Source: Undibacterium umbellatum (lineage in GTDB: Bacteria; Pseudomonadota; Gammaproteobacteria; Burkholderiales; Burkholderiaceae_D). From it: DNA of 64,000 nucleotides. The position numbers were made by a program, and so were the translations under genes. Below the pieces are notes generated by a model. The model had not been told where the DNA came from. It was given only the letters and a program-made list of their open reading frames with translations, and made no database searches. Of the stretch, positions 1 through 64,000 are shown piece after piece. The stretch is from assembly GCF_014284125.1 (NCBI RefSeq), contig NZ_JACOFX010000002.1:744001-808000 (forward strand). The letters run 5' to 3'. The first letter of the stretch is position 1, and each line of letters opens with the position of its first letter.

Positions 1-212
1 TTTCCATCCGTAGCGATGGCAGCGTGGAAGACATCAGCATCGTTCGTTCAAGCGGCCGAGCCGACATCGACGAAGCGGTGCGCCGTATCGTGCGCCTCAA
101 CGCCAAATACGCAGCCTTCCCACCTAATATCGCTGCGCAATACGATGTCATCGAAATACGCCGCATCTGGAATTTTGAAGATAATCTGCGCCTGGTAGAA
201 GAGTTGCGCTAA
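1..212 (+). CDS. TonB-family protein, C-terminal fragment (5' end outside window)
   Basis: The reading frame is open from base 3 and stops at TAA 210-212, giving about 69 residues. The pattern of a Ser-Asp-Gly-Ser turn, then alternating strand residues, a helix (IDEAVRRIVRLNAKYAAFP) and a final strand with IWNF is that of the TonB C-terminal domain, which contacts the TonB box of outer-membrane receptors. Only the last part of the domain is in the window, so the membrane anchor and proline-rich linker cannot be checked. It could equally be a TonB-domain protein of other function, such as a TolA-like protein. The internal GTG at base 24 is not the true start. Confidence 0.7.
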   Translation, partial: SIRSDGSVEDISIVRSSGRADIDEAVRRIVRLNAKYAAFPPNIAAQYDVIEIRRIWNFEDNLRLVEELR

Positions 213-282
213 TAACCAAGGTTCTTTCGCAAGGATGAGCACACCCAAAACATGGACGAATGGCTGATTTTTCTGATTGTCA

Positions 283-1317
283 ATGACGCAAGCTAAAAAC
301 TATTCGATAGTATCCATCGCACTGATTGCAATGAGTGCTCTTGTCGCGCTGTTGTCAAGTTTTGGTACCTTGGCTGAAAGTTTACGTATCCTGTTCATCT
401 CCGACCCTGATCAGTCCGGGTTTGCCAGTGTTTTTTCTGGCCAGATCTGGCGCTTGCTGACCCCGGCATTCATTCATTTCGGCCCCATGCATCTGATCTT
501 CAATTTGCTGTGGGTGTGGGATCTGGGTATGGTGATTGAAAACAGAAAAGGGCCAGGGTTTTATCTGAGTTTTTTCGTCGTTGCAGCAGTCATTTCAAAT
601 GTTGCGCAATATTTGCTGACTAGTAACCCGTTCTTTGGGGGTATGTCAGGCGTCGTTTACGGGCTGTTTTCTTATGTCTGGATGCGCGGTCGTTATGATC
701 CCGCATTCAATGGCATCATGCGCAAGGCAACCGTCAACATGATGCTGGCATGGTTTGTATTGTGCTGGACAGGGTTGCTCGGCCCAATTGCCAACTGGGC
801 GCATACCATGGGACTGGTCGTTGGGGCTGTCTGGGCTTATCTGGAGTGCAAGAGCCTGCGACTAGGCCAGACCTCCGCTTCGCTGCCTGCAAACAAAGTC
901 CAGAGTCTGGAGTATTTTTCCACTGCCGACATACTGAAAGCCGAGGCTCTGAGGAGTTGGGTCAAAGACCAGTATCTGCCAGAGGCAAGACAACAGTTTG
1001 ACACGATAGACGGCAAGTTGAAAATCATCACCGCGATAATTCAGCAAAAAGGTATTGAGACACTTCCGCCGCATGAAACTCAAGCACTGGAGATCGTATT
1101 TGCTGATGCCCTGGTACAAGAAACAGGCTTGAACTGGGCGGTGATTGATGATGATCATCAACGAACATTTATCTTGCTCAAGTCAGGCACACCACCGCTT
1201 AGTTTTAGCCTTGTACCTGCCACCAGGATCGCGGAAGCCGTGAAGGATGGCAAGCTCAATGAACTATTCCAAACCAGTGTGCAAACCATACGCAACAGTC
1301 AGTTGCCGCAAACCTGA
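283..1317 (+). CDS. Rhomboid-family intramembrane serine protease with extra cytoplasmic C-terminal domain
   Basis: A polytopic N-terminal half of about 190 residues carries the rhomboid signature. There is an H-x3-N pair (HLIFN, residues about 70-74), GMSG with the nucleophile Ser near residue 122, and NWAHTMG with the general-base His near 174 in the last core helix. These residues form the Ser/His dyad that cleaves transmembrane substrates in the bilayer. The following 150 residues are soluble and I do not recognise them; GlpG-type rhomboids lack such a tail. The frame opens just after a stop at 274-276, so the start is TTG 277 or ATG 283. I chose the ATG; no clear ribosome binding site is seen. 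It lies 70 bases after the TonB-like gene and may be independent. Confidence 0.85.
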   Translation: MTQAKNYSIVSIALIAMSALVALLSSFGTLAESLRILFISDPDQSGFASVFSGQIWRLLTPAFIHFGPMHLIFNLLWVWDLGMVIENRKGPGFYLSFFVVAAVISNVAQYLLTSNPFFGGMSGVVYGLFSYVWMRGRYDPAFNGIMRKATVNMMLAWFVLCWTGLLGPIANWAHTMGLVVGAVWAYLECKSLRLGQTSASLPANKVQSLEYFSTADILKAEALRSWVKDQYLPEARQQFDTIDGKLKIITAIIQQKGIETLPPHETQALEIVFADALVQETGLNWAVIDDDHQRTFILLKSGTPPLSFSLVPATRIAEAVKDGKLNELFQTSVQTIRNSQLPQT

Positions 1318-1561
1318 TTTGATGCATCAATACATCACTCCGGGATAAAGATCATGAGTATGCAAAAAACAGTCCGTGCCATCGCTATTTTGATTTGCCA
1401 GGCTTTGATGCATGGCCTATTCCTTGAGAACAGAATATAAAACTGTATCGCAGACTCGCTATTGTGATCCGTAGTCTCTGGTGGAAGGCCGTGGCAATAC
1501 CATCGATAGAGTGCCAGAGGGTAAGAAGAAAAAAACACATACCACTGGTAGAGATCAACTG
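1318..1561. other. Intergenic gap, no gene supported
   Basis: Between the rhomboid gene and the terminator of the opposite-strand lipoprotein gene I see no convincing coding sequence, RNA gene or regulatory motif. A 67-codon minus-strand frame at 1335-1538 lacks a ribosome binding site and family resemblance. Confidence 0.5.
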
Positions 1562-1593
1562 AAAAATGCCAGCCTATGTCAGCAAGGCTGGCA
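1562..1593 (-). terminator. Rho-independent terminator of the lipoprotein gene
   Basis: A perfect 9-bp stem (TGCCAGCCT at 1567-1575, AGGCTGGCA at 1585-1593) with a 9-base loop is followed on the minus strand by five U. It sits 10 bases after the minus-strand stop codon at 1603. Confidence 0.85.
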
Positions 1594-1602
1594 TATCCAG
1601 TA

Positions 1603-2910
1603 TCAGGGCAAGGCTGCAGGTTTTGCCAGATAACTTGTGGAATAAGTCTTGAACTGCCCGCCGTCAGTATTGATAGAAGTCTGGTTCACTTCACCTGTGC
1701 TGAACACGGCACCCAGGCCACCAACCGCCACCATTTCTGATGCATGCGTGAGGAAATACCGTACCTTATTGTCGCGGTATTTGCCTGACGAGCCACCTAT
1801 TTGAGTCGATGGCACGCCCAGCGGGGTTTGCCACCATAGGACGGGTAATTGCAAGCCCTGATAATAAGTCTTGGCCAGTGCGAAATGTTCCTTGAAATTG
1901 GGGGAAGTCAGGTTGGACTCATCCCAGTACCAGCCTGTGCCAGCGCGCGTACAGTAAGACACTTGCGGTACAGTTTCAAAACAACCGCCATCTCTGTCCA
2001 GGGTTTGCATGACGATGAAATCTGCCTTGTCTGCACCCAGTTTCAACATGTAAGACATGGCTGTTGAATGCAAATCGCCAAACAGGGCAGGGGGGAAGCC
2101 GATATAGGCGTTTGGTGCAATCGCTCTAGCCATTTGCATCAGGCATTGACTAAGACCGGCGACACTATTTGGCTGGTTGCTGCAATCTGGATTGTTGCTG
2201 ACTTGTGCTGATACTGTAGCCGGGTCGGCATTATTGGATATCCTCTGCGTATAACCCCAAAAGTCAGGCTCAAAATTGACCAGGGCAGGTTTGCCGTAAG
2301 CCTTGATTTGCTGGAACATCAGACGTACATTGTCCCAGTAATTTTTCATAAAAGTCGTATTGGTCAAACCACTCAAATTGCCATCACCATTGCTGGCCAT
2401 CTGGTACAAAGTGAACATTGGGATTGCGCCCAGTTTGTCTGCATTTTGCGCGACGACTTGTACATAAGCGCCAGACGGGCTGTTCCAGGTCGGCCATGAG
2501 CCAGCACCTACGCCAACCAGATATTGATCATAGATATCCGGGGTGATACCCTGCTTTTGTATATCCGCCAGATCAGCACTGCCGAGGCCGACCAGGAAGC
2601 GGCTGGACTTGCCCAGCTTGGCAACTAGCGCAGCAGCTTTTTTCTCCAGTGTGACGACTGTGGTGCCTGTACCTGTTCCGGTCGTGGTACCTGTGCCAGT
2701 GCTTGTACCCGTAGTGGTTCCGGTGCTTGTACCTGTCGTGGTACCTGTTGTCGTTCCAGTAGTAGTGCCTGTAGTAGTGCCTGTAGTAGTACCAGTTGTT
2801 GTACCTGCGGTAGTGGTGCCGGTAGTTGTCGCTGCGGTAGAGCCACCGCCACCACCGCAGGCGCTGGTGGCAATTAGCAGGCTTGCTGCGAGGATAGTTG
2901 GGAGTTTCAT
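1603..2910 (-). CDS. Secreted lipoprotein with Thr/Gly repeat linker and a glycosidase-like domain, function unknown
   Basis: The 435-residue protein starts at ATG 2910; the frame is open further upstream, but only this Met is followed by a signal peptide (MKLPTILAASLLIATSAC). The lipid-modified Cys would be residue 18, followed by five Gly. Residues 24-84 are almost only Thr and Gly in T-T-T-G units, a flexible surface linker. Residues 85-435 form a globular domain rich in Trp and aromatic residues, with an NFEPDFW segment and LPVLWWQTPLG. These remind me of TIM-barrel glycoside hydrolases, but I cannot assign a family. The gene is divergent from the DTW-domain gene, and a clear terminator follows it. 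Localisation to the outer membrane or cell surface is inferred. Confidence 0.75.
   Translation of the reverse strand: MKLPTILAASLLIATSACGGGGGSTAATTTGTTTAGTTTGTTTGTTTGTTTGTTTGTTTGTSTGTTTGTSTGTGTTTGTGTGTTVVTLEKKAAALVAKLGKSSRFLVGLGSADLADIQKQGITPDIYDQYLVGVGAGSWPTWNSPSGAYVQVVAQNADKLGAIPMFTLYQMASNGDGNLSGLTNTTFMKNYWDNVRLMFQQIKAYGKPALVNFEPDFWGYTQRISNNADPATVSAQVSNNPDCSNQPNSVAGLSQCLMQMARAIAPNAYIGFPPALFGDLHSTAMSYMLKLGADKADFIVMQTLDRDGGCFETVPQVSYCTRAGTGWYWDESNLTSPNFKEHFALAKTYYQGLQLPVLWWQTPLGVPSTQIGGSSGKYRDNKVRYFLTHASEMVAVGGLGAVFSTGEVNQTSINTDGGQFKTYSTSYLAKPAALP
2659..2841 (-). repeat. In-frame tandem repeat encoding the Thr/Gly linker
   Basis: About 180 bases are made of degenerate 12-base units (three Thr codons and one Gly codon). 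On the plus strand they appear as runs of gtagtacctgt/gttccggt variants. The central units are nearly identical, which makes copy-number change by slippage likely without breaking the frame. Confidence 0.8.
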
Positions 2911-3023
2911 AAGACTGTGGATAAAGTGGCAGAGGTTCTCTTTATGATAGACGATGCCTTTACGACTTTGCCTGAAACGATTTGAAGCTTGCCGCTTAAA
3001 TAACAATCCTTCACAATGTTGGC

Positions 3024-3653
3024 ATGTCAGAACCCACGCCGAAAAGAAAATCCTGTCCAAGATGCTTGCGACCATCTGCAGCCTGCATCTGCCACTGGAT
3101 TTGTGAGGTCAACAATGCTCCTGAAGTATTGCTGTTGCAACATCCGCTGGAAGTCAACAACGCCAAGGGCAGCGCACGCCTGCTTGATTTATGCCTGAAA
3201 GATTCATGCATAGTGGAAGGTGAACAGTTTGATCAACAATTGCTAATTAGCTTGCTGCAAGCTGGTGGCAAGCAGGCGGTATTGCTTTATCCAGAAACCA
3301 CACAAAATGGTGCGCAGGACTTGCAGTACGAAGCTCCAGAATTTGTTGCACACGACTTTGCATTGGCGAATATACGCCTTGTTGTCATAGACGCGACCTG
3401 GCGTAAAAGCCGCAAGATGCTGTACCTAAACCCCAGCCTGCAACAACTACCGCGCCTGAGCCTGCAAGACATGCCAGCTTCGCACTACCGCATACGCAAA
3501 GCCCACGCGCTTGATCAGTTATCAACACTGGAGGCAGCTTGTTATGCGCTGGTGCAGCTTGAGCAGGATGAGGAGAAATATCAACCGCTATTGCAAGCCT
3601 TTGATGGGTTTGTAGGGCAGCAGATGGAGTTTAAAAGTAAAAAACTTTCATGA
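3024..3653 (+). CDS. DTW-domain protein, tRNA-uridine aminocarboxypropyltransferase (TapT/YfiP-like)
   Basis: The 209-residue protein begins with a cysteine cluster (CPRC...CIC, residues about 11-23) typical of the family's metal-binding N-terminus. In the middle it carries DATW (around residue 134), the family's D-T-W signature with Ala for Thr, followed by KSRKM. Members of this family transfer the aminocarboxypropyl group of S-adenosylmethionine to a tRNA uridine, making acp3U; E. coli TapT modifies U47. Length fits the family. The ATG at 3024 lies 113 bases from the divergent lipoprotein start, so the two probably share a promoter region. The family call is firm; the exact tRNA position is inferred. 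Confidence 0.85.
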   Translation: MSEPTPKRKSCPRCLRPSAACICHWICEVNNAPEVLLLQHPLEVNNAKGSARLLDLCLKDSCIVEGEQFDQQLLISLLQAGGKQAVLLYPETTQNGAQDLQYEAPEFVAHDFALANIRLVVIDATWRKSRKMLYLNPSLQQLPRLSLQDMPASHYRIRKAHALDQLSTLEAACYALVQLEQDEEKYQPLLQAFDGFVGQQMEFKSKKLS

Positions 3654-3657
3654 CTGA

Positions 3658-4113
3658 CTAGCTGCTCTTCTTTGGTTTGCTATACCAAAGCGCATTCACA
3701 ATAATCCAGCGGTCTTCAAATCTGCCCATGTGGAAATAATCGACAAACCACGGGGTTTCCAGGCGCACTGAGGCGGCTTTGTCTGTCACGTCGAGGACGG
3801 TACAGGTGCGGCTCCATTCTGCCTTTGGCGTTTTAAGTGCGCCTGCTTTGGTCAGGTTGACCAGTTCTTCTTTGGACATGCGTCGCAGACCCAGGCGTTC
3901 GTCTGGCGTGTCGCCGATCACGGCACGCTTCGCCAGGTCTGGATGTAGCGACCGGGCTACCCGTTTGGGATCTGCTTCCAGTTGGCCATCGATATAGTCG
4001 TAGCAAGTGGCTTCGATTGCTGCAATGGTGGCAGCATCTGCGGTGGATGGGGTTTGATTGGTGCCAAGGCTGGCGTAAAAGGTAGCTGCGACGAAAAGGC
4101 TCACAAGGGACAT
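3658..4113 (-). CDS. Exported NTF2-like protein (putative lumazine-binding family)
   Basis: The 151-residue protein has an N-terminal hydrophobic stretch (VSLFVAATFYASLG) that may be a signal peptide. Its NTF2-like fold pattern is: a helix with CYDYIDGQLEADPKRVARSLHPDLAKR, a middle segment with LVNLT, then strands ending in DRWIIVNALWY. This matches proteins annotated as putative lumazine-binding, which despite the name usually have no known ligand. An AGGAG ribosome binding site lies about nine bases before the ATG. It ends 4 bases from the convergent DTW gene. No catalytic motif is evident. Confidence 0.7.
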   Translation of the reverse strand: MSLVSLFVAATFYASLGTNQTPSTADAATIAAIEATCYDYIDGQLEADPKRVARSLHPDLAKRAVIGDTPDERLGLRRMSKEELVNLTKAGALKTPKAEWSRTCTVLDVTDKAASVRLETPWFVDYFHMGRFEDRWIIVNALWYSKPKKSS

Positions 4114-4320
4114 GGTTTTTGGCTCCTGATTAGGTGCAGCTTTTATAGTATTAATTAAGGGACGAAATAAAGAATGACATGTTTGATGACACTTTAGCAG
4201 TATTCAACTTGCCTGGCCCTTGCTTAAGCAAGCGCATCCATTTACCTTGACCCTGAATATTCATGTTGGTTCCTGGAAGTTGTTCGCATTGCTATCGTCA
4301 GGAAAAATCTTCACAGCCAT

Positions 4321-4345
4321 AAAAAAGCCCCGCGAGAAGCGGGGC
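4321..4345 (-). terminator. Rho-independent terminator of the OPT transporter gene
   Basis: A GC-rich 7-bp stem (GCCCCGC/GCGGGGC, 4327-4345) with a 5-base loop is followed on the minus strand by six U. It lies 20 bases after the transporter stop codon. Confidence 0.9.
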
Positions 4346-4364
4346 CAGTAGTATCAATTCAAGA

Positions 4365-6347
4365 TCACATCAGCACATTGATGATCGCATTACCGATACC
4401 AATCAATGCTGCACCAGAGATCAGGCCAGCGCAGATAGGTTCACAGCCTTCTACCCAGAAGTCATGACCTTTGCTGCCAGGTGTGCTGTTCTTGCGACCC
4501 ATCCACCAGAATATGGCTGCGCCTATCCACATCGCCAGGCAAGACTCTGGTGGCAGGATGACGCCCAGGCCGATGGAAACAGCGGACAACGGGAAGCGGC
4601 CCTTGGTAAAGATGCGGGCAAGTTCGATGATGGTGGCGGCGACTGCTGCCACGATGATGCCGGTGATAGCAGAGGCTGGCAGGCTGCTGAAGCCTTTGGC
4701 GATCAGTTCGGCCACGCCTTTCCATTGCATCGCACCCGGGAATGCGAACTTGTCGGAGACGATAGTGGCGGTGGAACGTATGCCATCTGCATCAGGCGGC
4801 AGGAACAGCAGGAAGTACAAGGGGACACAAGCCAGCGCGCCAGAGAAGATGCCGATGATATGGCCTATCGCTTGCTGCCTTGGTTTCGCACCCAGCATAT
4901 AGCCAGGTTTGATGTCGGACAGCAGGTTGGAAGCATTCGATGCCACTTCTGCCGTCATGCCGGCAGGTATCAGGTTGTTGGCTGGGTTTGTGCTGTCGAT
5001 GGCACCCATGCTGAACTGGGTGATCTTTGACAGTGTGCCTGTCGGTGTCCAGGATGTCAGTGCCATTGCATTGGCGCAGATAATGGTCAGGATGAATACC
5101 AGCGGCAGGGTGATGATGGACATCAGCCACGGCACACCAAAGAATTCATGGGTGGTCCAGGCAGCCAGGATACTGAAGATGGGTATACCTATGTAAGAGA
5201 CAATCAGTGGTACTTCAATATGATCGAGAATGGTGCTGGTCTGGTCAGGCACTTTCTTTTGTTCGGATTTTTTGAACAGGCTGGTGAACAGTTCAGGCTT
5301 GGCGGCCAGGCTGATGAAAGAAGCGACCACCATCATGGAAACCGCCCACCATAAGCCCCATTGATTGACGATCTCGGTACGCGAGATTGGCACCAGTTTG
5401 CCGCTAGGAGCTATACGCTCGACGATGTCGCCGCGCTGTATCATCCACGGTGCGAGGAAAACGAAATTGATGATGGTGCCCAGCAAAACGCTGCTGGCAA
5501 CACGGATACCCATCAGGCCACCGACGCCCAGCATGGCAGCATCCAGGGTAAAGCGCAGACCAAGGGCACGGAAATCCGTGCCCAGGATTTTTGGGATCAG
5601 CATGTCATATTTGACGGCTGCAGTGTAATAGTAGTAATCGACACGTTCCTGAAAGTGCCAGGCTTCTGTCATGCCCGCCCATTTATCCATACGCAGGATT
5701 TTGAACTGGATGAACTTCATCCAGCCATCGCTGGTAATCATCTGGTAAATTGCTGTCCACATGGCTGTGAAAGCCATCAGGCGCGCCTTGTACATGCCGC
5801 TGGCAGCTTCGCCGGTATATACCGCATCCAGCACCACGCCACAGGCTCGGCCTTCAGGGAAAGGTAGTTGGTCTTCATTGATGAAGCGACGCTTCATCGG
5901 GAAGGCCACCAGTACACCCAGGATGGAGCAGATACTCATCCATACCACCAGGTGCCACCAGCTGACTACTGTACCGCTAATCAGCATATAGGCTGACAGC
6001 ACGGTATTGAGTGGCATGGTCATGTAACCGGCAGCTGTCGCGATGGATTGCGTGCAGTTGTTTTCAAGGATGGTGAAATCCTTGGCGAGACCCAGGTTGG
6101 CGAGGATTTTGAAAATCGCAAAGGCCAGGATGACCGAGGTCAGGCCGACGCCAATGGTGATACCGGTCTTGGCACCAATGTATAAAGCGGTTGCCGACAA
6201 TATGCCGCCAAGCAAAAAGCCTGTGAATGCCGAGCGTATGGTCAACTGTGCCATGTCTCCACGATAGATATTGGCAAACCACCACTCGTCCTTTTGGGCG
6301 CGGGTCCAGGTTCGTATTTGCTCTTCGCTTAATTGTTGCAGCGCCAT
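4365..6347 (-). CDS. OPT-family oligopeptide transporter
   Basis: The 660-residue, highly hydrophobic protein has about 15 membrane segments. It shows the pattern of bacterial OPT transporters: an early RSAFTGFLLGGILSAT segment, a central DQLPFPEGRACG motif (the family's PFP.G.A region) and a late PPESCLAMWIGAAIFWWMG segment. These proton-driven importers take up small peptides or metal-chelate compounds across the inner membrane; the substrate cannot be told here. The ATG is preceded by GGAGAAAAT. It stands alone between two terminators and is probably monocistronic. Length is normal for the bacterial branch. Confidence 0.9.
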   Translation of the reverse strand: MALQQLSEEQIRTWTRAQKDEWWFANIYRGDMAQLTIRSAFTGFLLGGILSATALYIGAKTGITIGVGLTSVILAFAIFKILANLGLAKDFTILENNCTQSIATAAGYMTMPLNTVLSAYMLISGTVVSWWHLVVWMSICSILGVLVAFPMKRRFINEDQLPFPEGRACGVVLDAVYTGEAASGMYKARLMAFTAMWTAIYQMITSDGWMKFIQFKILRMDKWAGMTEAWHFQERVDYYYYTAAVKYDMLIPKILGTDFRALGLRFTLDAAMLGVGGLMGIRVASSVLLGTIINFVFLAPWMIQRGDIVERIAPSGKLVPISRTEIVNQWGLWWAVSMMVVASFISLAAKPELFTSLFKKSEQKKVPDQTSTILDHIEVPLIVSYIGIPIFSILAAWTTHEFFGVPWLMSIITLPLVFILTIICANAMALTSWTPTGTLSKITQFSMGAIDSTNPANNLIPAGMTAEVASNASNLLSDIKPGYMLGAKPRQQAIGHIIGIFSGALACVPLYFLLFLPPDADGIRSTATIVSDKFAFPGAMQWKGVAELIAKGFSSLPASAITGIIVAAVAATIIELARIFTKGRFPLSAVSIGLGVILPPESCLAMWIGAAIFWWMGRKNSTPGSKGHDFWVEGCEPICAGLISGAALIGIGNAIINVLM

Positions 6348-6640
6348 ATTTTCTCCAAAGCGGGTTGTCGTGCTTGAAATGATGCCCAGCCCCTTGATGC
6401 ATATGCAAGCTTATTGCAAATATGAAACTCAGAGCCGGAAATATGAAAATTTTCTTTCAGGTGCGGCAGTATCCAAGCGACAGATGTTTTCTGTCAAGCA
6501 CGGGAAAGAAAAAGTTTATATATTTGTTGCTGCTTGGGTAGAGAGCGAAGATTTGAAGCTTCTTTTGCTTGAGTCTGCGGGAAATTATTGGCCATTTAAT
6601 CCGCTTTGCTGCAGTTCATATATTGATTGATACAAGCAAC
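6348..6640. other. Upstream region of the OPT gene, otherwise empty
   Basis: This gap holds the leader of the OPT transporter (minus strand) and the run-up to the groEL terminator. No RNA motif, operator or small gene could be supported. Confidence 0.45.
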
Positions 6641-6672
6641 AAAAAACCCCGCAACTTGCGTTGCGGGGTTTT
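6641..6672 (-). terminator. Terminator of groESL
   Basis: CCCCGCAA/TTGCGGGG (6647-6668) around a 6-base loop, flanked by A and T runs on both sides, follows the groEL stop on the minus strand. The symmetric A/T flanks would let it work in both directions. Confidence 0.9.
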
Positions 6673-6718
6673 GAGCAATGTGACTCTCGGTTAGATCACT
6701 GAGAGTAGCACGCAGCTA

Positions 6719-8389
<1,671 letters not shown>

Positions 8390-8412
8390 TTAATTGATAT
8401 CGTGGATGCCGA

Positions 8413-8703
8413 TTACTTCTGTACGACCGCGAAGATATCTTCTTCACGCATCACCAGAACTTCGTTGCCGTCAACTTTGACAGCCTGGCCAGAATATTTA
8501 CCGAACAAAACGCGGTCGCCGACTTTAACGTCCAGGGCGCGCACAGTACCGTTGTCCAGCAATTTGCCAGGACCAACAGCCAGCACTTCACCTTGATCTG
8601 GCTTTTCAGCAGCAGCGTCAGGCAGAACGATACCGGATGCGGTTTTTGTTTCTTGATCCAGGCGTTTCACGATCAGGCGATCATGCAGGGGACGAAGGTT
8701 CAT
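8413..8703 (-). CDS. groES: Co-chaperonin GroES (Hsp10)
   Basis: The 96-residue protein has the complete GroES pattern: [14 protein letters not shown] at the start, the mobile loop [18 protein letters not shown] that docks onto GroEL, and [11 protein letters not shown] in the middle. The family length is about 95-97 residues. The heptamer caps the GroEL ring. A strong AAAGGAG ribosome binding site precedes the ATG. It is the first gene of the groES-groEL operon, with a perfect HrcA operator just downstream of a sigma70-type promoter. Confidence 0.98.
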
Positions 8704-8767
8704 ACTAGCTCCTTTAAATTTGCGAGTAATTACTATTGGAATTCAATTAAGCTGGGGAAAGACTTTG

Positions 8768-8794
8768 TTAGCACTCTCTCCCAACGAGTGCTAA
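8768..8794 (-). promoter_or_regulatory. CIRCE operator (HrcA repressor site)
   Basis: TTAGCACTC (8768-8776), nine spacer bases and GAGTGCTAA (8786-8794) form a perfect match to the CIRCE inverted repeat bound by HrcA. It overlaps the expected transcription start of groES, so HrcA should block initiation until heat shock. Confidence 0.97.
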
Positions 8795-8822
8795 GTATAT
8801 GGGCGAGGCATGGGCTTTTCAA
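8794..8822 (-). promoter_or_regulatory. Sigma70-type promoter of groESL
   Basis: On the minus strand, TTGAAA (8822-8817) and TATACT (8799-8794) are separated by exactly 17 bases. The -10 box abuts CIRCE. No sigma32-type sequence is obvious, consistent with HrcA control. Confidence 0.85.
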
Positions 8823-9073
8823 GAGCTAAAAAAGAGCTAAATCAATATTTCTTTAATAATCAGTAGCTTAAGCATAATTTGCATGCGTGTTTTACGCGTT
8901 CTTTTCGACGGTTCAATAGATTTATTGACCTTTACAGGGGCGGGTAGTTTTGGGGGGGATGTTAAAGAGATAATTTCACTAATGAGCTTTGTCAAACTAA
9001 ATTCATGGTCTTTTTATTATTAACTGGTTTCGTGCTTGCAAAGAAAAACTTATTTGGCAGGTACGGCATCTTT
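8823..9073. other. Intergenic gap upstream of groESL, no gene supported
   Basis: AT-rich, with a short direct repeat of agagcta around 8823-8840 and a run of seven G near 8953. I see no coding sequence or RNA motif in it. Confidence 0.45.
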
Positions 9074-9103
9074 AAGCCAGGCAATTTTTGATTTACCTGG
9101 CTT
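9074..9103 (-). terminator. Terminator of the phospholipase C gene
   Basis: AAGCCAGG (9074-9081) pairs with CCTGGCTT (9096-9103). The hairpin lies 17 bases after the minus-strand stop at 9121. The U-run is short in this direction, so it may be moderate in strength. Confidence 0.6.
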
Positions 9104-9120
9104 TTAGAACGCAATACGAG

Positions 9121-11535
9121 TTAGACAATAGTCAATCCCAGTGGGCTTGTCAGAGATACATATGCATCGTTGTACAAAAGCCAGACTGCATAATTTCCTG
9201 CTGCCAGGTTTGCGGTATTAAGTGTCAGGCTACCCTGAGCATTGCCTGCATATTGCCAGGTCAGTGAATTCACCTTGCCTGGCACTGCTGCGGCAGGGTA
9301 CACACCTATCCAGTTTTTGGTGCTGACCTGGGTTTGCGGCACTGTATATGAGACGACAAAATTACTGCCGCTTGTTATGCGTGGGGTTGTCGTGCTCAGG
9401 CGTGCTTCCTTGTGCTTGCCGCCTATCATCGGATCAGTTCGGTTATTGTTGCTATTGCCGCTTACCGCTTCCACATGGCCTGCAATCCTGCGCAAAAATT
9501 GAGTATCGGTATTGCTGGTGATGCTGAAATCGTACCAGCCAAAGCTATTGATTAATGGATATTCCAGGCGCAAGCTTTGCCCACCCGCCAGTGAGTAGTT
9601 GCTTGGCAGGCTTCCATAGGCATTGTCACTGATGTTGAAAGTGCAGGGTTGTACATTATCGACATTGGATAAAGTCAGCACCAGCTTGCCGCTGTTGCTA
9701 TCGTGCACAGCCTGGATTTCTGGCTTGACGAGAGAGCTAGTGCTGCCAGCCCATTCCCGCATGAAGCCATTGGGACCATACGCGTTGAGATGATAGTTAG
9801 CGGTGCTCCAGTTCCAGATTTCTTTTTGTATTTGCTTACCTGCCTCGACGGTGTAATACCAGGGGCCATCTGCCCGCACTTTTGAATACACAATGAACGC
9901 TGCGCCAGCCGTGCCTGCATTGCTTAATCCTACTTCCAGTTGCTTGCTGGAATTGAACTTGGCTTGCGCTGTCAGCAGGTAGGGCAGGCGACATGCAGGG
10001 CGTGGCCCTTGTGAGGCGGCATATGCTTCCTGCCGTGGTTGTACCTGGTTTGCGGGTGGCACGGGGTAGGGTTTGCCATTGACAGGTACGTAGGCCGCTG
10101 TTTTTGGTACTGTTGCTGGCCAGTTCTGGTCTGGTGATTTGAAATCAAATGCGGAAGTCAAATCGCCACAGACAGTACGCCGCCATGGTGATATCAGCTT
10201 GCAGGTGACAGCTGCCCTGTCCTTGCCCAAGCCATGCACCAGCCACTCTTCGAGAAAGCGCAACTTGGATGTGTGATCAAATACCTGGGAACACACCTTG
10301 CCGCCCTTGCTCCAGGGGGAAATCACCAGCATGGGGACGCGCGGCCCCAGTCCGACGGGTTCAGTGCCGTATTTTTCATACGCACCATTGTCGGCCAGAG
10401 TTGATCGCCCCATGGCTGCGGTAATGGGTGGGATATGAGGGGGAACATGGTCGAAGAAACCATCGTTCTCATCATACATCAACAAAAACACGGTCTTGGC
10501 CCACACTTCTGGTTCTGCCACCAGGGCAGCAAGCAATCTTGCCGTCAGGTTTTCACCTGCATTGGGGGAGTTGGGCGAATGCTCGGTGTAATCATTCGGC
10601 GCACATATCCAGGATACTTGCGGCAAGCGCTTGTTGCGCACATCACTGGCGAAGGCACTGACCAGGCCATCACCCTTGCTTCCACCCACACTGGCACCGG
10701 GTGCCATGCTGCGGGCTTTCTGGTACAGCGGCGAACTGCTGCTTAATTTGCTGCCGTCTGCATTCACCCGGAAGTTCTTGAAATAGGCAAGGTAGTTGTC
10801 GCCGTAGTTATCCCATTCCTGGTACACCTTCCAGCTCACCTGATTGGCTTCCAGTACTTCGGCATAGGTTTGCCAGTTTGGCGCGCTGGCTGTGACAGCG
10901 GCAGAGACATTGTCATTGGCCGGGTCGGCATTGTAATAGCCCTTGGCATCAATGTTATACAGGCTGCCCATGGCACCTATCCAGCCCTGGCTTGTGCCCG
11001 TTAGCGAGTACATGCGATTGGGATCAGTCGCGCCAAAGATGGAGCAATGATAGGCGTCGCAAATCGTGAAAGCGTCAGCCAGTGCGTAATAAAACGGCAG
11101 GTCGCCCCTGTCAAAATAACCCATGGTTTGCACGGTCTTTTTGCTGACCCAGGCATCCCAGGCTTGCCAGGCTTGCTGCGAACCTTTCCATGAATGATTC
11201 GTGCCCACAGACAGGGCGCTGGTATTCTTGGCATCGAAATGAAAAGGCAAGATACTGCCGCCTGCCGGATTGGGTTGCTGCCAGACTGGCGCACCATTTG
11301 GCAGGCTGATCGCACGTGGGTCTTCAAAGCCGCGAACGCCGGCGAGCGTTCCAAAATAATGATCAAAGGAGCGATTTTCCTGCATGAAAATCACTACATG
11401 ACCAACATCTGCCAGGGTGCCAGTAGCATTGTTTGCCGGGACAGCAAGAGCTTGCTGTATCACACCAGGCAGCATGCTCGCTCCCGCACTTGCGGCTGAA
11501 AATTGCAGAAACTTTCTCCGGCTATCAGAAATCAT
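9121..11535 (-). CDS. Tat-exported phosphocholine-specific phospholipase C
   Basis: The 804-residue protein starts with a twin-arginine signal (SRRKFLQF, then a hydrophobic stretch ending ALAVPA). The catalytic part of about 480 residues shows the phospholipase C/acid phosphatase AcpA signature: QENRSFDHYFGTL near residue 52, then SIFGATDPNRMYSLTG and LLMYDENDGFFDHV with the metal/phosphate residues. The enzyme splits phosphatidylcholine or sphingomyelin to phosphocholine. Two repeated beta domains (the DUF756 pair) follow. About 100 extra residues at the C-terminus (from about 700) resemble a beta-sandwich of calcineurin-like esterases, which makes the protein longer than the usual ~700. The start has a good AAGGAAG site; it is monocistronic. 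Confidence 0.9.
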   Translation of the reverse strand: MISDSRRKFLQFSAASAGASMLPGVIQQALAVPANNATGTLADVGHVVIFMQENRSFDHYFGTLAGVRGFEDPRAISLPNGAPVWQQPNPAGGSILPFHFDAKNTSALSVGTNHSWKGSQQAWQAWDAWVSKKTVQTMGYFDRGDLPFYYALADAFTICDAYHCSIFGATDPNRMYSLTGTSQGWIGAMGSLYNIDAKGYYNADPANDNVSAAVTASAPNWQTYAEVLEANQVSWKVYQEWDNYGDNYLAYFKNFRVNADGSKLSSSSPLYQKARSMAPGASVGGSKGDGLVSAFASDVRNKRLPQVSWICAPNDYTEHSPNSPNAGENLTARLLAALVAEPEVWAKTVFLLMYDENDGFFDHVPPHIPPITAAMGRSTLADNGAYEKYGTEPVGLGPRVPMLVISPWSKGGKVCSQVFDHTSKLRFLEEWLVHGLGKDRAAVTCKLISPWRRTVCGDLTSAFDFKSPDQNWPATVPKTAAYVPVNGKPYPVPPANQVQPRQEAYAASQGPRPACRLPYLLTAQAKFNSSKQLEVGLSNAGTAGAAFIVYSKVRADGPWYYTVEAGKQIQKEIWNWSTANYHLNAYGPNGFMREWAGSTSSLVKPEIQAVHDSNSGKLVLTLSNVDNVQPCTFNISDNAYGSLPSNYSLAGGQSLRLEYPLINSFGWYDFSITSNTDTQFLRRIAGHVEAVSGNSNNNRTDPMIGGKHKEARLSTTTPRITSGSNFVVSYTVPQTQVSTKNWIGVYPAAAVPGKVNSLTWQYAGNAQGSLTLNTANLAAGNYAVWLLYNDAYVSLTSPLGLTIV

Positions 11536-11771
11536 TGCTCTTCCTTTTTAATCAAGTAAAACGCTATGGCAGGGTAGATGCAGCGGCATAATATATTTGT
11601 AATATGTCGGAGATATGACAGCGCAAGCTTTAAAGCAGAAATCAGTCTTACTGTGAAGCGCCTTGGTTTTTCGTCCTATTAATTTGGCTGAACAACCAAA
11701 ATAAGTTTGTCATTTATATGAAGATGCGCTAATCTCTTAATATTGGTTGAATAACCAGTATTGGGGGTGAT

Positions 11772-12416
11772 ATGCATGATGTTATTAATCCAGTTACTGA
11801 CAAAGCCAGACAAGCTCGTTTGGTGTTAATGGCTGGTGGCATGGGCTGCGGCAAATCCAGTGCTGCGGCTGCTTTTTTCAAGCTGGGCGTGCCTGTGATT
11901 GATGCGGACCTGGTGGCGCGCGCAATACACCAGGATAGCCAGCACCCGGTAATGTCCGAAATCGCAATGATATTGCCGCACTTATTGACAGAAGCTGGCC
12001 GTCTGCGACGCGGCATTTTGCGTACTGTTCTGGTCAGTGATGCCCATGCGAACCGCTGTTTGCGGAATTTGCTGCAGCCATATGTATTGCAGGCCATGTG
12101 GCAATGGACTTTGCAGCAAACAGCCACCTATGTCATTTGGGAATCGGCATTGCTGCCTGATGAAGTTGATGGCTTCGTGTACGATAGCGTCTTGCTACTG
12201 CAGGCAGATGAAGAAGCACGCCTGCAGCGCGTGCGTCATCGTAATCCTGACTGGACTGAAGCGGAAATCAAGCAAGTTTTCAGTATGCAGGCAAAGGAAT
12301 ATGCTGTGCGGAGACAAGCCTGTGACCAGATAGTCAATCAGGGTAGCATCGCAGAGCTGGAGCAAGAAGTCTTGCAGCAACACCTCACTTATATGTCGTA
12401 CTGGAACTTACAATGA
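11772..12416 (+). CDS. Dephospho-CoA kinase-like P-loop protein
   Basis: The 214-residue protein carries the Walker A motif GGMGCGKS (residues about 22-29), followed by VIDADLVARAIHQ. This mirrors the CoaE pattern G-x-x-G-x-GKS...DAD..AR that phosphorylates dephospho-CoA in the last step of CoA synthesis. The middle (LRRGILRTVLVSD, then IWESALLPDE) also follows CoaE, but the R-Q-x-x-R lid region is diverged. It overlaps the next gene, a CoaD-HD fusion, by four bases (ATGA), so the two CoA-like activities are translationally coupled. Betaproteobacteria normally carry coaE and coaD elsewhere, so these may be paralogs with a different substrate. Confidence 0.7.
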   Translation: MHDVINPVTDKARQARLVLMAGGMGCGKSSAAAAFFKLGVPVIDADLVARAIHQDSQHPVMSEIAMILPHLLTEAGRLRRGILRTVLVSDAHANRCLRNLLQPYVLQAMWQWTLQQTATYVIWESALLPDEVDGFVYDSVLLLQADEEARLQRVRHRNPDWTEAEIKQVFSMQAKEYAVRRQACDQIVNQGSIAELEQEVLQQHLTYMSYWNLQ

Positions 12417-13561
12417 AAAAAATCGCTTTCTCTGGCACTCTTGATCCCATCACCAATGGTCATCTGTGGGTTATACAGGAAGCCAGAGCATTGGCTGATG
12501 AAGTCGTCGTGTTCATTTCTGAAAACCCTGTTAAGAAGCCACAGTTTTCTGCTCTGGAGCGCAAGGACATCATTGAGCGTAGTGTGGCTGAGTGTGGCTG
12601 GGACAATGTCAGCGTCGTCATTGTCAAAGGTGATTACACTGCACGTGCTGCCAAGCGCCACGGCATTGAGTATCTGGTGCGCGGCATACGCAATACCTCT
12701 GATTTCGATTATGAAAACCTGATACAGCAAACCAATGTCGATGTGCTTGACGGTGCCAAGACTATCTTCGTCATGCCGCCACGTGACCTTGGGTCGGTCA
12801 GTTCCAGTTTCGTACGTGCCTTGCAAGGGCCAGTAGGCTGGCACTGGACAGTAAAAAAATTCATGCCCATGCCAGCCTATATCGCCTGGATCAAGAGCTG
12901 GTTGCGCACTGACTGGCAAAAACTATGGGAAACTGAAACTGACATTGACAGCAGCAAACTTGTCCACTGGTTTGATTATCTGACAGGTGAAGAGGCCTAT
13001 GGTGCGGCGCGTCGGCCTTATCATAATCTTGATCACCTGGTGCATGGCCTCAGTGAAATTTCTGCCTGGGCAAGCAATACAGGAGCCAGCAATTCGGATG
13101 TGGCGATACTGAAAAAAGCTTTTTGGTTCCATGATGCCGTGTATGGTGGTAAGTCTGCAGATCTGTCGAATGAAGAGCAGAGTGCGCGCATGTGGCTGGA
13201 GGCTGGTTTGGGGTCACAACATCAGCAGGAAGTGGCTGACCTGATCCGGGTGACTGATCACTTCCAGAGCGCCATGCTGGTGCATCCACTGAAGGATGCA
13301 ATGCTCAGTGTAGATCTGGCTATCCTGGGGCAGGCGGTCGATACCTACGAGGCTTACGCAGCCGCAGTGAGAATAGAATATAACGAAGTTGATGATGCAG
13401 CTTATCGTGCAGGGCGGGGCAGGGTCCTGGATTATTTTCAGGGACTTGCAGAGAGTGGTCACTTGTTCGCAGATCCATGGTTTGCTGATTTGTATACCAG
13501 CCAGGCTCTCATCAATATCAAACGTGAAAAAGCGCAATCGCAAGTGTTGACTGGAAAGTAA
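12413..13561 (+). CDS. CoaD-like nucleotidyltransferase fused to an HD-superfamily phosphohydrolase
   Basis: The 382-residue protein has two domains. Residues 1-165 match phosphopantetheine adenylyltransferase: GTLDPITNGHL (the T-x-G-H nucleotide site) at 8-18, VRGIRNTSDFDYE at about 89-101 and SVSSSFVRAL at about 125-135. The active site looks intact. Residues 170-375 match the predicted metal-dependent HD hydrolases (COG4339 type): YHNLDHL, then FWFHDAVYG with the HD doublet, then TDHF and a late D-LAILG. Normal CoaD is about 160 residues, so the HD half is a true addition. Coupling to the CoaE-like gene upstream suggests a shared nucleotide or CoA-derivative pathway, with the HD half possibly removing a by-product. 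Function of the HD domain is not known to me. Confidence 0.8.
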   Translation: MKKIAFSGTLDPITNGHLWVIQEARALADEVVVFISENPVKKPQFSALERKDIIERSVAECGWDNVSVVIVKGDYTARAAKRHGIEYLVRGIRNTSDFDYENLIQQTNVDVLDGAKTIFVMPPRDLGSVSSSFVRALQGPVGWHWTVKKFMPMPAYIAWIKSWLRTDWQKLWETETDIDSSKLVHWFDYLTGEEAYGAARRPYHNLDHLVHGLSEISAWASNTGASNSDVAILKKAFWFHDAVYGGKSADLSNEEQSARMWLEAGLGSQHQQEVADLIRVTDHFQSAMLVHPLKDAMLSVDLAILGQAVDTYEAYAAAVRIEYNEVDDAAYRAGRGRVLDYFQGLAESGHLFADPWFADLYTSQALINIKREKAQSQVLTGK

Positions 13562-13762
13562 TTCATCTTGCTAAAGTCCTGACTTCGCTCATCAGCATAA
13601 ATGTGAGTTTTTGTGAATGAGCAACTTTTTTCCCTGAAAACCGCCAAAATAGAGCCTGAATAAAAACCTGCGCTGCTTGCAAATCTTTGGATTTTAAAGC
13701 GGGCGTGGACTTGTGCGATCTGCGTTGTTCACTACGGCATGATCGAATGCCCGGAGGCGGAT

Positions 13763-14890
13763 ATGTGGATTTGTCGTGTGATATTAAGCTTGCTGGCAGG
13801 CTGTTTCCTGCTCGTGCCTGCAACTGTGATGGCCATGGCTGTTACCTTTCTCAACCCGGGGAAGTCGGACGAAATTTATTGGGCCACCGCCAGTAATTGC
13901 ATGATGACTGCGGCGCGGAATTTGGGCGTGCAACTGGAAATCATCTATGTCGAGCGCGATCACTTAAAAACCCTGGAACTGGCAAGACAAATTGCAGCGC
14001 GCCCTCTGCACAGTAGACCAGACTATGTGATTCTTTCGAATGACTATGCCGTAGGTGCCGAAGCCATGCGGATACTTGATGGTGCCCATATCAAAACCTT
14101 TTTTGCCTATAGCGGCTTTAGTGATGCTGGCGAGCGTGAAAAAGTCGGTATCCCCAGACAAATCTACAAAGGCTGGCTCGGCGGGCTGGAGCCGCATGCC
14201 GAAGACGCAGGATATTTGACCGCACGTGCCCTGATACAGCGCGGCAGGGCCGAAAAACTAATGCATAGTGACGGAAAATTGCATATGCTGGCGATAGCGG
14301 GCGACAGATCCACTACCACTTCTTATAAACGTAATGAGGGCATGCGCCGCGCGGTCGCTGAGGCAAAAAATGTAGTGATTGATCAGGTCATTTATGGCGA
14401 CTGGAATCGAGCCAAGGCACAAGAGCAAAGTGTCTGGCTGTATCAGCGCTATCCACATACCCGGCTGGTCTGGGCAGGAAATGACTTGATGGCCTTTGGT
14501 GCCATGGAAAGCTGGCGCGCCCGTGGTGGCAAGCCAGGGCGCGATGCGTACTTCAGTGGTATCAATACTTCATCCGAAGCTTTTACGGCACTGGAGTCAG
14601 GCAGCCTGAGTGCGCTGGCGGGCGGTCATTTCATTACCGGCGCATTCAGCCTGGTGATGCTTTATGACTATCATCACGGCAGGGATTTTGCTGACGAAGG
14701 CCTGGAGCTGGACAGGTCCATGTTCATCTTGTTCACGCCAGAAGAAACCCGACGCTTCCAGCATTTATTTGGTGCGCAGAATTTTGACAGGCTTGATTTC
14801 AGGAAATTCAGTAAAGTCCTCAATCCTGCCATCAAAAAATATGATTTCAGCTTCCGTCAAATATTGAACCAGGCAGACTTGCGCAAATGA
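13763..14890 (+). CDS. Periplasmic type-1 binding protein, ABC substrate-binding family
   Basis: The ATG at 13763 is chosen because GGAGG (13753-13757) sits five bases before it; an earlier in-frame ATG at 13739 lacks a site. The 375-residue product has a signal peptide (VILSLLAGCFLLVPATVMA) and the two-lobed sugar-binding fold: FLNPGKSDEIYWATAS in the first strand, PDYVILSNDY, LAIAGDRSTTTSYKRNEGMRRAV, and TRLVWAGNDLMAFGAMES. No permease or ATPase gene is next to it. The next gene, a diguanylate cyclase with a periplasmic sensor part, overlaps by four bases. It therefore probably acts as a ligand-sensing partner, not as a transport component. Confidence 0.85.
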   Translation: MWICRVILSLLAGCFLLVPATVMAMAVTFLNPGKSDEIYWATASNCMMTAARNLGVQLEIIYVERDHLKTLELARQIAARPLHSRPDYVILSNDYAVGAEAMRILDGAHIKTFFAYSGFSDAGEREKVGIPRQIYKGWLGGLEPHAEDAGYLTARALIQRGRAEKLMHSDGKLHMLAIAGDRSTTTSYKRNEGMRRAVAEAKNVVIDQVIYGDWNRAKAQEQSVWLYQRYPHTRLVWAGNDLMAFGAMESWRARGGKPGRDAYFSGINTSSEAFTALESGSLSALAGGHFITGAFSLVMLYDYHHGRDFADEGLELDRSMFILFTPEETRRFQHLFGAQNFDRLDFRKFSKVLNPAIKKYDFSFRQILNQADLRK

Positions 14891-16155
14891 GCCATCCACC
14901 TTTGCAACCTATTGCCAGTTTATTGATACGCCGTGTCTTCAAATGGGTCATTTTGTGCGTGGTTTGCATTAGCAGCTTGCAAGCATGGCTGAACTACCGT
15001 GCCATAGAAACAAACTTCAATATGGCAGTCGCTGATGTCGCCCGTGCTAACCTGCCATTGCTGTCGGTCGCGATCTGGGACATAGAGCCGCAAACCATAC
15101 AAAAGCAAATTGCCCAGATCTTGAAAAACCCCAGCATTGCCTATGTCGCCATCACGGCCAGTACCGGGCAACAGTTTACCGGGGGTGATATCAATCGTGT
15201 CGCCAGTGGGCAGCATATGGTGTTTGAGATACCTGCACCGGCAGATGCCAGCACCTCTGTTGGTAAAGTTGAATTTGTGGTGGACCAGACGGTCTTGCGC
15301 AAAGAGTTGTTGCGCAGCTTTATCATCATCATCATTGAAGTTGTGATTTTGTCTGTATTCATCTTTGTGGCCGTAGTAGCGATCTTGCGACGCGACCTGG
15401 AAAAGCCCATGCGCCAACTGGCCGATTTTGTCAAAAACCTGCAAGCCAATCAACTGTCGACCAAGCTGGAATTGAAACGCATACCAGAAAACGGTTATAA
15501 CGAAATTGACCTGGTTGTCGACGGGTTTCGTACCATGCAAGACAGTTTGCAAAAGCATATCGCCAACCAGGATGCCCTGGTGGCAGAAAGAACCAGCCAG
15601 CTTGAAGCAGCCATGAAAAGCCTGAAGCAATTATCCATCACCGATGGTTTGACCAGTTGTTATAACCGTCTGTTATTCAATGAGCGCATGCCGGCAGAAA
15701 TACAAAGAGCTGTGCGCTACCAACGCCAATTGTCACTGGTGTTTTGCGATATTGATTTTTTCAAGCGAATCAATGATGAACACGGCCATGCCGCAGGTGA
15801 CCAAGTATTGCTGACTTTTGCTCAAAGTCTGGCAAAAGAACTGCGTGTCGATGTGGACTGGGTGGTTCGTTATGGCGGTGAGGAGTTCATCATGGTGTTG
15901 CCCGAGACGAAACTGATCGCCGCGCTGGAGGTCGCAGAGAGAATACGTCGGCAAGTAGAGCGGCATTTGTTTATTCGCATGCCTGATGGGAAGGTATTGC
16001 GCGTCACCGCCAGTTTTGGTGTTTCCGAATTGCTGGCAACTGATACGGTGGAAAGCCTGGTTCACCGTGCTGACAAATGGCTGTATTTTGCCAAGTCGAA
16101 TGGTCGCAATCAGGTGCAGCCGATTGATCATTTAATTAGCGCGCCAGCGGAATAA
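14887..16155 (+). CDS. Membrane diguanylate cyclase (periplasmic sensor, GGDEF)
   Basis: The 422-residue protein has a transmembrane helix near residues 18-36, about 100 periplasmic residues, and a second helix near 141-163 (FIIIIIEVVILSVFIFVAVVAIL). A HAMP-like linker and coiled coil follow, then a GGDEF domain from about 250 with the active motif GGEEF. It should make cyclic di-GMP from two GTP. The inhibitory I-site normally reads R-x-x-D five residues before GGEEF; here the text is R-V-D-V-D, with Arg one position too far, so product inhibition may be lost. It overlaps the binding-protein gene by ATGA, and its 3' end overlaps the convergent argP by 20 bases. Confidence 0.92.
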   Translation: MSHPPLQPIASLLIRRVFKWVILCVVCISSLQAWLNYRAIETNFNMAVADVARANLPLLSVAIWDIEPQTIQKQIAQILKNPSIAYVAITASTGQQFTGGDINRVASGQHMVFEIPAPADASTSVGKVEFVVDQTVLRKELLRSFIIIIIEVVILSVFIFVAVVAILRRDLEKPMRQLADFVKNLQANQLSTKLELKRIPENGYNEIDLVVDGFRTMQDSLQKHIANQDALVAERTSQLEAAMKSLKQLSITDGLTSCYNRLLFNERMPAEIQRAVRYQRQLSLVFCDIDFFKRINDEHGHAAGDQVLLTFAQSLAKELRVDVDWVVRYGGEEFIMVLPETKLIAALEVAERIRRQVERHLFIRMPDGKVLRVTASFGVSELLATDTVESLVHRADKWLYFAKSNGRNQVQPIDHLISAPAE

Positions 16156-17047
16156 ATTGTAGCAAACTGCTTCTTGCTTGCCTGACCAGGGTATTTGTCA
16201 GGCGTGCCAGCCTGGGTGTTTGCACTTTCCAGTGGTGCCAGTAAAGTGCCACATCTACAGGGTGATCTGGCATCAGCCTGACAAGCTTATCCTGCTCCAG
16301 ATTTTTCAGCATCACATCTGGGATGACACCCCAGCCCAAACCTAGCAGAATGGCGCGGTTATACGGCGTCGTCGCGGGCACATAATGGGTGGGGTAGGCG
16401 TTTTCCTGCAGACCAAAATGCTCCAGCAGAATCTGGGCCTGTAGTTTGTCTTTGCGATTGAAGGTCAGCACCGGTGCAAGCCGTGCTGCTTCGCGTGTCA
16501 TGCCTTGCGGGAACCAGCGCTGGCAATAAGCGTCGCTGGCAACCAGGTGGTAACGCATGATGCCCAATGGTACAGCCTGGCAACCGCGCATGGCTTGCGA
16601 TTCTGCCGATATGCAACCCAATACCATGCCACTTTCCAGCAAGTCATGGGTATGGTCCTGATCATCGATAGCGACATCCAACAAAATGTTTTCTGCGATG
16701 AGGAACTCAGCCAGGGCAGGTAGTAGCCAGCTATCCAGACTATCGGCATTGACGCCAAGCGCAATGCTGATAGCTGCACTTTGCTGGCCAGCAAATTCAC
16801 TTTGTAAATCCTGTTCCAGTTCTGCGACGCGGCGCAAGTGCTGAACGAGCTTTTGCCCTGCAGCGGTGGCGCGGCAGGGGCGGCTGCGTATCAGCAGGGT
16901 ATTGCCCAATTCCATTTCCAGGGCCTTGATGCGCTGGGAAATCGCAGAGCTGGTCAGGTTCAGGGCTTGCGCAGCTTGTTCCAGACTGCCATGATCAATG
17001 ACACTGAGAAAGGCTTCGCACTGGCGGCTGTCTAGTCTTGTTTGCAT
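16136..17047 (-). CDS. argP: LysR-type regulator ArgP (IciA), activator of arginine/lysine export
   Basis: The 303-residue protein matches ArgP in length. It has the typical start: LDSRQCEAFLSVIDHGSLEQAAQALNL, then the winged helix with SSAISQRIKALEMELG and TLLIRSRPCRATAAGQKL. The effector domain includes LPALAEFL and GLGWGVIPDVML. ArgP senses arginine and lysine and switches on the exporter gene. Here that gene, argO, starts divergently 177 bases away, which supports the call. The intergenic stretch is very AT-rich, as expected for an ArgP site. The 3' end overlaps the convergent diguanylate cyclase gene by 20 bases. Confidence 0.9.
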   Translation of the reverse strand: MQTRLDSRQCEAFLSVIDHGSLEQAAQALNLTSSAISQRIKALEMELGNTLLIRSRPCRATAAGQKLVQHLRRVAELEQDLQSEFAGQQSAAISIALGVNADSLDSWLLPALAEFLIAENILLDVAIDDQDHTHDLLESGMVLGCISAESQAMRGCQAVPLGIMRYHLVASDAYCQRWFPQGMTREAARLAPVLTFNRKDKLQAQILLEHFGLQENAYPTHYVPATTPYNRAILLGLGWGVIPDVMLKNLEQDKLVRLMPDHPVDVALYWHHWKVQTPRLARLTNTLVRQARSSLLQFIPLAR

Positions 17048-17224
17048 GCTTTATTCGAAGACATTGGTGATTTTTGCTTACGACCCCTCAACACAGGGGC
17101 ACAGAGTAATCCAAAGAATTAATTCTAAAATTAAGAAAATTTAATGAAATCGTAAATATTTTAAATTTGCTTCATATTAAACCTTTTCTTGCCCAAACTA
17201 CCTACATCAACAAACGGGAGACAG

Positions 17225-17833
17225 ATGATGTTGGCTTTTATACTCAAGGGAATGGGCATGAGTGCGGGTTTGATCATGGCGATTGGTTCGCAAAATGCGC
17301 ATGTCTTGCGCATGGGTTTGCGTAAGCAGCACGTGGGCTTGACGGTAATGATTTGTATCGTTTGTGAAGCACTGTTGATCTCAGCGGGGGTGGCGGGTAT
17401 AGGTGGCTTGATCAATAGCCAGCCGGTCTTGTTGGCTTTGGCACGCTGGGGAGGGGCGGCGTTCTTGATCTGGTATGGCGTGAGGTCCTTGCGGGCAGCT
17501 TCCAGCCAGCAAAGTTTGGTTGCTGAAGGCGGGGAGTTGAGCATGACGGCAGGTAAAGCGGCTTTGGCAGTGCTGGGCGTGACTTTGCTTAATCCTCATG
17601 TGTATCTCGACACCGTGGTCTTGCTTGGCGCTATCGGTGGCCAGCAGCCGGATGATGGCAAATACTGGTTTGCCGTCGGTGCTGTCCTGAATGCCATCAT
17701 CTGGTATCTGGCACTGGGCTTTGGTGCGCGCTTGCTGGCCCCGGTGTTTGCCAAACCTGTGGCATGGCGGGTGCTGGACAGCCTGATAGGTGTAGTGATG
17801 CTAATACTGGCACTGAATTTACTGCTGGGCTAA
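17225..17833 (+). CDS. argO: LysE/ArgO-family basic amino acid exporter
   Basis: The 202-residue, six-helix protein shows LysE-family marks: GMSAGLIMAIGSQNAHVLRMGLR at the N-terminus, a central AFLIWYGVRSLRAA, and LGVTLLNPHVYLDTVVLLGAIG with the family's NPH-D pair. It exports arginine (and possibly lysine or canavanine) across the inner membrane. Start is ATG 17225 or the adjacent ATG 17228; GGGAG at 17216-17220 fits the second slightly better. The frame is open further up to a TTG at 17189, which lacks a binding site. It is divergent from its expected regulator argP. Confidence 0.9.
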   Translation: MMLAFILKGMGMSAGLIMAIGSQNAHVLRMGLRKQHVGLTVMICIVCEALLISAGVAGIGGLINSQPVLLALARWGGAAFLIWYGVRSLRAASSQQSLVAEGGELSMTAGKAALAVLGVTLLNPHVYLDTVVLLGAIGGQQPDDGKYWFAVGAVLNAIIWYLALGFGARLLAPVFAKPVAWRVLDSLIGVVMLILALNLLLG

Positions 17834-17887
17834 TCTTGTTTGACCTGCTCGTTTGTTGAAATCCTTGTTTTGTGATAACGTCGGCGC

Positions 17888-18262
17888 ATGAAAAAATCCT
17901 GGCGTCTTTTTATTGCTTGCCTGTTACTGGTACTGCTGCCCCTGCAGGGCTTTGCTGTCGCCAGTAAATTGGCATGCGCCATGGATATACCTGTTCAGCC
18001 TGGTATGTCAGTTGCCAGCGACAATGAGCATTGCCAGCCAGCCGCCAAAGCTGGTGGTGCTGGCACCGAAGCCGAAAAAGGCAAGGTTGGCGATCATTGT
18101 AAATCTTCTTCCCCCTGTTGTATGGGCACGGCCCTGATGCCTGCTATCCAGATTTCTGCCTTTGTTCCCGTGCACGATGATGCCCAGGTGCTGCCAGTCC
18201 TTCTGCCAGCATCGGTGCCTGTGCGCATGCTGGAACGTCCCCCCAAAGCTGCTATCGCCTGA
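17888..18262 (+). CDS. Small exported Cys/His-containing protein of a copper operon (DUF2946-like)
   Basis: The 124-residue protein has a signal peptide (LFIACLLLVLLPLQGFAVA), then scattered C, H and M residues including DNEHCQPA, GDHCKSSSPCCMG and MDIPVQPGM. This resembles small DUF2946/CopL-type proteins found at the front of copper-resistance operons, but similarity is mainly in composition and context. A TolC-like protein and a multicopper oxidase follow on the same strand. It probably binds or senses copper in the periplasm; this is inference. The 94-base gap after it contains a palindrome. Confidence 0.55.
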   Translation: MKKSWRLFIACLLLVLLPLQGFAVASKLACAMDIPVQPGMSVASDNEHCQPAAKAGGAGTEAEKGKVGDHCKSSSPCCMGTALMPAIQISAFVPVHDDAQVLPVLLPASVPVRMLERPPKAAIA

Positions 18263-18276
18263 ATCGGCTTAGGTTT

Positions 18277-18301
18277 GTAGGTCGGGCTTTGTCCGGCCTA
18301 C
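18277..18301. repeat. REP-like palindrome between copper genes
   Basis: GTAGGTCGG and CCGGCCTAC form a 9-bp stem (one G-U pair) around a 7-base loop. Palindromes of this kind are often dispersed in proteobacterial genomes. Only one copy is in this window. It could dampen transcription between the first and second copper genes. Confidence 0.5.
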
Positions 18302-18356
18302 GACAATTGTACGCCCCTCCAATTTTGCGGAAACACACAACTCATCGCGAGGACTC

Positions 18357-19766
18357 ATGTCGCACATACACTACCGATATCTGGCACCAGCATTGCTGGT
18401 ACTGGCTGGCTGTGCCAGTTTTGATATTGACCAAAGTACCCAAAAAATCAATCAGCAATACCCCGCCTATACTCAGGGGAAACTTGCCCTGGCCAGCAAG
18501 CCAGCCCAGCAAAAAGACATGCGAGACCAAGCTGCAGTCTTGTTGAAAGCACCGTTGACGCAAGATGTCGCAGTGCAAATTGCCTTGCTGAATAGTTCGG
18601 CCCTGCAAGCTATGCTGGCGCAACACCAGGCAGCAGGCGCAATGGCGGCCCAGAGTGGCCGTATCGCCAATCCGCTCTTTAGCTTTGAACGCAATCGTCA
18701 ATCCGGTGAACTGGAAATTGGCCGTTTGCTCAGTGTTGGCCTGCTTGATTTATTGAGCCTGCCACAAAGGCAAAGCATGGCACAGCACAGTCTGGCACAG
18801 GCACAAACACAGCTGAGCCTGGATGTCATTGACCGTGTCAGCGAGGTGCGCGTAGCTTGGGTTAAGGCAGTTGCGGCGCAACAGAGCCTGGAATACGCCA
18901 GACAAGTTGGCGAAGCCGCCGATGCCAGTGCCATTTTGGCAGAGCGTATGCTCAAGGCGGGTAACTTCAATAACTTGCAGGCTGCACGCCAGCAAGCGTT
19001 TAAGGCCGATGCAGTGGCCCAGCTCAGCTTTGCCCTTCATAACAGACTGTCTACACGTGAAGAGCTGGTGCGTTTGCTGGGCTTGGATGACGAGCAGGAA
19101 AAAGCCCTCAAGTTACCTGAGCACCTGCCTGATTTGCCCACCACTCCGGTCGCAGCAGATGCGATAGGTCCGCATGCCACAAAAAACCGTCTCGACATAC
19201 AACTGGCAAAGCAGGAGCTGGATACTGTAGCTGCACGTCAGGGTTTGAGTTTGTTTAGTAGCTTTACAGACATCGAGCTAGGTATCCGGCGCGATACCAA
19301 CTTTGATGCGGCAGGACACAGCGACATCAAGCGCGGTGTCGAAGTCAGCCTCAGATTACCCTTGTTTGATTGGGGTGATGCACAAAGAACAGCCATGAAC
19401 GCAAATACTCTGGCAGCAAGTTATCGTCTGCAAACTACGATGAATAATGCTGGCTCGCATTTGCGCGTCAGTTATTCTGCCTATCGCAGCATGTACGACA
19501 TCGCCAGACAATACCGCGACGAGATCCTGCCACTGCGCAAACGCATCTCTGTAGAAAACCAGTTGCGCTACAACGGCATGTTTATCAGCGTGTTTGAATT
19601 GCTGGCTGACAGCCGTGAACAAATCAATAGCGTGTTGGCAGCCATCAGTGCAGAACAACAATTCTGGATGGCAGATGCGGCCTTGCAGGCTGAGCTGCTG
19701 GGACGTCCATCAGCAAGTAATCTGAATCCCGTCAAATCCACTGCTCCGGCAGAAGCAGCGCATTGA
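18357..19766 (+). CDS. TolC-family outer membrane efflux lipoprotein
   Basis: The 469-residue protein has a lipoprotein signal ending LVLAGC and two outer-membrane-efflux repeats. The first contains the conserved ALLNSSALQAMLAQHQAA helix start and NPLFSFER. The second contains KNRLDIQLAKQELDTVAARQGLSLFSSF followed by the GVEVSLRLPLFDWGDAQR strand. Such proteins form trimeric channels for RND or ABC pumps, as CusC does. No inner-membrane pump or adaptor is next to it, so it must pair with one coded elsewhere or act with the multicopper oxidase alone. A GAGGA site precedes the ATG. Confidence 0.85.
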   Translation: MSHIHYRYLAPALLVLAGCASFDIDQSTQKINQQYPAYTQGKLALASKPAQQKDMRDQAAVLLKAPLTQDVAVQIALLNSSALQAMLAQHQAAGAMAAQSGRIANPLFSFERNRQSGELEIGRLLSVGLLDLLSLPQRQSMAQHSLAQAQTQLSLDVIDRVSEVRVAWVKAVAAQQSLEYARQVGEAADASAILAERMLKAGNFNNLQAARQQAFKADAVAQLSFALHNRLSTREELVRLLGLDDEQEKALKLPEHLPDLPTTPVAADAIGPHATKNRLDIQLAKQELDTVAARQGLSLFSSFTDIELGIRRDTNFDAAGHSDIKRGVEVSLRLPLFDWGDAQRTAMNANTLAASYRLQTTMNNAGSHLRVSYSAYRSMYDIARQYRDEILPLRKRISVENQLRYNGMFISVFELLADSREQINSVLAAISAEQQFWMADAALQAELLGRPSASNLNPVKSTAPAEAAH

Positions 19767-19790
19767 TCACAGATCAGCGAAGGAAATATC

Positions 19791-21203
19791 ATGAGTACAA
19801 GAAGAGATTTTTTTAAATTGGCAGGTATCGCTGGCGGTGCCCTGGCAGCCAGCAGTGTCAGTAAAGTCGCCATGGCAGCCTTGCCTGAAACTGTGACACA
19901 AACCAGTCCTGACACCATGCCGCCGTTGCAACCAAAAACGGGCCGGCCGTATAATCCAGTCGTTACATTGAATGGCTGGACCCTGCCATGGCGCATGAAT
20001 AATGGCGTCAAGGAATTTCACCTGGTGGCAGAACCTGTGGTGCGTGAAATGGCACTCGGCATGAAGGCACATCTGTGGGGATATAACGGACAAAGTCCTG
20101 GCCCTACGATCGAGGTGGTGGAGGGCGACCGAGTGCGTATCTTTGTCACCAACCGCTTGCCAGAACATACCAGCGTGCACTGGCATGGCCAGCGACTCCC
20201 AAATGGCATGGATGGCGTTTCCGGCCTCACACAGCCATCAATACAACCAGGCAAGACCTTTGTTTATGAATTTGTGGCACGTCGCCCCGGTACCTTCATG
20301 TATCACCCGCATGCCGACGAAATGACACAAATGGCCATGGGCATGATGGGTTCCTGGATTACCCATCCAAAAAATAGACCCCCTCAAATTGATGAAGTGG
20401 ATCGGGACTTTATCTTTTTGCTCAATGCCTATGACATAGAACCTGGTGCCTTCAAGCCGAACATCATGACCATGACAGATTTCAACCTGTGGTCATGGAA
20501 TAGCCGTATCTTCCCCGGCATCGATACGCTGAATGTGCGCAAGAATGACCGGGTCAGGATACGCATAGGCAATCTGACGATGACCAATCACCCCATCCAC
20601 ATTCACGGTCATGAATTCACAGTGACAGGCACAGATGGCGGGCCAGTTCCAAGGACTGCACGCTGGCCGGAAGTGACTACGGATGTGGCAGTGGGGCAGA
20701 TGCGGCAAATAGAATTTGTGGCAGATGAAGAAGGGGACTGGGCCTTCCATTGCCACAAGAGCCATCACACCATGAATGCCATGGGTCATAATGTGCCGTC
20801 GATGATAGGTGTCGATCACAAGGATGTCGCAGACAAGATCAACAAACTGATTCCTTCCTACATGACCATGGGAGACAAGGGTATGGCGGACATGGGTGCA
20901 ATGGAAATGCCGCTGCCGGACAACACCATTCCCATGATGACAGGTGAGGGACCATTTGGCGGGCTGGAGATGGGCGGTATGTTCAGCGTGGTCAAAGTGC
21001 GCAAGGGCCAGAAGCCGGGGGACTATAAAGACCCTGGCTGGTACAAGCACCCCAAGGGCACGGTGGCCTACGAATATGGTGGCCCTGTTGCAGCTGCCCC
21101 GCGTCAGCCAGGCGATGCCCATGCAGGGATGAAGCATGGTAGTCATGGCAAGCCGGAAGTCGAAGTGCAAGTCAGGAAGCCGCAAGGCCACAGCGGGCAT
21201 TAA
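19791..21203 (+). CDS. Tat-exported multicopper oxidase (CopA/CumA-like)
   Basis: The 470-residue protein starts with a twin-arginine signal (STRRDFFKLAG). All four copper-ligand motifs are present: HWHGQ (about residue 145), YHPHADE (about 180), HPIHIHGHEF (about 270) and HCHKSHHTMNAM (about 325). The last fits HCH-x3-H-x4-M for the type 1 and type 3 sites. The region after residue 340 is rich in Met and His, as in copper-tolerance oxidases. It likely oxidises Cu(I) to the less harmful Cu(II) in the periplasm. It follows the TolC-like gene by 24 bases and ends at a strong terminator. Confidence 0.9.
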   Translation: MSTRRDFFKLAGIAGGALAASSVSKVAMAALPETVTQTSPDTMPPLQPKTGRPYNPVVTLNGWTLPWRMNNGVKEFHLVAEPVVREMALGMKAHLWGYNGQSPGPTIEVVEGDRVRIFVTNRLPEHTSVHWHGQRLPNGMDGVSGLTQPSIQPGKTFVYEFVARRPGTFMYHPHADEMTQMAMGMMGSWITHPKNRPPQIDEVDRDFIFLLNAYDIEPGAFKPNIMTMTDFNLWSWNSRIFPGIDTLNVRKNDRVRIRIGNLTMTNHPIHIHGHEFTVTGTDGGPVPRTARWPEVTTDVAVGQMRQIEFVADEEGDWAFHCHKSHHTMNAMGHNVPSMIGVDHKDVADKINKLIPSYMTMGDKGMADMGAMEMPLPDNTIPMMTGEGPFGGLEMGGMFSVVKVRKGQKPGDYKDPGWYKHPKGTVAYEYGGPVAAAPRQPGDAHAGMKHGSHGKPEVEVQVRKPQGHSGH

Positions 21204-21221
21204 AGCGCAGCAATCAAGAAG

Positions 21222-21253
21222 AAAGGCAGGTTTAATGAGACCCTGCCTTTTTT
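21222..21253. terminator. Terminator shared by convergent oxidase and sedolisin genes
   Basis: AAAGGCAGG/CCTGCCTTT (21222-21250) is followed by T on the plus strand and by a T-rich stretch on the minus strand. It sits between the stop of the multicopper oxidase and that of the opposite-strand peptidase. Confidence 0.85.
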
Positions 21254-21255
21254 AC

Positions 21256-23655
21256 TTATTTTGCCGCGATGTTAATCAGCATTCTCGCCACAGCAGTTCT
21301 GCCCGCATTGTCATTGGCCGTGATTTTCATCGTAAAGCTGCCAGCTACAGGTTTGGCCCAACTGCTCGTGATATTCAAGCCACTCATGGAGAAACTTAAA
21401 CCCAAGGGGGCGCCCGCGATAGACACGGAAACTGAGCTTGCGCCTGGTGCTGTGATACTGATGTTGCCAGTCATGGACTTGCCAGCCACGCCAACCATAG
21501 GCGGGGCGTTGATGCTCATGCCTGCAGCTGTGACTGTGAGGCTGATGACGGCCTGGCTGCTCAAGCCTGTCTTGCTGTCTTTGGCATTGACGGTGATGAG
21601 GTACTTGCCAGCGAGTGGCTTGGCCCAGTTTATCGTGCCAGCAGAATTGATGTTCATGCCAGTGGGTGCACCGGCCAGGCTATAGCTTGCTGAATTGCTG
21701 GTGATGGCAAACACCTGGTAAGACAGTGCTGTACCAGCCAAACCATTGATGCTGGCTGCCGTAACAACAGGAGGCACCGCAGTCGTGATGATGATGGTGT
21801 ACACGGCCTTGCCACTCAGGCCAGTTTTTGCATCCAGTGCCGTCACGGTCACGGCGTAAGTGCCTGCCAGCGGCGTCGTCCAGGTAACTATCCCTGCGTT
21901 GCTGATGTTCATACCGGCAGGATTGCCGCTGAGGGTATAAGCAAGCGGGTTGCTGGCAGTTGCCGATACGGTAAAGCTCAGGACTGTGCCAACTTCTGCA
22001 TTGATACTGGCAGGGCTTACCACTGGCGCTGTGTTAGTGGAAGTGTTGGCGGGAATGCCACTTGATGCACTGAGTGCACTGAGCAAATTGCTGACATTCG
22101 GGGTGCCAAGGCCGGTGAGCAGATCATGTCCGGTAGTGGCGCTGCAACTGGTGCAAGCGCCATTGCTGCCTTTGGCAATGTCGACAAAGGCACTGGCATA
22201 TGTACCCGGCACACTGGCAATTTTGTTGTACAGCACGGCATGCGGTGCCCCCATTACTGGTTTGCCCGCCTGCACCAAAGTCGCATTGGCGATGGCGATA
22301 ATGCCAGCCCATTGTGGTGTGGCCAGGCTGGTGCCACCTGCACTGACCCAGCTCACCGTGCTGCTGCCTGGCGTGATGATGGCTACATACTGACCGGTAT
22401 TCGGATCAGCATTCATGGACACATCAGCCACGGCTCTGCGCACCGGCGTGCCCAGGCCCGGTATGTCATTGGTCTGGTAAGCGGGTGTTGCCGTATAGGC
22501 GCTGACACCACCACCGGTATTGGACCAGGCAACTTCTGTTCTGGCTGATCCTGCATATGTCAGGCTGGTGCCACCTACCGCCACCACATTCGGTGAAACA
22601 GCGGGCCATTCAACAGCAGGACCATTGTCACCGGATGCGGCCAGATAAGTCATTTTCGCTGTCGTGAAGGTGTTTTCCACACTGGCTGTCCAGCTACCTT
22701 CACTGGCACCAAAACTCATGGACACCACACCAGGCCCCATGGCGTTTGCCAGTCTTATACCGCCTACCATATTACTCATGGAGGCATCTGCGGCTTCGAT
22801 CAGGATAATGCGTGCCAAGGGCGCAGTGGCATGAGCCCATTGCACATCAAGCGCAATTTCTGTAGCCCAGCCTGCATCATATGCAGGTACTGTGCTGCTC
22901 ATGCCGCCAGCGCTGGTACTGTACACCACAGAGAATTCACAGGCACTGGCAGACGCTGCTGGCAAGGGCAGTGATGTCGTGACCGGAATATTTTTCACGC
23001 TACATGCAGGCAGGCCGAATTTCTGATTGAAGGCATTCAGTTCGGCAAGAATATTGGGATCATGCCTGGCATTGACGATGTAGATAGTCTGGCCTGCACC
23101 AAACTGCGCGGCCTGAGTTGCAGACAGCTTGCTCATGCCGTCTGGCAGTGCTGGCAAACCATAAGCCGCCCTGATCTGCGCAGGTGTATAGGTCAACACT
23201 TGCGCAGTTCCCGCCATCGGCAACACGGTATCAGTTGCAGGTACTGGCGCAAATTGTTGGCGTGGCAGAGATCGTATTGCAGATACTGTCAATCCGCGAC
23301 CAAGCACACCATGTACTCTCTGTACATCATGCGGTACGGCTTGCACGGCAACTAGCATGCGGGCCGACTGGCTGGCATCCATCATATCCATGTCTGCTGG
23401 GGGATCAAGTAATACCGGGGCCAGATGAAACGTGGGTTGCGCGTCTGGCATGGCGATATCAGTTGGCAGGACTGCTAATGTCGCAGCCAGTGTGCTGATG
23501 CCAGTTGCGATCTCTGCTGGCGGCGATGCTATATTTGATTTGCTGATTTGAGAACTGTCACCACCACATGCACTAAGGACGCCGGTGATAAAGATGAAAC
23601 CCAGCCAGGCACGTGGCATGAGTAAATTGAACTGTATTTTTCTTATGATGATCAC
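21256..23655 (-). CDS. Sedolisin (S53) peptidase lipoprotein with C-terminal Ig-like repeats
   Basis: The 799-residue protein begins at GTG 23655 with GGAG seven bases before it; an internal ATG (23619) has no site. A lipoprotein signal ends in GVLSAC, followed by a pro-region. The catalytic domain (about 170-510) has the sedolisin residues: ATEIALD (Glu and Asp of the triad), SGDNG (oxyanion Asp) and GGTSLATPQWAG (Ser nucleophile). Residues 530-799 hold three similar cadherin/Ig-type repeats, each ending in T-V-x-A or I-T-x-N-D plus AV. A c-di-GMP riboswitch precedes the gene, so this surface protease is likely tied to the biofilm or motility switch. The substrate is unknown. Confidence 0.85.
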   Translation of the reverse strand: MIIIRKIQFNLLMPRAWLGFIFITGVLSACGGDSSQISKSNIASPPAEIATGISTLAATLAVLPTDIAMPDAQPTFHLAPVLLDPPADMDMMDASQSARMLVAVQAVPHDVQRVHGVLGRGLTVSAIRSLPRQQFAPVPATDTVLPMAGTAQVLTYTPAQIRAAYGLPALPDGMSKLSATQAAQFGAGQTIYIVNARHDPNILAELNAFNQKFGLPACSVKNIPVTTSLPLPAASASACEFSVVYSTSAGGMSSTVPAYDAGWATEIALDVQWAHATAPLARIILIEAADASMSNMVGGIRLANAMGPGVVSMSFGASEGSWTASVENTFTTAKMTYLAASGDNGPAVEWPAVSPNVVAVGGTSLTYAGSARTEVAWSNTGGGVSAYTATPAYQTNDIPGLGTPVRRAVADVSMNADPNTGQYVAIITPGSSTVSWVSAGGTSLATPQWAGIIAIANATLVQAGKPVMGAPHAVLYNKIASVPGTYASAFVDIAKGSNGACTSCSATTGHDLLTGLGTPNVSNLLSALSASSGIPANTSTNTAPVVSPASINAEVGTVLSFTVSATASNPLAYTLSGNPAGMNISNAGIVTWTTPLAGTYAVTVTALDAKTGLSGKAVYTIIITTAVPPVVTAASINGLAGTALSYQVFAITSNSASYSLAGAPTGMNINSAGTINWAKPLAGKYLITVNAKDSKTGLSSQAVISLTVTAAGMSINAPPMVGVAGKSMTGNISITAPGASSVSVSIAGAPLGLSFSMSGLNITSSWAKPVAGSFTMKITANDNAGRTAVARMLINIAAK

Positions 23656-23661
23656 GTATGC

Positions 23662-23696
23662 ACTCCGATATCAGCAGAGGGCGGTGATTCGGCAGT
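23662..23696 (-). promoter_or_regulatory. Possible Shine-Dalgarno-masking hairpin of the sedolisin leader
   Basis: On the minus strand ACT(G)CCGA (23696-23689) can pair with TCGGAGT (23668-23662) as seven pairs with one bulged G. The right arm contains the GGAG binding site of the GTG start. This could be the expression platform of the upstream riboswitch. Inference only; no intrinsic terminator is visible in the leader. Confidence 0.4.
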
Positions 23697-23737
23697 TAAT
23701 GAGATGCCTTGGCAATAACACGCCACAGCAATAACAT

Positions 23738-23819
23738 CACCGGTAACCCCGCTACCATGGCGCATATGCACTTTAGGCCGGTGGCTTTGCGTCGCCGTTT
23801 TTCAACGGGTTTGCCCTCA
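23738..23819 (-). promoter_or_regulatory. Cyclic di-GMP-I (GEMM) riboswitch aptamer
   Basis: Read on the minus strand, the motif order is GGGCAAACC (23816-23808), GACGCAAAGCC (23793-23783), CGGCCTAAAG (23780-23771) and GGTAGCGGGGTTACCGG (23756-23740). These blocks and their order agree with the GEMM-I consensus as I know it from the V. cholerae Vc2 aptamer: a first helix capped by a short loop, the tetraloop-receptor region, and a second helix closed by the GGTAGC...GGTTACC pairing. The aptamer ends about 80 bases before the sedolisin start codon on the same strand. Confidence 0.93.
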
Positions 23820-24093
23820 AGTTCTGGAAACTAAAAATTGCAGTTTCAGAGTACGAATATTCACTCCCAAAAGGAAGCTAAAAAATGTCAAGGATTGTTG
23901 AAATCATGTAGCTAAAACAAGCTTCGATTTCGCTTTGATAATAGAAGTTTTAGATTGTTGTTTTGCAGTCTTTTGAATAAGACAAAAGTGTTAATTTGTA
24001 AAATAATTTCTCATGTCTTTTTCGCTCTGGCAGCATAGCCACACTTGAGCTGTACTTCAGCTTCTAATTCGAATTGAAAATGGCAAATCACCT
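23820..24093. other. AT-rich divergent promoter region
   Basis: This stretch lies upstream of the riboswitch (minus strand) and of the secreted hypothetical at 24094 (plus strand). It is clearly more AT-rich than its surroundings, and it should hold both promoters. No unambiguous -35/-10 pair was chosen and no gene is seen. Confidence 0.4.
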
Positions 24094-24762
24094 ATGAAAA
24101 TTTTTCCTGAAATCCCACACCTTGGTTTCCTGATTTGCCTGGCATTGACTTGTGCAAGTTCACAAGCTGCAAAAATCAGTCTCGACGATTGCGACTTGAT
24201 TACGGCCAAACCTTTGCGCGCTGATTTTCAAACCTGGTTGAACAAGAACCGCAAACTGGCGGTTGAAGGTAATGTTGAAGCATTGACCATGCTTGCAGCC
24301 GAAGCCAACAACCGCCTGGCCTGTATGGAAGAAAAAATCACTGAAAAATCTGGTTGGAGCATGACCATGAGCAGCGGTGACGGAAGCAGTGAAACTACCT
24401 CCAATGCCGGCATCCCCAACATCAAAAAACATGCAGATGCCTATGCTGCATTGAAGGATGCTGTCAAGTATGCCCATCAGGCAGGGGCGAGTGATCCGGC
24501 TTATCGTGGCATATCAGCACAACTGGTCTTGCGTTATCACTCGGTCTTGCCTGAAGCACTGGAAACAGCTTACGAAGATGTGGCTGGTGCCAATCAACTG
24601 GAATGTGTGCTCAAGCGCAAATTTGGCAAGCGCGATGCCCAATATGCCTGTGCATCACACCGGACCACGTTGGCTCAATTGACAACCAAAATCCCGGCAG
24701 AGCGCAGGGTGGCGCTGGATCAAAAGGCGCAGCAATGGGCGGCAGAATTTCCTGTTAAATGA
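24094..24762 (+). CDS. Secreted hypothetical protein
   Basis: The 222-residue protein has a signal peptide (GFLICLALTCASSQAA) and a mature part that is mostly helical. It has four Cys (DDCDL, LACME, LECVL, YACAS) that could form two disulfides in the periplasm. A Ser/Thr/Gly-rich stretch at about 90-110 separates two helical halves. I do not recognise a family and no catalytic motif is seen. It is divergent from the sedolisin gene and stands alone; a weak stem (GCATGG/CCATGC, 24769-24797) follows it. Confidence 0.6.
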   Translation: MKIFPEIPHLGFLICLALTCASSQAAKISLDDCDLITAKPLRADFQTWLNKNRKLAVEGNVEALTMLAAEANNRLACMEEKITEKSGWSMTMSSGDGSSETTSNAGIPNIKKHADAYAALKDAVKYAHQAGASDPAYRGISAQLVLRYHSVLPEALETAYEDVAGANQLECVLKRKFGKRDAQYACASHRTTLAQLTTKIPAERRVALDQKAQQWAAEFPVK

Positions 24763-24942
24763 GTTGTTGCATGGCATTTTTTCGTTTTTTTCCATGCTTG
24801 ATTTGTGTTGCCTACCGTACGGACCAGGTGTGAATTTCATGGCATATTCATTTTGAAGTCAACAGATATGCTGGCCCAACGTTATAGTGGTGTAGGCATA
24901 GAGTTGCTTCGGTTGGTTAACGTTATAGAAATGGAATGAGTA

Positions 24943-25410
24943 ATGAATACCATGACATCAAAAAGAATCTTGCTGGCTGGTGCTGCCTGTGTTGCATTAT
25001 TCATGACAGCACAAGCTCAGGCGCAAAATGTGGGTGTATCCGTGCAATTTGGGCAACCGGGGTTTTATGGCCATGTTGACATTGGCAACTTTCCCCAGCC
25101 GCAGGTAATTTATCGTGAACCGCGCATAGTACAAAGAGTGAATGTTGTTCAAGAACCCATGTATCTGGTAGTGCCACCAGGCCACAGAAATAAATGGAAT
25201 AAGCATTGCTATCGCTACCATGCCTGTGACCGCCAAGTGTATTTTGTGCAAGAAAACTGGTACAACACCCAGGTAGTGCCACATTACCGTGATGGTCACT
25301 ACCGCGACCGTCGCGATGACAGACATGATGGTGACCGTGGTCGTGGACGCCATCATGGCAATGGTCATGGCAATGGCCACGGGAATGGACATGGGCGCGG
25401 CAGGGATTAA
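24943..25410 (+). CDS. Small secreted basic protein with His-Gly-Asn repeats
   Basis: The 155-residue protein has a signal peptide ending AQAQAQ. The middle has conserved-looking aromatic and Arg-rich text (IYREPRIVQRVNVVQEPMYLVVPPGHRNKWNKHC) and two Cys around YRYHAC. The tail is made of Arg/Asp/His followed by HGNG repeats (25353-25397). Similar short proteins with R/D/H-rich tails are common in Oxalobacteraceae and Comamonadaceae without a known role; metal or nucleic-acid binding is conceivable from the tail. The start could also be ATG 24952. Confidence 0.6.
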   Translation: MNTMTSKRILLAGAACVALFMTAQAQAQNVGVSVQFGQPGFYGHVDIGNFPQPQVIYREPRIVQRVNVVQEPMYLVVPPGHRNKWNKHCYRYHACDRQVYFVQENWYNTQVVPHYRDGHYRDRRDDRHDGDRGRGRHHGNGHGNGHGNGHGRGRD

Positions 25411-25426
25411 TGCTTGCCTGATTGAT

Positions 25427-25449
25427 GAGACCATTTTATAAATGGTCTC
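25427..25449. terminator. Perfect palindrome between convergent genes
   Basis: GAGACCATTT-TAT-AAATGGTCTC is a perfect 10-bp stem with a 3-base loop. It spans the last codons of the ankyrin gene and follows the plus-strand gene by 17 bases. No U-run follows, so its role as terminator is uncertain. Confidence 0.45.
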
Positions 25450-26380
25450 GTATCCAGTCTCCACCGACCAGGCGCTGCTGCTTGCTATCTAGACGCCACG
25501 CGCCTTTTTTCAGGATGGCGATGTAGTTGAATTCGCGATCCATGTTGCGTGTTCGTAGTTCTTTTTTCTGCTTGCTGATGTCCGTGACGATCATCAGGCT
25601 TTCTGTCGGCTGATAGCTGGGTGATACGCTGAAACTGCCACCATTCCTGCCATAGGGGCGTTCTTTCAATGTGCAGTAACGCTCAAATATAATATCCATC
25701 TCTGCCCGCATGGCCGGCCAGTCGTGCTCTTTACTGCCATTGATCAGCGCGACATGCTTGCTTGCAGCGTCTTTCTCCCATTGATGCATGGCCAGTATAA
25801 AATGATGCAGGACAGCTGTAGCATCGCTGCTGACTGCATGATCACCTGTGCTGGCGGGCCAGGGCAGATATGCCGGTGTCGGTAGCGGTGCAGGTTCACT
25901 TGCACCTGCATGTGCCAGTAAGTCGATAATATGCTGATGCCGGTTTTTTAATGCCACACCGTAAGCATTGCGACCGTCGCTGCTCAGTGCGCCAATATCG
26001 ATCCCCAAGCCCAGGAGAAATCGCAAGACTTCTGCGTGGCCATTTGAGGCGGCCAACATGACGGCAGTCCAGCCATGCGGTTTGCTGGAAAATTTGACAT
26101 TGGCTCCATGTACTGCCAACACCCGAGCAACTGGTAAATGTCCTTGCGCACAGGCCCATAAGAATGGCGTATGTCCTACGGCCTTGTCAGGCTCATCGAA
26201 TTTTGCACCCAGCTTCAACAAGTGGCTGAGGATTTCTACATGGCCGTTCAGGGCGCCTTCTGCCAGTGCCGTCCTGCCTGTGCCTTTATGGATGCTTTCC
26301 ATCTCGTCGCCTTGCTCCAGTCGGGCGATAAGCTTATCGAATTTGCCTTCGCTGGCAGCTTTGATCAGGTGGTGTGACAT
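25436..26380 (-). CDS. Ankyrin-repeat protein with a C-terminal SnoaL/NTF2-like part
   Basis: The ATG at 26380 is chosen; the longer frame would run into gluQ. The 314-residue protein has about four ankyrin repeats in residues 1-150: GRTALAEGALNGHVEILSHLLKLGA, GHTPFLWACAQGHLPVARVLAVHGA, GWTAVMLAASNGHAEVLRFLLGLG and a last weaker one. Ankyrin repeats bind proteins. Residues 190-314 look like an NTF2-type alpha/beta domain ending in KKGAWRLDSKQQRLVGGDW, a typical last strand for that fold. It starts 10 bases after gluQ and is probably translated from the same message. A functional link to tRNA modification is not obvious. Confidence 0.75.
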   Translation of the reverse strand: MSHHLIKAASEGKFDKLIARLEQGDEMESIHKGTGRTALAEGALNGHVEILSHLLKLGAKFDEPDKAVGHTPFLWACAQGHLPVARVLAVHGANVKFSSKPHGWTAVMLAASNGHAEVLRFLLGLGIDIGALSSDGRNAYGVALKNRHQHIIDLLAHAGASEPAPLPTPAYLPWPASTGDHAVSSDATAVLHHFILAMHQWEKDAASKHVALINGSKEHDWPAMRAEMDIIFERYCTLKERPYGRNGGSFSVSPSYQPTESLMIVTDISKQKKELRTRNMDREFNYIAILKKGAWRLDSKQQRLVGGDWIRDHL

Positions 26381-26390
26381 GCTGATGGGT

Positions 26391-27296
26391 TTATTTTTCC
26401 GTGTAGTCCAGTTTGTTTTTCCAGGCCAGAGTCGCCTTGTTCCAAAACTCTTCTTGGCTGCCAATGCTTTCGGCCAGTTGCAAACCTAAAAATCTTGCCG
26501 CCGGTATCAGGGCATCGTGCAATATATCATTGTCACCTTGATCAAATGCCAGTGCACCGGTTTGCTTGGACAGCTTCTCGCCATCTGCATTGGTGACGAC
26601 TGGCACATGCAAATAGGAAGGCGTAGGCAAACCCAGCAATTCTTGCAGATAGATTTGGCGTGCAGTGGAGTCAATCAAATCAGCGCCACGCACTACATGC
26701 GTGATACCTTGCGCCGCGTCATCAACAACTACTGCCAACTGATACGCCCAAAAACCATCTGCACGCTTTAATACAAAGTCCCCCACCTCGGTCGCCAGGT
26801 TTTGTTGCTGCGTGCCAGCCAGTCTGTCTTCAAAGGTATAGTTTTGATCTGGCACGCGTAAGCGCCAGGCTCGGGCAATTTTGCCTGCTGTCAAGCCATG
26901 ACGGCAAGTGCCAGGATAAATCTGGCTGGATGCTTCGCCCAGTCGCAAGCGTGAATCAGCAATTTCCTTGCGTGAACATGCGCAGGGGTAGAGATGCTCG
27001 CCCAACTCTTGCATGGCAGCTTCGTACAGATGCTGACGCTGGCTTTGCCAGGTGATGTCGCGATCCCATACCATGCCGCAACGTTGCAGCGAGTGGATGA
27101 TATGCTGGCCTGCACCTTTGACATTGCGGTCAAAATCCAGGTCTTCCATGCGTAGCAGCCATAGCCCGTCATGGGCTTTTGCATCGAGATAGCTGGCCAT
27201 GGCAGCGACCAGTGAGCCCATGTGCAAGGGGCCGGTTGGTGAAGGGGCGAAACGTCCTGTATATGTTTGCGTCATCTTTTCTGTTGGCATGGACAT
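26391..27296 (-). CDS. gluQ: Glutamyl-Q tRNA(Asp) synthetase (GluQRS)
   Basis: The 301-residue protein is a short class I synthetase lacking the tRNA-anticodon domain. It has the HIGH-type motif [10 protein letters not shown] near residue 20, a zinc site with CAC near 106 and a Tyr/Cys pair in YPGTCRHG, and a KMSKS-type EKLSKQTG near residue 240. GluQRS loads glutamate onto the queuosine base of tRNA(Asp) after activation without tRNA. Family length is about 290-300 residues. Start at ATG 27296 or the nearby internal Met codons at 27290 or 27275. The LysR gene ends 3 bases upstream, so the three genes form one minus-strand run. Confidence 0.92.
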
Positions 27297-27299
27297 TCT

Positions 27300-28217
27300 T
27301 CAATTTCCTATCAACATGCGTTGTACGACAGGGTCTTGCAATTTTTGTAAAAACCACAGCAATGCCTTGCCCTTGTTGGCATTGCGCCAGACCAGGCGGT
27401 TGTCTTCTGGCGGGCGGCTGGCACTGGTCTTCTTTTCTATCAGCGCGCCGCTGCGCAGGTGTGGCAAAGCCAGGCGACGTGGCAAATGGCCGCATCCCAG
27501 GCCCGCCAGTTGCGCTGCCAGCTTGGCATGCATGGTAGGGACGGTCAGGGTGTCTTGCCCGCTTAGCAAGCCTGCCGTCATTGAGGGCAGCGTCAGGCCA
27601 GTATCACCGATAGCGATCGCCCTGTACGCTTGCAAAATCGCCGGTGTCAGCGGTTCTTCAGCTTGTGCCAGTGGATGTTGCGGTGCCACCGCAAACACCC
27701 ATTCCACGCTGCCCAGCAAACGGGTCTGGAACTCGCCCTGCATGCGTATCGCATCTGGTCCGTAATAGGCGGCACCTATAGCCAGGTCGGCACGGCCAGA
27801 TACCATGGTTTCCCAGACCCCAGACAAAATCTCCTGGCTGATACGGATACGCGTACCACAAGCCTGTTGTTCAAATTCCTTGATCAAGGGGATGATGTCC
27901 TCGAATTGTATGATGCCATCAATGACGATGCGCAGCTCCGCTTCCCAGCCGCTGGCGGCGCGTTTTACGCGGTTTTCCAGTTCTTGAGCCGCGTTCAGCA
28001 AGTGCCTGCCCTGCATCAGTAGCTCTTCCCCTGCGATCGTTAGCTTGGCTCTATGGCCACGCCTGTCATATAGCAGCACGTCCAGGTCTTCTTCCAGCTT
28101 GCGTATGCTGTAAGTGATGGCCGAGGGCACTTTATCCAGGGCCGCCGCAGCCGCCGCAAAGCTGCCCTTGCGGTCTATCGCATCGAGGATTTGCAGTGCT
28201 TCCAGAGTCAGGTTCAT
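27300..28217 (-). CDS. LysR-family regulator of the pirin/flavodoxin genes
   Basis: The 305-residue protein has an N-terminal winged helix (LEALQILDAIDRKGSFAAAAAALDKVPSAITYSIRKLEEDLDVLLYDR) and a type 2 periplasmic-like effector domain from about residue 90. It is divergent from a pirin gene and a flavodoxin-like gene, a common arrangement in which the regulator controls the redox proteins. A perfect 15-base palindrome just upstream of its start is a likely operator for both directions. The inducer is unknown; quinones or electrophiles are plausible by analogy. Confidence 0.88.
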   Translation of the reverse strand: MNLTLEALQILDAIDRKGSFAAAAAALDKVPSAITYSIRKLEEDLDVLLYDRRGHRAKLTIAGEELLMQGRHLLNAAQELENRVKRAASGWEAELRIVIDGIIQFEDIIPLIKEFEQQACGTRIRISQEILSGVWETMVSGRADLAIGAAYYGPDAIRMQGEFQTRLLGSVEWVFAVAPQHPLAQAEEPLTPAILQAYRAIAIGDTGLTLPSMTAGLLSGQDTLTVPTMHAKLAAQLAGLGCGHLPRRLALPHLRSGALIEKKTSASRPPEDNRLVWRNANKGKALLWFLQKLQDPVVQRMLIGN

Positions 28218-28222
28218 GCTTG

Positions 28223-28237
28223 TTCAAATAATTTGAA
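28223..28237. promoter_or_regulatory. Palindromic LysR-type operator
   Basis: TTCAAATAATTTGAA is a perfect palindrome; its inner T and A are 11 bases apart, the T-N11-A pattern of LysR-type sites. It lies 6 bases before the LysR start and about 100 bases before the pirin start. Confidence 0.7.
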
Positions 28238-28336
28238 TGAGTTGTATGAAATTCTACCCTTATGTCAAAAAACTTGCACGTATATAGTGTGTACATCGCC
28301 TGAACACATTCTTCAGGAAACTTGAAAGGGACTTAT

Positions 28337-29038
28337 ATGATTACGCTCAGACCATCACAAGAACGCGGCCACGCCGAGCACGGCTGGCTGAAATCACATC
28401 ACAGTTTTTCATTTGCAGAATATTACGATCCACAGCACATGGGCTTTGGCCCCTTGCGTGTGATTAATGATGACTGGATCGCTCCTGCCATGGGGTTTGG
28501 TACACATCCGCACCAGAACATGGAGATTATTACTTATGTGCTCGAAGGTGCGATTGCGCACAAAGACAGCATGGGTAATGGCAGTACGATACGTCCAGGT
28601 AATGTGCAGTACATGAGTGCAGGCACTGGTGTGCGCCATTCGGAGTTTAATCCGGCCAATAACGAGCACACACGTTTGCTGCAAATCTGGATACAGCCAG
28701 ACCAGTTGGGTGGTGAACCTCTGTACGGTGAAAAAGAATTCAGCCGTGAAGAAAAACAGGGGCGCTTGCGTCTGGTAGTTTCTGGCGATGGTGCCGATGG
28801 CTCCATCAAGATCCGCCAGAACGCACGTCTGCAAATTGGCTTGTTTGATGCAGACGAAAGGCAGGAAGTAGCTCTGGCAACAGATCGCCTGACCTATGTC
28901 CACGTAGCACGTGGTGAATTGCAGGTAAATGGCATATCCCTCAGAGAGGGCGATGCCGTGATGATGTCAGCCGAAGAAAAACTCGTGCTGGAGCAGGGCA
29001 AGCAGGCAGAAGTGCTGGTGTTTGATCTGCCTCATTAA
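28337..29038 (+). CDS. Pirin-family bicupin (YhhW-like)
   Basis: The start is ATG 28337 with AAGGGA seven bases before it; the frame is open to a TTG at 28322. The 233-residue length equals that of E. coli YhhW. The N-terminal cupin has the metal ligands of pirins: GTHPHQNMEI with two His, then GVRHSEFNP with His and Glu. The second cupin lacks a full set. YhhW has quercetinase activity in vitro, but its physiological substrate is not settled. The gene is followed after 101 bases by a flavodoxin-like gene and is divergent from a LysR regulator. Confidence 0.9.
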   Translation: MITLRPSQERGHAEHGWLKSHHSFSFAEYYDPQHMGFGPLRVINDDWIAPAMGFGTHPHQNMEIITYVLEGAIAHKDSMGNGSTIRPGNVQYMSAGTGVRHSEFNPANNEHTRLLQIWIQPDQLGGEPLYGEKEFSREEKQGRLRLVVSGDGADGSIKIRQNARLQIGLFDADERQEVALATDRLTYVHVARGELQVNGISLREGDAVMMSAEEKLVLEQGKQAEVLVFDLPH

Positions 29039-29139
29039 GTTGAAACACTAAGCAGGATAGACAGGCAATGCGCTGGCATGAAAATGAGTTAGTGCATTGT
29101 CTTTTTTTGCAGCAATCTCAAAAAAATTTGGAGTAAAAC

Positions 29140-29709
29140 ATGTCTAAAGTCGCGATAATTTATCATTCAGGTTATGGCCACACCACCAAGGCCGCAGAAG
29201 CAGTACACGCAGGTGCCGCTGCTGCTGGTGCCGATGCTGAACTCATCAAGATTGATGCCGAAGGCAATATCACCGACGCCCAATGGGAAACCCTGGCCGC
29301 AGCCGACGCTATCGTCTTTGGTTCACCAACCTATATGGGCACAGTATCCTGGCAATTCAAGAAATTCGCCGATGCTTCTTCCAAGCCCTGGTATAGCCAG
29401 GTCTGGAAAGACAAGATCGCCGCAGGCTTCACCAATTCTGCCACGATGAACGGCGATAAGCTGTCCACTCTGCATTATTTGTTCACCCTGTCCCAGCAGC
29501 ACTCCATGATCTGGGTAGGTACAGGTCTGATGCCAGCCAACAGCAAAGCGGCCACACGCAACGACATCAACTACGTCGGCAGCTTCAGCGGCCTGATGAC
29601 GCAATCCCCATCCGATTCTTCACCAGAAGAAGGCCCGTTGCCAGGTGACTTGGAAACGGCGAAATTGTTTGGTAAGCGGATTGCGGAAGTGGCTAAGAAG
29701 TTTGAGTGA
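29140..29709 (+). CDS. Flavodoxin-like FMN protein, NAD(P)H:quinone oxidoreductase type (WrbA-like)
   Basis: The 189-residue protein has the FMN phosphate loop HSGYGHTTKAAE near residue 9, the second loop FGSPTYMGTVSWQFK near 62, and GFTNSATMNGDK near 97. These mark flavodoxin-fold reductases of the WrbA group, which reduce quinones by two electrons to avoid semiquinone damage. A GGAG site precedes the ATG. It is probably co-regulated with the pirin gene by the divergent LysR protein, and it ends at a clear terminator. Confidence 0.88.
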   Translation: MSKVAIIYHSGYGHTTKAAEAVHAGAAAAGADAELIKIDAEGNITDAQWETLAAADAIVFGSPTYMGTVSWQFKKFADASSKPWYSQVWKDKIAAGFTNSATMNGDKLSTLHYLFTLSQQHSMIWVGTGLMPANSKAATRNDINYVGSFSGLMTQSPSDSSPEEGPLPGDLETAKLFGKRIAEVAKKFE

Positions 29710-29734
29710 GTTGAATTAGTGCAGAAGTAAAAAG

Positions 29735-29761
29735 ACCCGCCATATTGATTGGCGGGTTTTT
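29735..29761 (+). terminator. Terminator of the pirin/flavodoxin genes
   Basis: ACCCGCC (29735-29741) pairs with GGCGGGT (29751-29757) around a 9-base loop and is followed by five T. Confidence 0.9.
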
Positions 29762-29839
29762 CTATGGAGATCCAGAACGTTGAATCACCACTAGCTTGAG
29801 AAATATGTAAATACGTCGTGTTGACGTTGCTTTTGACTT

Positions 29840-30062
29840 TTGTCGTTCCCATGTGTCGATGCCTTTGCTGCGAGGCTGAAAATGGAAAAAGAAGGATCGA
29901 TGTTTGAGCGCAGCGAGTTTTCGAGCCTTCCCATTTTTTGCCTCGTAGCAAAGGGAACCCCCTTCAGGGGGCAGCGACGCCTGGGTCGCCTTCTTTGGCA
30001 TACCTTTCTTGGCGACGCAAGAAAGGTATGTAGCTGTCGGGCTACCCCCGACCTGCAATCGT
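29840..30062. repeat. Burkholderiales-type intergenic repeat element with long hairpin
   Basis: This non-coding stretch has the arrangement of a dispersed element I have seen in many Burkholderiales genomes: a GAGCGCAGCGAG block, CGTAGCAAAGGGAACCC, a CCCCCTTCAGGGGG palindrome (29959-29972), GGGTCGCCTTC and a long hairpin. The hairpin is a perfect 13-bp stem, CATACCTTTCTTG (29999-30011) with CAAGAAAGGTATG (30018-30030). It ends with GTCGGGCTACCCCCGAC, a further stem. The plus-strand 74-codon frame across it (29840-30064) is the kind often mis-annotated as a hypothetical protein. Family membership is from memory. Confidence 0.65.
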
Positions 30063-30148
30063 AAATGACGCTTGCAGGTGATTAATAAAAGATGCGTAAA
30101 ACACGAATAAATCTGAAATTAATTTTTTAAATAGCTTGCTACGAACGT

Positions 30149-30209
30149 CGCTGGAGCGGCAGCTCGGTGGATTCCAGCTTTAAGCACGCTGGAGCGCCAG
30201 CCCGGTGGA
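30149..30209. repeat. Two near-identical 23-base direct repeats
   Basis: The 23-mer at 30149-30171 recurs at 30187-30209 with two mismatches (CGCTGGAGCG core, then CAGC..GGTGGA). They lie 15 bases apart in the otherwise empty gap before the esterase gene. No gene is seen between 29762 and 30306. Confidence 0.6.
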
Positions 30210-30306
30210 ATGACGACTTCGAGGGGGCGGCAGTTCAATCAATATCCCGTTGCATAAGCAACGCAAATATCTGAACATCTACTACAGTGCTGCAGGAATA
30301 AATCCC

Positions 30307-31251
30307 CTACAGTTTCTCCTTTAAAAACTGCAATAATCGCGGTGCCAAATACCCAGAATCAGTCCCCGGTACCTTGATAGGCTCAGAAGCCCAATAATGC
30401 CCCGCATTTTTCAACACGACAGAACTCACAGAAAACCCCGCCTGCTTCAAGGCATGCATGAAAGTCATCGACTGTTCTTCAGGATCAACAAATTTATCCT
30501 TCGCCCCCCAGCTCAACAAGAACTGCGTGTGATTATTATCACGCGTCACATACGACAACGGTGATGCTTCAAAATAGATTTTTCGATTATCGATCAGACT
30601 GCTACCGAGGAAGCCCTGGGCAATATTATTATCAGGGTAGTAGCGGTTCGAATGCTCCCATTTCGCAGTCAAATCATAACTGCCATAAATACCTATGCAC
30701 ACCTTGACCTTTGTCGTGGGATTCATGCCATCCGAGAACGGTGGCTGATCACCAGCCAGCGCGACGAGAGTCGCAAGCTGCGCCCCTGCAGAATCACCCA
30801 TCAATCCTATGCGATCAGGATCAAGCTGGTAAGTCGCAGCTTGCTGACGCAAGAATTGCACGGCAGCTCGTACATCATGGACTGCCGTCGGGTAGAGATT
30901 AGTCTTGTCTTTCACAAGACGATAATTGACCGCAAATACGGCATAGCCATTCTTTGCCAAATACGGTCCCCAGTGCTTATACAGGCTGGCATCGGCAAAA
31001 CGCCAGTCACCGCCGTGCACTGCAATCAGCACAGGATGTTTCCCGTTTCCCTTGGGACGGTATAAATCCCCCGTCAACACCTCATCACCAGTACGGTGAT
31101 AGATGATACCTGGTTGAATGTCATGGCCAGCACCTGGCATTGCCGCACGCGTAGAAGCTGCCGCCAACAGACTAAAGATGAAGCAGTTAATCAAACGATA
31201 CAAAAAGGAGGTGAACTTGCATAGATTGTTGGCCTGGCTAAAAATTTTCAT
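30307..31251 (-). CDS. Secreted alpha/beta-hydrolase esterase (HSL/BD-FAE-like)
   Basis: The 314-residue protein has an N-terminal hydrophobic stretch (FIFSLLAAASTRA) and a complete hydrolase core. It has the oxyanion motif AVHGGDW near residue 98, the nucleophile elbow GDSAGAQLA near 173, the acid in WGAKDKFVDPEEQ and the base in KNAGHYW. This is the BD-FAE/esterase-lipase type acting on short-chain or feruloyl esters or acyl peptides; the substrate is not known. The start ATG is weakly supported by a GGGAAA site. It is isolated, flanked by repeats on its 3' side. Confidence 0.82.
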   Translation of the reverse strand: MKIFSQANNLCKFTSFLYRLINCFIFSLLAAASTRAAMPGAGHDIQPGIIYHRTGDEVLTGDLYRPKGNGKHPVLIAVHGGDWRFADASLYKHWGPYLAKNGYAVFAVNYRLVKDKTNLYPTAVHDVRAAVQFLRQQAATYQLDPDRIGLMGDSAGAQLATLVALAGDQPPFSDGMNPTTKVKVCIGIYGSYDLTAKWEHSNRYYPDNNIAQGFLGSSLIDNRKIYFEASPLSYVTRDNNHTQFLLSWGAKDKFVDPEEQSMTFMHALKQAGFSVSSVVLKNAGHYWASEPIKVPGTDSGYLAPRLLQFLKEKL

Positions 31252-31385
31252 TTAATATTTCCCGCGACATGAGGAGTTATACATAGAGATATTCAAGTAT
31301 GCCGCGTCAGAAAAGGGAGGTGACAGACAATGTGACCAAGCTTGAGTTTGCCGTGACGAATTGCATGAAAGCGATAGTAATACCC

Positions 31386-31416
31386 ATAAAAAAACCGCCT
31401 GAAGAACAAGCGGTTT
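31386..31416 (-). terminator. Terminator of the ECF42-associated operon
   Basis: AAACCGC/GCGGTTT (31392-31416) with an 11-base loop is followed on the minus strand by seven T. It lies about 28 bases after the stop of the last VOC gene. Confidence 0.85.
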
Positions 31417-31443
31417 GGTGGGGCAGCTCCAGCTTGCGCAGAT

Positions 31444-31848
31444 TTATTTACAATCGCCTTCGGCTACCATGTGCACGAATTCCCAGCCATGACCGTCAAT
31501 GTCGTGGAAACCATGCACATACATGAAACCATGGTCTACGGGTTCCTTGGGTACTGTGGCACCCGCCGCTTTTGCCTTGGACACCAGGCTGTCGACGTGT
31601 TCGCGGCTGTCGCAGGATAGGCAGTTCAATACTTCAGTTCGTTCACGTGCATCGCTAATGGGTTTGTTGGTAAAGCCGGCAAAAAATTCTTCTATCAGCA
31701 ACATGACGAACAGGTTTTCTCCAAGCACCATGCAGGCACCCTGGTCATTGGTGAATTTTGCTTCAAAACTATAACCCAGGTTGCTCCAGAATTCCTTGGA
31801 ACGGGGCAGGTCTTTGACAGACAGGTTTACAAAAATTTGCTTATGCAT
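31444..31848 (-). CDS. VOC-family protein (glyoxalase/bleomycin-resistance fold), paralog 2
   Basis: The 134-residue protein has the VOC beta-alpha-beta-beta-beta module: IFVNLSVKDLPRSKEFWSNLGYSFEAKF at the N-terminus, and a C-terminal half with HGFMYVHGFHDIDGHGWEFVHM. It is a close relative of the next gene upstream (31916-32320), with which it shares most of its residues. The set belongs to the small redox or dioxygenase-like proteins that cluster with ECF42 sigma factors. Its metal residues (H, E) are partly visible but no substrate is known. It lies last in the operon, 67 bases after its paralog. Confidence 0.85.
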   Translation of the reverse strand: MHKQIFVNLSVKDLPRSKEFWSNLGYSFEAKFTNDQGACMVLGENLFVMLLIEEFFAGFTNKPISDARERTEVLNCLSCDSREHVDSLVSKAKAAGATVPKEPVDHGFMYVHGFHDIDGHGWEFVHMVAEGDCK

Positions 31849-31915
31849 TTTGTCTTCCTTTAATTTGTAGTAGTGTTACTGAGCGGTACGGGCAGGCTCA
31901 GCGAGTCATGTCGAT

Positions 31916-32320
31916 TTATTTGCATTCAGCTTCAGTTGACCATGCACAGCAATTCCAGCCATGACCGTCAAGATCATAAAAACCCTGTGCATACATGAAG
32001 CCATCATCATCTGCTTCATCGGGGATGGTGGCACCGGCTGCCCTGGCTTTTGCGATGAGAGTATCGACATGTTCTCGGTTATCGCAAGTCAGAGCATGCA
32101 AGACTTCCACCCGCTCATGCGCATCGCAAACGGGTTTGTGGGCGAAACTGGCAAAGAGATCTTCTACCAGTAGCATGACCAGAATGCTTTCACCCAAGAT
32201 GATGCAGGCGGATTTTTCACCGGCGAATTTGGCGTCAAAGCTGTAACCCAGGCTGCTCCAGAATTCTTTGGCGCGGGCCAGGTCCTTCACAGGCAGGTTG
32301 ACAAAGATTTGCGTGTGCAT
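31916..32320 (-). CDS. VOC-family protein (glyoxalase/bleomycin-resistance fold), paralog 1
   Basis: The 134-residue protein starts with IFVNLPVKDLARAKEFWSSLGYSFDAKF and has the same domain layout and length as its neighbour at 31444-31848, so the two arose by tandem duplication. Near the C-terminus the paralog's GHGWEFVHM reads GHGWNCCAW here, an unusual Cys pair replacing a conserved metal or hydrophobic position. That suggests divergence of function or loss of a metal ligand. It lies 11 bases after the DGPF gene and is co-transcribed. Confidence 0.85.
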   Translation of the reverse strand: MHTQIFVNLPVKDLARAKEFWSSLGYSFDAKFAGEKSACIILGESILVMLLVEDLFASFAHKPVCDAHERVEVLHALTCDNREHVDTLIAKARAAGATIPDEADDDGFMYAQGFYDLDGHGWNCCAWSTEAECK

Positions 32321-32331
32321 GTCGTTCTCCT

Positions 32332-32682
32332 TTAATTTGCTATTGCTGCTGGCAAGTCCAGTGCGCGTACCGGGCGTATTTCTATACTGCCATGCTGGGC
32401 TGGCGGGATTTTTGAAGCCAGGTGTATGGCTTCATTCAAATCCTTGGCATCAATGAGATAAAAACCGGCGAGCATTTCCTTGGTTTCTGCAAATGGGCCA
32501 TCGGTGACTGACAATTGCCCGTTCCTTACCCTGACGGTCGTTGCAGTGTGTACGGGATGCAGAGGCTCGGCTGCAAGCATATGACCACTGTCGAGCAAGC
32601 CCTGGGCATACACGGCACATTTTTCGTCAGGACAGGCATTCCAGTGTTCATTGTCGAGATAAACCAGGCATAGGTATTTCAT
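32332..32682 (-). CDS. YCII-related DGPF-domain protein
   Basis: The 116-residue protein has the DGPF family signature: KYLCLVYLD at the N-terminus, TVRVRNGQLSVTDGPFAETKEMLAGFYLIDA in the middle (the DGPF tetrad plus ETKE), and GSIEIRPVR at the C-terminus. DGPF proteins are the classic companions of ECF42 sigma factors, whose regulons they make up. Their enzymatic role is unknown. It lies 36 bases after the PhnB-like gene. Confidence 0.92.
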   Translation of the reverse strand: MKYLCLVYLDNEHWNACPDEKCAVYAQGLLDSGHMLAAEPLHPVHTATTVRVRNGQLSVTDGPFAETKEMLAGFYLIDAKDLNEAIHLASKIPPAQHGSIEIRPVRALDLPAAIAN

Positions 32683-32718
32683 AGCTGCTCCAGCAAGGAT
32701 GGATTAACGTTGATCAGG

Positions 32719-33141
32719 TTACAGTGGCAGTTGCTCGCCATTGATGATCCATGGCGTGCCGTATTTGTCGATCAGCATACCCCAGGATTTTGCCCAGAAT
32801 GCAGGTTGTACCGGCATGGTGATCTGGCCGCCTTCTGCCAGTGCGTTGAAGATCCTGGCGGCTTCTTCTGTGGTATCGTAATTCAGCGTAAATGAGACGC
32901 CCTTGATACCGTCATAGGGCATTTGCTGTGGGCAGTCACCCGCATAGAGCAAGCCACCATCTGCCAGTTCCAGGCGTGCATGCAGGATGCGGTGGGCAGA
33001 CTCCGCCGGGATCATGGCTGCCATGGGAGAATCGGCACCACTCATCATGACGGTAATTTTTCCGCCCAGGACTTGTTCATAAAAATACATGGCTTCCTTG
33101 CAGTTGCCATTGAAAGACAGGTAAGCGACAGGATGTGGCAT
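32719..33141 (-). CDS. PhnB-like VOC protein, first gene of the ECF42-dependent operon
   Basis: The 140-residue protein starts AYLSFNGNCKEAMYFYEQVLGGKI, the typical opening of the PhnB/3-demethylubiquinone-methyltransferase-like VOC group. It has HARLELADGGLLYAGDC in the middle and AFWAKSWGMLIDKYGTPWIIN at the end. Its function is unknown; PhnB itself is a side gene of the phosphonate operon with no proven role. It is the first gene of four, preceded by an ECF42-type promoter 59 bases upstream of its start. Confidence 0.9.
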   Translation of the reverse strand: MPHPVAYLSFNGNCKEAMYFYEQVLGGKITVMMSGADSPMAAMIPAESAHRILHARLELADGGLLYAGDCPQQMPYDGIKGVSFTLNYDTTEEAARIFNALAEGGQITMPVQPAFWAKSWGMLIDKYGTPWIINGEQLPL

Positions 33142-33199
33142 GGATATTTCCTTTATAAAATTGTTGGACTATCGTGTGAAAGTATCTCCACATCTGATA

Positions 33200-33226
33200 G
33201 TCGAATGGCTGGACAGTAAATCGACA
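33200..33226 (-). promoter_or_regulatory. ECF42-type promoter
   Basis: On the minus strand TGTCGA (33226-33221) and CGAC (33203-33200) are 17 bases apart, matching the TGTCGA/CGA(C or T) promoter described for ECF42 sigma factors. It stands upstream of the PhnB-like gene, and the gene for such a sigma factor is 1.2 kb away. Confidence 0.75.
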
Positions 33227-33282
33227 CTAAACCAAAAATATTTTTTTATTTTCTTAGACAGACATGAAATTGCCAATGGGCA

Positions 33283-34347
33283 TTAATTGCTCAGCGGGCG
33301 AACACGCTCATTAAGCAACTTCAATTGTGCCTCTATAAACGGTAAATTTGGATCATGTCCCACTCGTGGCACGAGGATATATTCTTTTTGCGGCGCAGTA
33401 ATGCTATCCACATACTGGCGGGTAATCTCCGGCATGGTCAGCAAATCTTCCGCACCCTGGACGAAAAAGACCGGGAGTGCAAATCTGCTGGCGGTAGAAG
33501 CAAAGTCTACTTTGCTGAACATACCATCACCCTTGTAGCCGACGAACTTCAGGAAAGAGTAATCTTCACCGCCTTCATAATCAGCCTGGGCCGCTGGTGT
33601 GGCGTAGGCTGGTTCTGGTGCCCACCATGTTGCTGGTGCAGGGTCTGTGCGCTGCGCTTCATATTTTCTGATTACCTTGCGCAAGATGCCGAAATTGCGT
33701 GGATTACTCCACGGTGGCGGGCCAAGTGCACGCACTTTTGCAACGGTCTCCTGATCGCCCACAGCCTGTGCCAGAGCAATTACCTTGTTATAGCTGGCGG
33801 TCTGGTTCTCTTTGTAGCTGATGATTTGCGAAGTACCTACATAAGCATAAAATAATTCAGGTTTCGATAAACTCATTTGCACGCCGAGTATCGAACCCCA
33901 GGAGCTACCAGTCAGAATGATTTTTTTCTTGTCCAGATGTTGGGTCAGATAAGTAGCCAGTGCGACGCCATCTTCAGCCATTTGTGCAACTGTCAAAGAC
34001 GTCTCTTCTGTTGGTTTATTCTTGCCATAGGTCTTGCCCGCGCCGCGCTGGTCCCATTGCACCAGGGTGTAGTCTTTTTCCCAGGCACCATAAATGGCGC
34101 TGGCATAGGGGCTCATGGTATTGCCGGGGCCGCCATGCAAGACCAGGATGACGGGGTTGCCGCAATGCTTGCCTTTGATGGTGATCCATTGCGGTATGCC
34201 GCCTATGTCTACAAAACCTTCTTCATTGATTGCTTGCTTCTCAGACTTGCAGGCAAGGCCAGGCGAAATGGGTGTCGCTTCAGCCATGCATAGTGCAGGA
34301 AGCAGACTGATTAACAAAGCGGGAAGGACGTGATGCAGTTCTGGCAT
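33283..34347 (-). CDS. Exported proline-iminopeptidase-like alpha/beta hydrolase
   Basis: The ATG at 34347 is chosen because AAGGAG lies five bases before it and a signal peptide follows (VLPALLISLLPALCMAEA); the frame is open 54 bases further. The 354-residue protein has the prolyl-aminopeptidase marks: HGGPGNT (oxyanion hole), WDQRGAG, GSSWGS (Ser nucleophile), an Asp in FVQGAEDLLT and a His in RVGHDPNLP. It probably cleaves N-terminal prolyl peptides or amides outside the cytoplasm. It lies 69 bases after the sigma-factor gene on the same strand. Confidence 0.85.
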   Translation of the reverse strand: MPELHHVLPALLISLLPALCMAEATPISPGLACKSEKQAINEEGFVDIGGIPQWITIKGKHCGNPVILVLHGGPGNTMSPYASAIYGAWEKDYTLVQWDQRGAGKTYGKNKPTEETSLTVAQMAEDGVALATYLTQHLDKKKIILTGSSWGSILGVQMSLSKPELFYAYVGTSQIISYKENQTASYNKVIALAQAVGDQETVAKVRALGPPPWSNPRNFGILRKVIRKYEAQRTDPAPATWWAPEPAYATPAAQADYEGGEDYSFLKFVGYKGDGMFSKVDFASTASRFALPVFFVQGAEDLLTMPEITRQYVDSITAPQKEYILVPRVGHDPNLPFIEAQLKLLNERVRPLSN

Positions 34348-34416
34348 ATATCTCCTTGGTAAATAATGAGGTTTCTTTTGTTGCATGGGTAAAGATGGCA
34401 TGTGTCAGATAGCCTT

Positions 34417-35682
34417 TTAATTTGTTAATGCCTGCAAGCGGCGTTCAATAAAGCGCTTTTCGGGTCCCTGTTTGCAGAGTGTCAGTGCCTGTTCATAGGA
34501 CAGCCTTGCCTGCGCCAGATCACTATTGCGGTGACACAGTTCAGCTCTGGCTGCATGGGCCAGATGGTAGTTACGCATCTCGTCTTTTTCCAGCAAGGCT
34601 TCCACCAACTGCAAGCCTGTCTTCAATCCACCAGCACACATGGCAAGAGCGATGGCCCGGTTCAATTCTATGATGGAGCTGGCTTCGACGCGCAAGAGTG
34701 CATCATACAAGCCAACGATCTGCGGCCAGTCGGTATCGGCGTATGCACTTGCCTCTGAGTGGACGGCAGAAATTGCCGCCTGCAAGGTATATGCTCCAAA
34801 ACGGCCGGAGCGCAAGGAATGCTCCACCAATGTTGACCCTTCCTGTATCAGTGTTTGATCCCATAATTGCCGGTCTTGCTCATCAAGGGAGACCAATTCT
34901 CCCAATGTATCGGTGCGGGCAGGGCGGCGTGATTCATGCAGTAACATCAGTGCCAGCAAGCCACTGACTTCTGGCTCTGGCAATAACTCTTGCAGCAGGC
35001 GTGTCAGCCGTATGGCTTCTTCTGCCAGGTCAAGGCGCAATGCAGATTCACCGGCTGAGCTGGAATAGCCTTCATTAAAAACCAGATAAATCACTCTCAG
35101 TACACTATGCAGGCGGGCTGGCAGTTCTTCTTGCCCAGGAACTTGATAAGGAATTTTTGCATCTCGGATTTTTGCCTTGGCACGCACGATGCGCTGTGCC
35201 AGGGTAGGTGCCGGAGTCAGGAAGGCATGAGCGACTTCTTCCGTTGTCAGGCCACAGACTTCACGCAGCGTCAGCGCGATTTGGGCATCTGCGGCCAGTG
35301 CCGGGTGGCAGCAAGTGAAGATCAGACGTAGCCTGTCGTCTTCCGTCAGCGATGATGCGGCTGCAGGCTCACCTGGTTGTGCGCTTTCATCCACCAGTGC
35401 TTCCACGGTTTCCATGTGCTGGTCCAGCGGATCAAAGCGTTTTTGCCTGCGTATGCTATCTATCGCCTTATAACGTCCTGCCGACACCAGCCAGGCGTAG
35501 GGATATTCGGGCATGCCTTTCTCTGGCCATTGTTCCAGCGCTGCCTTGAAGGCCTCATGCAGGGCTTCTTCTGCCAGATCAAAATCGCCGAGCAAATGCA
35601 CCAGGGTCGCAAATACTCGTCGAGATTCCTGCTGATAAATGCGGTCTATGTCCTGATGAAGGGATTTGTCAGCCGGATTCAT
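34417..35682 (-). CDS. ECF42-type RNA polymerase sigma factor with C-terminal TPR-like domain
   Basis: The ATG at 35682 is preceded by AAGGGGG; an earlier in-frame ATG at 35739 is less likely. The 421-residue protein has sigma region 2 at about 10-75 (VFATLVHLLGDFDLAEEALHEAFKAALEQWP), region 4 at about 115-165 (LTLREVCGLTTEEVAHAFLTPAPTLAQRIVRAKAKI), then the long helical DUF6596/TPR-type tail of this group, which is required for activity in studied members. No anti-sigma gene adjoins it, as usual for the group. Companion genes and one promoter match ECF42. No such site precedes this gene itself. Confidence 0.93.
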   Translation of the reverse strand: MNPADKSLHQDIDRIYQQESRRVFATLVHLLGDFDLAEEALHEAFKAALEQWPEKGMPEYPYAWLVSAGRYKAIDSIRRQKRFDPLDQHMETVEALVDESAQPGEPAAASSLTEDDRLRLIFTCCHPALAADAQIALTLREVCGLTTEEVAHAFLTPAPTLAQRIVRAKAKIRDAKIPYQVPGQEELPARLHSVLRVIYLVFNEGYSSSAGESALRLDLAEEAIRLTRLLQELLPEPEVSGLLALMLLHESRRPARTDTLGELVSLDEQDRQLWDQTLIQEGSTLVEHSLRSGRFGAYTLQAAISAVHSEASAYADTDWPQIVGLYDALLRVEASSIIELNRAIALAMCAGGLKTGLQLVEALLEKDEMRNYHLAHAARAELCHRNSDLAQARLSYEQALTLCKQGPEKRFIERRLQALTN

Positions 35683-35999
35683 GCATCCCCCTTGCAAGTG
35701 GTGACACCTGTTCTCTGCCCGTATAACAACGCCAGGCATCTGATATTTAGCATTTTATGTACCAGAAAAATAGATGGATGATTCTATCGTAATCTTTGTG
35801 GGACATGCTTAATTGATATTAATATAAAACAAATCTTCGGGCCATCTTGGTCCGTCCCCCCTCGTTGTCTGGATCGTTATTGTGAGTATGTGCCTGCCAT
35901 TTCATGGCCTGGGTTTAGGTATTTTCACACTTTGATTTTGTACTCAGGCCAAGCTTTCGTATCACCGGGCAATGTTTTTATTCAGGAAACAGAAATAAG
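35683..35999. other. Upstream region of the biosynthetic cluster
   Basis: This gap contains the leader of the sigma-factor gene (minus strand) and the promoter of the cluster starting at 36000. A GCCAT-TTC-ATGGC palindrome (35896-35908) lies about 90 bases before the first gene; it is reminiscent of, but off by one base in spacing from, LuxR-type boxes. No gene is seen. Confidence 0.4.
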
Positions 36000-38918
36000 A
36001 TGAATCCGCAGTTGAATACAGTTTCTTCCTCTGATTATGCGCAGTACTGCCAGCCCAGATTAAGTGAAATGTTGAACATCGCAGGTCTGGACAAGCATTA
36101 TTTCAAGGGCGAAGGCAGTCGCCTCTGGTATCACGAAGACGATGGCAATGAAAAAGAAGTCATCGACTTCCTCGGTGGCTACGGGTCCACGCTGCTGGGG
36201 CACAATCATCCACAACTGGTGGCACATGCAGTTGCCATGCTACAGGGCGGCATGGTGCATCACGGCCAGTTGGGCATGCGCAAACATGCAGGTGAATTGG
36301 GACGGCGGCTGGCGGAACACATGCAAGCCACCACCGGCAGGCCGCATATGGTCTTGCAGGCCAACTCCGGTGCTGAAGCAGTCGAGCTGGCGCTGAAGTT
36401 GGCTGAATTTGGCAAGCGCGCCCGCATAGACCGCCTCCAAAAACGTATAGACGGCGATTTGTATGAAGCTGCCAGAGCAGCAAGCGAAGGCCTGAATATG
36501 CGGGCTGCTGACTTGAGCACCTTGAACGGCTTATTGGGTGAGGCTGCCAGCACTTTGCCACTTTCTGAGCAATTTGCCTTGCTGGCGGAATTCAATCACA
36601 AGGCCGCATCGGCCCGCCCGGTCTTATTGGGCCTGGAGAGAGCATTCCATGGCAAGACTACAGGGGCTTTGCAACTGACGAACAACAGCAGCTACCGGCA
36701 ACCCTTTGAACGTCTTGGCGCACCTGTTCATTTTCTTGCACCAGGCAAGCTTGATGCGGTGCAGGACGTGATTGCCAGCAGCAGGGTGTATTTGCATACC
36801 GTGCAGGAGAACGATGGCGAGCTGATTCTGCAAAGGCAGGAATTTAGTAATGTATCTGCATTTTTTGTGGAACCCATACAAGGAGAGGGCGGTGTCCATC
36901 CTCTTGATATCGGTTATCTGCGGGGTTTGCGCGCATGTGCCGATGCCCATGATTTCCCGCTGGTGCTGGATGAAATACAAACCGGCATGGGGCGCACAGG
37001 CAGCCTGCTGTATGCAGAGCAAATGGGGATACGCGGCGATATCTGCCTGCTGGGAAAAAGCCTGGGCGGTGCACTGGCAAAAATCAGCGCGATACTGGTG
37101 GATCAAGAGTGGTATGAACCAGAATTTGGCCTCTTGCACAGTTCCACTTTTGCTGAGGATGATTATTCTTCCAGCCTGGCTTGCCGGGTACTGGATGTGA
37201 TTGAGCAAGAAGGCCTGCTCGAGCAATGTGCCAGCAAGGGACGCAAACTGGCAGAAGCGCTGAATGGTTTGCAAAAGGCTTACCCTGAAGTCATACGTGA
37301 AGTGCGTGGAGCAGGTCTCTTGCTAGGGTTGGAGTTCATGCCACGTGAGCATGGCAGCACGACCTTGCGCGATATCTTCATGGAAGGGCGACTCGGCTAT
37401 GTGATAGCCGGGTATCTGTTGAACAAGCATGGCATACGGGTGGCACCTACCTTGTCCAGTCCGGCTACCATCAGGCTGGAACCTGCGGCGCTGATCACGG
37501 ATGAAGAATGCCAGAAACTGATGGCAGCACTGACCCATGTCTGTGAAATCCTGCGCCGGCAAAATGCCTATGAGATGAGTAATTACATCATCGGTAACCG
37601 GCATGTGCCTGCTCTGGATGAGATGGATGATTACCGCGCCATGTTCCCACACGCCACAAGCGCACCAGATGTAGATGCACAAGCAGGTGCAGAAGTAAAT
37701 GTGCAAAAGAAGGTGGCTTTTCTCGGCCACTTATCCATCATTTCCAATTTACGTCACTGGGACCCTTCGCTGGTCAACTTCAGCGATGCAGAAGCATCTG
37801 CCTGGTTGCGCAAACTCAGTCCCATGGTGGGGCCACTGGTGCATAAGTCAGAAGTCATCGAGTCCATCACTGGTGAACGCGTGCTGCTGGAATTCATCAC
37901 GCTTTATTTTGATTCAGAAATGATTGTCGAACAAGTCAAGGCGGGCAAGCAACATGAAATACGGGATTGTGTGCAAAGGGCAGTTGACTATGCCGTCGAA
38001 CGCGGCTGCGAAGCCATAGGTTTTGGTGGCTATAGTTCTGTCGTGACAGGCAACTGCAAGCGTGTCCAGTTGCGCCAGGATGTGGCGCTGACCAGTGGCA
38101 ATTCGCTGACCGTGGCCATGGGCATACAAGCCTTGCTGGATACCGCTGCCGAACAAGGTATTGAACTGGAACAAAGCTGTTTCGCTGCGGTGGGTGCGGC
38201 TGGCAATATCGCCAGCATTTATTCCGAGCTTATGGCCAGCCACGTGCCACGCTTGCTGCTGATAGGTACGACAGCTTCTGTCAAGCGCATGCAGCAGCTC
38301 GCAAAAAATATTTACGATGAAGCGTTTGAAGACTTGCTGGTGAAACTGGGTACTGGAGAAAAGTTAAACGGTGTGCCACAAGCCCTGGCAGCGTTTGTCT
38401 GCGTCAAAAAACTGTTGGCCATGCCTGCTGCTGCGCGTCCTGGCGATATTGGTGCTTATCTGTATCAGGCTTTGCAGGAAGAAACGACCCATGCCCCTAT
38501 ACGTATCAGTGAAAACCTGGACGATCTGACAGAAGCCAACCTGATACTCAGCGCCAGCACCACACCTGCTGCCCTGATTTATCCGCAGCACATAGCGGAG
38601 GGGCCGGTAGTTATTTGTGATATTGCCGTGCCGCTGGATGTGGATGCCTCGGTGCGTGAGCAATGCAGCAATGTCGTGGTGATACAGGGCGGCATGGTCA
38701 GGCTGCCGCTGGATTCTGCCTACACCATACCCGGCATACCACTGGAACCGGGTCTGGCTTTTGCCTGCAATGCAGAAACCATCATCATGGGTTTTGCCAA
38801 TCTGAAATCCCACTATAGCTATGGCAAGATCACCAAGGACCAGGTGCAAGAGATATCCCGGCTCGCCAAATTGCATGGATTGACTTTGGCGCGCCCGCGC
38901 CTGGAAGCGAGTTACTGA
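36000..38918 (+). CDS. Class III aminotransferase fused to acyl-ACP-reductase-like domain (TamH-like)
   Basis: The 972-residue protein has two parts. Residues 1-520 are a PLP aminotransferase of the acetylornithine/ornithine group: FLGGYGSTLLGHNHP, QANSGAEAVELALK, VLDEIQTGMGRTG and LLGKSLGG with Lys 353 as the PLP lysine. Residues 570-970 resemble the cyanobacterial long-chain acyl-ACP reductase: FLGHLSIISNL, EAIGFGGYSSVVTGNC, TSGNSLTVAMG, the nucleotide loop VGAAGNIAS and a late VVICDIAVP. In that enzyme the acyl-accepting Cys sits in a QPCVLIDGG segment; here the matching place is Val, with a Cys three residues later. TamH of tambjamine synthesis reduces an acyl thioester and aminates the aldehyde with such a pair. 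Start of the operon; the next gene overlaps by one base. Confidence 0.8.
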   Translation: MNPQLNTVSSSDYAQYCQPRLSEMLNIAGLDKHYFKGEGSRLWYHEDDGNEKEVIDFLGGYGSTLLGHNHPQLVAHAVAMLQGGMVHHGQLGMRKHAGELGRRLAEHMQATTGRPHMVLQANSGAEAVELALKLAEFGKRARIDRLQKRIDGDLYEAARAASEGLNMRAADLSTLNGLLGEAASTLPLSEQFALLAEFNHKAASARPVLLGLERAFHGKTTGALQLTNNSSYRQPFERLGAPVHFLAPGKLDAVQDVIASSRVYLHTVQENDGELILQRQEFSNVSAFFVEPIQGEGGVHPLDIGYLRGLRACADAHDFPLVLDEIQTGMGRTGSLLYAEQMGIRGDICLLGKSLGGALAKISAILVDQEWYEPEFGLLHSSTFAEDDYSSSLACRVLDVIEQEGLLEQCASKGRKLAEALNGLQKAYPEVIREVRGAGLLLGLEFMPREHGSTTLRDIFMEGRLGYVIAGYLLNKHGIRVAPTLSSPATIRLEPAALITDEECQKLMAALTHVCEILRRQNAYEMSNYIIGNRHVPALDEMDDYRAMFPHATSAPDVDAQAGAEVNVQKKVAFLGHLSIISNLRHWDPSLVNFSDAEASAWLRKLSPMVGPLVHKSEVIESITGERVLLEFITLYFDSEMIVEQVKAGKQHEIRDCVQRAVDYAVERGCEAIGFGGYSSVVTGNCKRVQLRQDVALTSGNSLTVAMGIQALLDTAAEQGIELEQSCFAAVGAAGNIASIYSELMASHVPRLLLIGTTASVKRMQQLAKNIYDEAFEDLLVKLGTGEKLNGVPQALAAFVCVKKLLAMPAAARPGDIGAYLYQALQEETTHAPIRISENLDDLTEANLILSASTTPAALIYPQHIAEGPVVICDIAVPLDVDASVREQCSNVVVIQGGMVRLPLDSAYTIPGIPLEPGLAFACNAETIIMGFANLKSHYSYGKITKDQVQEISRLAKLHGLTLARPRLEASY

Positions 38919-41554
38919 TGTCTCAAATGAAAAACCTCTATACCTTCTCTGAACTGCAGGAGCAGGAAGATGCGCTGGCCATCGTTGGCAGCAAGGCAGC
39001 TTCGCTGCTGGCTTTGTTGAAAATAGGTGTGCAAGTACCAGATGGCCTGGTACTGAGCACTCAGGCTTTTCGGGATTTCATTCTACATAACCAGCTCTCA
39101 GCAATGCAGGAATCAGTGCTGGAACAGTTGCGCACACCGGATGCGGCTGGTGTCAATGATGCCGTCACTACTTTCCGGCAATGCCTGCTGACAGGCAGCA
39201 TGCCGCCTGATATCAGCCTTGCCTTGCGCCAGTTGAGTGAGACTCAGCAAGACGCGGCCTGGGCTGTGCGCAGCAGTTGCACGCAAGAAGATCTGGCAGG
39301 TGCTTCTTTTGCCGGTATCTATGAAACAGTATTGAATGTGCGCGGTGAACTGGCCTTGCAGGATGCCATCAGGCAGTGCTGGGCTTCGCTGTTTGGCGAC
39401 AGTGTGGTGCGCTACTGCGCGCATAACCGCATTGCACTTGAACAGGGGAGCATGGCCGTCATACTCCAGCGCATGGTGATAGCCGATGCCAGCGGCGTGG
39501 CATTCTCTGTCAATCCGCAAAGCGGGCATGATACCGAGATGGTGATTGAAGCCTGCTTTGGTCTGGGCGAGGCCCTGGTGGCCGGGCAGATGACGCCTGA
39601 CCAGTACCGCTATGACTGGTATCGCGAGCAATTGACAGGCAGGGATATCCATCACAAGGCCCTGCGCATCCTTGCGCAGGCGGATGGCAGCAATGAAACC
39701 GAGATGCTGGATGATCAGCAAGCTTCGCGTCCTGTCCTCGATGAAGCACAGGTATTGTCACTGGCACAGGAATGCTTGCGCATACAAAAATCCTATGGCT
39801 TTCCGGTAGACATAGAATGGACCATGCAGGACGGCCAGTTTTACTTCGTGCAAGCCAGGCCGATTACCGCCATTCACTATGCTGGCGTTAATATGGAGTG
39901 GAGTAATGCCGACTTCAAGGATGGCGGTGTCTCTTCTTCCGTATGTTCGACCTATATGTGGTCGCTCTACGACTATATCTGGGAAGCGATTTGTCCAAAC
40001 TACACCAGCAGTATACGGATCCATCCTGAATTCAAGGTAGATGCCTGGGGGCGCATGTTCTTTGCCCGCCCTTACTGGAACCTGAGCGCCATCAAGGCCG
40101 GGGTGAAAACCCTGCCTGGTTTCGTCGAGCGTGAGTTCGATGAAAGCGTGGGCGTCAAGGTCAACTATGAAGGTAATGGCCATGTAACGCCCATGACGGC
40201 AAAGATACTGGCGCGTGGCGTGAATGTGCTGATCCGGCTGAAATGGATCATCTGGCGCAGCAAGTCACGCCTCGCTGGCTTCAAGCAGGAACAAATGGCC
40301 AGGCTGGAAGCCTTGCCAGAGGTACTGGCAAATTTGTCGGATAAAGACTTGCCTGCTTTCTATACCCGCTTTGTCAACGAAGAGTATTACCGCAGCGAGT
40401 ACACGTATTTCCATCACATTTTCAGTACCAATAATGTGATGACCCTGTTCCGTGATGATTTCAAGAAATTGAAATCCAGCTACACGGTACTGGATTTTAT
40501 TTCTGGCCTGGCTGGCTTGTCCCACCTGCACCTGAATATAGATTTATGGGATTGCGCGCAAGACTTGCGCAAGAATGAGATTGCAGCAGCCTACTGGACG
40601 GATACACCCATGGCGCAACTCATCGCTGACTGGAAGCAGGGTTCACCATTCATGGGTATGGACAAGGTGGCCGCTGTGGTGGAACGCCACAAGTATCGCT
40701 CCACCCGCGAACTTGATATCACCGTAGAGCGCTTCGGTGAAAACCCGCAATTCATTTTCGAGAACCTCAAGCAATGCCTGGCGCTGGGGGCGGGTAGCAA
40801 CCCACATGAAGGTGTGCATGAACAGGCAGAAAAGCATGCAGAAAAAATGCGGCAATTCGCTGCCAGCCTGCCTTTCCACAAACGTGCTGGCATGCTGAAG
40901 AAGATAGAAGAATTGCGCTACTACCTGTGGTGGCGTGAAGAATTACGTGACCTGTCAACGGCTTATTATTACTGGGTAAGGCAACTTACATTGCGAGTGG
41001 GCAAGCACTTGCAGAGTGCAGGCATACTCGACCAGGTCGAGGATATTTTCCATCTCAGTAAAGATGAAGTCGTTGCCGTACTGGATGGCAGTCTGGATGC
41101 GACCAGTGCCAGCCAGAGTTGGCGCAAGAACCGTGATTATTACCAGTCTTTCCGTCACTTCACACCGCCCGACGAGATAGGGGCAGGTTTCTTGCAAACG
41201 GCAGAATTGTCGGATGCCAGCGTAGCAGCCACCAGTTTCAAAGGGATACCTTGTAGCCAGGGCATAGTCGAAGGCAGGGTCAAGGTAATAGCCAACATCC
41301 AGGACGCAGAAAGACTGGAGAAGGGCGATATTCTTATCACCCGTTTTACCGATCCCGGCTGGACCGCAAAATTCCCCTTGCTGGCGGCAGTGGCCACGGA
41401 GACTGGCGGATTGCTGTCCCACGCTGCAGTGATTTCACGTGAATATGGCATACCAGCCGTGCTGGCTGTCAAAAACCTGACAGGCTTGCTGGTGGATGGC
41501 CAATTGGTGCGCATAGATGGCGGGCGTGGCCTGGTTGAGGTCATCCATGAATGA
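38918..41554 (+). CDS. PEP-synthase-like phosphotransferase of rifampin phosphotransferase/PigC architecture (copy 1)
   Basis: The 878-residue protein begins with an ATP-binding PPDK-N domain (residues about 10-325; WAVRSSCTQEDLAGASFAG near 110 and VDIEWTMQDGQFYFVQARP near 295). A long substrate-type middle region follows, then the swivelling phosphohistidine domain at the very end (GGLLSHAAVISREYGIPAV, His 835). The PEP barrel of true PEP synthase is absent. This order is that of rifampin phosphotransferase and of PigC/TamQ, which join a pyrrole aldehyde to a pyrrole or amine in prodigiosin and tambjamine synthesis. It likely phosphorylates or condenses a small or lipidic molecule using ATP. 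It overlaps the fusion gene by one base and is homologous to the copy at 43630. Confidence 0.8.
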   Translation: MSQMKNLYTFSELQEQEDALAIVGSKAASLLALLKIGVQVPDGLVLSTQAFRDFILHNQLSAMQESVLEQLRTPDAAGVNDAVTTFRQCLLTGSMPPDISLALRQLSETQQDAAWAVRSSCTQEDLAGASFAGIYETVLNVRGELALQDAIRQCWASLFGDSVVRYCAHNRIALEQGSMAVILQRMVIADASGVAFSVNPQSGHDTEMVIEACFGLGEALVAGQMTPDQYRYDWYREQLTGRDIHHKALRILAQADGSNETEMLDDQQASRPVLDEAQVLSLAQECLRIQKSYGFPVDIEWTMQDGQFYFVQARPITAIHYAGVNMEWSNADFKDGGVSSSVCSTYMWSLYDYIWEAICPNYTSSIRIHPEFKVDAWGRMFFARPYWNLSAIKAGVKTLPGFVEREFDESVGVKVNYEGNGHVTPMTAKILARGVNVLIRLKWIIWRSKSRLAGFKQEQMARLEALPEVLANLSDKDLPAFYTRFVNEEYYRSEYTYFHHIFSTNNVMTLFRDDFKKLKSSYTVLDFISGLAGLSHLHLNIDLWDCAQDLRKNEIAAAYWTDTPMAQLIADWKQGSPFMGMDKVAAVVERHKYRSTRELDITVERFGENPQFIFENLKQCLALGAGSNPHEGVHEQAEKHAEKMRQFAASLPFHKRAGMLKKIEELRYYLWWREELRDLSTAYYYWVRQLTLRVGKHLQSAGILDQVEDIFHLSKDEVVAVLDGSLDATSASQSWRKNRDYYQSFRHFTPPDEIGAGFLQTAELSDASVAATSFKGIPCSQGIVEGRVKVIANIQDAERLEKGDILITRFTDPGWTAKFPLLAAVATETGGLLSHAAVISREYGIPAVLAVKNLTGLLVDGQLVRIDGGRGLVEVIHE

Positions 41555-42110
41555 GGTGGCATTGTGGACGCAGGTGATTGCACCTGTGCTGCTGGGTGGT
41601 GTCAGCAATATGGTGTTTGTCAAATCAAAATGGCTCGATAGCTGGAAACATCCCATGGATGCGGGCCGCCTTGCCAGAGATGGCCGCCGCCTGTTTGGCG
41701 CCAACAAAACCTGGAAGGGTTTTTGGGGCATGGTGATAGGCACTGCCTGCTGGTCCATCCTGATTTTCTTGCTCCTCAATTTGGCGGGAGCTATCAGCCT
41801 TGAAGGCTTGTTCAGAGCCGCACTGATAGGTGCCCTGCTGGGCCTGGCCTATGTGCTGGCAGAGCTGCCTAACAGCTATGTCAAGCGTCGACTGGACATC
41901 GCACCCGGCCAGAATAGCCGCGGCTGGAAGGGCAGGTTATTCATCGTCATTGACCAGATTGATTCTGTCCTTGGCTGTTTATTGCTGGCGATGCTGTTGA
42001 TGCCCTTGCAATGGATAGATGCCGTCAAGATCGTCATTATCTGCGGTGGTTTGCATCTGATGGTGAACTGGCTGCTGTTCCAGTTGAAATTGAAAAATCA
42101 AAAATTCTGA
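41547..42110 (+). CDS. CDP-archaeol-synthase-like (CarS/DUF46) membrane protein
   Basis: The ATG at 41547 is chosen because GAGG lies six bases before it and it overlaps the previous gene by eight bases; an ATG at 41517 in the same frame is less likely. The 187-residue protein has five or so helices and the CarS-family text: GGVSNMVFVKSK, FGANKTWKGFWGMVIG (the family's G-x-x-K-T-x-x-G core) and AELPNSYVKRRLDIAPG with a late IDQIDSVLG. CarS activates the archaeal ether lipid phosphate with CTP to give a CDP-lipid. In this operon it probably makes a CDP-activated lipid for the next enzyme. The lipid is unknown. Confidence 0.8.
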   Translation: MNEVALWTQVIAPVLLGGVSNMVFVKSKWLDSWKHPMDAGRLARDGRRLFGANKTWKGFWGMVIGTACWSILIFLLLNLAGAISLEGLFRAALIGALLGLAYVLAELPNSYVKRRLDIAPGQNSRGWKGRLFIVIDQIDSVLGCLLLAMLLMPLQWIDAVKIVIICGGLHLMVNWLLFQLKLKNQKF

Positions 42111-42117
42111 ATGCACC

Positions 42118-42708
42118 ATGCTGATACTCGCTTATCTTAATCTTCCCAATCTCATTACGCTGGCAGGCATGCTGTGCGGCCTGTCTAGCATGATACTGTC
42201 ATTGCATGCTTATCCTGGGTTTGCGCTACTGGCGCTGGGGTGTGCAGGCATTTGCGATTTGCTGGATGGCCATGTGGCACGCCGCATGTCAGCCCATGGC
42301 AAGCGTAGTGATGCACAAAGCCAGTTTGGCCAGACGCTTGACAGCCTGGTTGATGTCATCAATTTTGGCATGGCACCCATGGTTTTCATCTATGCCTTAC
42401 AGCCATCACCATCTGTCAGCTTTTATTTGTGTGCAGGATTTTATGTGGCCTGCGCCGTATTGCGGCTTGCTTATTTTACTGTGCATGGTTTGCTGGAAGA
42501 CAGCCGCGGCAAGTATTACAGTGGCTTGCCCGTGACATATGCTGCCTTGCTTTTGCCTGTGACCATGCTGCCGGGTTTGCTGTCTTGGCCTCTGTCGTGG
42601 TTATTGTGGCTGTTGCATGTGTGGCCGCTGCTGATTGGCAGCCTGTTCATTTCACGTCTGCGCTTTCGCAAACCGGGTAGTGCCAGAACTGTGAGCGCCG
42701 GTGCATGA
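42118..42708 (+). CDS. CDP-alcohol phosphatidyltransferase (phosphatidylserine-synthase-like)
   Basis: The 196-residue membrane protein has the CDP-alcohol transferase motif: DGHVARR near residue 44, an insertion, then FGQTLDSLVD near 72 (the D-G-x2-A-R...G-x3-D-x3-D pattern with all Asp present). It starts LPNLITLAGMLCGLSSM, like PssA of the bacterial type II group. With CTP-activated lipid from the preceding gene, it would add serine or a similar alcohol with release of CMP. The next gene, a decarboxylase, overlaps by four bases (ATGA), and fits serine as substrate. This would be an extra copy if the usual pssA is elsewhere. Confidence 0.85.
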   Translation: MLILAYLNLPNLITLAGMLCGLSSMILSLHAYPGFALLALGCAGICDLLDGHVARRMSAHGKRSDAQSQFGQTLDSLVDVINFGMAPMVFIYALQPSPSVSFYLCAGFYVACAVLRLAYFTVHGLLEDSRGKYYSGLPVTYAALLLPVTMLPGLLSWPLSWLLWLLHVWPLLIGSLFISRLRFRKPGSARTVSAGA

Positions 42709-43640
42709 GTGCTGTTTCTGAAATCACGCTGTATGACAGGAAGCAGGCACGCCTGGTCAGCGAGCAAGTGTTTGAAAAAAGCTTCATGCAGTTTTTTTAC
42801 GGTCACCCTCTTGGCCTGGCGCTGGCGGATATCTTCATCAAGAGAGCCTGGTTTTCAAGACTGTATGGCTGGTTGAAGTCGCGCAAGTCTTCTGCCAGTC
42901 AAATCCAGGCATTTGTCGAGCAGTACGACATCAATGTTGCCGAGGTCGAACTGCCCTTGCATGCCTATCCCTGTTTCAGCGCTTTTTTCACGCGTAAGCT
43001 GAAAGCGGGTTCCCGTCCTGTACCCGATGATCAGCGTATCCTGTTTTCTCCAGCTGATGCCCGTCTGTCGGTGTGGAAGATACAAGCCGACCAAGTCTTG
43101 CCAGTCAAGGGGCGGCATTTCAGCCTGGTGCAACTGCTGCGCGATGAGGCACTGGCAGTTGGATATCGCGATGGCGATTGCCTGGTATTCAGGCTGGCCC
43201 CGGCTGATTATCACCGCTACATCCATATCGACCATGGCAGGCAGGGGCCGGTCAGGCGCATCAATGGTTACCTGCATTCCGTCAGCCCGCTGGCCTTGCA
43301 AAACATGCTGGCAGTGTTCACTGAAAACCAGCGCGAATTTTGCAATATACAAACCCGCAACTTTGGCGAGGTCATACAAGTTGATGTGGGTGCCCTGGTC
43401 GTTGGCCGCATCAACCAGCACAAGGCTGGCGGTGGCCTGGTCGAACGCGGCGAAGAAAAAGGCTATTTCGATTTTGGTGGCTCTACCATCATTTTACTTT
43501 TCAAGGCAGGGGTAATCAGCATCGATGCCGATATCCGGCAGCACAGCGCCCAGGGTATAGAAACCCTGGTCAAGCAAGGGGAAGGCATCGCTTACTCTTT
43601 GCTCCCGCCATCCAGTATCCAGGAAATACATGCAAACTGA
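42705..43640 (+). CDS. Phosphatidylserine-decarboxylase-like protein
   Basis: The 311-residue protein shows the PSD layout: an ADIFIKRAWFSRLYGW opening, FFTRKLKAGSRPV, PADAR near residue 118 (Asp of the maturation triad), PADYHRYIHIDHG near 168 with the His residues, and the self-cleavage motif GGST at 258-261 (LGST or GGST in the family), giving a pyruvoyl group on Ser 260. PSD turns phosphatidylserine into phosphatidylethanolamine. Its place next to the CDP-alcohol transferase suggests a dedicated ethanolamine-type headgroup. It overlaps the transferase by four bases and the second PigC-like gene by eleven. Confidence 0.88.
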   Translation: MSAVSEITLYDRKQARLVSEQVFEKSFMQFFYGHPLGLALADIFIKRAWFSRLYGWLKSRKSSASQIQAFVEQYDINVAEVELPLHAYPCFSAFFTRKLKAGSRPVPDDQRILFSPADARLSVWKIQADQVLPVKGRHFSLVQLLRDEALAVGYRDGDCLVFRLAPADYHRYIHIDHGRQGPVRRINGYLHSVSPLALQNMLAVFTENQREFCNIQTRNFGEVIQVDVGALVVGRINQHKAGGGLVERGEEKGYFDFGGSTIILLFKAGVISIDADIRQHSAQGIETLVKQGEGIAYSLLPPSSIQEIHAN

Positions 43641-46350
43641 AATTATCTCATCGTCTTCGACGCAGACGGATGCCAGTGTCACTCAATTGGGTGGCAAGGG
43701 TAAAAATTTATTGACTTTGAGCCGCACGGGTTTCCAGGTTCCTTATTTCATTGTATTGCCAGTTGCCTTCTTTGAAGAATTGATGGGTACTGATTTGCCC
43801 GTGCTTGACAGGCTTTGCCTCACCGCGTCCAATAGTGTTGGAGCAGAACGTGACGCCGCCATGGCAGCAGCACGCCAACTGATATTGGACAAGAAACTCG
43901 ATACCATCACCGAGCAAGAAATCTTGCGGTTGCTGGTGGGGCAGGGTGAGTATTTTGCTGTGCGCTCATCAGCAGTTGATGAAGATGCTAGCACCCATTC
44001 TTTTGCCGGTCAGCTAGACAGTTTCTTGTTCGTCCCTGCTGATGAAATTATCTTCAGCAAGATATTGGCATGTTATGCCTCGGCCTATAATGACCGCAGC
44101 TTTGCCTATCGATCTGAGCATGCCTTGACGCGTGATTGCATAAGGCCTGCCGTGGTCGTGCAGACCATGGTGTTTGCCGACGTATCCGGTCTGGTGTTTA
44201 CCGGCAACCCCATGAATTGCAACCCAGATGAAATGGTCATCAGCGCCAGCTTTGGTGCTGGTGAAGGCGTGGTTTCTGGCGAGATGGATTGCGATACCTG
44301 GTATATCGATGAGTCTGGAATAGTAGCAAGGAAGGTCATCGTCGAAAAAGCAGCAGGCTTGTTCTTTGATGAAGAGCAAGGCCATGGCCTGAAACGTAAA
44401 AGCGTGGATGCCACAACTGCACTCAGTGAATGCCTGACAGAAGCACAAGTACAGCAACTGGCGCAGGTCGCTCACAACATAGAACTGGCTTACGGTGGCA
44501 TACCCCAAGACATAGAGTGGGGATATATAAAAGATCAGTTGTACATACTGCAGGCCAGGCCAGTTTCCAATCTCTCGCATATCTGCAAGTTATCGCCTAG
44601 AACCATACTGGACAATTCCAATATTGTAGAAAGTTTTTCTGGCGTAACTTCACCACTGACGTTTTCTTTTGCCAGCAGGGTATATGAGAAAGTCTATGAA
44701 CAATTCTATGGCATGTTTGGCGTGCCTGCATCAGAAATACAAAGCCTGAAGCCGGTTTTTCGCAATATGCTCGCCTATTATCAAGGGCATGTTTACTACA
44801 ACTTGAATAGCTGGTACCGCAGCCTGTCATTGCTGCCATTTTTTGATACCAATAAAGAGAATTTCGATGCTTCCATCGGTGTGCAGGCGAGGTCAAGTAC
44901 GACGGGGCTTGGTCATTCCGTTCAGCGCGGTCGCCTGGTTTCTGGCTGGCGTGCCCTGACTGCGGGTGTGCGCATGACTTATTTCTATCTGCGTCGTCAC
45001 AGCATATGCCGCCGCTTTGCCCGTGATTTTGATGTATTCATGCAACCCTATATGCATCTGGATATGTCAGGTTTGAACAATGTCGAATTACTGGCCACCT
45101 ATGACAGGGTGGAACAGCGTCTCCTGAACGACTGGCGCGCGCCCATCATCAATGATTTTTTTGCCGAGACCTTCCATGGCTTGTTACGCCTCTTCCTGAA
45201 ACGCTACGTCTGCAAGGATGAGCAAAAAGTGTCGTTACTGCACAATGACCTGCTGTGCGGTCAGGGTGGTATGGCCAGCGTTGCTCCCACCAATATGCTA
45301 ATGGACATCGCAGCCTGGATCAGGCAGGTGCCGGATCTGACTTTTGCCATGCGCAACTATGGCGTGCGTGAATTGCAGCAAATGATAGAGGCAGCTCATG
45401 GGCCAGACTGGCAAGCGCTGAAGCAGCGCATGGATGCCTATCGCCATGAATTTGGATTTCGCTGCATCAATGAATTGAAGCTGGAAGAAATCAGTATCAA
45501 GGATGACCCTGCCTTTATCATACAGGCGCTTAAAAATTACCTCATGCCCGATGATGCCATTCGCCAAGATGCCGATGGTGAACACACCCAGGTTGCAAAA
45601 ACTGCTGAGCAAAAGGTAATGCAAGGCTGTGGCAATAATATTTTTTTACGCTTGCTAGCTTCGTGGCTGATAAAAAATGCCCGCCTTTGCGTGAAAGAAA
45701 GGGAAGATCTGCGCTTCTACAGGACCAAGGTGTTTGGTTTTGTCCGTTACCTGACAAGGGCGATGGGTGCCAACTTTGTCAGGAATGGCCAGTTGCTGAA
45801 GGTGGAGGATATCTATCTGCTGAGCATAGACGAGGTATTTGGCCTGATAGAACAGCGCGCTGTCAGTCAGGATGTGGCAAGCGGGATTATTCCCTTAAGA
45901 CAGCGTGAGCAAGCCGTATTTCACTTGCTGGATGAAGTGCCACCCCGCTTGCATTTCTACGGTGAACTGCGGCCAGAACGCATGGTGGTAGTCAGTGCCG
46001 ATGACAGCGTCTCCGCAGGCTTGATTGATGATGTCGCGGGGCGTTACCAGGGCATACCTTGCAGCTCTGGCCTGGTACAAGGCCGGGTCAAGGTGGTTCA
46101 CGATACCAGCGATGTGCAGTTGAATGGAGAAATCCTGGTGACACGCCGCACTGATCCGGGGTGGGTGCCATTCTTCCCCTGCATATCGGGTTTGATTGTC
46201 GAGCGCGGCAGTGTGCTTTCACATTCAGCCGTGGTGGCACGTGAAATGGGCATCCCAGCCGTGGTGGGTTTGCGTGGCATCAGTGCCTTGCTGAAAGATG
46301 GCGACGAGGTGCAACTGGATGGGGCTGCTGGCCTGGTGTGCCGCAGGTGA
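43630..46350 (+). CDS. PEP-synthase-like phosphotransferase of rifampin phosphotransferase/PigC architecture (copy 2)
   Basis: The 906-residue protein has the same domain order as the copy at 38918: an ATP-binding domain (YFAVRSSAVDEDASTHSFAG near residue 112, IPQDIEWGYIKDQLYILQARP near 300), a long middle region and a terminal phosphohistidine domain (RGSVLSHSAVVAREMGIPAVVG, His 865). No PEP-type TIM barrel follows. The middle regions of the two copies have diverged strongly, so they probably act on different substrates or successive intermediates. A rifamycin target is unlikely given the operon. It overlaps the decarboxylase gene by eleven bases and the UbiA-like gene by four. Confidence 0.8.
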   Translation: MQTEIISSSSTQTDASVTQLGGKGKNLLTLSRTGFQVPYFIVLPVAFFEELMGTDLPVLDRLCLTASNSVGAERDAAMAAARQLILDKKLDTITEQEILRLLVGQGEYFAVRSSAVDEDASTHSFAGQLDSFLFVPADEIIFSKILACYASAYNDRSFAYRSEHALTRDCIRPAVVVQTMVFADVSGLVFTGNPMNCNPDEMVISASFGAGEGVVSGEMDCDTWYIDESGIVARKVIVEKAAGLFFDEEQGHGLKRKSVDATTALSECLTEAQVQQLAQVAHNIELAYGGIPQDIEWGYIKDQLYILQARPVSNLSHICKLSPRTILDNSNIVESFSGVTSPLTFSFASRVYEKVYEQFYGMFGVPASEIQSLKPVFRNMLAYYQGHVYYNLNSWYRSLSLLPFFDTNKENFDASIGVQARSSTTGLGHSVQRGRLVSGWRALTAGVRMTYFYLRRHSICRRFARDFDVFMQPYMHLDMSGLNNVELLATYDRVEQRLLNDWRAPIINDFFAETFHGLLRLFLKRYVCKDEQKVSLLHNDLLCGQGGMASVAPTNMLMDIAAWIRQVPDLTFAMRNYGVRELQQMIEAAHGPDWQALKQRMDAYRHEFGFRCINELKLEEISIKDDPAFIIQALKNYLMPDDAIRQDADGEHTQVAKTAEQKVMQGCGNNIFLRLLASWLIKNARLCVKEREDLRFYRTKVFGFVRYLTRAMGANFVRNGQLLKVEDIYLLSIDEVFGLIEQRAVSQDVASGIIPLRQREQAVFHLLDEVPPRLHFYGELRPERMVVVSADDSVSAGLIDDVAGRYQGIPCSSGLVQGRVKVVHDTSDVQLNGEILVTRRTDPGWVPFFPCISGLIVERGSVLSHSAVVAREMGIPAVVGLRGISALLKDGDEVQLDGAAGLVCRR

Positions 46351-47186
46351 AAACTGCATTGCGCTGGCTGTCCTGGGGCCGGCAGGCATTTTCATGGCAG
46401 GACTGGTTGTTGTTTTCTAGTGTTTTTCTGGCAACAATCGCATTGTCTGCGCAATCACTTACTACCTGGCTGGCCATCGCGAGCTGGAGTGTGGCGCTGA
46501 GTTTTTTTTTGCTGTTGAAACTGCTCGACGAGCTACTGGATTTTGACGTGGACCAGCGGGCCGGGCGGGATTCATGCCTGCTGCGCGGGGAGGTCAGTCA
46601 GTATGAATTATGGCTACTGGTATTATTGATCTTGGCAGGGCAATTATACTATTTGCTTTCCTTGCGGCGCAGTCAGGCACTGGTTGCATGGTCGGTCTTG
46701 ACGGTCAGCGCTGTCCTGCTGGCACATCCCCGGCTGGCTGGCAGGCCGGTACTATATTCCTTTTTGCATTATTTGTTACTGCCAGGTTTTGCTGCCTGGC
46801 AATTCTCTCTCAACACCGCCTGGGTTGACTTCCAGGCTCAGCATGCTTTGCTCATGCTGATGTTGTATGCCGGTGCCTTGCAATATGAGCTGAGTCGCAA
46901 ACTTGATCTGCGTAGCGGTTATGCGGGTGTCTTGTCGCTGCTCCAGGCTTGCCTGGGCATAGGGTTCATGAACTTGCTGGCCTGCATGAGTTGTGCTATT
47001 TTGATAATGATTTCTGGTAGCAAGTTGCTGTCAACGGAAATAATAATGTGTGTCTTTTTTGCCACTATCTATGCACTGGTCTGCTTGCTCATCAAGCCTG
47101 TGCCATCCACAAGAATTCTGCTGAGAAATATCAGCGGATTCTCTCTCCTGTGTCTCAATCTGGTTATTTTTGCATCCTTGTCTTGA
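46347..47186 (+). CDS. UbiA-like prenyltransferase-family membrane protein
   Basis: The GTG at 46347 forms a GTGA overlap with the previous stop; GTG 46338 is an alternative start, and no ATG is near. The roughly 279-residue protein has eight or nine hydrophobic helices. Early on it has KLLDELLDFDVDQRAGRD, which matches the first Asp-rich UbiA motif (N/D-D-x2-D-x3-D followed by R). The second Asp-rich motif is weaker (YELSRKLDLRSGY). UbiA enzymes attach isoprenoid chains to aromatic rings or to glycerol-phosphate in archaeal lipids. With a CarS-like gene nearby, a lipid acceptor is conceivable. It closes the first operon. Confidence 0.65.
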   Translation: MKTALRWLSWGRQAFSWQDWLLFSSVFLATIALSAQSLTTWLAIASWSVALSFFLLLKLLDELLDFDVDQRAGRDSCLLRGEVSQYELWLLVLLILAGQLYYLLSLRRSQALVAWSVLTVSAVLLAHPRLAGRPVLYSFLHYLLLPGFAAWQFSLNTAWVDFQAQHALLMLMLYAGALQYELSRKLDLRSGYAGVLSLLQACLGIGFMNLLACMSCAILIMISGSKLLSTEIIMCVFFATIYALVCLLIKPVPSTRILLRNISGFSLLCLNLVIFASLS

Positions 47187-47354
47187 AGTTTTTTGGGCAC
47201 TTGCGATCAAGTTCTGTGCCAGAAACTTAGATGAAAAATTCTATCGATTTTGATGGACGTCAATGTTGGACTTTTATTAATGTGGTTAAAGCGATATCTC
47301 AAAATGGCAATATAAAAATTAACTGATTAATAAAAGTGTTGGAGACAGGAAACG

Positions 47355-48251
47355 ATGAGCATTACACAGACCATGTACACCGACAGGATAGCCAGGCTGG
47401 TTCAGCTATCCCGTGAGCGGCACGTATTCAGCTTCACCCGTTTTGACTGGGTTGATGACATCAGCGAAGCCGACTGGTGGGTAAGCCCAGAATTATTGAC
47501 GACTTATGGCACGCCTTATTATGAGCAGGCGACTGAAGCGCAACGCAAGTTGCTCAGCAAATGGGAGTGCATCAATCTCTTTAGCCTGAATGTGACGGGT
47601 GAGCAAGAGTTGATCGCAGGCGTGGCAGAACTCTTACACACCCCCATGCTGAAAGAAGCGAATGACTACCTGCATCATTTCATTGACGAGGAAAACCAGC
47701 ACATGTGGTATTTCGCGAAATTCTGTGAAAACTATGCAGGCAAGATTTACGGCAATAAAAAAATACAGCTCACTGAATTGAATCTGGATCCACGTCTTTC
47801 CGTGCTGGTACGTTTTGCCCAGATATTCATCTTTGAAGAAGTCGGTCATTACTACAATCTGAAGATCGCACTGGATGACAGGGTCCACCCCTTCATACGT
47901 GAAATCAATGAATCGCACCGCAATGACGAGTCGCGCCACATCACTTTTGGCCGTATCTTGCTGGCCAGGCTGGCCGATGGCATTGCTGAGGACTACGCGC
48001 CTGAAGTATTGCAAAAAGTTTCCAATCACTTACGCAAGTATGTGCAAGTCACGATCGAGTCTTTATACAACCCAACCATGTATCGCGATGCCGGTTTTGC
48101 CAGTGGCATTGCAGTGCGCAGCGCATTGCTGAGCCATCCAGTGCGGCAAGAATTTCATGCCCGTGAATTGCTCAAGAAAGTCCTGGCTTTGCTGGGAGAT
48201 ACCAATTTAATCGAGAAGGAGACAAGTTTTGAACCAGATTATCAATCTTGA
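47355..48251 (+). CDS. AurF-family diiron N-oxygenase
   Basis: The 298-residue protein matches the p-aminobenzoate N-oxygenase (AurF) family. It is a helical protein with three metal-binding clusters: EENQHMWYF near residue 111, EEVGHYYNL near 162 and ESHRNDESRHITFG near 188, giving the Glu and His set of a diiron centre. Such enzymes oxidise an amine to hydroxylamine, nitroso or nitro; HamC and MgoC do so in diazeniumdiolate pathways. A good GGAG/AGGAAACG site precedes the ATG. A 168-base gap to the UbiA-like gene may hold a separate promoter. It overlaps the carrier protein gene by 23 bases. Confidence 0.88.
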   Translation: MSITQTMYTDRIARLVQLSRERHVFSFTRFDWVDDISEADWWVSPELLTTYGTPYYEQATEAQRKLLSKWECINLFSLNVTGEQELIAGVAELLHTPMLKEANDYLHHFIDEENQHMWYFAKFCENYAGKIYGNKKIQLTELNLDPRLSVLVRFAQIFIFEEVGHYYNLKIALDDRVHPFIREINESHRNDESRHITFGRILLARLADGIAEDYAPEVLQKVSNHLRKYVQVTIESLYNPTMYRDAGFASGIAVRSALLSHPVRQEFHARELLKKVLALLGDTNLIEKETSFEPDYQS

Positions 48252-48474
48252 CAAGATCAATGAAGTCAGACAGTGGCTGTTGTCGAAGAAAAAGTATCTA
48301 TCCGATATTCCATTCGACCTTGATTTGATAGAAAACGATGTAGTCGATTCCCTCAGCTTTGTGGAATATGTACTCGTCATAGAAGAAATCAGTGGCAAGG
48401 AAGTCGTCGTCGACGACACCGTGCTCGACAAAGTCAGAACGCTGGACAGGGTACAACTGCATTACATGGAATAA
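48229..48474 (+). CDS. Free acyl/peptidyl carrier protein
   Basis: The 81-residue protein has the carrier motif V-D-S-L with Ser 41 as the phosphopantetheine site (NDVVDSLSFVEYVLVIEEI). The helix pattern and acidic surface fit ACP/PCP domains. It starts at TTG 48229, supported by GGAG seven bases before it, and is translationally coupled to the AurF gene. In this set it most likely carries the substrate of the free adenylation domain at 50704 and presents it to the AurF oxygenase and to the reductase at 48524. Confidence 0.88.
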   Translation: MNQIINLDKINEVRQWLLSKKKYLSDIPFDLDLIENDVVDSLSFVEYVLVIEEISGKEVVVDDTVLDKVRTLDRVQLHYME

Positions 48475-48523
48475 CACCGGTAATGACACATTTACCTGCA
48501 CAATAATTACAAGGACAAACAAG

Positions 48524-50590
48524 ATGGAACACCAATTAACTGATTATCGCTACGGTGACTTGCTGGAACTGACGAACCGCCACCGCAATACGACAAAAAA
48601 TATTATCCTGACCGGCGCTACTGGTTTCCTCGGTAGTAATTTCCTGTTCTGGCGTTTGCGCCAGAGTGGCAAGATCTATGTCCTGGTCAGGGGCGAATCC
48701 CAGGAACACGCGAGACAGCGTGTGTATGATGCACTTGCAGTCTGTGCCTCGGCCTACAACCAGCCCATTCCCAAGGCCGACATAGACAGTAAGCTGGAAT
48801 ACATACTGGGCGACATGACAGAGACTATGTGTGCAATCAGCAAGGCTGACCTGGAAAAACTCGCGGCTGGCAACATCTCCGAGTTCTGGCATTGCGCTGC
48901 CAGTCTGAAATTTGAAGACCGCCACAAAGAAGAAATTTATCATCACAATATCAATGGCACCCAGAATGTGATGGACCTAGCGCGCCGCGTCAATTGCCAG
49001 CATTATTTGCATATCTCTACTGCCTATACCTCCGGCCGTATGGCGGGAGAAATACCGGAAAGCCTGCATCCTGTCGATATCGCCTATAACAATTTTTACG
49101 AAAGCAGTAAAAATGAAGGTGAGCACGAAGTCGCCAGATTCTGTGATGCCAATGGGCTGGATTACCGCATCCTGCGTCCCGCCATCATCATGGGGCCGCT
49201 GGCTTCGCGCCGCAGTGGCGGTACACGTTTTGGCATCTATGGCTTGACGCAGGAAATGTACCGCCTGCGTGAAACGCTGAGCAAGTTGCAGACACCATTA
49301 CGCCTGATCGGTGACCTGGCGGCGGCGGGTAATCTGGTGCCGGTGGATCAATGCGTGTTCGATATGATCTATCTCAGCAATATCGGCTTTGGCGATCAAA
49401 AGGTGTATCACCTGACCAATTCCAGTGACTTGAACGTCAAGACCATGCTGGAAAAAATCGATGTGGCATTGGGCATGAAGAGCATCAACTTCGTCCCTGA
49501 ACGTGATACGCCGGCAACGGCGATAGAAGAATTGTTTGACAAGCGCACGGTGTTTTATGGCGGCTACTATCGCACCATCAAGAATTTTGCCCGCAGCCTG
49601 CCCAAACATGCAGGCTTGAGCTGGGCCGATTATGGTACTTATCTGACTGCCTTCATCAAGGAACTGGATGAACAGCAAAGTGGTACCACCTTTAACCGCG
49701 TGCAGGTGACGGCACCAGATGGCATAGAGCTGTGCGTGCTGACCCTGGGGGATAACAGCAAGCCACCACTGGTGTTGGCGAATGCCTATGGCATGCCGTC
49801 TGACTTCATGTTCCCGCTGGCCAAACGCCTGTCTGACCAGTTCCAGGTCATTACCTGGGAGAGCCGCTGGGTGCCTGCAATCACGCATGAATTTGACCTG
49901 GAAAAATGCCATTCCCTGACCCATGCCAGGGATATGATTTCGATACTTGACCATTTTGGCATTGCCAAAAGCGCGGTCGCTGGCTGGAGTAGTGGTGCCC
50001 AGGTGTGCCTGCGTACCATGGCAGAATTTCCTGATCGTATTTCATCGGCAGTGCTGCTCAATGGCGGCGTTTCATTGCCTGCATCGAATGAAATCAAGAT
50101 CACGGAATTTGAAAAAAATATCCGTACGCTTTTCCCGAAAATCGCAGCCAATTATCGCTTTGCGCAAAAGTACTGTGACCTGATTTATGGCGCACATGCG
50201 ACTTCGGACGATGGTGAAGACAGGAAAATGATTTCCACCATTTTGACCAGTACCGACCCCTTCCTGTTGTATATGACCAGTGTCCCTTTCCGTACGCCGG
50301 AATCCCTGTTCAGGTATGCCAACATGATGAACGGCTTGTTCAATGAGCGTGCCGATGCATGGACTGCTGATGTGCCGCATCCTGTGCTGGTACATGTAGG
50401 CGGCAATGATCTGGTGACACATGCTGATGTAGGCCGCTTCCTGGTGGCGGGGCTGGAAAATGGCGTGTTGTCCTTCGATGAAAATGGCGATCACTTCTCT
50501 CATTTCTATGATGAAGACCTGGCAACGATGATCAAGCAATTTGTTACTCAGCATCAGGATCAGACCCAGGATGCGCTGAGCATGACCTGA
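48524..50590 (+). CDS. Thioester-reductase/SDR domain fused to an alpha/beta hydrolase
   Basis: The ATG at 48524 has AAGGA upstream; the frame is open further but overlaps the carrier gene. Residues 1-390 are an extended SDR of the thioester-reductase/fatty-acyl-reductase type: LTGATGFLGSNF at 29-40 for NAD(P)H, STAYTSG near 167, and YESSK near 193 with the catalytic Tyr and Lys. Residues 405-688 are an alpha/beta hydrolase: GWSSGAQ (Ser nucleophile) near 488 and GDHFSHF with His near 655. The SDR part would release a carrier-bound acyl group as an aldehyde or alcohol. The hydrolase half could edit or cleave the carrier thioester. The fusion is unusual. Confidence 0.82.
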   Translation: MEHQLTDYRYGDLLELTNRHRNTTKNIILTGATGFLGSNFLFWRLRQSGKIYVLVRGESQEHARQRVYDALAVCASAYNQPIPKADIDSKLEYILGDMTETMCAISKADLEKLAAGNISEFWHCAASLKFEDRHKEEIYHHNINGTQNVMDLARRVNCQHYLHISTAYTSGRMAGEIPESLHPVDIAYNNFYESSKNEGEHEVARFCDANGLDYRILRPAIIMGPLASRRSGGTRFGIYGLTQEMYRLRETLSKLQTPLRLIGDLAAAGNLVPVDQCVFDMIYLSNIGFGDQKVYHLTNSSDLNVKTMLEKIDVALGMKSINFVPERDTPATAIEELFDKRTVFYGGYYRTIKNFARSLPKHAGLSWADYGTYLTAFIKELDEQQSGTTFNRVQVTAPDGIELCVLTLGDNSKPPLVLANAYGMPSDFMFPLAKRLSDQFQVITWESRWVPAITHEFDLEKCHSLTHARDMISILDHFGIAKSAVAGWSSGAQVCLRTMAEFPDRISSAVLLNGGVSLPASNEIKITEFEKNIRTLFPKIAANYRFAQKYCDLIYGAHATSDDGEDRKMISTILTSTDPFLLYMTSVPFRTPESLFRYANMMNGLFNERADAWTADVPHPVLVHVGGNDLVTHADVGRFLVAGLENGVLSFDENGDHFSHFYDEDLATMIKQFVTQHQDQTQDALSMT

Positions 50591-50612
50591 TGCCTGATTT
50601 GAACTGAAGCAA

Positions 50613-50640
50613 TGCCCTCTGGCCAAGTTGGCTGAGGGCA
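50613..50640 (+). other. Strong hairpin between the reductase and adenylation genes
   Basis: TGCCCTC (50613-50619) pairs with GAGGGCA (50634-50640), with an inner GCCAA/TTGGC stem. No U-run follows, so it is more likely an mRNA processing or stability element than a terminator. Confidence 0.5.
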
Positions 50641-50703
50641 CTGTTCAATTGACTTATCGTTTTTCGATCATGACCGCTGCGGCGGTCAGGGAGAGGTATT
50701 GCC

Positions 50704-52341
50704 ATGAAAAAAACAGCAAATTTATTGATTTCAGGCTTTCTCAATGCCGCCAGAAATTACCCCAATAGCAATGCTTTGTGGGTGGACGAACAAGTCTATA
50801 CCTATGCCGAACTGTTGCTGCGGGTAGCCAGAATCTCGCGTACCCTGGACAGGGAAATCAAGCATGCACATCAACAACGTTGTGCAGTGCTGGTTGACCG
50901 CAGCATTACTGCCTATGCTTCGGTGTTGGGCAGTTTGCTGGCGGGGATGAGTTACGTGCCCTTGAATGCGAAGTTCCCGGCACAACGCAATTTACGTATG
51001 CTGGAACTGTCATCATCCACGTCCATCGTGGTTGATGAACGTTCCTTGGATGCCGCCAAAGAGATATTGCAGGCCTATCCCGATCCATTGATGGTGCTGA
51101 TGCCCGAGACCGATAGCCTGCCCACCTGGGCCGCCAGCGCCAGCCAACATACTTACATCCTGAAGCGCCAGATGGCAGAAGCCGATACAGCCAACCTTGC
51201 CCTGCCACAGAAAGTCAATCCTGTCGCCTATGTGCTCTTCACTTCGGGCAGCACGGGTTTGCCCAAGGGTGTGGCCGTCACCAATGACAATGCCAGTACC
51301 TATGTCGCCAATATCATTGAGCGTTATCAGCCAGGCCCAGGTGACCGCTTTACCCAGTTCTTTGATTTTACTTTTGACTTGTCAGTGCACGACATCTTTG
51401 TCAGCCTGAGTTCCGGAGCGTGTCTGTACAGTGTGCCTGGGCGTGTCATGATGATGCCATTGAAGTTTGTCCAGCAACATGAGCTGACACACTGGTTTTC
51501 CGTGCCTTCACTGGCGGCTTGCCTGAAACGCTATAACGCGCTGCGCCCTGACATTTTGCCCAGCCTCAAATACAGCCTGTTTTGCGGCGAAGCCTTGCCC
51601 ACCAGCCTGGCGCAAGACTGGCAACCGGCTGCACCCAATTCCATCATAGAGAACTTGTATGGACCGACCGAAGCGACGATTGCCTTTACCGTTTATCCTT
51701 ATCAGGCAGATGACCCGCGCATTGCGGCCTTGCCTGTAGTGCCCATAGGCTGGCCTTTGCCGGGGCAGGAAGTCGTGATACTGGACGAACATTTTTCACC
51801 CGTAGCCGAAGGTGAGACTGGCGAGTTGTACCTGGGTGGATCTCAACTGGCCCAGGGCTATTGGGAAAACACCGAACTGACACGCCAGCGTTTCCTGAGC
51901 ATGCACTTCGAGGGCAAACAGGCGAGTCGCTGGTATCGTACCGGTGACCTGGCCAGCTTTGATGCACAAGCAGGTTTATTGTACGGAGGTCGTATCGATA
52001 ATCAGGTAAAAATACGTGGCTATCGTGTCGAGGTACAAGAAGTGGAGGCGGTAATCCGGCGACTGGGTGGATCTGACCTGGTAGCCGTCGTGCCCTGGCC
52101 TTTGGCCGCAGATGGCAGTGTGCAAGGCTTGCTTGCGTACGGCTGTGGCTTTACCGTATCATCAATGGACATCCTCAAGGCATGCACTCTGCAATTGCCT
52201 GCCTATATGGTTCCACAGGATTTGATAGAGCTGCGCAAGATGCCATTCAATTCAAATGGCAAGATTGATTATCCGGCGCTGCAAAAAATGGCAGGTGATG
52301 GTGACAAATTGAAAAGAGAAGCAGTGGTGCAGGGACCATAA
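50704..52341 (+). CDS. Free NRPS-type adenylation domain
   Basis: The 545-residue protein has all adenylation core motifs: YVLFTSGSTGLPKGVAV (A3) near 177, FDLSVHDIF (A4) near 225 with the Asp that binds the amino group of alpha-amino acids, NLYGPTEATIAF (A5) near 317, YRTGDLASF (A7) near 412, and NSNGKIDY (A10) near 520. DltA-type enzymes are similar, so D-alanine is possible. It should load an amino acid on the carrier at 48229. A GGGAGAGG site precedes the ATG. It is the last gene of the cluster, directly followed by a terminator. Confidence 0.88.
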   Translation: MKKTANLLISGFLNAARNYPNSNALWVDEQVYTYAELLLRVARISRTLDREIKHAHQQRCAVLVDRSITAYASVLGSLLAGMSYVPLNAKFPAQRNLRMLELSSSTSIVVDERSLDAAKEILQAYPDPLMVLMPETDSLPTWAASASQHTYILKRQMAEADTANLALPQKVNPVAYVLFTSGSTGLPKGVAVTNDNASTYVANIIERYQPGPGDRFTQFFDFTFDLSVHDIFVSLSSGACLYSVPGRVMMMPLKFVQQHELTHWFSVPSLAACLKRYNALRPDILPSLKYSLFCGEALPTSLAQDWQPAAPNSIIENLYGPTEATIAFTVYPYQADDPRIAALPVVPIGWPLPGQEVVILDEHFSPVAEGETGELYLGGSQLAQGYWENTELTRQRFLSMHFEGKQASRWYRTGDLASFDAQAGLLYGGRIDNQVKIRGYRVEVQEVEAVIRRLGGSDLVAVVPWPLAADGSVQGLLAYGCGFTVSSMDILKACTLQLPAYMVPQDLIELRKMPFNSNGKIDYPALQKMAGDGDKLKREAVVQGP

Positions 52342-52366
52342 GGAGATTTAAGAATGACGAGGCCAG

Positions 52367-52391
52367 CCCGCCAAACTCTGGCGGGTTTTTT
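52367..52391 (+). terminator. Terminator of the biosynthetic cluster
   Basis: CCCGCCA/TGGCGGG (52367-52385) with a 5-base loop is followed by six T. It lies 25 bases after the adenylation gene. Confidence 0.9.
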
Positions 52392-52433
52392 ATTGATTCA
52401 GCTTTATTGATCCAATTGTATGAGGAAGAATTG

Positions 52434-52901
52434 ATGGCAAGCACACACAGATGCATTTTTTGCGACATCCTGAATGGACAGAGTGAAGCTGCAGTGGTTT
52501 ACCGGGACCAGCATTGCATCGCCATACTTGATGCGTTTCCATTGACGCGAGGACATCTGCTGGTGATTCCACATCAGCATCAGCAGCATATAGAAGAATT
52601 ACCGGAAGAAACCGTCGCTTACCTGTTTGCACTGGCGAGCCGCTTTTCATCAGCTTTGCGCCTGGGCGGGGAAAGTGAAGCGACTGCCGTGGTCCTGAAC
52701 AATGGCAAGGCAGCCAACCAGCATGTGGCACATGTACACTTGCATGTGATACCCCGCAGGCAGGGTGATACCGCGCTGGTGGTATGGCGCTATGTGACGC
52801 GCTTTATCAACCCCTGGTCGTATATAGGCCGCAGCAAACGGCTGGGGCTACAGGCCTCGCGCTGGCAGAGTTTGTTACAAAAAGCTGGAACAGCTTCCTG
52901 A
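52434..52901 (+). CDS. HIT-family nucleotide hydrolase/transferase
   Basis: The ATG at 52434 follows a GAGGAAG site; a TTG at 52407 in frame is less likely. The 155-residue protein has a Zn-type CIFCDI start, TRGHLLVIPHQH, and the histidine triad HVHLHVI near residue 100. HIT proteins hydrolyse dinucleotides or nucleotide-amine bonds such as AMP-lysine. Being after a terminator, it need not belong to the cluster upstream, though adenylate clean-up is a possible link. A terminator follows. Confidence 0.9.
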   Translation: MASTHRCIFCDILNGQSEAAVVYRDQHCIAILDAFPLTRGHLLVIPHQHQQHIEELPEETVAYLFALASRFSSALRLGGESEATAVVLNNGKAANQHVAHVHLHVIPRRQGDTALVVWRYVTRFINPWSYIGRSKRLGLQASRWQSLLQKAGTAS

Positions 52902-52907
52902 TACAAA

Positions 52908-52938
52908 AAAACGCCTGACTTGTCAGGCGTTTTTTTGT
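52908..52938. terminator. Terminator between the HIT gene and fadD (both strands)
   Basis: ACGCCTGA (52913-52920) pairs with TCAGGCGT (52925-52932) around CTTG, with A and T runs on both sides. It serves the convergent HIT gene (plus) and fadD (minus). Confidence 0.9.
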
Positions 52939-52982
52939 TTTCTGTTTGCAGGGAAATGCATAGTGCATTCCCTTCAAATTAT

Positions 52983-54665
52983 TTACGCAACTTTTTTCTC
53001 GTCACGCAATTCGCGCCGCAAAATCTTGCCCACATTCGATTTCGGCAATTCAGTGCGGAACTCTATATATTTGGGTTTCTTGTAGGAAGTCAGTTGTTCC
53101 TTGCAATAAGTCATCAACTGTTCATCCGTCAACTGAGCATCTTTCTTGACGACATACAATTTCACGGCTTCTCCAGAATTGGCATCTGGCACACCTATGC
53201 AGGCGCATTCCAGTACGCCAGGATGGCCAGCGACCACGCCTTCAATTTCATTCGGGTAGACATTGAAACCAGACACCAGGATCATGTCTTTCTTGCGATC
53301 GACTACGCGGATAAAACCATTGGCTTCCATGATGCCGACGTCACCTGATTTGAAGAAGCCATCGGCTGTCATTACCTTCTCGGTTTCATCGGGGCGGTTC
53401 CAATAACCCACCATGGTTTGCGGGCCGCGTATGGCAATTTCACCTGGCTCTCCCAATGGCACACGGTTGCCTGCATCATCGAGGATGGCAATTTCTGTCG
53501 AGGGCAGGGGCAAGCCTATGGTGCCACTGAATGTGACTGAGTCAGTCGGGTTGCAAGTGGCGACTGGAGATGTCTCGGACAGGCCATAGCCTTCGACGAT
53601 GGGGCAGCCAGTCACAGCTTGCCAACGTTCTGCCACTGATTTTTGGACGGCTGTGCCACCGCCATTGCAGGCTTTCAATAAAGAGAAATCCAGTTTGGCA
53701 AAATCCGGATTATTCAACAAGCCGTTATACAGGGTGTTGACGGCAGGCAGCATGCTGATCTGGTGACTGGACAAGGTTTTCACCAGGCCAGGAATATCGC
53801 GAGGATTGGGAATCAGGATATTCAATCCACCCAGGCGCGTACCCATCAGGCAGCAACTGGTCAGCGCAAAGATATGGTACAGAGGCAAGGCACAGACGAT
53901 GGTCATGGACTCTACTTTGGGTGCCTTGCTAAGTGCAGGTTGTGCCCAGGCTTCATTTTGCAAGACATTCGCGGTGACATTACGATGCGACAAGGTGGCA
54001 CCCTTGGAGACACCAGTAGTACCGCCGGTATATTGCAGGAAAGCGATATCATCGTGCGTGATGGTGACAGGCTTGAGTTGCAAGGCTGCACCATCTGCCA
54101 GCACTTTCTTGAAGCTGATGGCAGTTGGCAGAGAAAATTCCGGCACCATTTTTTTGATATGGCGTACCGCAAAATTAACGACCATGCCTTTGAGGCCACC
54201 CATCAAATCACCCATGCTGGTGACGACCACATGCTTGATTTTTGTTTTACTTAGTACCTGTTGCAAAGTCGTGGCAAAATTTTCCAGGATAATGATGGCT
54301 TCAGAACCTGAGTCATTCAACTGATGCTCAAGCTCACGCGGCGTGTATAAAGGGTTGACGTTGACGGCGGTGTAGCCTGCACGCAAGACTGCGGCGATGA
54401 CGACAGGGTATTGCAAGACATTTGGCATCATGATGGCTACCCGCGCACCTTTTTCCAGCCCCTTGTTTTGCAGCCAGGCGGCAAACTTCTTCGACAGATC
54501 ATCCACCTCACCATAGGTCAGATATTTGTCCATGCAAACATAGGCCTTGCGCTGCGCATATTTCTGGAAAGACTCTTCCAGCATATGCACCAGCGAAGTG
54601 TATTGTTGATAGTTGATTTCTGCGGGTACGCCCTTGGGGTAGGATTGCAGCCAAAATTTATCCAT
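52983..54665 (-). CDS. fadD: Long-chain fatty acid-CoA ligase
   Basis: The 560-residue protein matches FadD in length and motifs: LQYTGGTTGVSKGATLSHRN (ATP/AMP loop) near residue 213, EGYGLSETSP near 365, and the FadD-signature DGFFKSGDVGIMEANGFIRVVDRKKDMILVSGFNVYPNEIE near 430-470, ending with KSNVGKILRRELRD (catalytic Lys). It activates fatty acids to acyl-CoA at the inner membrane. It is alone on the minus strand between two gaps. It could feed acyl groups to the neighbouring cluster, but it is the general enzyme. Confidence 0.92.
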   Translation of the reverse strand: MDKFWLQSYPKGVPAEINYQQYTSLVHMLEESFQKYAQRKAYVCMDKYLTYGEVDDLSKKFAAWLQNKGLEKGARVAIMMPNVLQYPVVIAAVLRAGYTAVNVNPLYTPRELEHQLNDSGSEAIIILENFATTLQQVLSKTKIKHVVVTSMGDLMGGLKGMVVNFAVRHIKKMVPEFSLPTAISFKKVLADGAALQLKPVTITHDDIAFLQYTGGTTGVSKGATLSHRNVTANVLQNEAWAQPALSKAPKVESMTIVCALPLYHIFALTSCCLMGTRLGGLNILIPNPRDIPGLVKTLSSHQISMLPAVNTLYNGLLNNPDFAKLDFSLLKACNGGGTAVQKSVAERWQAVTGCPIVEGYGLSETSPVATCNPTDSVTFSGTIGLPLPSTEIAILDDAGNRVPLGEPGEIAIRGPQTMVGYWNRPDETEKVMTADGFFKSGDVGIMEANGFIRVVDRKKDMILVSGFNVYPNEIEGVVAGHPGVLECACIGVPDANSGEAVKLYVVKKDAQLTDEQLMTYCKEQLTSYKKPKYIEFRTELPKSNVGKILRRELRDEKKVA

Positions 54666-54950
54666 GTTTTTACCTCTTGTCTCTGGTTGTTATAGAAATC
54701 TGGCAACGCAGGGCCGACTGTATCAGCCGCCTGCATCTTGATATTGGCAAACTCATTATTGTTCTAAATGCATGCTAGCGGGAAGCAGGGAGGGCGGGCA
54801 AGGATTATTCTTGGTATTTGAATAAAACTTCTAATCGGTGCGGGTGTGGTTTTTTGTGGGTTTGCTGGCAGGCGCGGTCAAACCAGGTCAATCTAGAACA
54901 GTCAGGGCCTGCATATGAAGTGTGGCCCTGACTGGTAACGCTGGCTGCTG

Positions 54951-55766
54951 TTATTTCAGGACCAATTTCTCGGCCTTGCTGTCGCGTGACATCATGAAGT
55001 GTACGATGGATTCGACGGTGACCGTATCAATTTGCCCTGCCATGCGGCGGTCGAACGGGTGGTCATCGAATGCCACGTTGGCGCGGAACATGCGTGCACC
55101 CAGGCGTGTCAGAGAGGGTATCTGGAGAGTGTCTGGTTTATAGGATGCCGATTTAAGCCAGGCTTGCGCTTGCGTACGGTTTTCTATGCGCACATCATTG
55201 GCCTGCGCTGCTGCGATGACTTCCAGTGCCCACTGATTCGAGTTTTGATAAGTGGTGGAATAGGCATAGGCCAGCATGTTATATCGTGCAGCATGCAGGT
55301 TCCTGGCGCGGCCATCAGTCATTACTTGTTGTATTTTCAGCTGCAATTCCGGGTTGGGGATGAGGATCAGGGTTTCAAAAGCGAACATGTCATCCATGAA
55401 AAAATTACCCAGGCCTTCCCTGAATAATTCTGAGCTGGCAGTGCCGCACTGGTTCAGTTCATGCATGACTGACCAGGTACCATCAGGCAGGCGTTCTATC
55501 AGGCCCAGATGGGAATAGCGTAAATTGTATTTGGACAAATCCTGACCTACACGGGCAATGATGGCAACATTGGCCTTGCTTTCATCCAGTTTGATTTGAG
55601 CCTTGTGCGCAAACTCCAGCGCCTGCATGACTTTCTTGGGGTCGTAATTACTTTCTTCGCAGGCGCGCCCTGCAAATGCCGGAGCCGCGCAAGCCAGTGT
55701 GAAGATGATGAGTAAGCGCCGGACCAAGCTCAGCGCAGCGTGGGAAGTCAGTGAGTTTTTGCGCAT
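54951..55766 (-). CDS. DUF2145-family secreted protein
   Basis: The 271-residue protein has a signal peptide (LLIIFTLACAAPAFA), followed by the family text GRACEE, NVAIIARVGQDLSKYNLRYSHLGLIERLPDGTWSVMHELNQCGT, YNMLAYAYSTTYQNSNQWALEVIAAAQ and RYSH-type His. The H-L...C arrangement recalls NlpC/P60-like or lipocalin-free peptidase folds, but the family has no assigned function. The small exported gene just upstream ends 9 bases before this start, so they are co-transcribed. Confidence 0.85.
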   Translation of the reverse strand: MRKNSLTSHAALSLVRRLLIIFTLACAAPAFAGRACEESNYDPKKVMQALEFAHKAQIKLDESKANVAIIARVGQDLSKYNLRYSHLGLIERLPDGTWSVMHELNQCGTASSELFREGLGNFFMDDMFAFETLILIPNPELQLKIQQVMTDGRARNLHAARYNMLAYAYSTTYQNSNQWALEVIAAAQANDVRIENRTQAQAWLKSASYKPDTLQIPSLTRLGARMFRANVAFDDHPFDRRMAGQIDTVTVESIVHFMMSRDSKAEKLVLK

Positions 55767-55775
55767 ATGAGTTGA

Positions 55776-56207
55776 TCAGACCTTGTTGTGATGCATCAAG
55801 GCAGTACCTATTTCATTCGGGATAAATGCGATTACCTTGCCTGCACTGACCAGCAGATACCCGGTTGTGGTGGCACTGACTTCGACAACAGCACCGCTGA
55901 CCAGTCCAACTTTTTCTATGCCCTTGCCAGATAATCTGACCGTGGTACTGACAGCCTGGGTTGAGCCTTTCAACACGACGGTGACGCCATCGGCACCCGC
56001 CTTAACTGTGTCAACGATCATCTCACCTGATCCGGCCACCATGGAAAATCCACCGAGCATGATGATGCCTACACCCATAGACAAGGATTCAGAGCCACCG
56101 GAAGGACCACAAGAAATGCAACCGCGTCCAGCGTGTGCTGAAAGGGGTAACAGGCTGCTTGCACAAAAAGTGGCAATCAGGGCGAATTGACGAATTGATG
56201 CTGACAT
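55776..56207 (-). CDS. Small exported protein, partner of the DUF2145 gene
   Basis: The start ATG 56207 follows a GGAGA site. The 143-residue protein has a signal peptide ending LSAHA, a CISCG pair, then a Gly-rich, Ser-rich stretch with membrane-like GVGIIMLGGFSMVAG and a repeated VKAGADGVTVVLKGS / VSGAVVEVSAT beta pattern. I do not recognise the family beyond its usual pairing with DUF2145. A structural or adhesin-like role is possible but unproven. Confidence 0.7.
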   Translation of the reverse strand: MSASIRQFALIATFCASSLLPLSAHAGRGCISCGPSGGSESLSMGVGIIMLGGFSMVAGSGEMIVDTVKAGADGVTVVLKGSTQAVSTTVRLSGKGIEKVGLVSGAVVEVSATTTGYLLVSAGKVIAFIPNEIGTALMHHNKV

Positions 56208-56390
56208 GAGGTCTCCATTAATGTAGAAATAATATCCACAATAATATAAGACCATAAAATCACAAGCTATTTGTCGTCAGTAGCAAATAGTTACAGAAGA
56301 GGTAGTGGAATCTGATACCTAGCCGCATTCCATCTCAGCTGGTAAAAGAGTGGCAAATCCTGTTCTCATTGGGAAAATGGATACTTTCCA

Positions 56391-56426
56391 TGCTACCTGC
56401 CTTCGCTTTTGGAAGGGCAGGTAGCA
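56391..56426 (-). terminator. Terminator-like hairpin after pepO
   Basis: An 11-bp stem (TGCTACCTGCC with GGCAGGTAGCA) extended by TTC/GAA lies 12 bases after the minus-strand stop. It lacks a U-run, so efficiency is uncertain. Confidence 0.5.
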
Positions 56427-56438
56427 GGATGCTGCTGA

Positions 56439-58499
56439 TTACCAGATGCTGACGCGTTTTTCTGGCGTCAAATACATCTTGTCGCCAGGTTTGACATCAA
56501 AGGAAGAGTAAAAATCAGGATGGTTGACCAGGCTGCCATTGACGCGAAATTCACCAGGGGAATGCGGGTCTACCTTGATCAGGGTGATGGCACGTTGCTC
56601 GCGTGACTTGCCGCGTCTGGCTTGAGCCAGGCCCATGAACAGGCGTTGCTCGGCAGTCCATCCATCGATCACAGGGGCAGGTTTGCCTTGCAGTGACAGC
56701 TTGTAGGCACGCAATGCCATGACGATACCGGCATTGTCGGCAATGTTTTCACCCAGCGTCAGCTCGCCATTGAGGAAATGGCCAGCCACCGGGCTGTAAG
56801 CATTGTATTGCTCAACCAGGGTCTTGGTCTTTGCCTTGAATTTTTCCTGGTCTTCAGCAGTCCACCAGTTGCGCAAATTGCCATCGCCATCATACTGCGA
56901 ACCCTGGTCATCAAAGGCATGGCTGATTTCATGGCCGATGGAAATGCCCAGTGAACCGTAGTTGAAAGCGTCTTCTGCGTTCACATCGAACAGCGGTGAC
57001 TGCAGGCGCGCCGCCGGGAAGACGATTTCATTCATCTCCGGGCTGTAATAGGCATTCACCGTCTGGGGAGTCATATGCCATTCTTCACGGTCTATGGGCT
57101 TGCCCAACTTGGCGATTTCTCTATCATGATTTGCCTTGCGTACGCGCATGAGATTACCCGCCAGGTCATCGCTCTTTATTGTCAGGCTGGAATAATCACG
57201 CCATTGTTTTGGATAGCCTATCTTGACACTGATTTTGGAGAGTTTGATCTGCGCCTGTTTCTTGGTTTCAGGGCTCATCCAGTCCAGGGTATCTATGCTC
57301 TGCCTGAAGGCTTCGAGGAAATAGCCCACCATTTTTTCTGTGCGCTGTTTGACTTCAGGCGAGAAATGTTTTTCTACATAAATCTTGCCCACCGCCTCAC
57401 CCAGCATCTGATCTACCAGGGCGACTCCACGTTTGTCACGGCTGCGGTTTTCCTTGATGCCGGCAATCGCCGCACCCTTGAAGGCGAAGTCTTCATTGAT
57501 AAATTCTGACGACAGGTACGGGCTGTAAGCACTGATCAAATGCCAGTTGAAATAGGACTTCCAATTTTCCAGCGGAATGGCATGCAGATTATCGCCAAAG
57601 CCCTTGACGAAGCTGGGCTGTTGCACGATCAGATCGCTCACTTTTTGACGCATGTGCGCAGCCTTCAAATAAGCTGCCCAATCGAAGGCTGGCGTCATCT
57701 TGTTTAATTCACCGACAGACAATTTATTGTAGGTCTTGACCGGGTTGCGGTTTTCTACCGCCGTCCATTGCACCTTGGCCAGCTCGGTTTCCAGTGCGAT
57801 GATATTGTCTGCTTGTGTAGCTACATTTTTCTCTCCAGCCAGCGTCAGCATTTTTTCTATATGCACCTTGTACCTTGCACGGATGTCGGCCATTTTCTGA
57901 TCATCCTGCTTCAGATAATAATCACGGTTAGGCAAGCCCAGGCCACCCTGGGAGACATCAACGGCATACTGGCTGGAATTCTTGCTGTCCTGGCCGACAC
58001 CTACACGTAAGGGAGTGTTCACGCCAATCTCATGAAAGCGTGCAATCAAGGCAGGAATGGCTTTTTTATTCTGTATTGCCGCGATTTGTGTCAGTTCATT
58101 TTTCAATGCAGCGATGCCCTGCGCATTGAGTTTTTTCTCATCCATAAAGCTATTGTAGAGATCACCGATTTTTTGCAAATCTGAACCTGCCAGCTGCTTG
58201 CTATCTTTGGCTGCGCCCTCAACAATGCTGCGTAACTGTTGTTGCACATCCTCACGCGCTTTCATGAAAGTGCCCCAGTCTGACTTGTCAGCCGGAATTT
58301 CATTGGCAGACAACCAGGCACCCTGGGCATGGCGGTAAAAATTATCCTGGGCGCGTACAGTCTTGTCGAAGTTTTCTGACTGTATGCCAGAGCCAAGGGA
58401 GGTCGCTCTGGCGACTGTTGTCGCCGGGCTGGTTTCTGCTGCCTGGGCGGCATTGGCCAGCAAGCTGAAGGCGAGAGTGCTGAGTAATATGCGTTTCAT
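56439..58499 (-). CDS. M13-family zinc metallopeptidase (PepO/neprilysin-like)
   Basis: The 686-residue protein has a signal peptide (LLSTLAFSLLANAAQAAE), the N-terminal M13 domain with ENRNP, and the catalytic part near 500-560. Here GHEISHAFDDQG supplies the two His and the Glu, followed by ENIADNAGI with the third zinc ligand Glu. The C-terminal GEFRVNGSLVNHPDFYSSFDV and final CW-like box (RVSIW; here without Cys) are typical. The enzyme cleaves short peptides in the periplasm. It stands alone. Confidence 0.92.
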   Translation of the reverse strand: MKRILLSTLAFSLLANAAQAAETSPATTVARATSLGSGIQSENFDKTVRAQDNFYRHAQGAWLSANEIPADKSDWGTFMKAREDVQQQLRSIVEGAAKDSKQLAGSDLQKIGDLYNSFMDEKKLNAQGIAALKNELTQIAAIQNKKAIPALIARFHEIGVNTPLRVGVGQDSKNSSQYAVDVSQGGLGLPNRDYYLKQDDQKMADIRARYKVHIEKMLTLAGEKNVATQADNIIALETELAKVQWTAVENRNPVKTYNKLSVGELNKMTPAFDWAAYLKAAHMRQKVSDLIVQQPSFVKGFGDNLHAIPLENWKSYFNWHLISAYSPYLSSEFINEDFAFKGAAIAGIKENRSRDKRGVALVDQMLGEAVGKIYVEKHFSPEVKQRTEKMVGYFLEAFRQSIDTLDWMSPETKKQAQIKLSKISVKIGYPKQWRDYSSLTIKSDDLAGNLMRVRKANHDREIAKLGKPIDREEWHMTPQTVNAYYSPEMNEIVFPAARLQSPLFDVNAEDAFNYGSLGISIGHEISHAFDDQGSQYDGDGNLRNWWTAEDQEKFKAKTKTLVEQYNAYSPVAGHFLNGELTLGENIADNAGIVMALRAYKLSLQGKPAPVIDGWTAEQRLFMGLAQARRGKSREQRAITLIKVDPHSPGEFRVNGSLVNHPDFYSSFDVKPGDKMYLTPEKRVSIW

Positions 58500-58605
58500 G
58501 TGGTGTCCCTGGGAGGATGTTTTTTGTCTGAGCAGGTGCTCTTGATTATAGGGCGAGTAGATGGATAGACTGGTTGAACTTGATGAAGTTCATTGCGGAA
58601 AACAA

Positions 58606-58640
58606 AAAAAGCATTACCGATAAATTCAGTAATGCTTTTT
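58606..58640 (-). terminator. Terminator after trhO
   Basis: AGCATTAC (58610-58617) pairs with GTAATGCT (58629-58636) around an 11-base loop, with A and T runs on both sides, 26 bases after the trhO stop on the minus strand. Confidence 0.85.
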
Positions 58641-58666
58641 CTGAAAGTCTATTTCAGCAGTTTTGA

Positions 58667-59563
58667 CTATTGAGCAACTGTGGCTTCAGTTTCTGCTACC
58701 CCTGTCGATTCTTTCTTGCAATGTGGGCAAGATTTTCCTGAGATATACCAGGGGGACAATTGCTCACGCGGGGTGACTACTGCACGGCAGGCAAAGCACT
58801 GTTTGGTATCTGTGGCTTCCAGTTGTGGATTCAGTGCTGTGCGATAGTCAAACACAAAGCAGTCACCATGATAATGATCGCCACCGACTTCTTCAAAATA
58901 CTTGAGGATGCCACCTTCGAGCTGGTAGACGCTGTCAAAACCGACATTTTGCATGTGGATAGCAGCTTTCTCGCAGCGGATGCCACCAGTGCAGAAAGTC
59001 ACCACCGTCTTATCGTTGAGGGCATCGCGATTGGCTTCGATGACAGCCGGAAATTCAGTGAACTTGGCAATGCGGTAATCAATGGTATTGTCAAAACTGC
59101 CAACATCGACTTCAAAATCATTGCGGGTATCGACCATGACCACGGCTTTGCCATTGTCGTCATGACCCTGGTCCAGCCAGCGCTTGAGCGTATGGGCATC
59201 AACGGCAGGGGCGCGGCCTTCTTCAGGCTTGATCAGCGGCATGCGCATGGTAATGATTTCTGCCTTCAGCTTGACCAATATCTTGGTGAAGGGCTGGTGA
59301 TCAGAAAAACTTTCTTTGGCGACGACGTCTGCAAAACGCGGGTCCTGGTGCAGCCAGTCCATATAGGCATCAATCTCATGGCGCAAACCGGCCAGGAACA
59401 TGTTGATGCCTTCTGGCGTCAGCAATACCGTGCCTTTCAGATTCAGCTCTTTGCATTTATCCAGAAATACCTGGCGTTTTTCAGCAGTGTCATCAAAGGT
59501 GATGAACTTGTAGGCAGAAATATTGACGTAGGGTTTATCGGGTGTTTGTATTACAGCGGGCAT
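58667..59563 (-). CDS. trhO: tRNA uridine hydroxylase TrhO (rhodanese-like, YceA family)
   Basis: The 298-residue protein has the N-terminal acylphosphatase-like part of the family ([13 protein letters not shown]), and a rhodanese domain with [13 protein letters not shown] near 145 and the active loop [11 protein letters not shown] with Cys 191. A C-terminal zinc-type CFAC...CPHC follows. TrhO hydroxylates U34 of certain tRNAs to 5-hydroxyuridine using oxygen and prephenate-independent chemistry. Length fits the longer betaproteobacterial form. It stands alone, before a gap of 48 bases to the ElaA-like gene. Confidence 0.9.
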
Positions 59564-59611
59564 GATGAAATTCAGTAAGTCATTGATTTGGCAGCATTAT
59601 AAGCGATTTAA

Positions 59612-60091
59612 TCAGGCTTTTGCGACCAACAGCATCTCGAGATGGGGAATATCATCTTCCAGATAGATGTCAGAAACCGTCTCAAAACCAAAGCTGCCAT
59701 AGAATTTTTCCAGGTAAGCCTGTGCGCCGATGCGGATGGTTGCGGCTGGGTAGAGCGCATGCAAAGCCTTGATGCCATTTGCAATCAATGCTTTGCCAAC
59801 GCCGGTGCCACGCCAGTCCTGGGTACTGATGACACGACCCAGCGAGGCTTCAGCAAAACTGATGCCGGCGGGAACGATGCGCAGGTAAGCCGCGACTTCG
59901 CCTTCAGGTGTCCAGGCTATCAGATGATGTGAAACCGGGTCTTTGCCATCTACATCCTGATAGGCGCAATTTTGTTCAAGGATAAACACGGCAGCCCGCG
60001 CCTGGTATATCGCATGCAATTGCAAATTGCTTAATTCGGCAAAAGTGGCACATTGCCATTGCAAATCGCTTAAGTTTTTAGTTGTACTCAT
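59612..60091 (-). CDS. GNAT-family acetyltransferase (ElaA-like)
   Basis: The 159-residue protein has the ElaA pattern: LQLHAIYQARAAVFILEQNCAYQDVDGKD in the N-terminal half, GRVISTQDWRGTGVGKALI (the acetyl-CoA loop R/Q-x-x-G-x-G) near 90-108 and AQAYLEKFYGSFGFETVS at the end. GNAT enzymes move an acetyl group to amines; the acceptor is unknown for ElaA. It lies 48 bases before trhO on the same strand and may be transcribed with it. Confidence 0.88.
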   Translation of the reverse strand: MSTTKNLSDLQWQCATFAELSNLQLHAIYQARAAVFILEQNCAYQDVDGKDPVSHHLIAWTPEGEVAAYLRIVPAGISFAEASLGRVISTQDWRGTGVGKALIANGIKALHALYPAATIRIGAQAYLEKFYGSFGFETVSDIYLEDDIPHLEMLLVAKA

Positions 60092-60126
60092 CTGTATTTC
60101 GTCAGGTTTTGTTGGATCAGGATAGC

Positions 60127-60954
60127 TTACATCTGTCTGAACAGATGCGCATAGACTCTGCTGACTTGTAGCTTGTCTTCACTACCTTTCAGCTTCAGGC
60201 TGATCTTGCCAGTGTCATCCTTGTTGGCAATTTGTATATGCAGGGTATTGACCACGGTGCTGCGATGGATTTGCCAAAAGATACTACTATCCAGTTGTGG
60301 CAATAATTCACGCAAGCTGCTGCGTATCAGGGATGAATGTTCTCTGGTGACGACATTAATGTATTTGTCGGTGGCTTCAAAATACAACACGTCATCGACA
60401 TTGATCATGCGTATCTGGTTGCCAACTGCGGCGCGGATAATGCGCAGGCGTTCTGGTGTTGCCTGGTTGCCGGTGCTATTGCCTCCTGGTAAAGCCTGGC
60501 AGGGCACCAGGTGGCGTAATTGTTCGAGCACGCGATCCAGTTCATTTGACCTTTGCACGCCATCAGCCAGCCTGGCTTGCAGTCTTTGCACAGTCTTGCC
60601 AAGACGTTCTTCGCTGACTGGCTTCAAGACATAATCAGATGCAGAATGTTCAAAGGCTTCTATCGCATATTCATCATAGGCCGTGACATAGACGATGAGC
60701 GGGAAGGCTTTATCATCTGGCCATTCTTCGGCCAGTTCCTGTGCTACTTCGAGGCCAGTTTTTCCTGGCATTTTAATGTCGAGAAACAGGATGTCGGGTT
60801 GCTTGTCCAGTGCTTCTTGGACCGCATGCACACCGTTTTCAACCACGGCACAGAGTTGCAGCTCTGGCCAGAGTTTTTCCAGCATTTTTTGCAAGGTCAG
60901 TGCGAGTATGGGTTCGTCTTCTGCAATCAGGGCACGTTTGGCTGTCATGGTCAT
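60127..60954 (-). CDS. LytTR-family response regulator
   Basis: The 275-residue protein has a receiver domain (residues about 6-125: LIAEDEPILA, DILFLDIKMPGKTG with the phosphorylated Asp near 57, VTAYDEYA, and LKPVSEERL with the conserved Lys). A linker follows, then a LytTR DNA-binding domain (about 170-270: RIRAAVGNQIRMINVDDVLYFEATDKYINV and SIFWQIHRSTVVNTL). It is 9 bases after its sensor kinase gene, forming a two-component unit. Targets are unknown; no LytTR site was found by eye next to it. Confidence 0.92.
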   Translation of the reverse strand: MTMTAKRALIAEDEPILALTLQKMLEKLWPELQLCAVVENGVHAVQEALDKQPDILFLDIKMPGKTGLEVAQELAEEWPDDKAFPLIVYVTAYDEYAIEAFEHSASDYVLKPVSEERLGKTVQRLQARLADGVQRSNELDRVLEQLRHLVPCQALPGGNSTGNQATPERLRIIRAAVGNQIRMINVDDVLYFEATDKYINVVTREHSSLIRSSLRELLPQLDSSIFWQIHRSTVVNTLHIQIANKDDTGKISLKLKGSEDKLQVSRVYAHLFRQM

Positions 60955-60963
60955 CTGGATTAT

Positions 60964-62091
60964 TTAATTAATAGGGATGCTGAGGTGGGCAATCGCACCT
61001 TCAGGCTGATTGGCTTGCAGACTCAGGCTGGCCTGTGTCCCATATAAGGCTTGCAAGCGCTCACGAATATTGGCGTTACCTATATTATTCGCCGCGCTAC
61101 TGACATTTTTGCTGTCGTCATAATTGAAGGGCAGGCCCAGGCCAGTGTCAATGACTTTCAGGTGTAGTTGTGAGCCTTGTTTTTCTGCGACGACATGGAT
61201 GCTGCCACCTTCCATTTTCGGTTCCAGCCCGTGCTTGATGGCGTTTTCCACCAATGGTTGCAAGAGCATGGGGGCGATAGGGGTTTGCTGCAAATCTTCT
61301 GGTAAATCCAGTGTGTATTGCAAGCGTTTTCCCATGCGTATCGCCAGCAATTCCAGATAGGCTTGCATGAGGGTGAATTCCTGTTTCAGCGTGGTTTGCT
61401 CTGAGCGGGAAGAGCTCAGGGTATTTCGCAGATAGACGATCAGTTGCGCCAACATGTGTTGTGCGCGTGGTGGGTCTATCGCAATCAGGCCTTGCAGATT
61501 GGCGAGAGTATTGAATAGCATGTGCGGCTCAATCTGTGCCTGGAGCATTTGCAGTTGAGCTTGCATGGCTTGCTTTTCTATGCCGGCGTTCTTGGCTTTC
61601 TCGGTTTCAGCGGCGGCTTGCAGCTCAGCCATACGGCTGCGGCTCCAGAATGACCAGGCAGCGATCAGGCTGACTATGCAAGTCATTATGATAACACTGC
61701 CTAGGTAGGACCACCTGAATTTGCTAATGTTGGGAATGGGATAATTGAAGACAAAGTAGGCGATGGCCATGCCTATGAATAAGGCAAGTGGGGCAACCAT
61801 CAAACACATGACATAAAAACCAAGAGTGTGTGGCTTGCCTGCACCCCAGAACAGACGTTTGAACAGCTTGATCAGTGTGTAAGCTGAAGTGCCTATGAAC
61901 ATGGAAAACACGATGTTTTGAAACAAACTACCACCCGCATGCAAGACATAGGTGACGGCAAAACCGCAAGCCAGGTTGATGACTAACAGACGCGGCAGGT
62001 CCGCCACGATCGTCATTAGGATGTGGTAGGTATCGGGCTTGACGTTTGCCTGTAAATAAACTTGAAACTGTTGCAAGGATTTAATATTCAT
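60964..62091 (-). CDS. LytS-type membrane sensor histidine kinase
   Basis: The 375-residue protein has five or so membrane helices in residues 25-155, then a coiled coil (AELQAAAETEKAKNAGIEKQ), the His-kinase motif QIEPHMLFNTLANLQ near 190 with the phospho-His, and an ATPase domain with PLVENAIKHGLEP, DTGLGLP and the G2-like NIRERLQALYG. This is the LytS/YehU class without a clear periplasmic ligand domain. It feeds the LytTR regulator next to it. The signal is unknown. Confidence 0.9.
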   Translation of the reverse strand: MNIKSLQQFQVYLQANVKPDTYHILMTIVADLPRLLVINLACGFAVTYVLHAGGSLFQNIVFSMFIGTSAYTLIKLFKRLFWGAGKPHTLGFYVMCLMVAPLALFIGMAIAYFVFNYPIPNISKFRWSYLGSVIIMTCIVSLIAAWSFWSRSRMAELQAAAETEKAKNAGIEKQAMQAQLQMLQAQIEPHMLFNTLANLQGLIAIDPPRAQHMLAQLIVYLRNTLSSSRSEQTTLKQEFTLMQAYLELLAIRMGKRLQYTLDLPEDLQQTPIAPMLLQPLVENAIKHGLEPKMEGGSIHVVAEKQGSQLHLKVIDTGLGLPFNYDDSKNVSSAANNIGNANIRERLQALYGTQASLSLQANQPEGAIAHLSIPIN

Positions 62092-62188
62092 TTCATCATA
62101 CGCAGATGGCTAGGTGTGCTGTCAGCTTATCCTGCCAGTTGTCAGTTCCGTAGCCGGATAAGACAAAGGCAGTGTTTTTTGTCGTAAA

Positions 62189-62230
62189 GCCCGTCGAAGC
62201 TGGCGCGAGTTTTTGCGCCAGAGCTTGGGC
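62189..62230 (-). other. Long inverted repeat after the CoA-transferase gene
   Basis: A nested stem (TGGCGC/GCGCCA inside GCCC...AAGC/GCTT...GGGC) lies 10 bases after the minus-strand stop. It has no U-run; it may act as an mRNA 3' stabiliser or a weak terminator. Confidence 0.5.
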
Positions 62231-62240
62231 AGCCTATCTT

Positions 62241-63482
62241 TTAAATGATATTTTTGGTTTTCAATGCCTGTAATTGGTGGGCGTCATAACCCAGTACATC
62301 AGTTAGCACCGTCTGGGTATGCTGCCCCAGCAATGGTGGCGCAGAGGAATAGGTAACCGGTGTTGCCGACAACTTCATCGGGCTGGCAACCAGCTTGACC
62401 TGACCGGCGGTAGGGTGGGGCAGCTTGATCTGCATCTGGCGTGCCAGCACTTGCGGATCTTCAAACACTTCATTGAGTTTATTGATGGGGCCGCAAGGTA
62501 CACCAGCTTCTTCCAGCATGCTGATCCATTCCTGCTTGCTCTTGAGCCTGACCATGTTGGCCAGGATAGGCACCAATACATCCCTGTGCTCTACGCGCTG
62601 CGGGTTGGTGCTGAAACGCGGGTCATCTGCCAGTTCAGGCAAGCCACCTATTTGTACAAATTTTTTATACTGACCATCATTACCCGCTGCCACGATGATA
62701 TGGCCGTCTGAGGTAGCAAAGGTTTGGTAGGGCACGATATTTTGGTGCGCATTGCCCCAGCGTTTGGGCGCATTGCCGCTGGCCAGATAGTTCATGTTCA
62801 TATTGGCCAGCATGGCTACCTGTACGTCCAGCAAGGCCATGTCTATGTATTGGCCTTCACCTGTTCTGTCTCTGTGTGTCAGAGCAGCCATGACGGCGAT
62901 TGTGGAATACATGCCCGTCATCAGGTCGGCAATCGCCACCCCGGCTTTTTGTGGGCCGCCACCTGGCAAGTCATCACGTTCACCTGTCAGTGACATGAAG
63001 CCGCCCATGCCTTGCACGATAAAGTCATAACCGGCGCGATGCGCGTACGGGCCGTCCTGGCCAAAGCCGGTGATGGAGCAATACACCAGGTCAGGCTTGA
63101 CCAGTTTCAATGATTCATAATCGAGGCCATATTTTTTTAACTGACCAACCTTGTAGTTTTCCAGCACCACATCGGACTTGGCCGCCAGTTCGCGAATAAT
63201 TTGCTGGCCCTCAGGCGTGGCTATGTCTACAGTAATGGCTTGCTTGCCACGGTTCGCGGCCAGGTAATAGGCTGCCTCTGTGGTGTTATTGCCTTCTGCA
63301 TCGCGCAAGTAAGGTGGCCCCCAGGTGCGAGTATCGTCGCCACTACCCGGCCTTTCGACCTTGATGACTTCTGCCCCCAGGTCGGCCAGGTTTTGTGCGC
63401 ACCAGGGACCAGCAAGCACCCGCGTCAAGTCAAGAACGCGGATATGGCCAAGTGCGGTTTTTTGTAGCGACGATGTCGACAT
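62241..63482 (-). CDS. CaiB/BaiF-family (class III) CoA-transferase
   Basis: The 413-residue protein has the family start (VLDLTRVLAGPWCAQNLADLGAEVIKVERPGSGDDTR), the segment GYDFIVQGMGGFMSLTG near 165, and GVAIADLMTGMY near 190 with the likely catalytic Asp. Members move CoA between acids such as formyl/oxalate, carnitine or succinyl/glutarate; I cannot decide which. Length and layout fit the succinyl-CoA-type group. It ends at a hairpin. It is divergent from the ugpQ-like gene 48 bases away. Confidence 0.85.
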   Translation of the reverse strand: MSTSSLQKTALGHIRVLDLTRVLAGPWCAQNLADLGAEVIKVERPGSGDDTRTWGPPYLRDAEGNNTTEAAYYLAANRGKQAITVDIATPEGQQIIRELAAKSDVVLENYKVGQLKKYGLDYESLKLVKPDLVYCSITGFGQDGPYAHRAGYDFIVQGMGGFMSLTGERDDLPGGGPQKAGVAIADLMTGMYSTIAVMAALTHRDRTGEGQYIDMALLDVQVAMLANMNMNYLASGNAPKRWGNAHQNIVPYQTFATSDGHIIVAAGNDGQYKKFVQIGGLPELADDPRFSTNPQRVEHRDVLVPILANMVRLKSKQEWISMLEEAGVPCGPINKLNEVFEDPQVLARQMQIKLPHPTAGQVKLVASPMKLSATPVTYSSAPPLLGQHTQTVLTDVLGYDAHQLQALKTKNII

Positions 63483-63530
63483 CTTAGATTATCCTATTAA
63501 TATTATTTATCTTCTTTTACGGAGAGCAAA

Positions 63531-64000
63531 ATGTGGCCCTATCCTAAAGTCATCGCCCACCGTGGTGGTGGAACTCTTGCGCCAGAAAATACCCTGGCAG
63601 CGATGCGTTGCGGATGGGAGCACGGTTTTGCCGCCGTGGAATTTGATGTCATGTTATCAAAGGATGGCGTCCCTGTGCTCATGCATGATCCTGAATTTGG
63701 CAGAACAGTGGCGGGTAATGGGCGCGTGGCAGACACTTTGGCAGCAGATTTGCAGAAGATGGATGTTGGCAAATGGTTTGCTGACAGTTTCAAAGCTGAG
63801 CCAGTACCTCTGTATGCGGAAGTAGTACGCTTTTGCCGCCAGCATGGCATCTGGATGAATGTGGAGGTCAAGCCTTCACCAGGAGCGGAAGAAGAAACGG
63901 GGCGTATCGTTGCAGAACAGACGCAAGCCCTGTTTGCTGATGTCGCGGTGGTTGATGCTCTGCATCTGCCGCTGTTCTCTTCCTTTTCATTTGCTGCCCT
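63531..64000 (+). CDS. ugpQ: Glycerophosphodiester phosphodiesterase (UgpQ-like), 5' part; runs out of the window
   Basis: From the ATG at 63531 (GGAGAG six bases before it) to the window edge there are 156 codons without a stop. The text IAHRGGGTLAPENTLAAMRCGWEHGFAAVEFDVMLSKDGVPVLMHDPEFGRT holds the family's HR...E-N-T, E-x-D and HD residues, which bind the metal and phosphate. The enzyme turns glycerophosphodiesters from phospholipid breakdown into glycerol 3-phosphate and an alcohol. The end is missing. A link to the secreted phospholipase C is possible but distant. Confidence 0.9.
   Translation, partial: MWPYPKVIAHRGGGTLAPENTLAAMRCGWEHGFAAVEFDVMLSKDGVPVLMHDPEFGRTVAGNGRVADTLAADLQKMDVGKWFADSFKAEPVPLYAEVVRFCRQHGIWMNVEVKPSPGAEEETGRIVAEQTQALFADVAVVDALHLPLFSSFSFAA

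Follow-up and report, generated by a model that had tools for sequence, protein, structure and literature searches.

Two adjacent gene modules in Undibacterium umbellatum with candidate roles in aminolipid synthesis and carrier-bound N-oxygenation

Closest described systems and gene content of the locus

Tambjamine-type pathways include a PigC-like ligase of the PEP-synthase type, and TamQ acts as the condensing enzyme in tambjamine biosynthesis. The fatty amine for tambjamine is made by TamH, and in PtTamH, encoded in the tambjamine YP1 (tam) cluster of Pseudoalteromonas tunicata, an N-terminal PLP transaminase is joined with an AAR-like thioester reductase that forms the C-terminal part and contains a catalytic cysteine (PMC9594044). 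In the ham (fragin/valdiazen) and pvf clusters an AurF-type N-oxygenase works on a carrier-bound amino acid, followed by reductive release (PMC11659414). The archaeal polar ether-lipid pathway comprises DGGGP synthase, CarS, archaetidylserine synthase and a decarboxylase.

Here, we analyzed a window of 64,000 nucleotides from Undibacterium umbellatum, in which 11 genes, all on the plus strand, occupy positions 36000-52341 (open reading frames verified at their coordinates, families assigned with Pfam). Six of their ten junctions are overlaps of 1 to 38 bp and the remaining four are gaps of 7, 168, 49 and 113 bp, in agreement with an earlier note on this DNA that had described 11 co-directional, mostly overlapping genes; the families it had named were recovered as well, with Pfam domains for most genes. 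The 168-bp gap lies before G8 and separates the two modules into which the genes split, module A (G1-G7) and module B (G8-G11). Values of dN/dS range from 0.02 to 0.21 across the 11 genes. In our preferred reading, to which we assign a probability of roughly 0.45, two adjacent modules probably share a control element, module A leading to an amino(phospho)lipid and module B to a small product, an N-oxygenated amino aldehyde or alcohol. The view of two arms and the lipid-headgroup logic put forward in the earlier note are supported, and no characterized cluster of this content was found in the literature searched, as that note had also stated.

Compared with the tam cluster, the locus probably shares the PtTamH architecture, in G1, and has proteins of the PigC-like PEP-synthase type, but no bipyrrole gene was identified among the 11 genes, and CarS-, PssA- and PSD-like enzymes, a UbiA-fold protein and a second PEP-synthase-like protein (PPS) are additional here. 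Compared with the archaeal pathway, its four enzyme types are clustered here and provide the best matches of the G7 fold and the G3 sequence, whereas GGGP synthase is absent from the 11 genes, equivalog cut-offs are missed, and the TamH-type enzyme and two PPS are extra.

Enzymes of module A

G1 (36000-38918) is a TamH-type fusion of an N-terminal class III transaminase (Aminotran_3, 229.5 bits in Pfam) and a C-terminal AAR/thioester-reductase-like domain. The PLP lysine K353 is invariant in 24 aligned rows, as are C923, G732 and G735 in the C-terminal domain, where the third GxxGxxG position is Ala instead of Gly; PtTamH is outside this alignment. By analogy with PtTamH, G1 would reduce an acyl thioester to the aldehyde and transaminate it to a fatty amine. 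For a neighborhood count, loci were sorted by domain coverage and a check of the reductase half into 25 fusion loci and 55 aminotransferase-only loci. PPS genes were found near nine of the 25 fusion loci and none of the 55 others (p 9e-6), and PSD genes near five and none, respectively (p 2e-3). Fusion loci provided the seeds for the UbiA, DUF3419, GNAT370, TMK and P450 profiles, so the enrichment of these profiles is partly circular. Since 16 of the 25 fusion loci lack a PPS within the DNA stretch examined per locus, TamH-type fusions also serve other pathways. Distant TamH-like genes (27-31% identity) occur in Undibacterium genomes G009 and G023 and in genomes G443, G722 and G758; no PPS was seen near those of G009, G023 (L054), G443 and G758 in the stretches read for these four genomes.

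G2 (38918-41554) and G6 (43630-46350) are PEP-synthase-like phosphotransferases with PPDK_N and PEP-utilizers domains (Pfam) and the catalytic His. They share the PPDK_N ATP-grasp and swivelling-His domains of rifampin phosphotransferase, PigC and PEP synthase with motifs intact, but form two co-traveling clades under all curated cut-offs shown. A tree of 23 PPS rows resolves these clades, PPS-A with G2 and PPS-B with G6, with support of 100/100, and all nine clusters with two PPS rows of at least 600 aa, among them three from Oxalobacteraceae and three from Nocardia, carry one of each. RSS-x3-ED is present in 23/23 rows and the catalytic His in the 20/20 rows reaching that region. The best NCBIfam score of G2 is 436 against a cut-off of 866 (RIF_Ptrans_rph, 426 vs 999) and that of G6 is 731 vs 883; the PigC cut-off of 1300 is missed by both (335 and 298), and that of RedH is also far off. 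The label PigC/rifampin-phosphotransferase-like used in the earlier note therefore holds at the superfamily level only, every NCBIfam cut-off shown being missed.

The putative headgroup enzymes are encoded between the two PPS genes, G2 and G6. G3 (41517-42110), a CarS-like CTP:lipid-phosphate cytidylyltransferase, scores 66.9 vs 22 bits with the CarS-like Pfam domain and has CDP-archaeol synthase as its sole PDB match (5guf, E 6.6e-6), but misses the NCBIfam CDP-archaeol synthase equivalog (80.3 vs 148). G4 (42118-42708) is a CDP-alcohol phosphatidyltransferase of the serine (PssA/archaetidylserine synthase) type (CDP-OH_P_transf, 65.4 vs 22 bits in Pfam). Its residues DLLDGHVAR...GQTLDSLVD fit DxxDGxxAR...GxxxDxxxD, which we take to be the signature of this family, whereas a stricter spacing did not match. 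Both of its two PDB matches are serine phosphatidyltransferases, and it falls below the NCBIfam cut-offs for PssA (74.6 vs 107) and archaetidylserine synthase (92 vs 240). The phosphatidylserine-decarboxylase-like G5 (42705-43640), one of two PSDs in the genome, has a Pfam score of 165 vs 22 bits and the GST self-cleavage motif as GGST, and misses PRK00723 (317 vs 371). G7 (46338-47186) is a UbiA-fold membrane protein and probable transferase: no Pfam match was obtained up to E 10, whereas its counterparts in loci L022, L029 and L052 exceed the UbiA cut-off. Its predicted structure has the UbiA fold with the first Asp-rich motif present, and E184, R187 and K188 are invariant near what is presumably the place of the classical second Asp motif.

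The genes themselves, their active-site residues, conservation and recurrence, and the repeated element described below are observations; the reactions, substrates and products assigned to both modules, as well as a possible chemical convergence of the two products, are what we infer for these enzymes. In module A, G7 would add or build the lipid chain, G2 and G6 would phosphorylate lipid hydroxyl (or phosphate) groups via phospho-histidine, G3 would activate the lipid phosphate with CTP, G4 would exchange CMP for serine, and decarboxylation by G5 would leave a phosphoethanolamine head, that is, an ethanolamine-type head on the module A lipid. Such a route would combine a fatty-amine enzyme with two predicted phospho-histidine phosphotransferases. 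The same genes could instead encode a bacterial ether-type lipid pathway on the archaeal model, in which PPS-A and PPS-B would serve to form the phosphate and diphosphate of a fatty or prenyl alcohol. The UbiA-fold protein would then transfer this chain to a backbone hydroxyl, and CarS, archaetidylserine-synthase-type and decarboxylase-type enzymes would complete an ether-PE. We consider this unlikely: the structural Z score of G7 for DGGGP synthase is tied with that for an Aeropyrum UbiA homologue (19.9), the CarS and archaetidylserine synthase equivalog cut-offs are missed, the 11 genes include no GGGP synthase, and the transaminase is left without a role.

Module A-type clusters in other phyla

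Parts of module A were found in five other phyla and can occur there without the N-oxygenation arm, which speaks against the content being unique and against the single system that the earlier note had described. In the stretches read, TamH and PPS are the only components common to all module A-type clusters. Four loci (L022, L024, L029 and L050) carry a DUF3419 gene, and four (the window family, L041, L052 and L126) carry a CarS or a CDP-alcohol phosphatidyltransferase gene; none of the eight belongs to both groups. PSD is present at 4/4 of the former and 2/4 of the latter, and was not seen at L052 and L126 within their stretches. Since the DUF3419 loci contain PPS but neither CarS nor PssA, PPS does not simply supply the phosphate of the headgroup. 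Three Nocardia genomes and the L037 genome have one PSD each, on a different contig from the fusion, and UbiA, CarS and DUF3419 were not found in the stretches read for these four genomes.

In the other phyla, a BtaA-family (DUF3419) protein is found at loci lacking CarS and PssA, and a protein with a predicted N-acyltransferase fold is additional; together these two would fit a ceramide-like N-acyl aminolipid. The model of the latter protein, GNAT370, matches a tandem-GNAT fold (E 3e-12) with a pLDDT of only 63.5; no sequence match was obtained in the PDB, and no protein of this type was found in the window cluster. L022 also has AMP and SDR genes, which are OleC/OleD-like and were therefore not taken as members of module A; its AMP genes remain included in the AMP row of the neighborhood count.

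We tentatively propose, at somewhat less than even odds, that module A represents a class of pathway for bacterial membrane aminolipids that has not been described before and is present in at least six phyla, with a TamH-type enzyme and the PPS-A/PPS-B pair as its signature. In most of the fuller clusters, either CarS plus PssA or a BtaA-family protein would interchangeably provide a final amino-acid headgroup step, followed by PSD-like decarboxylation, and in Oxalobacteraceae the pathway would share its control element with a cassette for a diffusible N-oxygenated signal or toxin. No description of module A was found in the literature searched, most subscription journals being outside its reach. 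If the proposal is correct, bacteria scattered across several phyla produce aminolipids of a type for which no description was found, and the PPS-A/PPS-B motif pair together with the TamH-PPS neighborhood provides a sequence tag for finding producers.

Module B and its association with module A

G8 (47355-48251) is an AurF-type diiron N-oxygenase (AurF Pfam, 116 vs 29.6 bits) with seven candidate iron ligands, E85, E113xxH116, E161 and H188xxxE192xxH195, which are invariant in seven rows. The ExxH and HxxxExxH motifs and the preceding 27-residue step agree with Dob3, while other spacings differ (PMC13061610). PDB searches with the single sequence and with the seven-row profile returned R2-like chains only and no AurF chain; the assignment as AurF is therefore based on the Pfam match and the ligands. 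G9 (48229-48474) is a small carrier protein with a DSL motif, for which the only Pfam match is sub-threshold (PP-binding_2, E 0.031) and no NCBIfam match was obtained. G10 (48524-50590) joins a thioester reductase to an alpha/beta hydrolase (NAD_binding_4 and abhydrolase). Its longest open reading frame begins at 48392, but the ATG at 48524 (688 aa) is the more likely start because its nine closest relatives (at least 79% identity) span 687-697 aa. G11 (50704-52341) is a free-standing amino-acid adenylation enzyme with an AMP-binding domain (Pfam) that exceeds TIGR01733 (350 vs 317 bits). G11 would load an amino acid onto the G9 carrier, G8 would oxidize its nitrogen while carrier-bound, and G10 would release it reductively to give a small amino aldehyde or alcohol with an oxygenated nitrogen, by analogy with ham and pvf. 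Compared by description, module B would follow the logic of these clusters, but its adenylation enzyme, carrier and reductase are separate genes and not one NRPS-like protein, and the reductase carries a hydrolase. Counterparts of HamA, HamB and HamE were not found among the 11 genes when Pfam families were compared with the ham/pvf descriptions.

All 11 genes are present in identical order, flanked by the same HIT gene, in two further genomes, from a sister Undibacterium and from Massilia (G034 and G528), which answers in the affirmative the question, raised by the earlier note, whether the two halves co-occur elsewhere. Three other Undibacterium have matching flanks and module B without module A, and two of these still carry sequence that matches the end of G7, which suggests that module A was lost from them. 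Strains with and without module A at one locus would form a natural comparison set. Module B also occurs without module A, in the identical four-gene order, in a distant gammaproteobacterium (L149); this and the three Undibacterium count further against a single system. In Myxococcus stipitatus two module B proteins are fused, reductase-hydrolase and AurF (P0180).

That either module occurs without the other, and that 168 bp separate them here, would also be expected if they were unrelated neighbors with a common genomic address and no functional link. This seems rather unlikely to us, as the 11-gene order beside the HIT gene is kept in Undibacterium and Massilia, the possible G7 remnant in relatives without module A implies a long association, and a 28-nt element lies upstream of both modules. 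This element, CCAGAAA-N2-TAGATG-N4-ATTCTATCG, was found on the plus strand between an ECF sigma gene and G1 (35762-35789) and again upstream of G8 (47219-47246), its pattern having been derived from these two sites before it was searched. Both modules are probably under this common control element. Compared by eye as a possible promoter of the neighboring ECF sigma factor, it has no clear likeness to the ECF42 promoter sequences quoted in PMC6180224.

At the opposite extreme, both modules might make one hybrid product, with a PPS acting in the manner of PigC/TamQ to condense the G1 fatty amine with the N-oxygenated aldehyde of G8-G11 and the headgroup enzymes decorating the adduct. The role of TamH in providing the fatty amine for tambjamine would fit such a scheme (PMC9594044), as would the retention of both modules together in three genomes and a Saccharopolyspora locus (L053) where AurF and carrier genes and an aminoacyl-carrier ligase-like gene lie close to a TamH-type fusion. 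We nevertheless regard it as improbable, given that PPS-A and PPS-B also occur in loci without the AurF cassette, that this cassette persists without module A, and that the PigC and RedH cut-offs are missed by far.

The 11-gene row need not be a single transcript, because the 168-bp gap before G8 contains the conserved element. A scan for sigma-70-like promoters was uninformative, with nine sites compared to 16.4 in shuffles. The earlier note had the row end at one strong terminator: a terminator-like stem-loop with a T run does lie directly 3' of G11 (52365-52387, plus strand), but the longest stem, of 16 bp (52903-52938), sits beyond the next gene, 3' of that for the HIT protein.

The eleven-gene row and its relatives

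The 11 ORFs that the earlier note had placed in the window were all recovered at the same positions. Six of the ten junctions overlap and the widest gap (168 bp) separates G7, the last gene of the proposed amino(phospho)lipid module (module A, G1-G7), from G8, the AurF-type first gene of module B (G8-G11). Besides the PSD-like G5, the genome has a second PS decarboxylase gene at another place on this contig, so that G5 is probably an accessory copy. The nearest protein to G7 is one of Undibacterium umbellatum (95%). All 11 genes are kept in the same order in G034, a genome of the same genus (78-98% identity, dN/dS 0.018 to 0.211), and in Massilia atriviolacea (G528), where identities to the window are 44-73% for module A and 79-85% for module B. 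A HIT gene follows G11 in both the window and G528 (75% identity), and a fatty-acid ligase gene (86% identity) that borders the window's cluster on the right is found to the left of G1 in G528, so the genomic address of the cluster in G528 is related to that in the window. G1, the TamH-type transaminase-thioester reductase fusion, had matches at E 1e-50 or better in 8 of 392 genomes sampled from the family: besides the window's own, these were full-length in G034 (94%) and G528 (71%) and partial in the other five (27-31% identity). At E 1e-15 or better, 4 of the 399 genomes sampled across the order carry an AurF relative; one of the 4 is that of the window.

Three further genomes (G026, G031 and G665) share the flanks of the window: genes for ECF sigma, YCII and glyoxalase border the locus at one end, and HIT and fatty-acid ligase genes at the other. 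Between them lies module B (83-94% identity), with no match to G1-G7. Stretches of about 43 bp in the gaps of G026 and G031 resemble the end of G7, scoring 41 and 39 where the highest score among 200 shuffles was 29 and 33; the resemblance in G665 is weak (score 29, reached by 1 of 200 shuffles). We take the stretch as a likely remnant of G7 and module A as lost in these relatives; alternatively, module A may have been inserted next to a pre-existing similar stretch. Under loss as under insertion, module B is retained without module A in all three genomes.

A 28-nt element with 22 specified positions was located by pattern search of the window at 35762-35789, before G1 and 22 bp from the start of the ECF sigma gene, and at 47219-47246, before G8. 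Even when up to 3 mismatches are allowed, the window has no third site, and shuffles gave 0.00, a figure that alone proves little since the pattern had been derived beforehand from the alignment of the same two regions. In an independent test, 16 genomes were searched for a shorter pattern of 18 specified positions; this yielded 46 sites at up to 3 mismatches, and all 8 sites with 0 or 1 mismatch lie at the cluster locus (two each in the window's genome and G034, one each in G528, G026, G031 and G665), which independently supports the element. The other 38 sites are mostly background, because a reversed control pattern gave 36; two of them are second copies on the sigma side in G026 and G031, separated from the first by about 290 bp. 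In G528 there is also a site with 5 mismatches, 323 bp upstream of G1.

Paired phosphotransferases in module A

The tree of PEP-synthase-like phosphotransferases (PPS; 23 rows, each of 600 aa or more) splits (100/100) into PPS-A (13 rows, G2 among them) and PPS-B (10 rows, with G6); the tool warned of long branches meeting and the inner branching orders are unsure. The motif around the histidine is TGG-x-LSHAA-like in PPS-A and GS-x-(L/V)SH(S/T)A in PPS-B. Nine clusters contribute two such rows (three Oxalobacteraceae, three Nocardia and the loci L022, L024 and L029), and every one of them has one of each clade; no other evidence speaks as strongly for module A as a single conserved pathway in which two phosphotransfer steps are distinct. 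The phosphoryl acceptors, among the least certain points of the model, could be an alcohol, a lipid phosphate or, as in PigC-like enzymes, a carbonyl.

Neighbourhoods were compared in the best 80 of 592 loci, 25 with the full fusion and 55 with a plain aminotransferase. In this sample, PPS genes (9/25 versus 0/55, p 9e-6), PSD (5/25 versus 0/55, p 2e-3) and AMP ligases (11/25 versus 3/55, p 8e-5) accompany the fusion, and CarS, CDP-OH-PT and AurF (1/25 versus 0/55 each) show no enrichment; the window alone supplied the seeds for the PPS, PSD, CarS and CDP-OH-PT profiles. For UbiA, TMK and the N-acyltransferase-fold protein GNAT370 (4/25 versus 0/55 each), P450 (5/25 versus 2/55) and DUF3419 (3/25 versus 0/55 by its own profile; a fourth, L050, by Pfam), fusion loci supplied all or some of the seeds, and to that extent their enrichment in these best 80 loci is circular. 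PPS genes were absent from the stretch read, sometimes a short one, in 16 of these 25 fusion loci, and independent events number fewer than nine because three of the nine PPS-bearing loci are from Nocardia.

Among the clearest clusters, with PPS clades labelled from the tree where the locus has a row in it, are L022 of Methylomirabilis (UbiA, PSD, DUF3419, PPS-B, TamH, PPS-A-GNAT370), L029 of Desulfobacterales (PPS-A, TamH, UbiA, DUF3419, PPS-B, GNAT370, PSD), two from Planctomycetota, L024 (DUF3419, PSD, PPS-A, AMP, TamH, PPS-B, GNAT370, UbiA) and L126 (TamH, AMP, PPS-A, CDP-OH-PT, CarS), and L052 of Bacteriovoracaceae (TamH, GNAT370, P450, PPS-B, UbiA, CarS, and at a greater distance, in L144, a gene labelled PPS-A). 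The fusion is scattered rather than universal, as TamH-type genes at E 1e-120 or better occur in 15 of 246 genomes from L024's phylum; for the phylum of L029 the figure is 1 of 198, the one being L029's own. No description of module A was recognised from titles and abstract starts in the literature searched, which reached few subscription journals.

At L134 and L037, TamH and PPS adjoin thymidylate-kinase-like proteins, in L037 also a HAD phosphatase, which suggests extra phosphorylation steps. A row of AMP ligase, TamH-type fusion, second AMP-ligase-like gene and small carrier-sized ORF in L035 (Kangiella) and L036 (an unclassified gammaproteobacterium) is probably a different fatty-amine cluster.

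Proposed headgroup routes

Loci with DUF3419 (L022, L024, L029, L050) and loci with CarS/CDP-OH-PT (the window family, L041, L052, L126) do not overlap (0/8), and PSD is present in 4/4 of the former and 2/4 of the latter. DUF3419 is the family of BtaA, an enzyme that puts a homoserine group onto lipids. The simplest reading is that there are two alternative routes for an amino-acid head, which would afterwards be decarboxylated by the PSD-like enzyme. Some loci speak against a universal scheme: L037 and the three Nocardia come from genomes with a single PSD, on a contig other than the fusion's, and UbiA, CarS and DUF3419 were not seen in the stretches read there. In Nocardia, genes for an alpha-oxoamine synthase-family protein, NTP_transf_5 and a DAGK-family lipid kinase (L141, 3400-7754) follow PPS-B and a fusion of TamH, PPS-A and TMK on the downstream side, and are again parts known from sphingolipid-like routes. 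The predicted model of GNAT370, of modest confidence (pLDDT 63.5), matches a tandem GNAT fold (E 3e-12).

We infer all reactions of both modules, and the cargo of the UbiA-fold protein G7 and the meeting of both products are among the least certain. Archaeal-type ether lipids in bacteria have a precedent in the FCB group, according to the available part of the source (PMC7852524), but the 11-gene row includes no GGGP synthase.

Module B elsewhere and other features of the window

The AurF, carrier, reductase-hydrolase and adenylation genes recur in the order of the window in L149, from a gammaproteobacterium of another family, with no module A genes in the 20 kb read around them; in a sample of 369 genomes from the class, L149 holds the sole other match to the reductase-hydrolase G10 (E 1e-100). 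Myxococcus stipitatus P0180 (974 aa) is a natural fusion of a reductase-hydrolase (50% to G10) and an AurF (40% to G8). An aminoacyl-tRNA-ligase-like gene, sometimes with a nitronate monooxygenase, adjoins AurF and carrier in Tistrella, Streptomyces, Saccharopolyspora and others, and is replaced by an adenylation protein on a Nostoc plasmid. In the ham cluster, as far as the available part of the source goes (PMC11659414), valine is loaded by HamD, oxidised by HamC and released by a reductase domain on one NRPS-like protein, whereas module B has separate genes. The hydrazone-oxidising enzyme Dob3 is also related to AurF (PMC13061610, available part), and G8 is therefore given as a putative N-oxygenase in the broad sense.

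In Saccharopolyspora (L053, 5142-14151), TamH-type and AurF-type enzymes meet a second time, in a different way: an AMP ligase gene and a TamH-type fusion adjoin genes for AurF, a carrier, an aminoacyl-carrier ligase-like protein and a hydrolase. A reductase-hydrolase relative (30%) on a Mycobacterium avium plasmid (L150, 8893-11010) has methyltransferase, ATP-grasp and aminotransferase genes and transposases as neighbours.

On the minus strand of the window, an ECF sigma factor whose C-terminal region is long (DUF6596; 34417-35739) lies beside YCII and glyoxalase-like genes (31444-33141), the make-up described for the ECF42 group, and a c-di-GMP-I riboswitch is found at 23739-23825 (80.4 bits).
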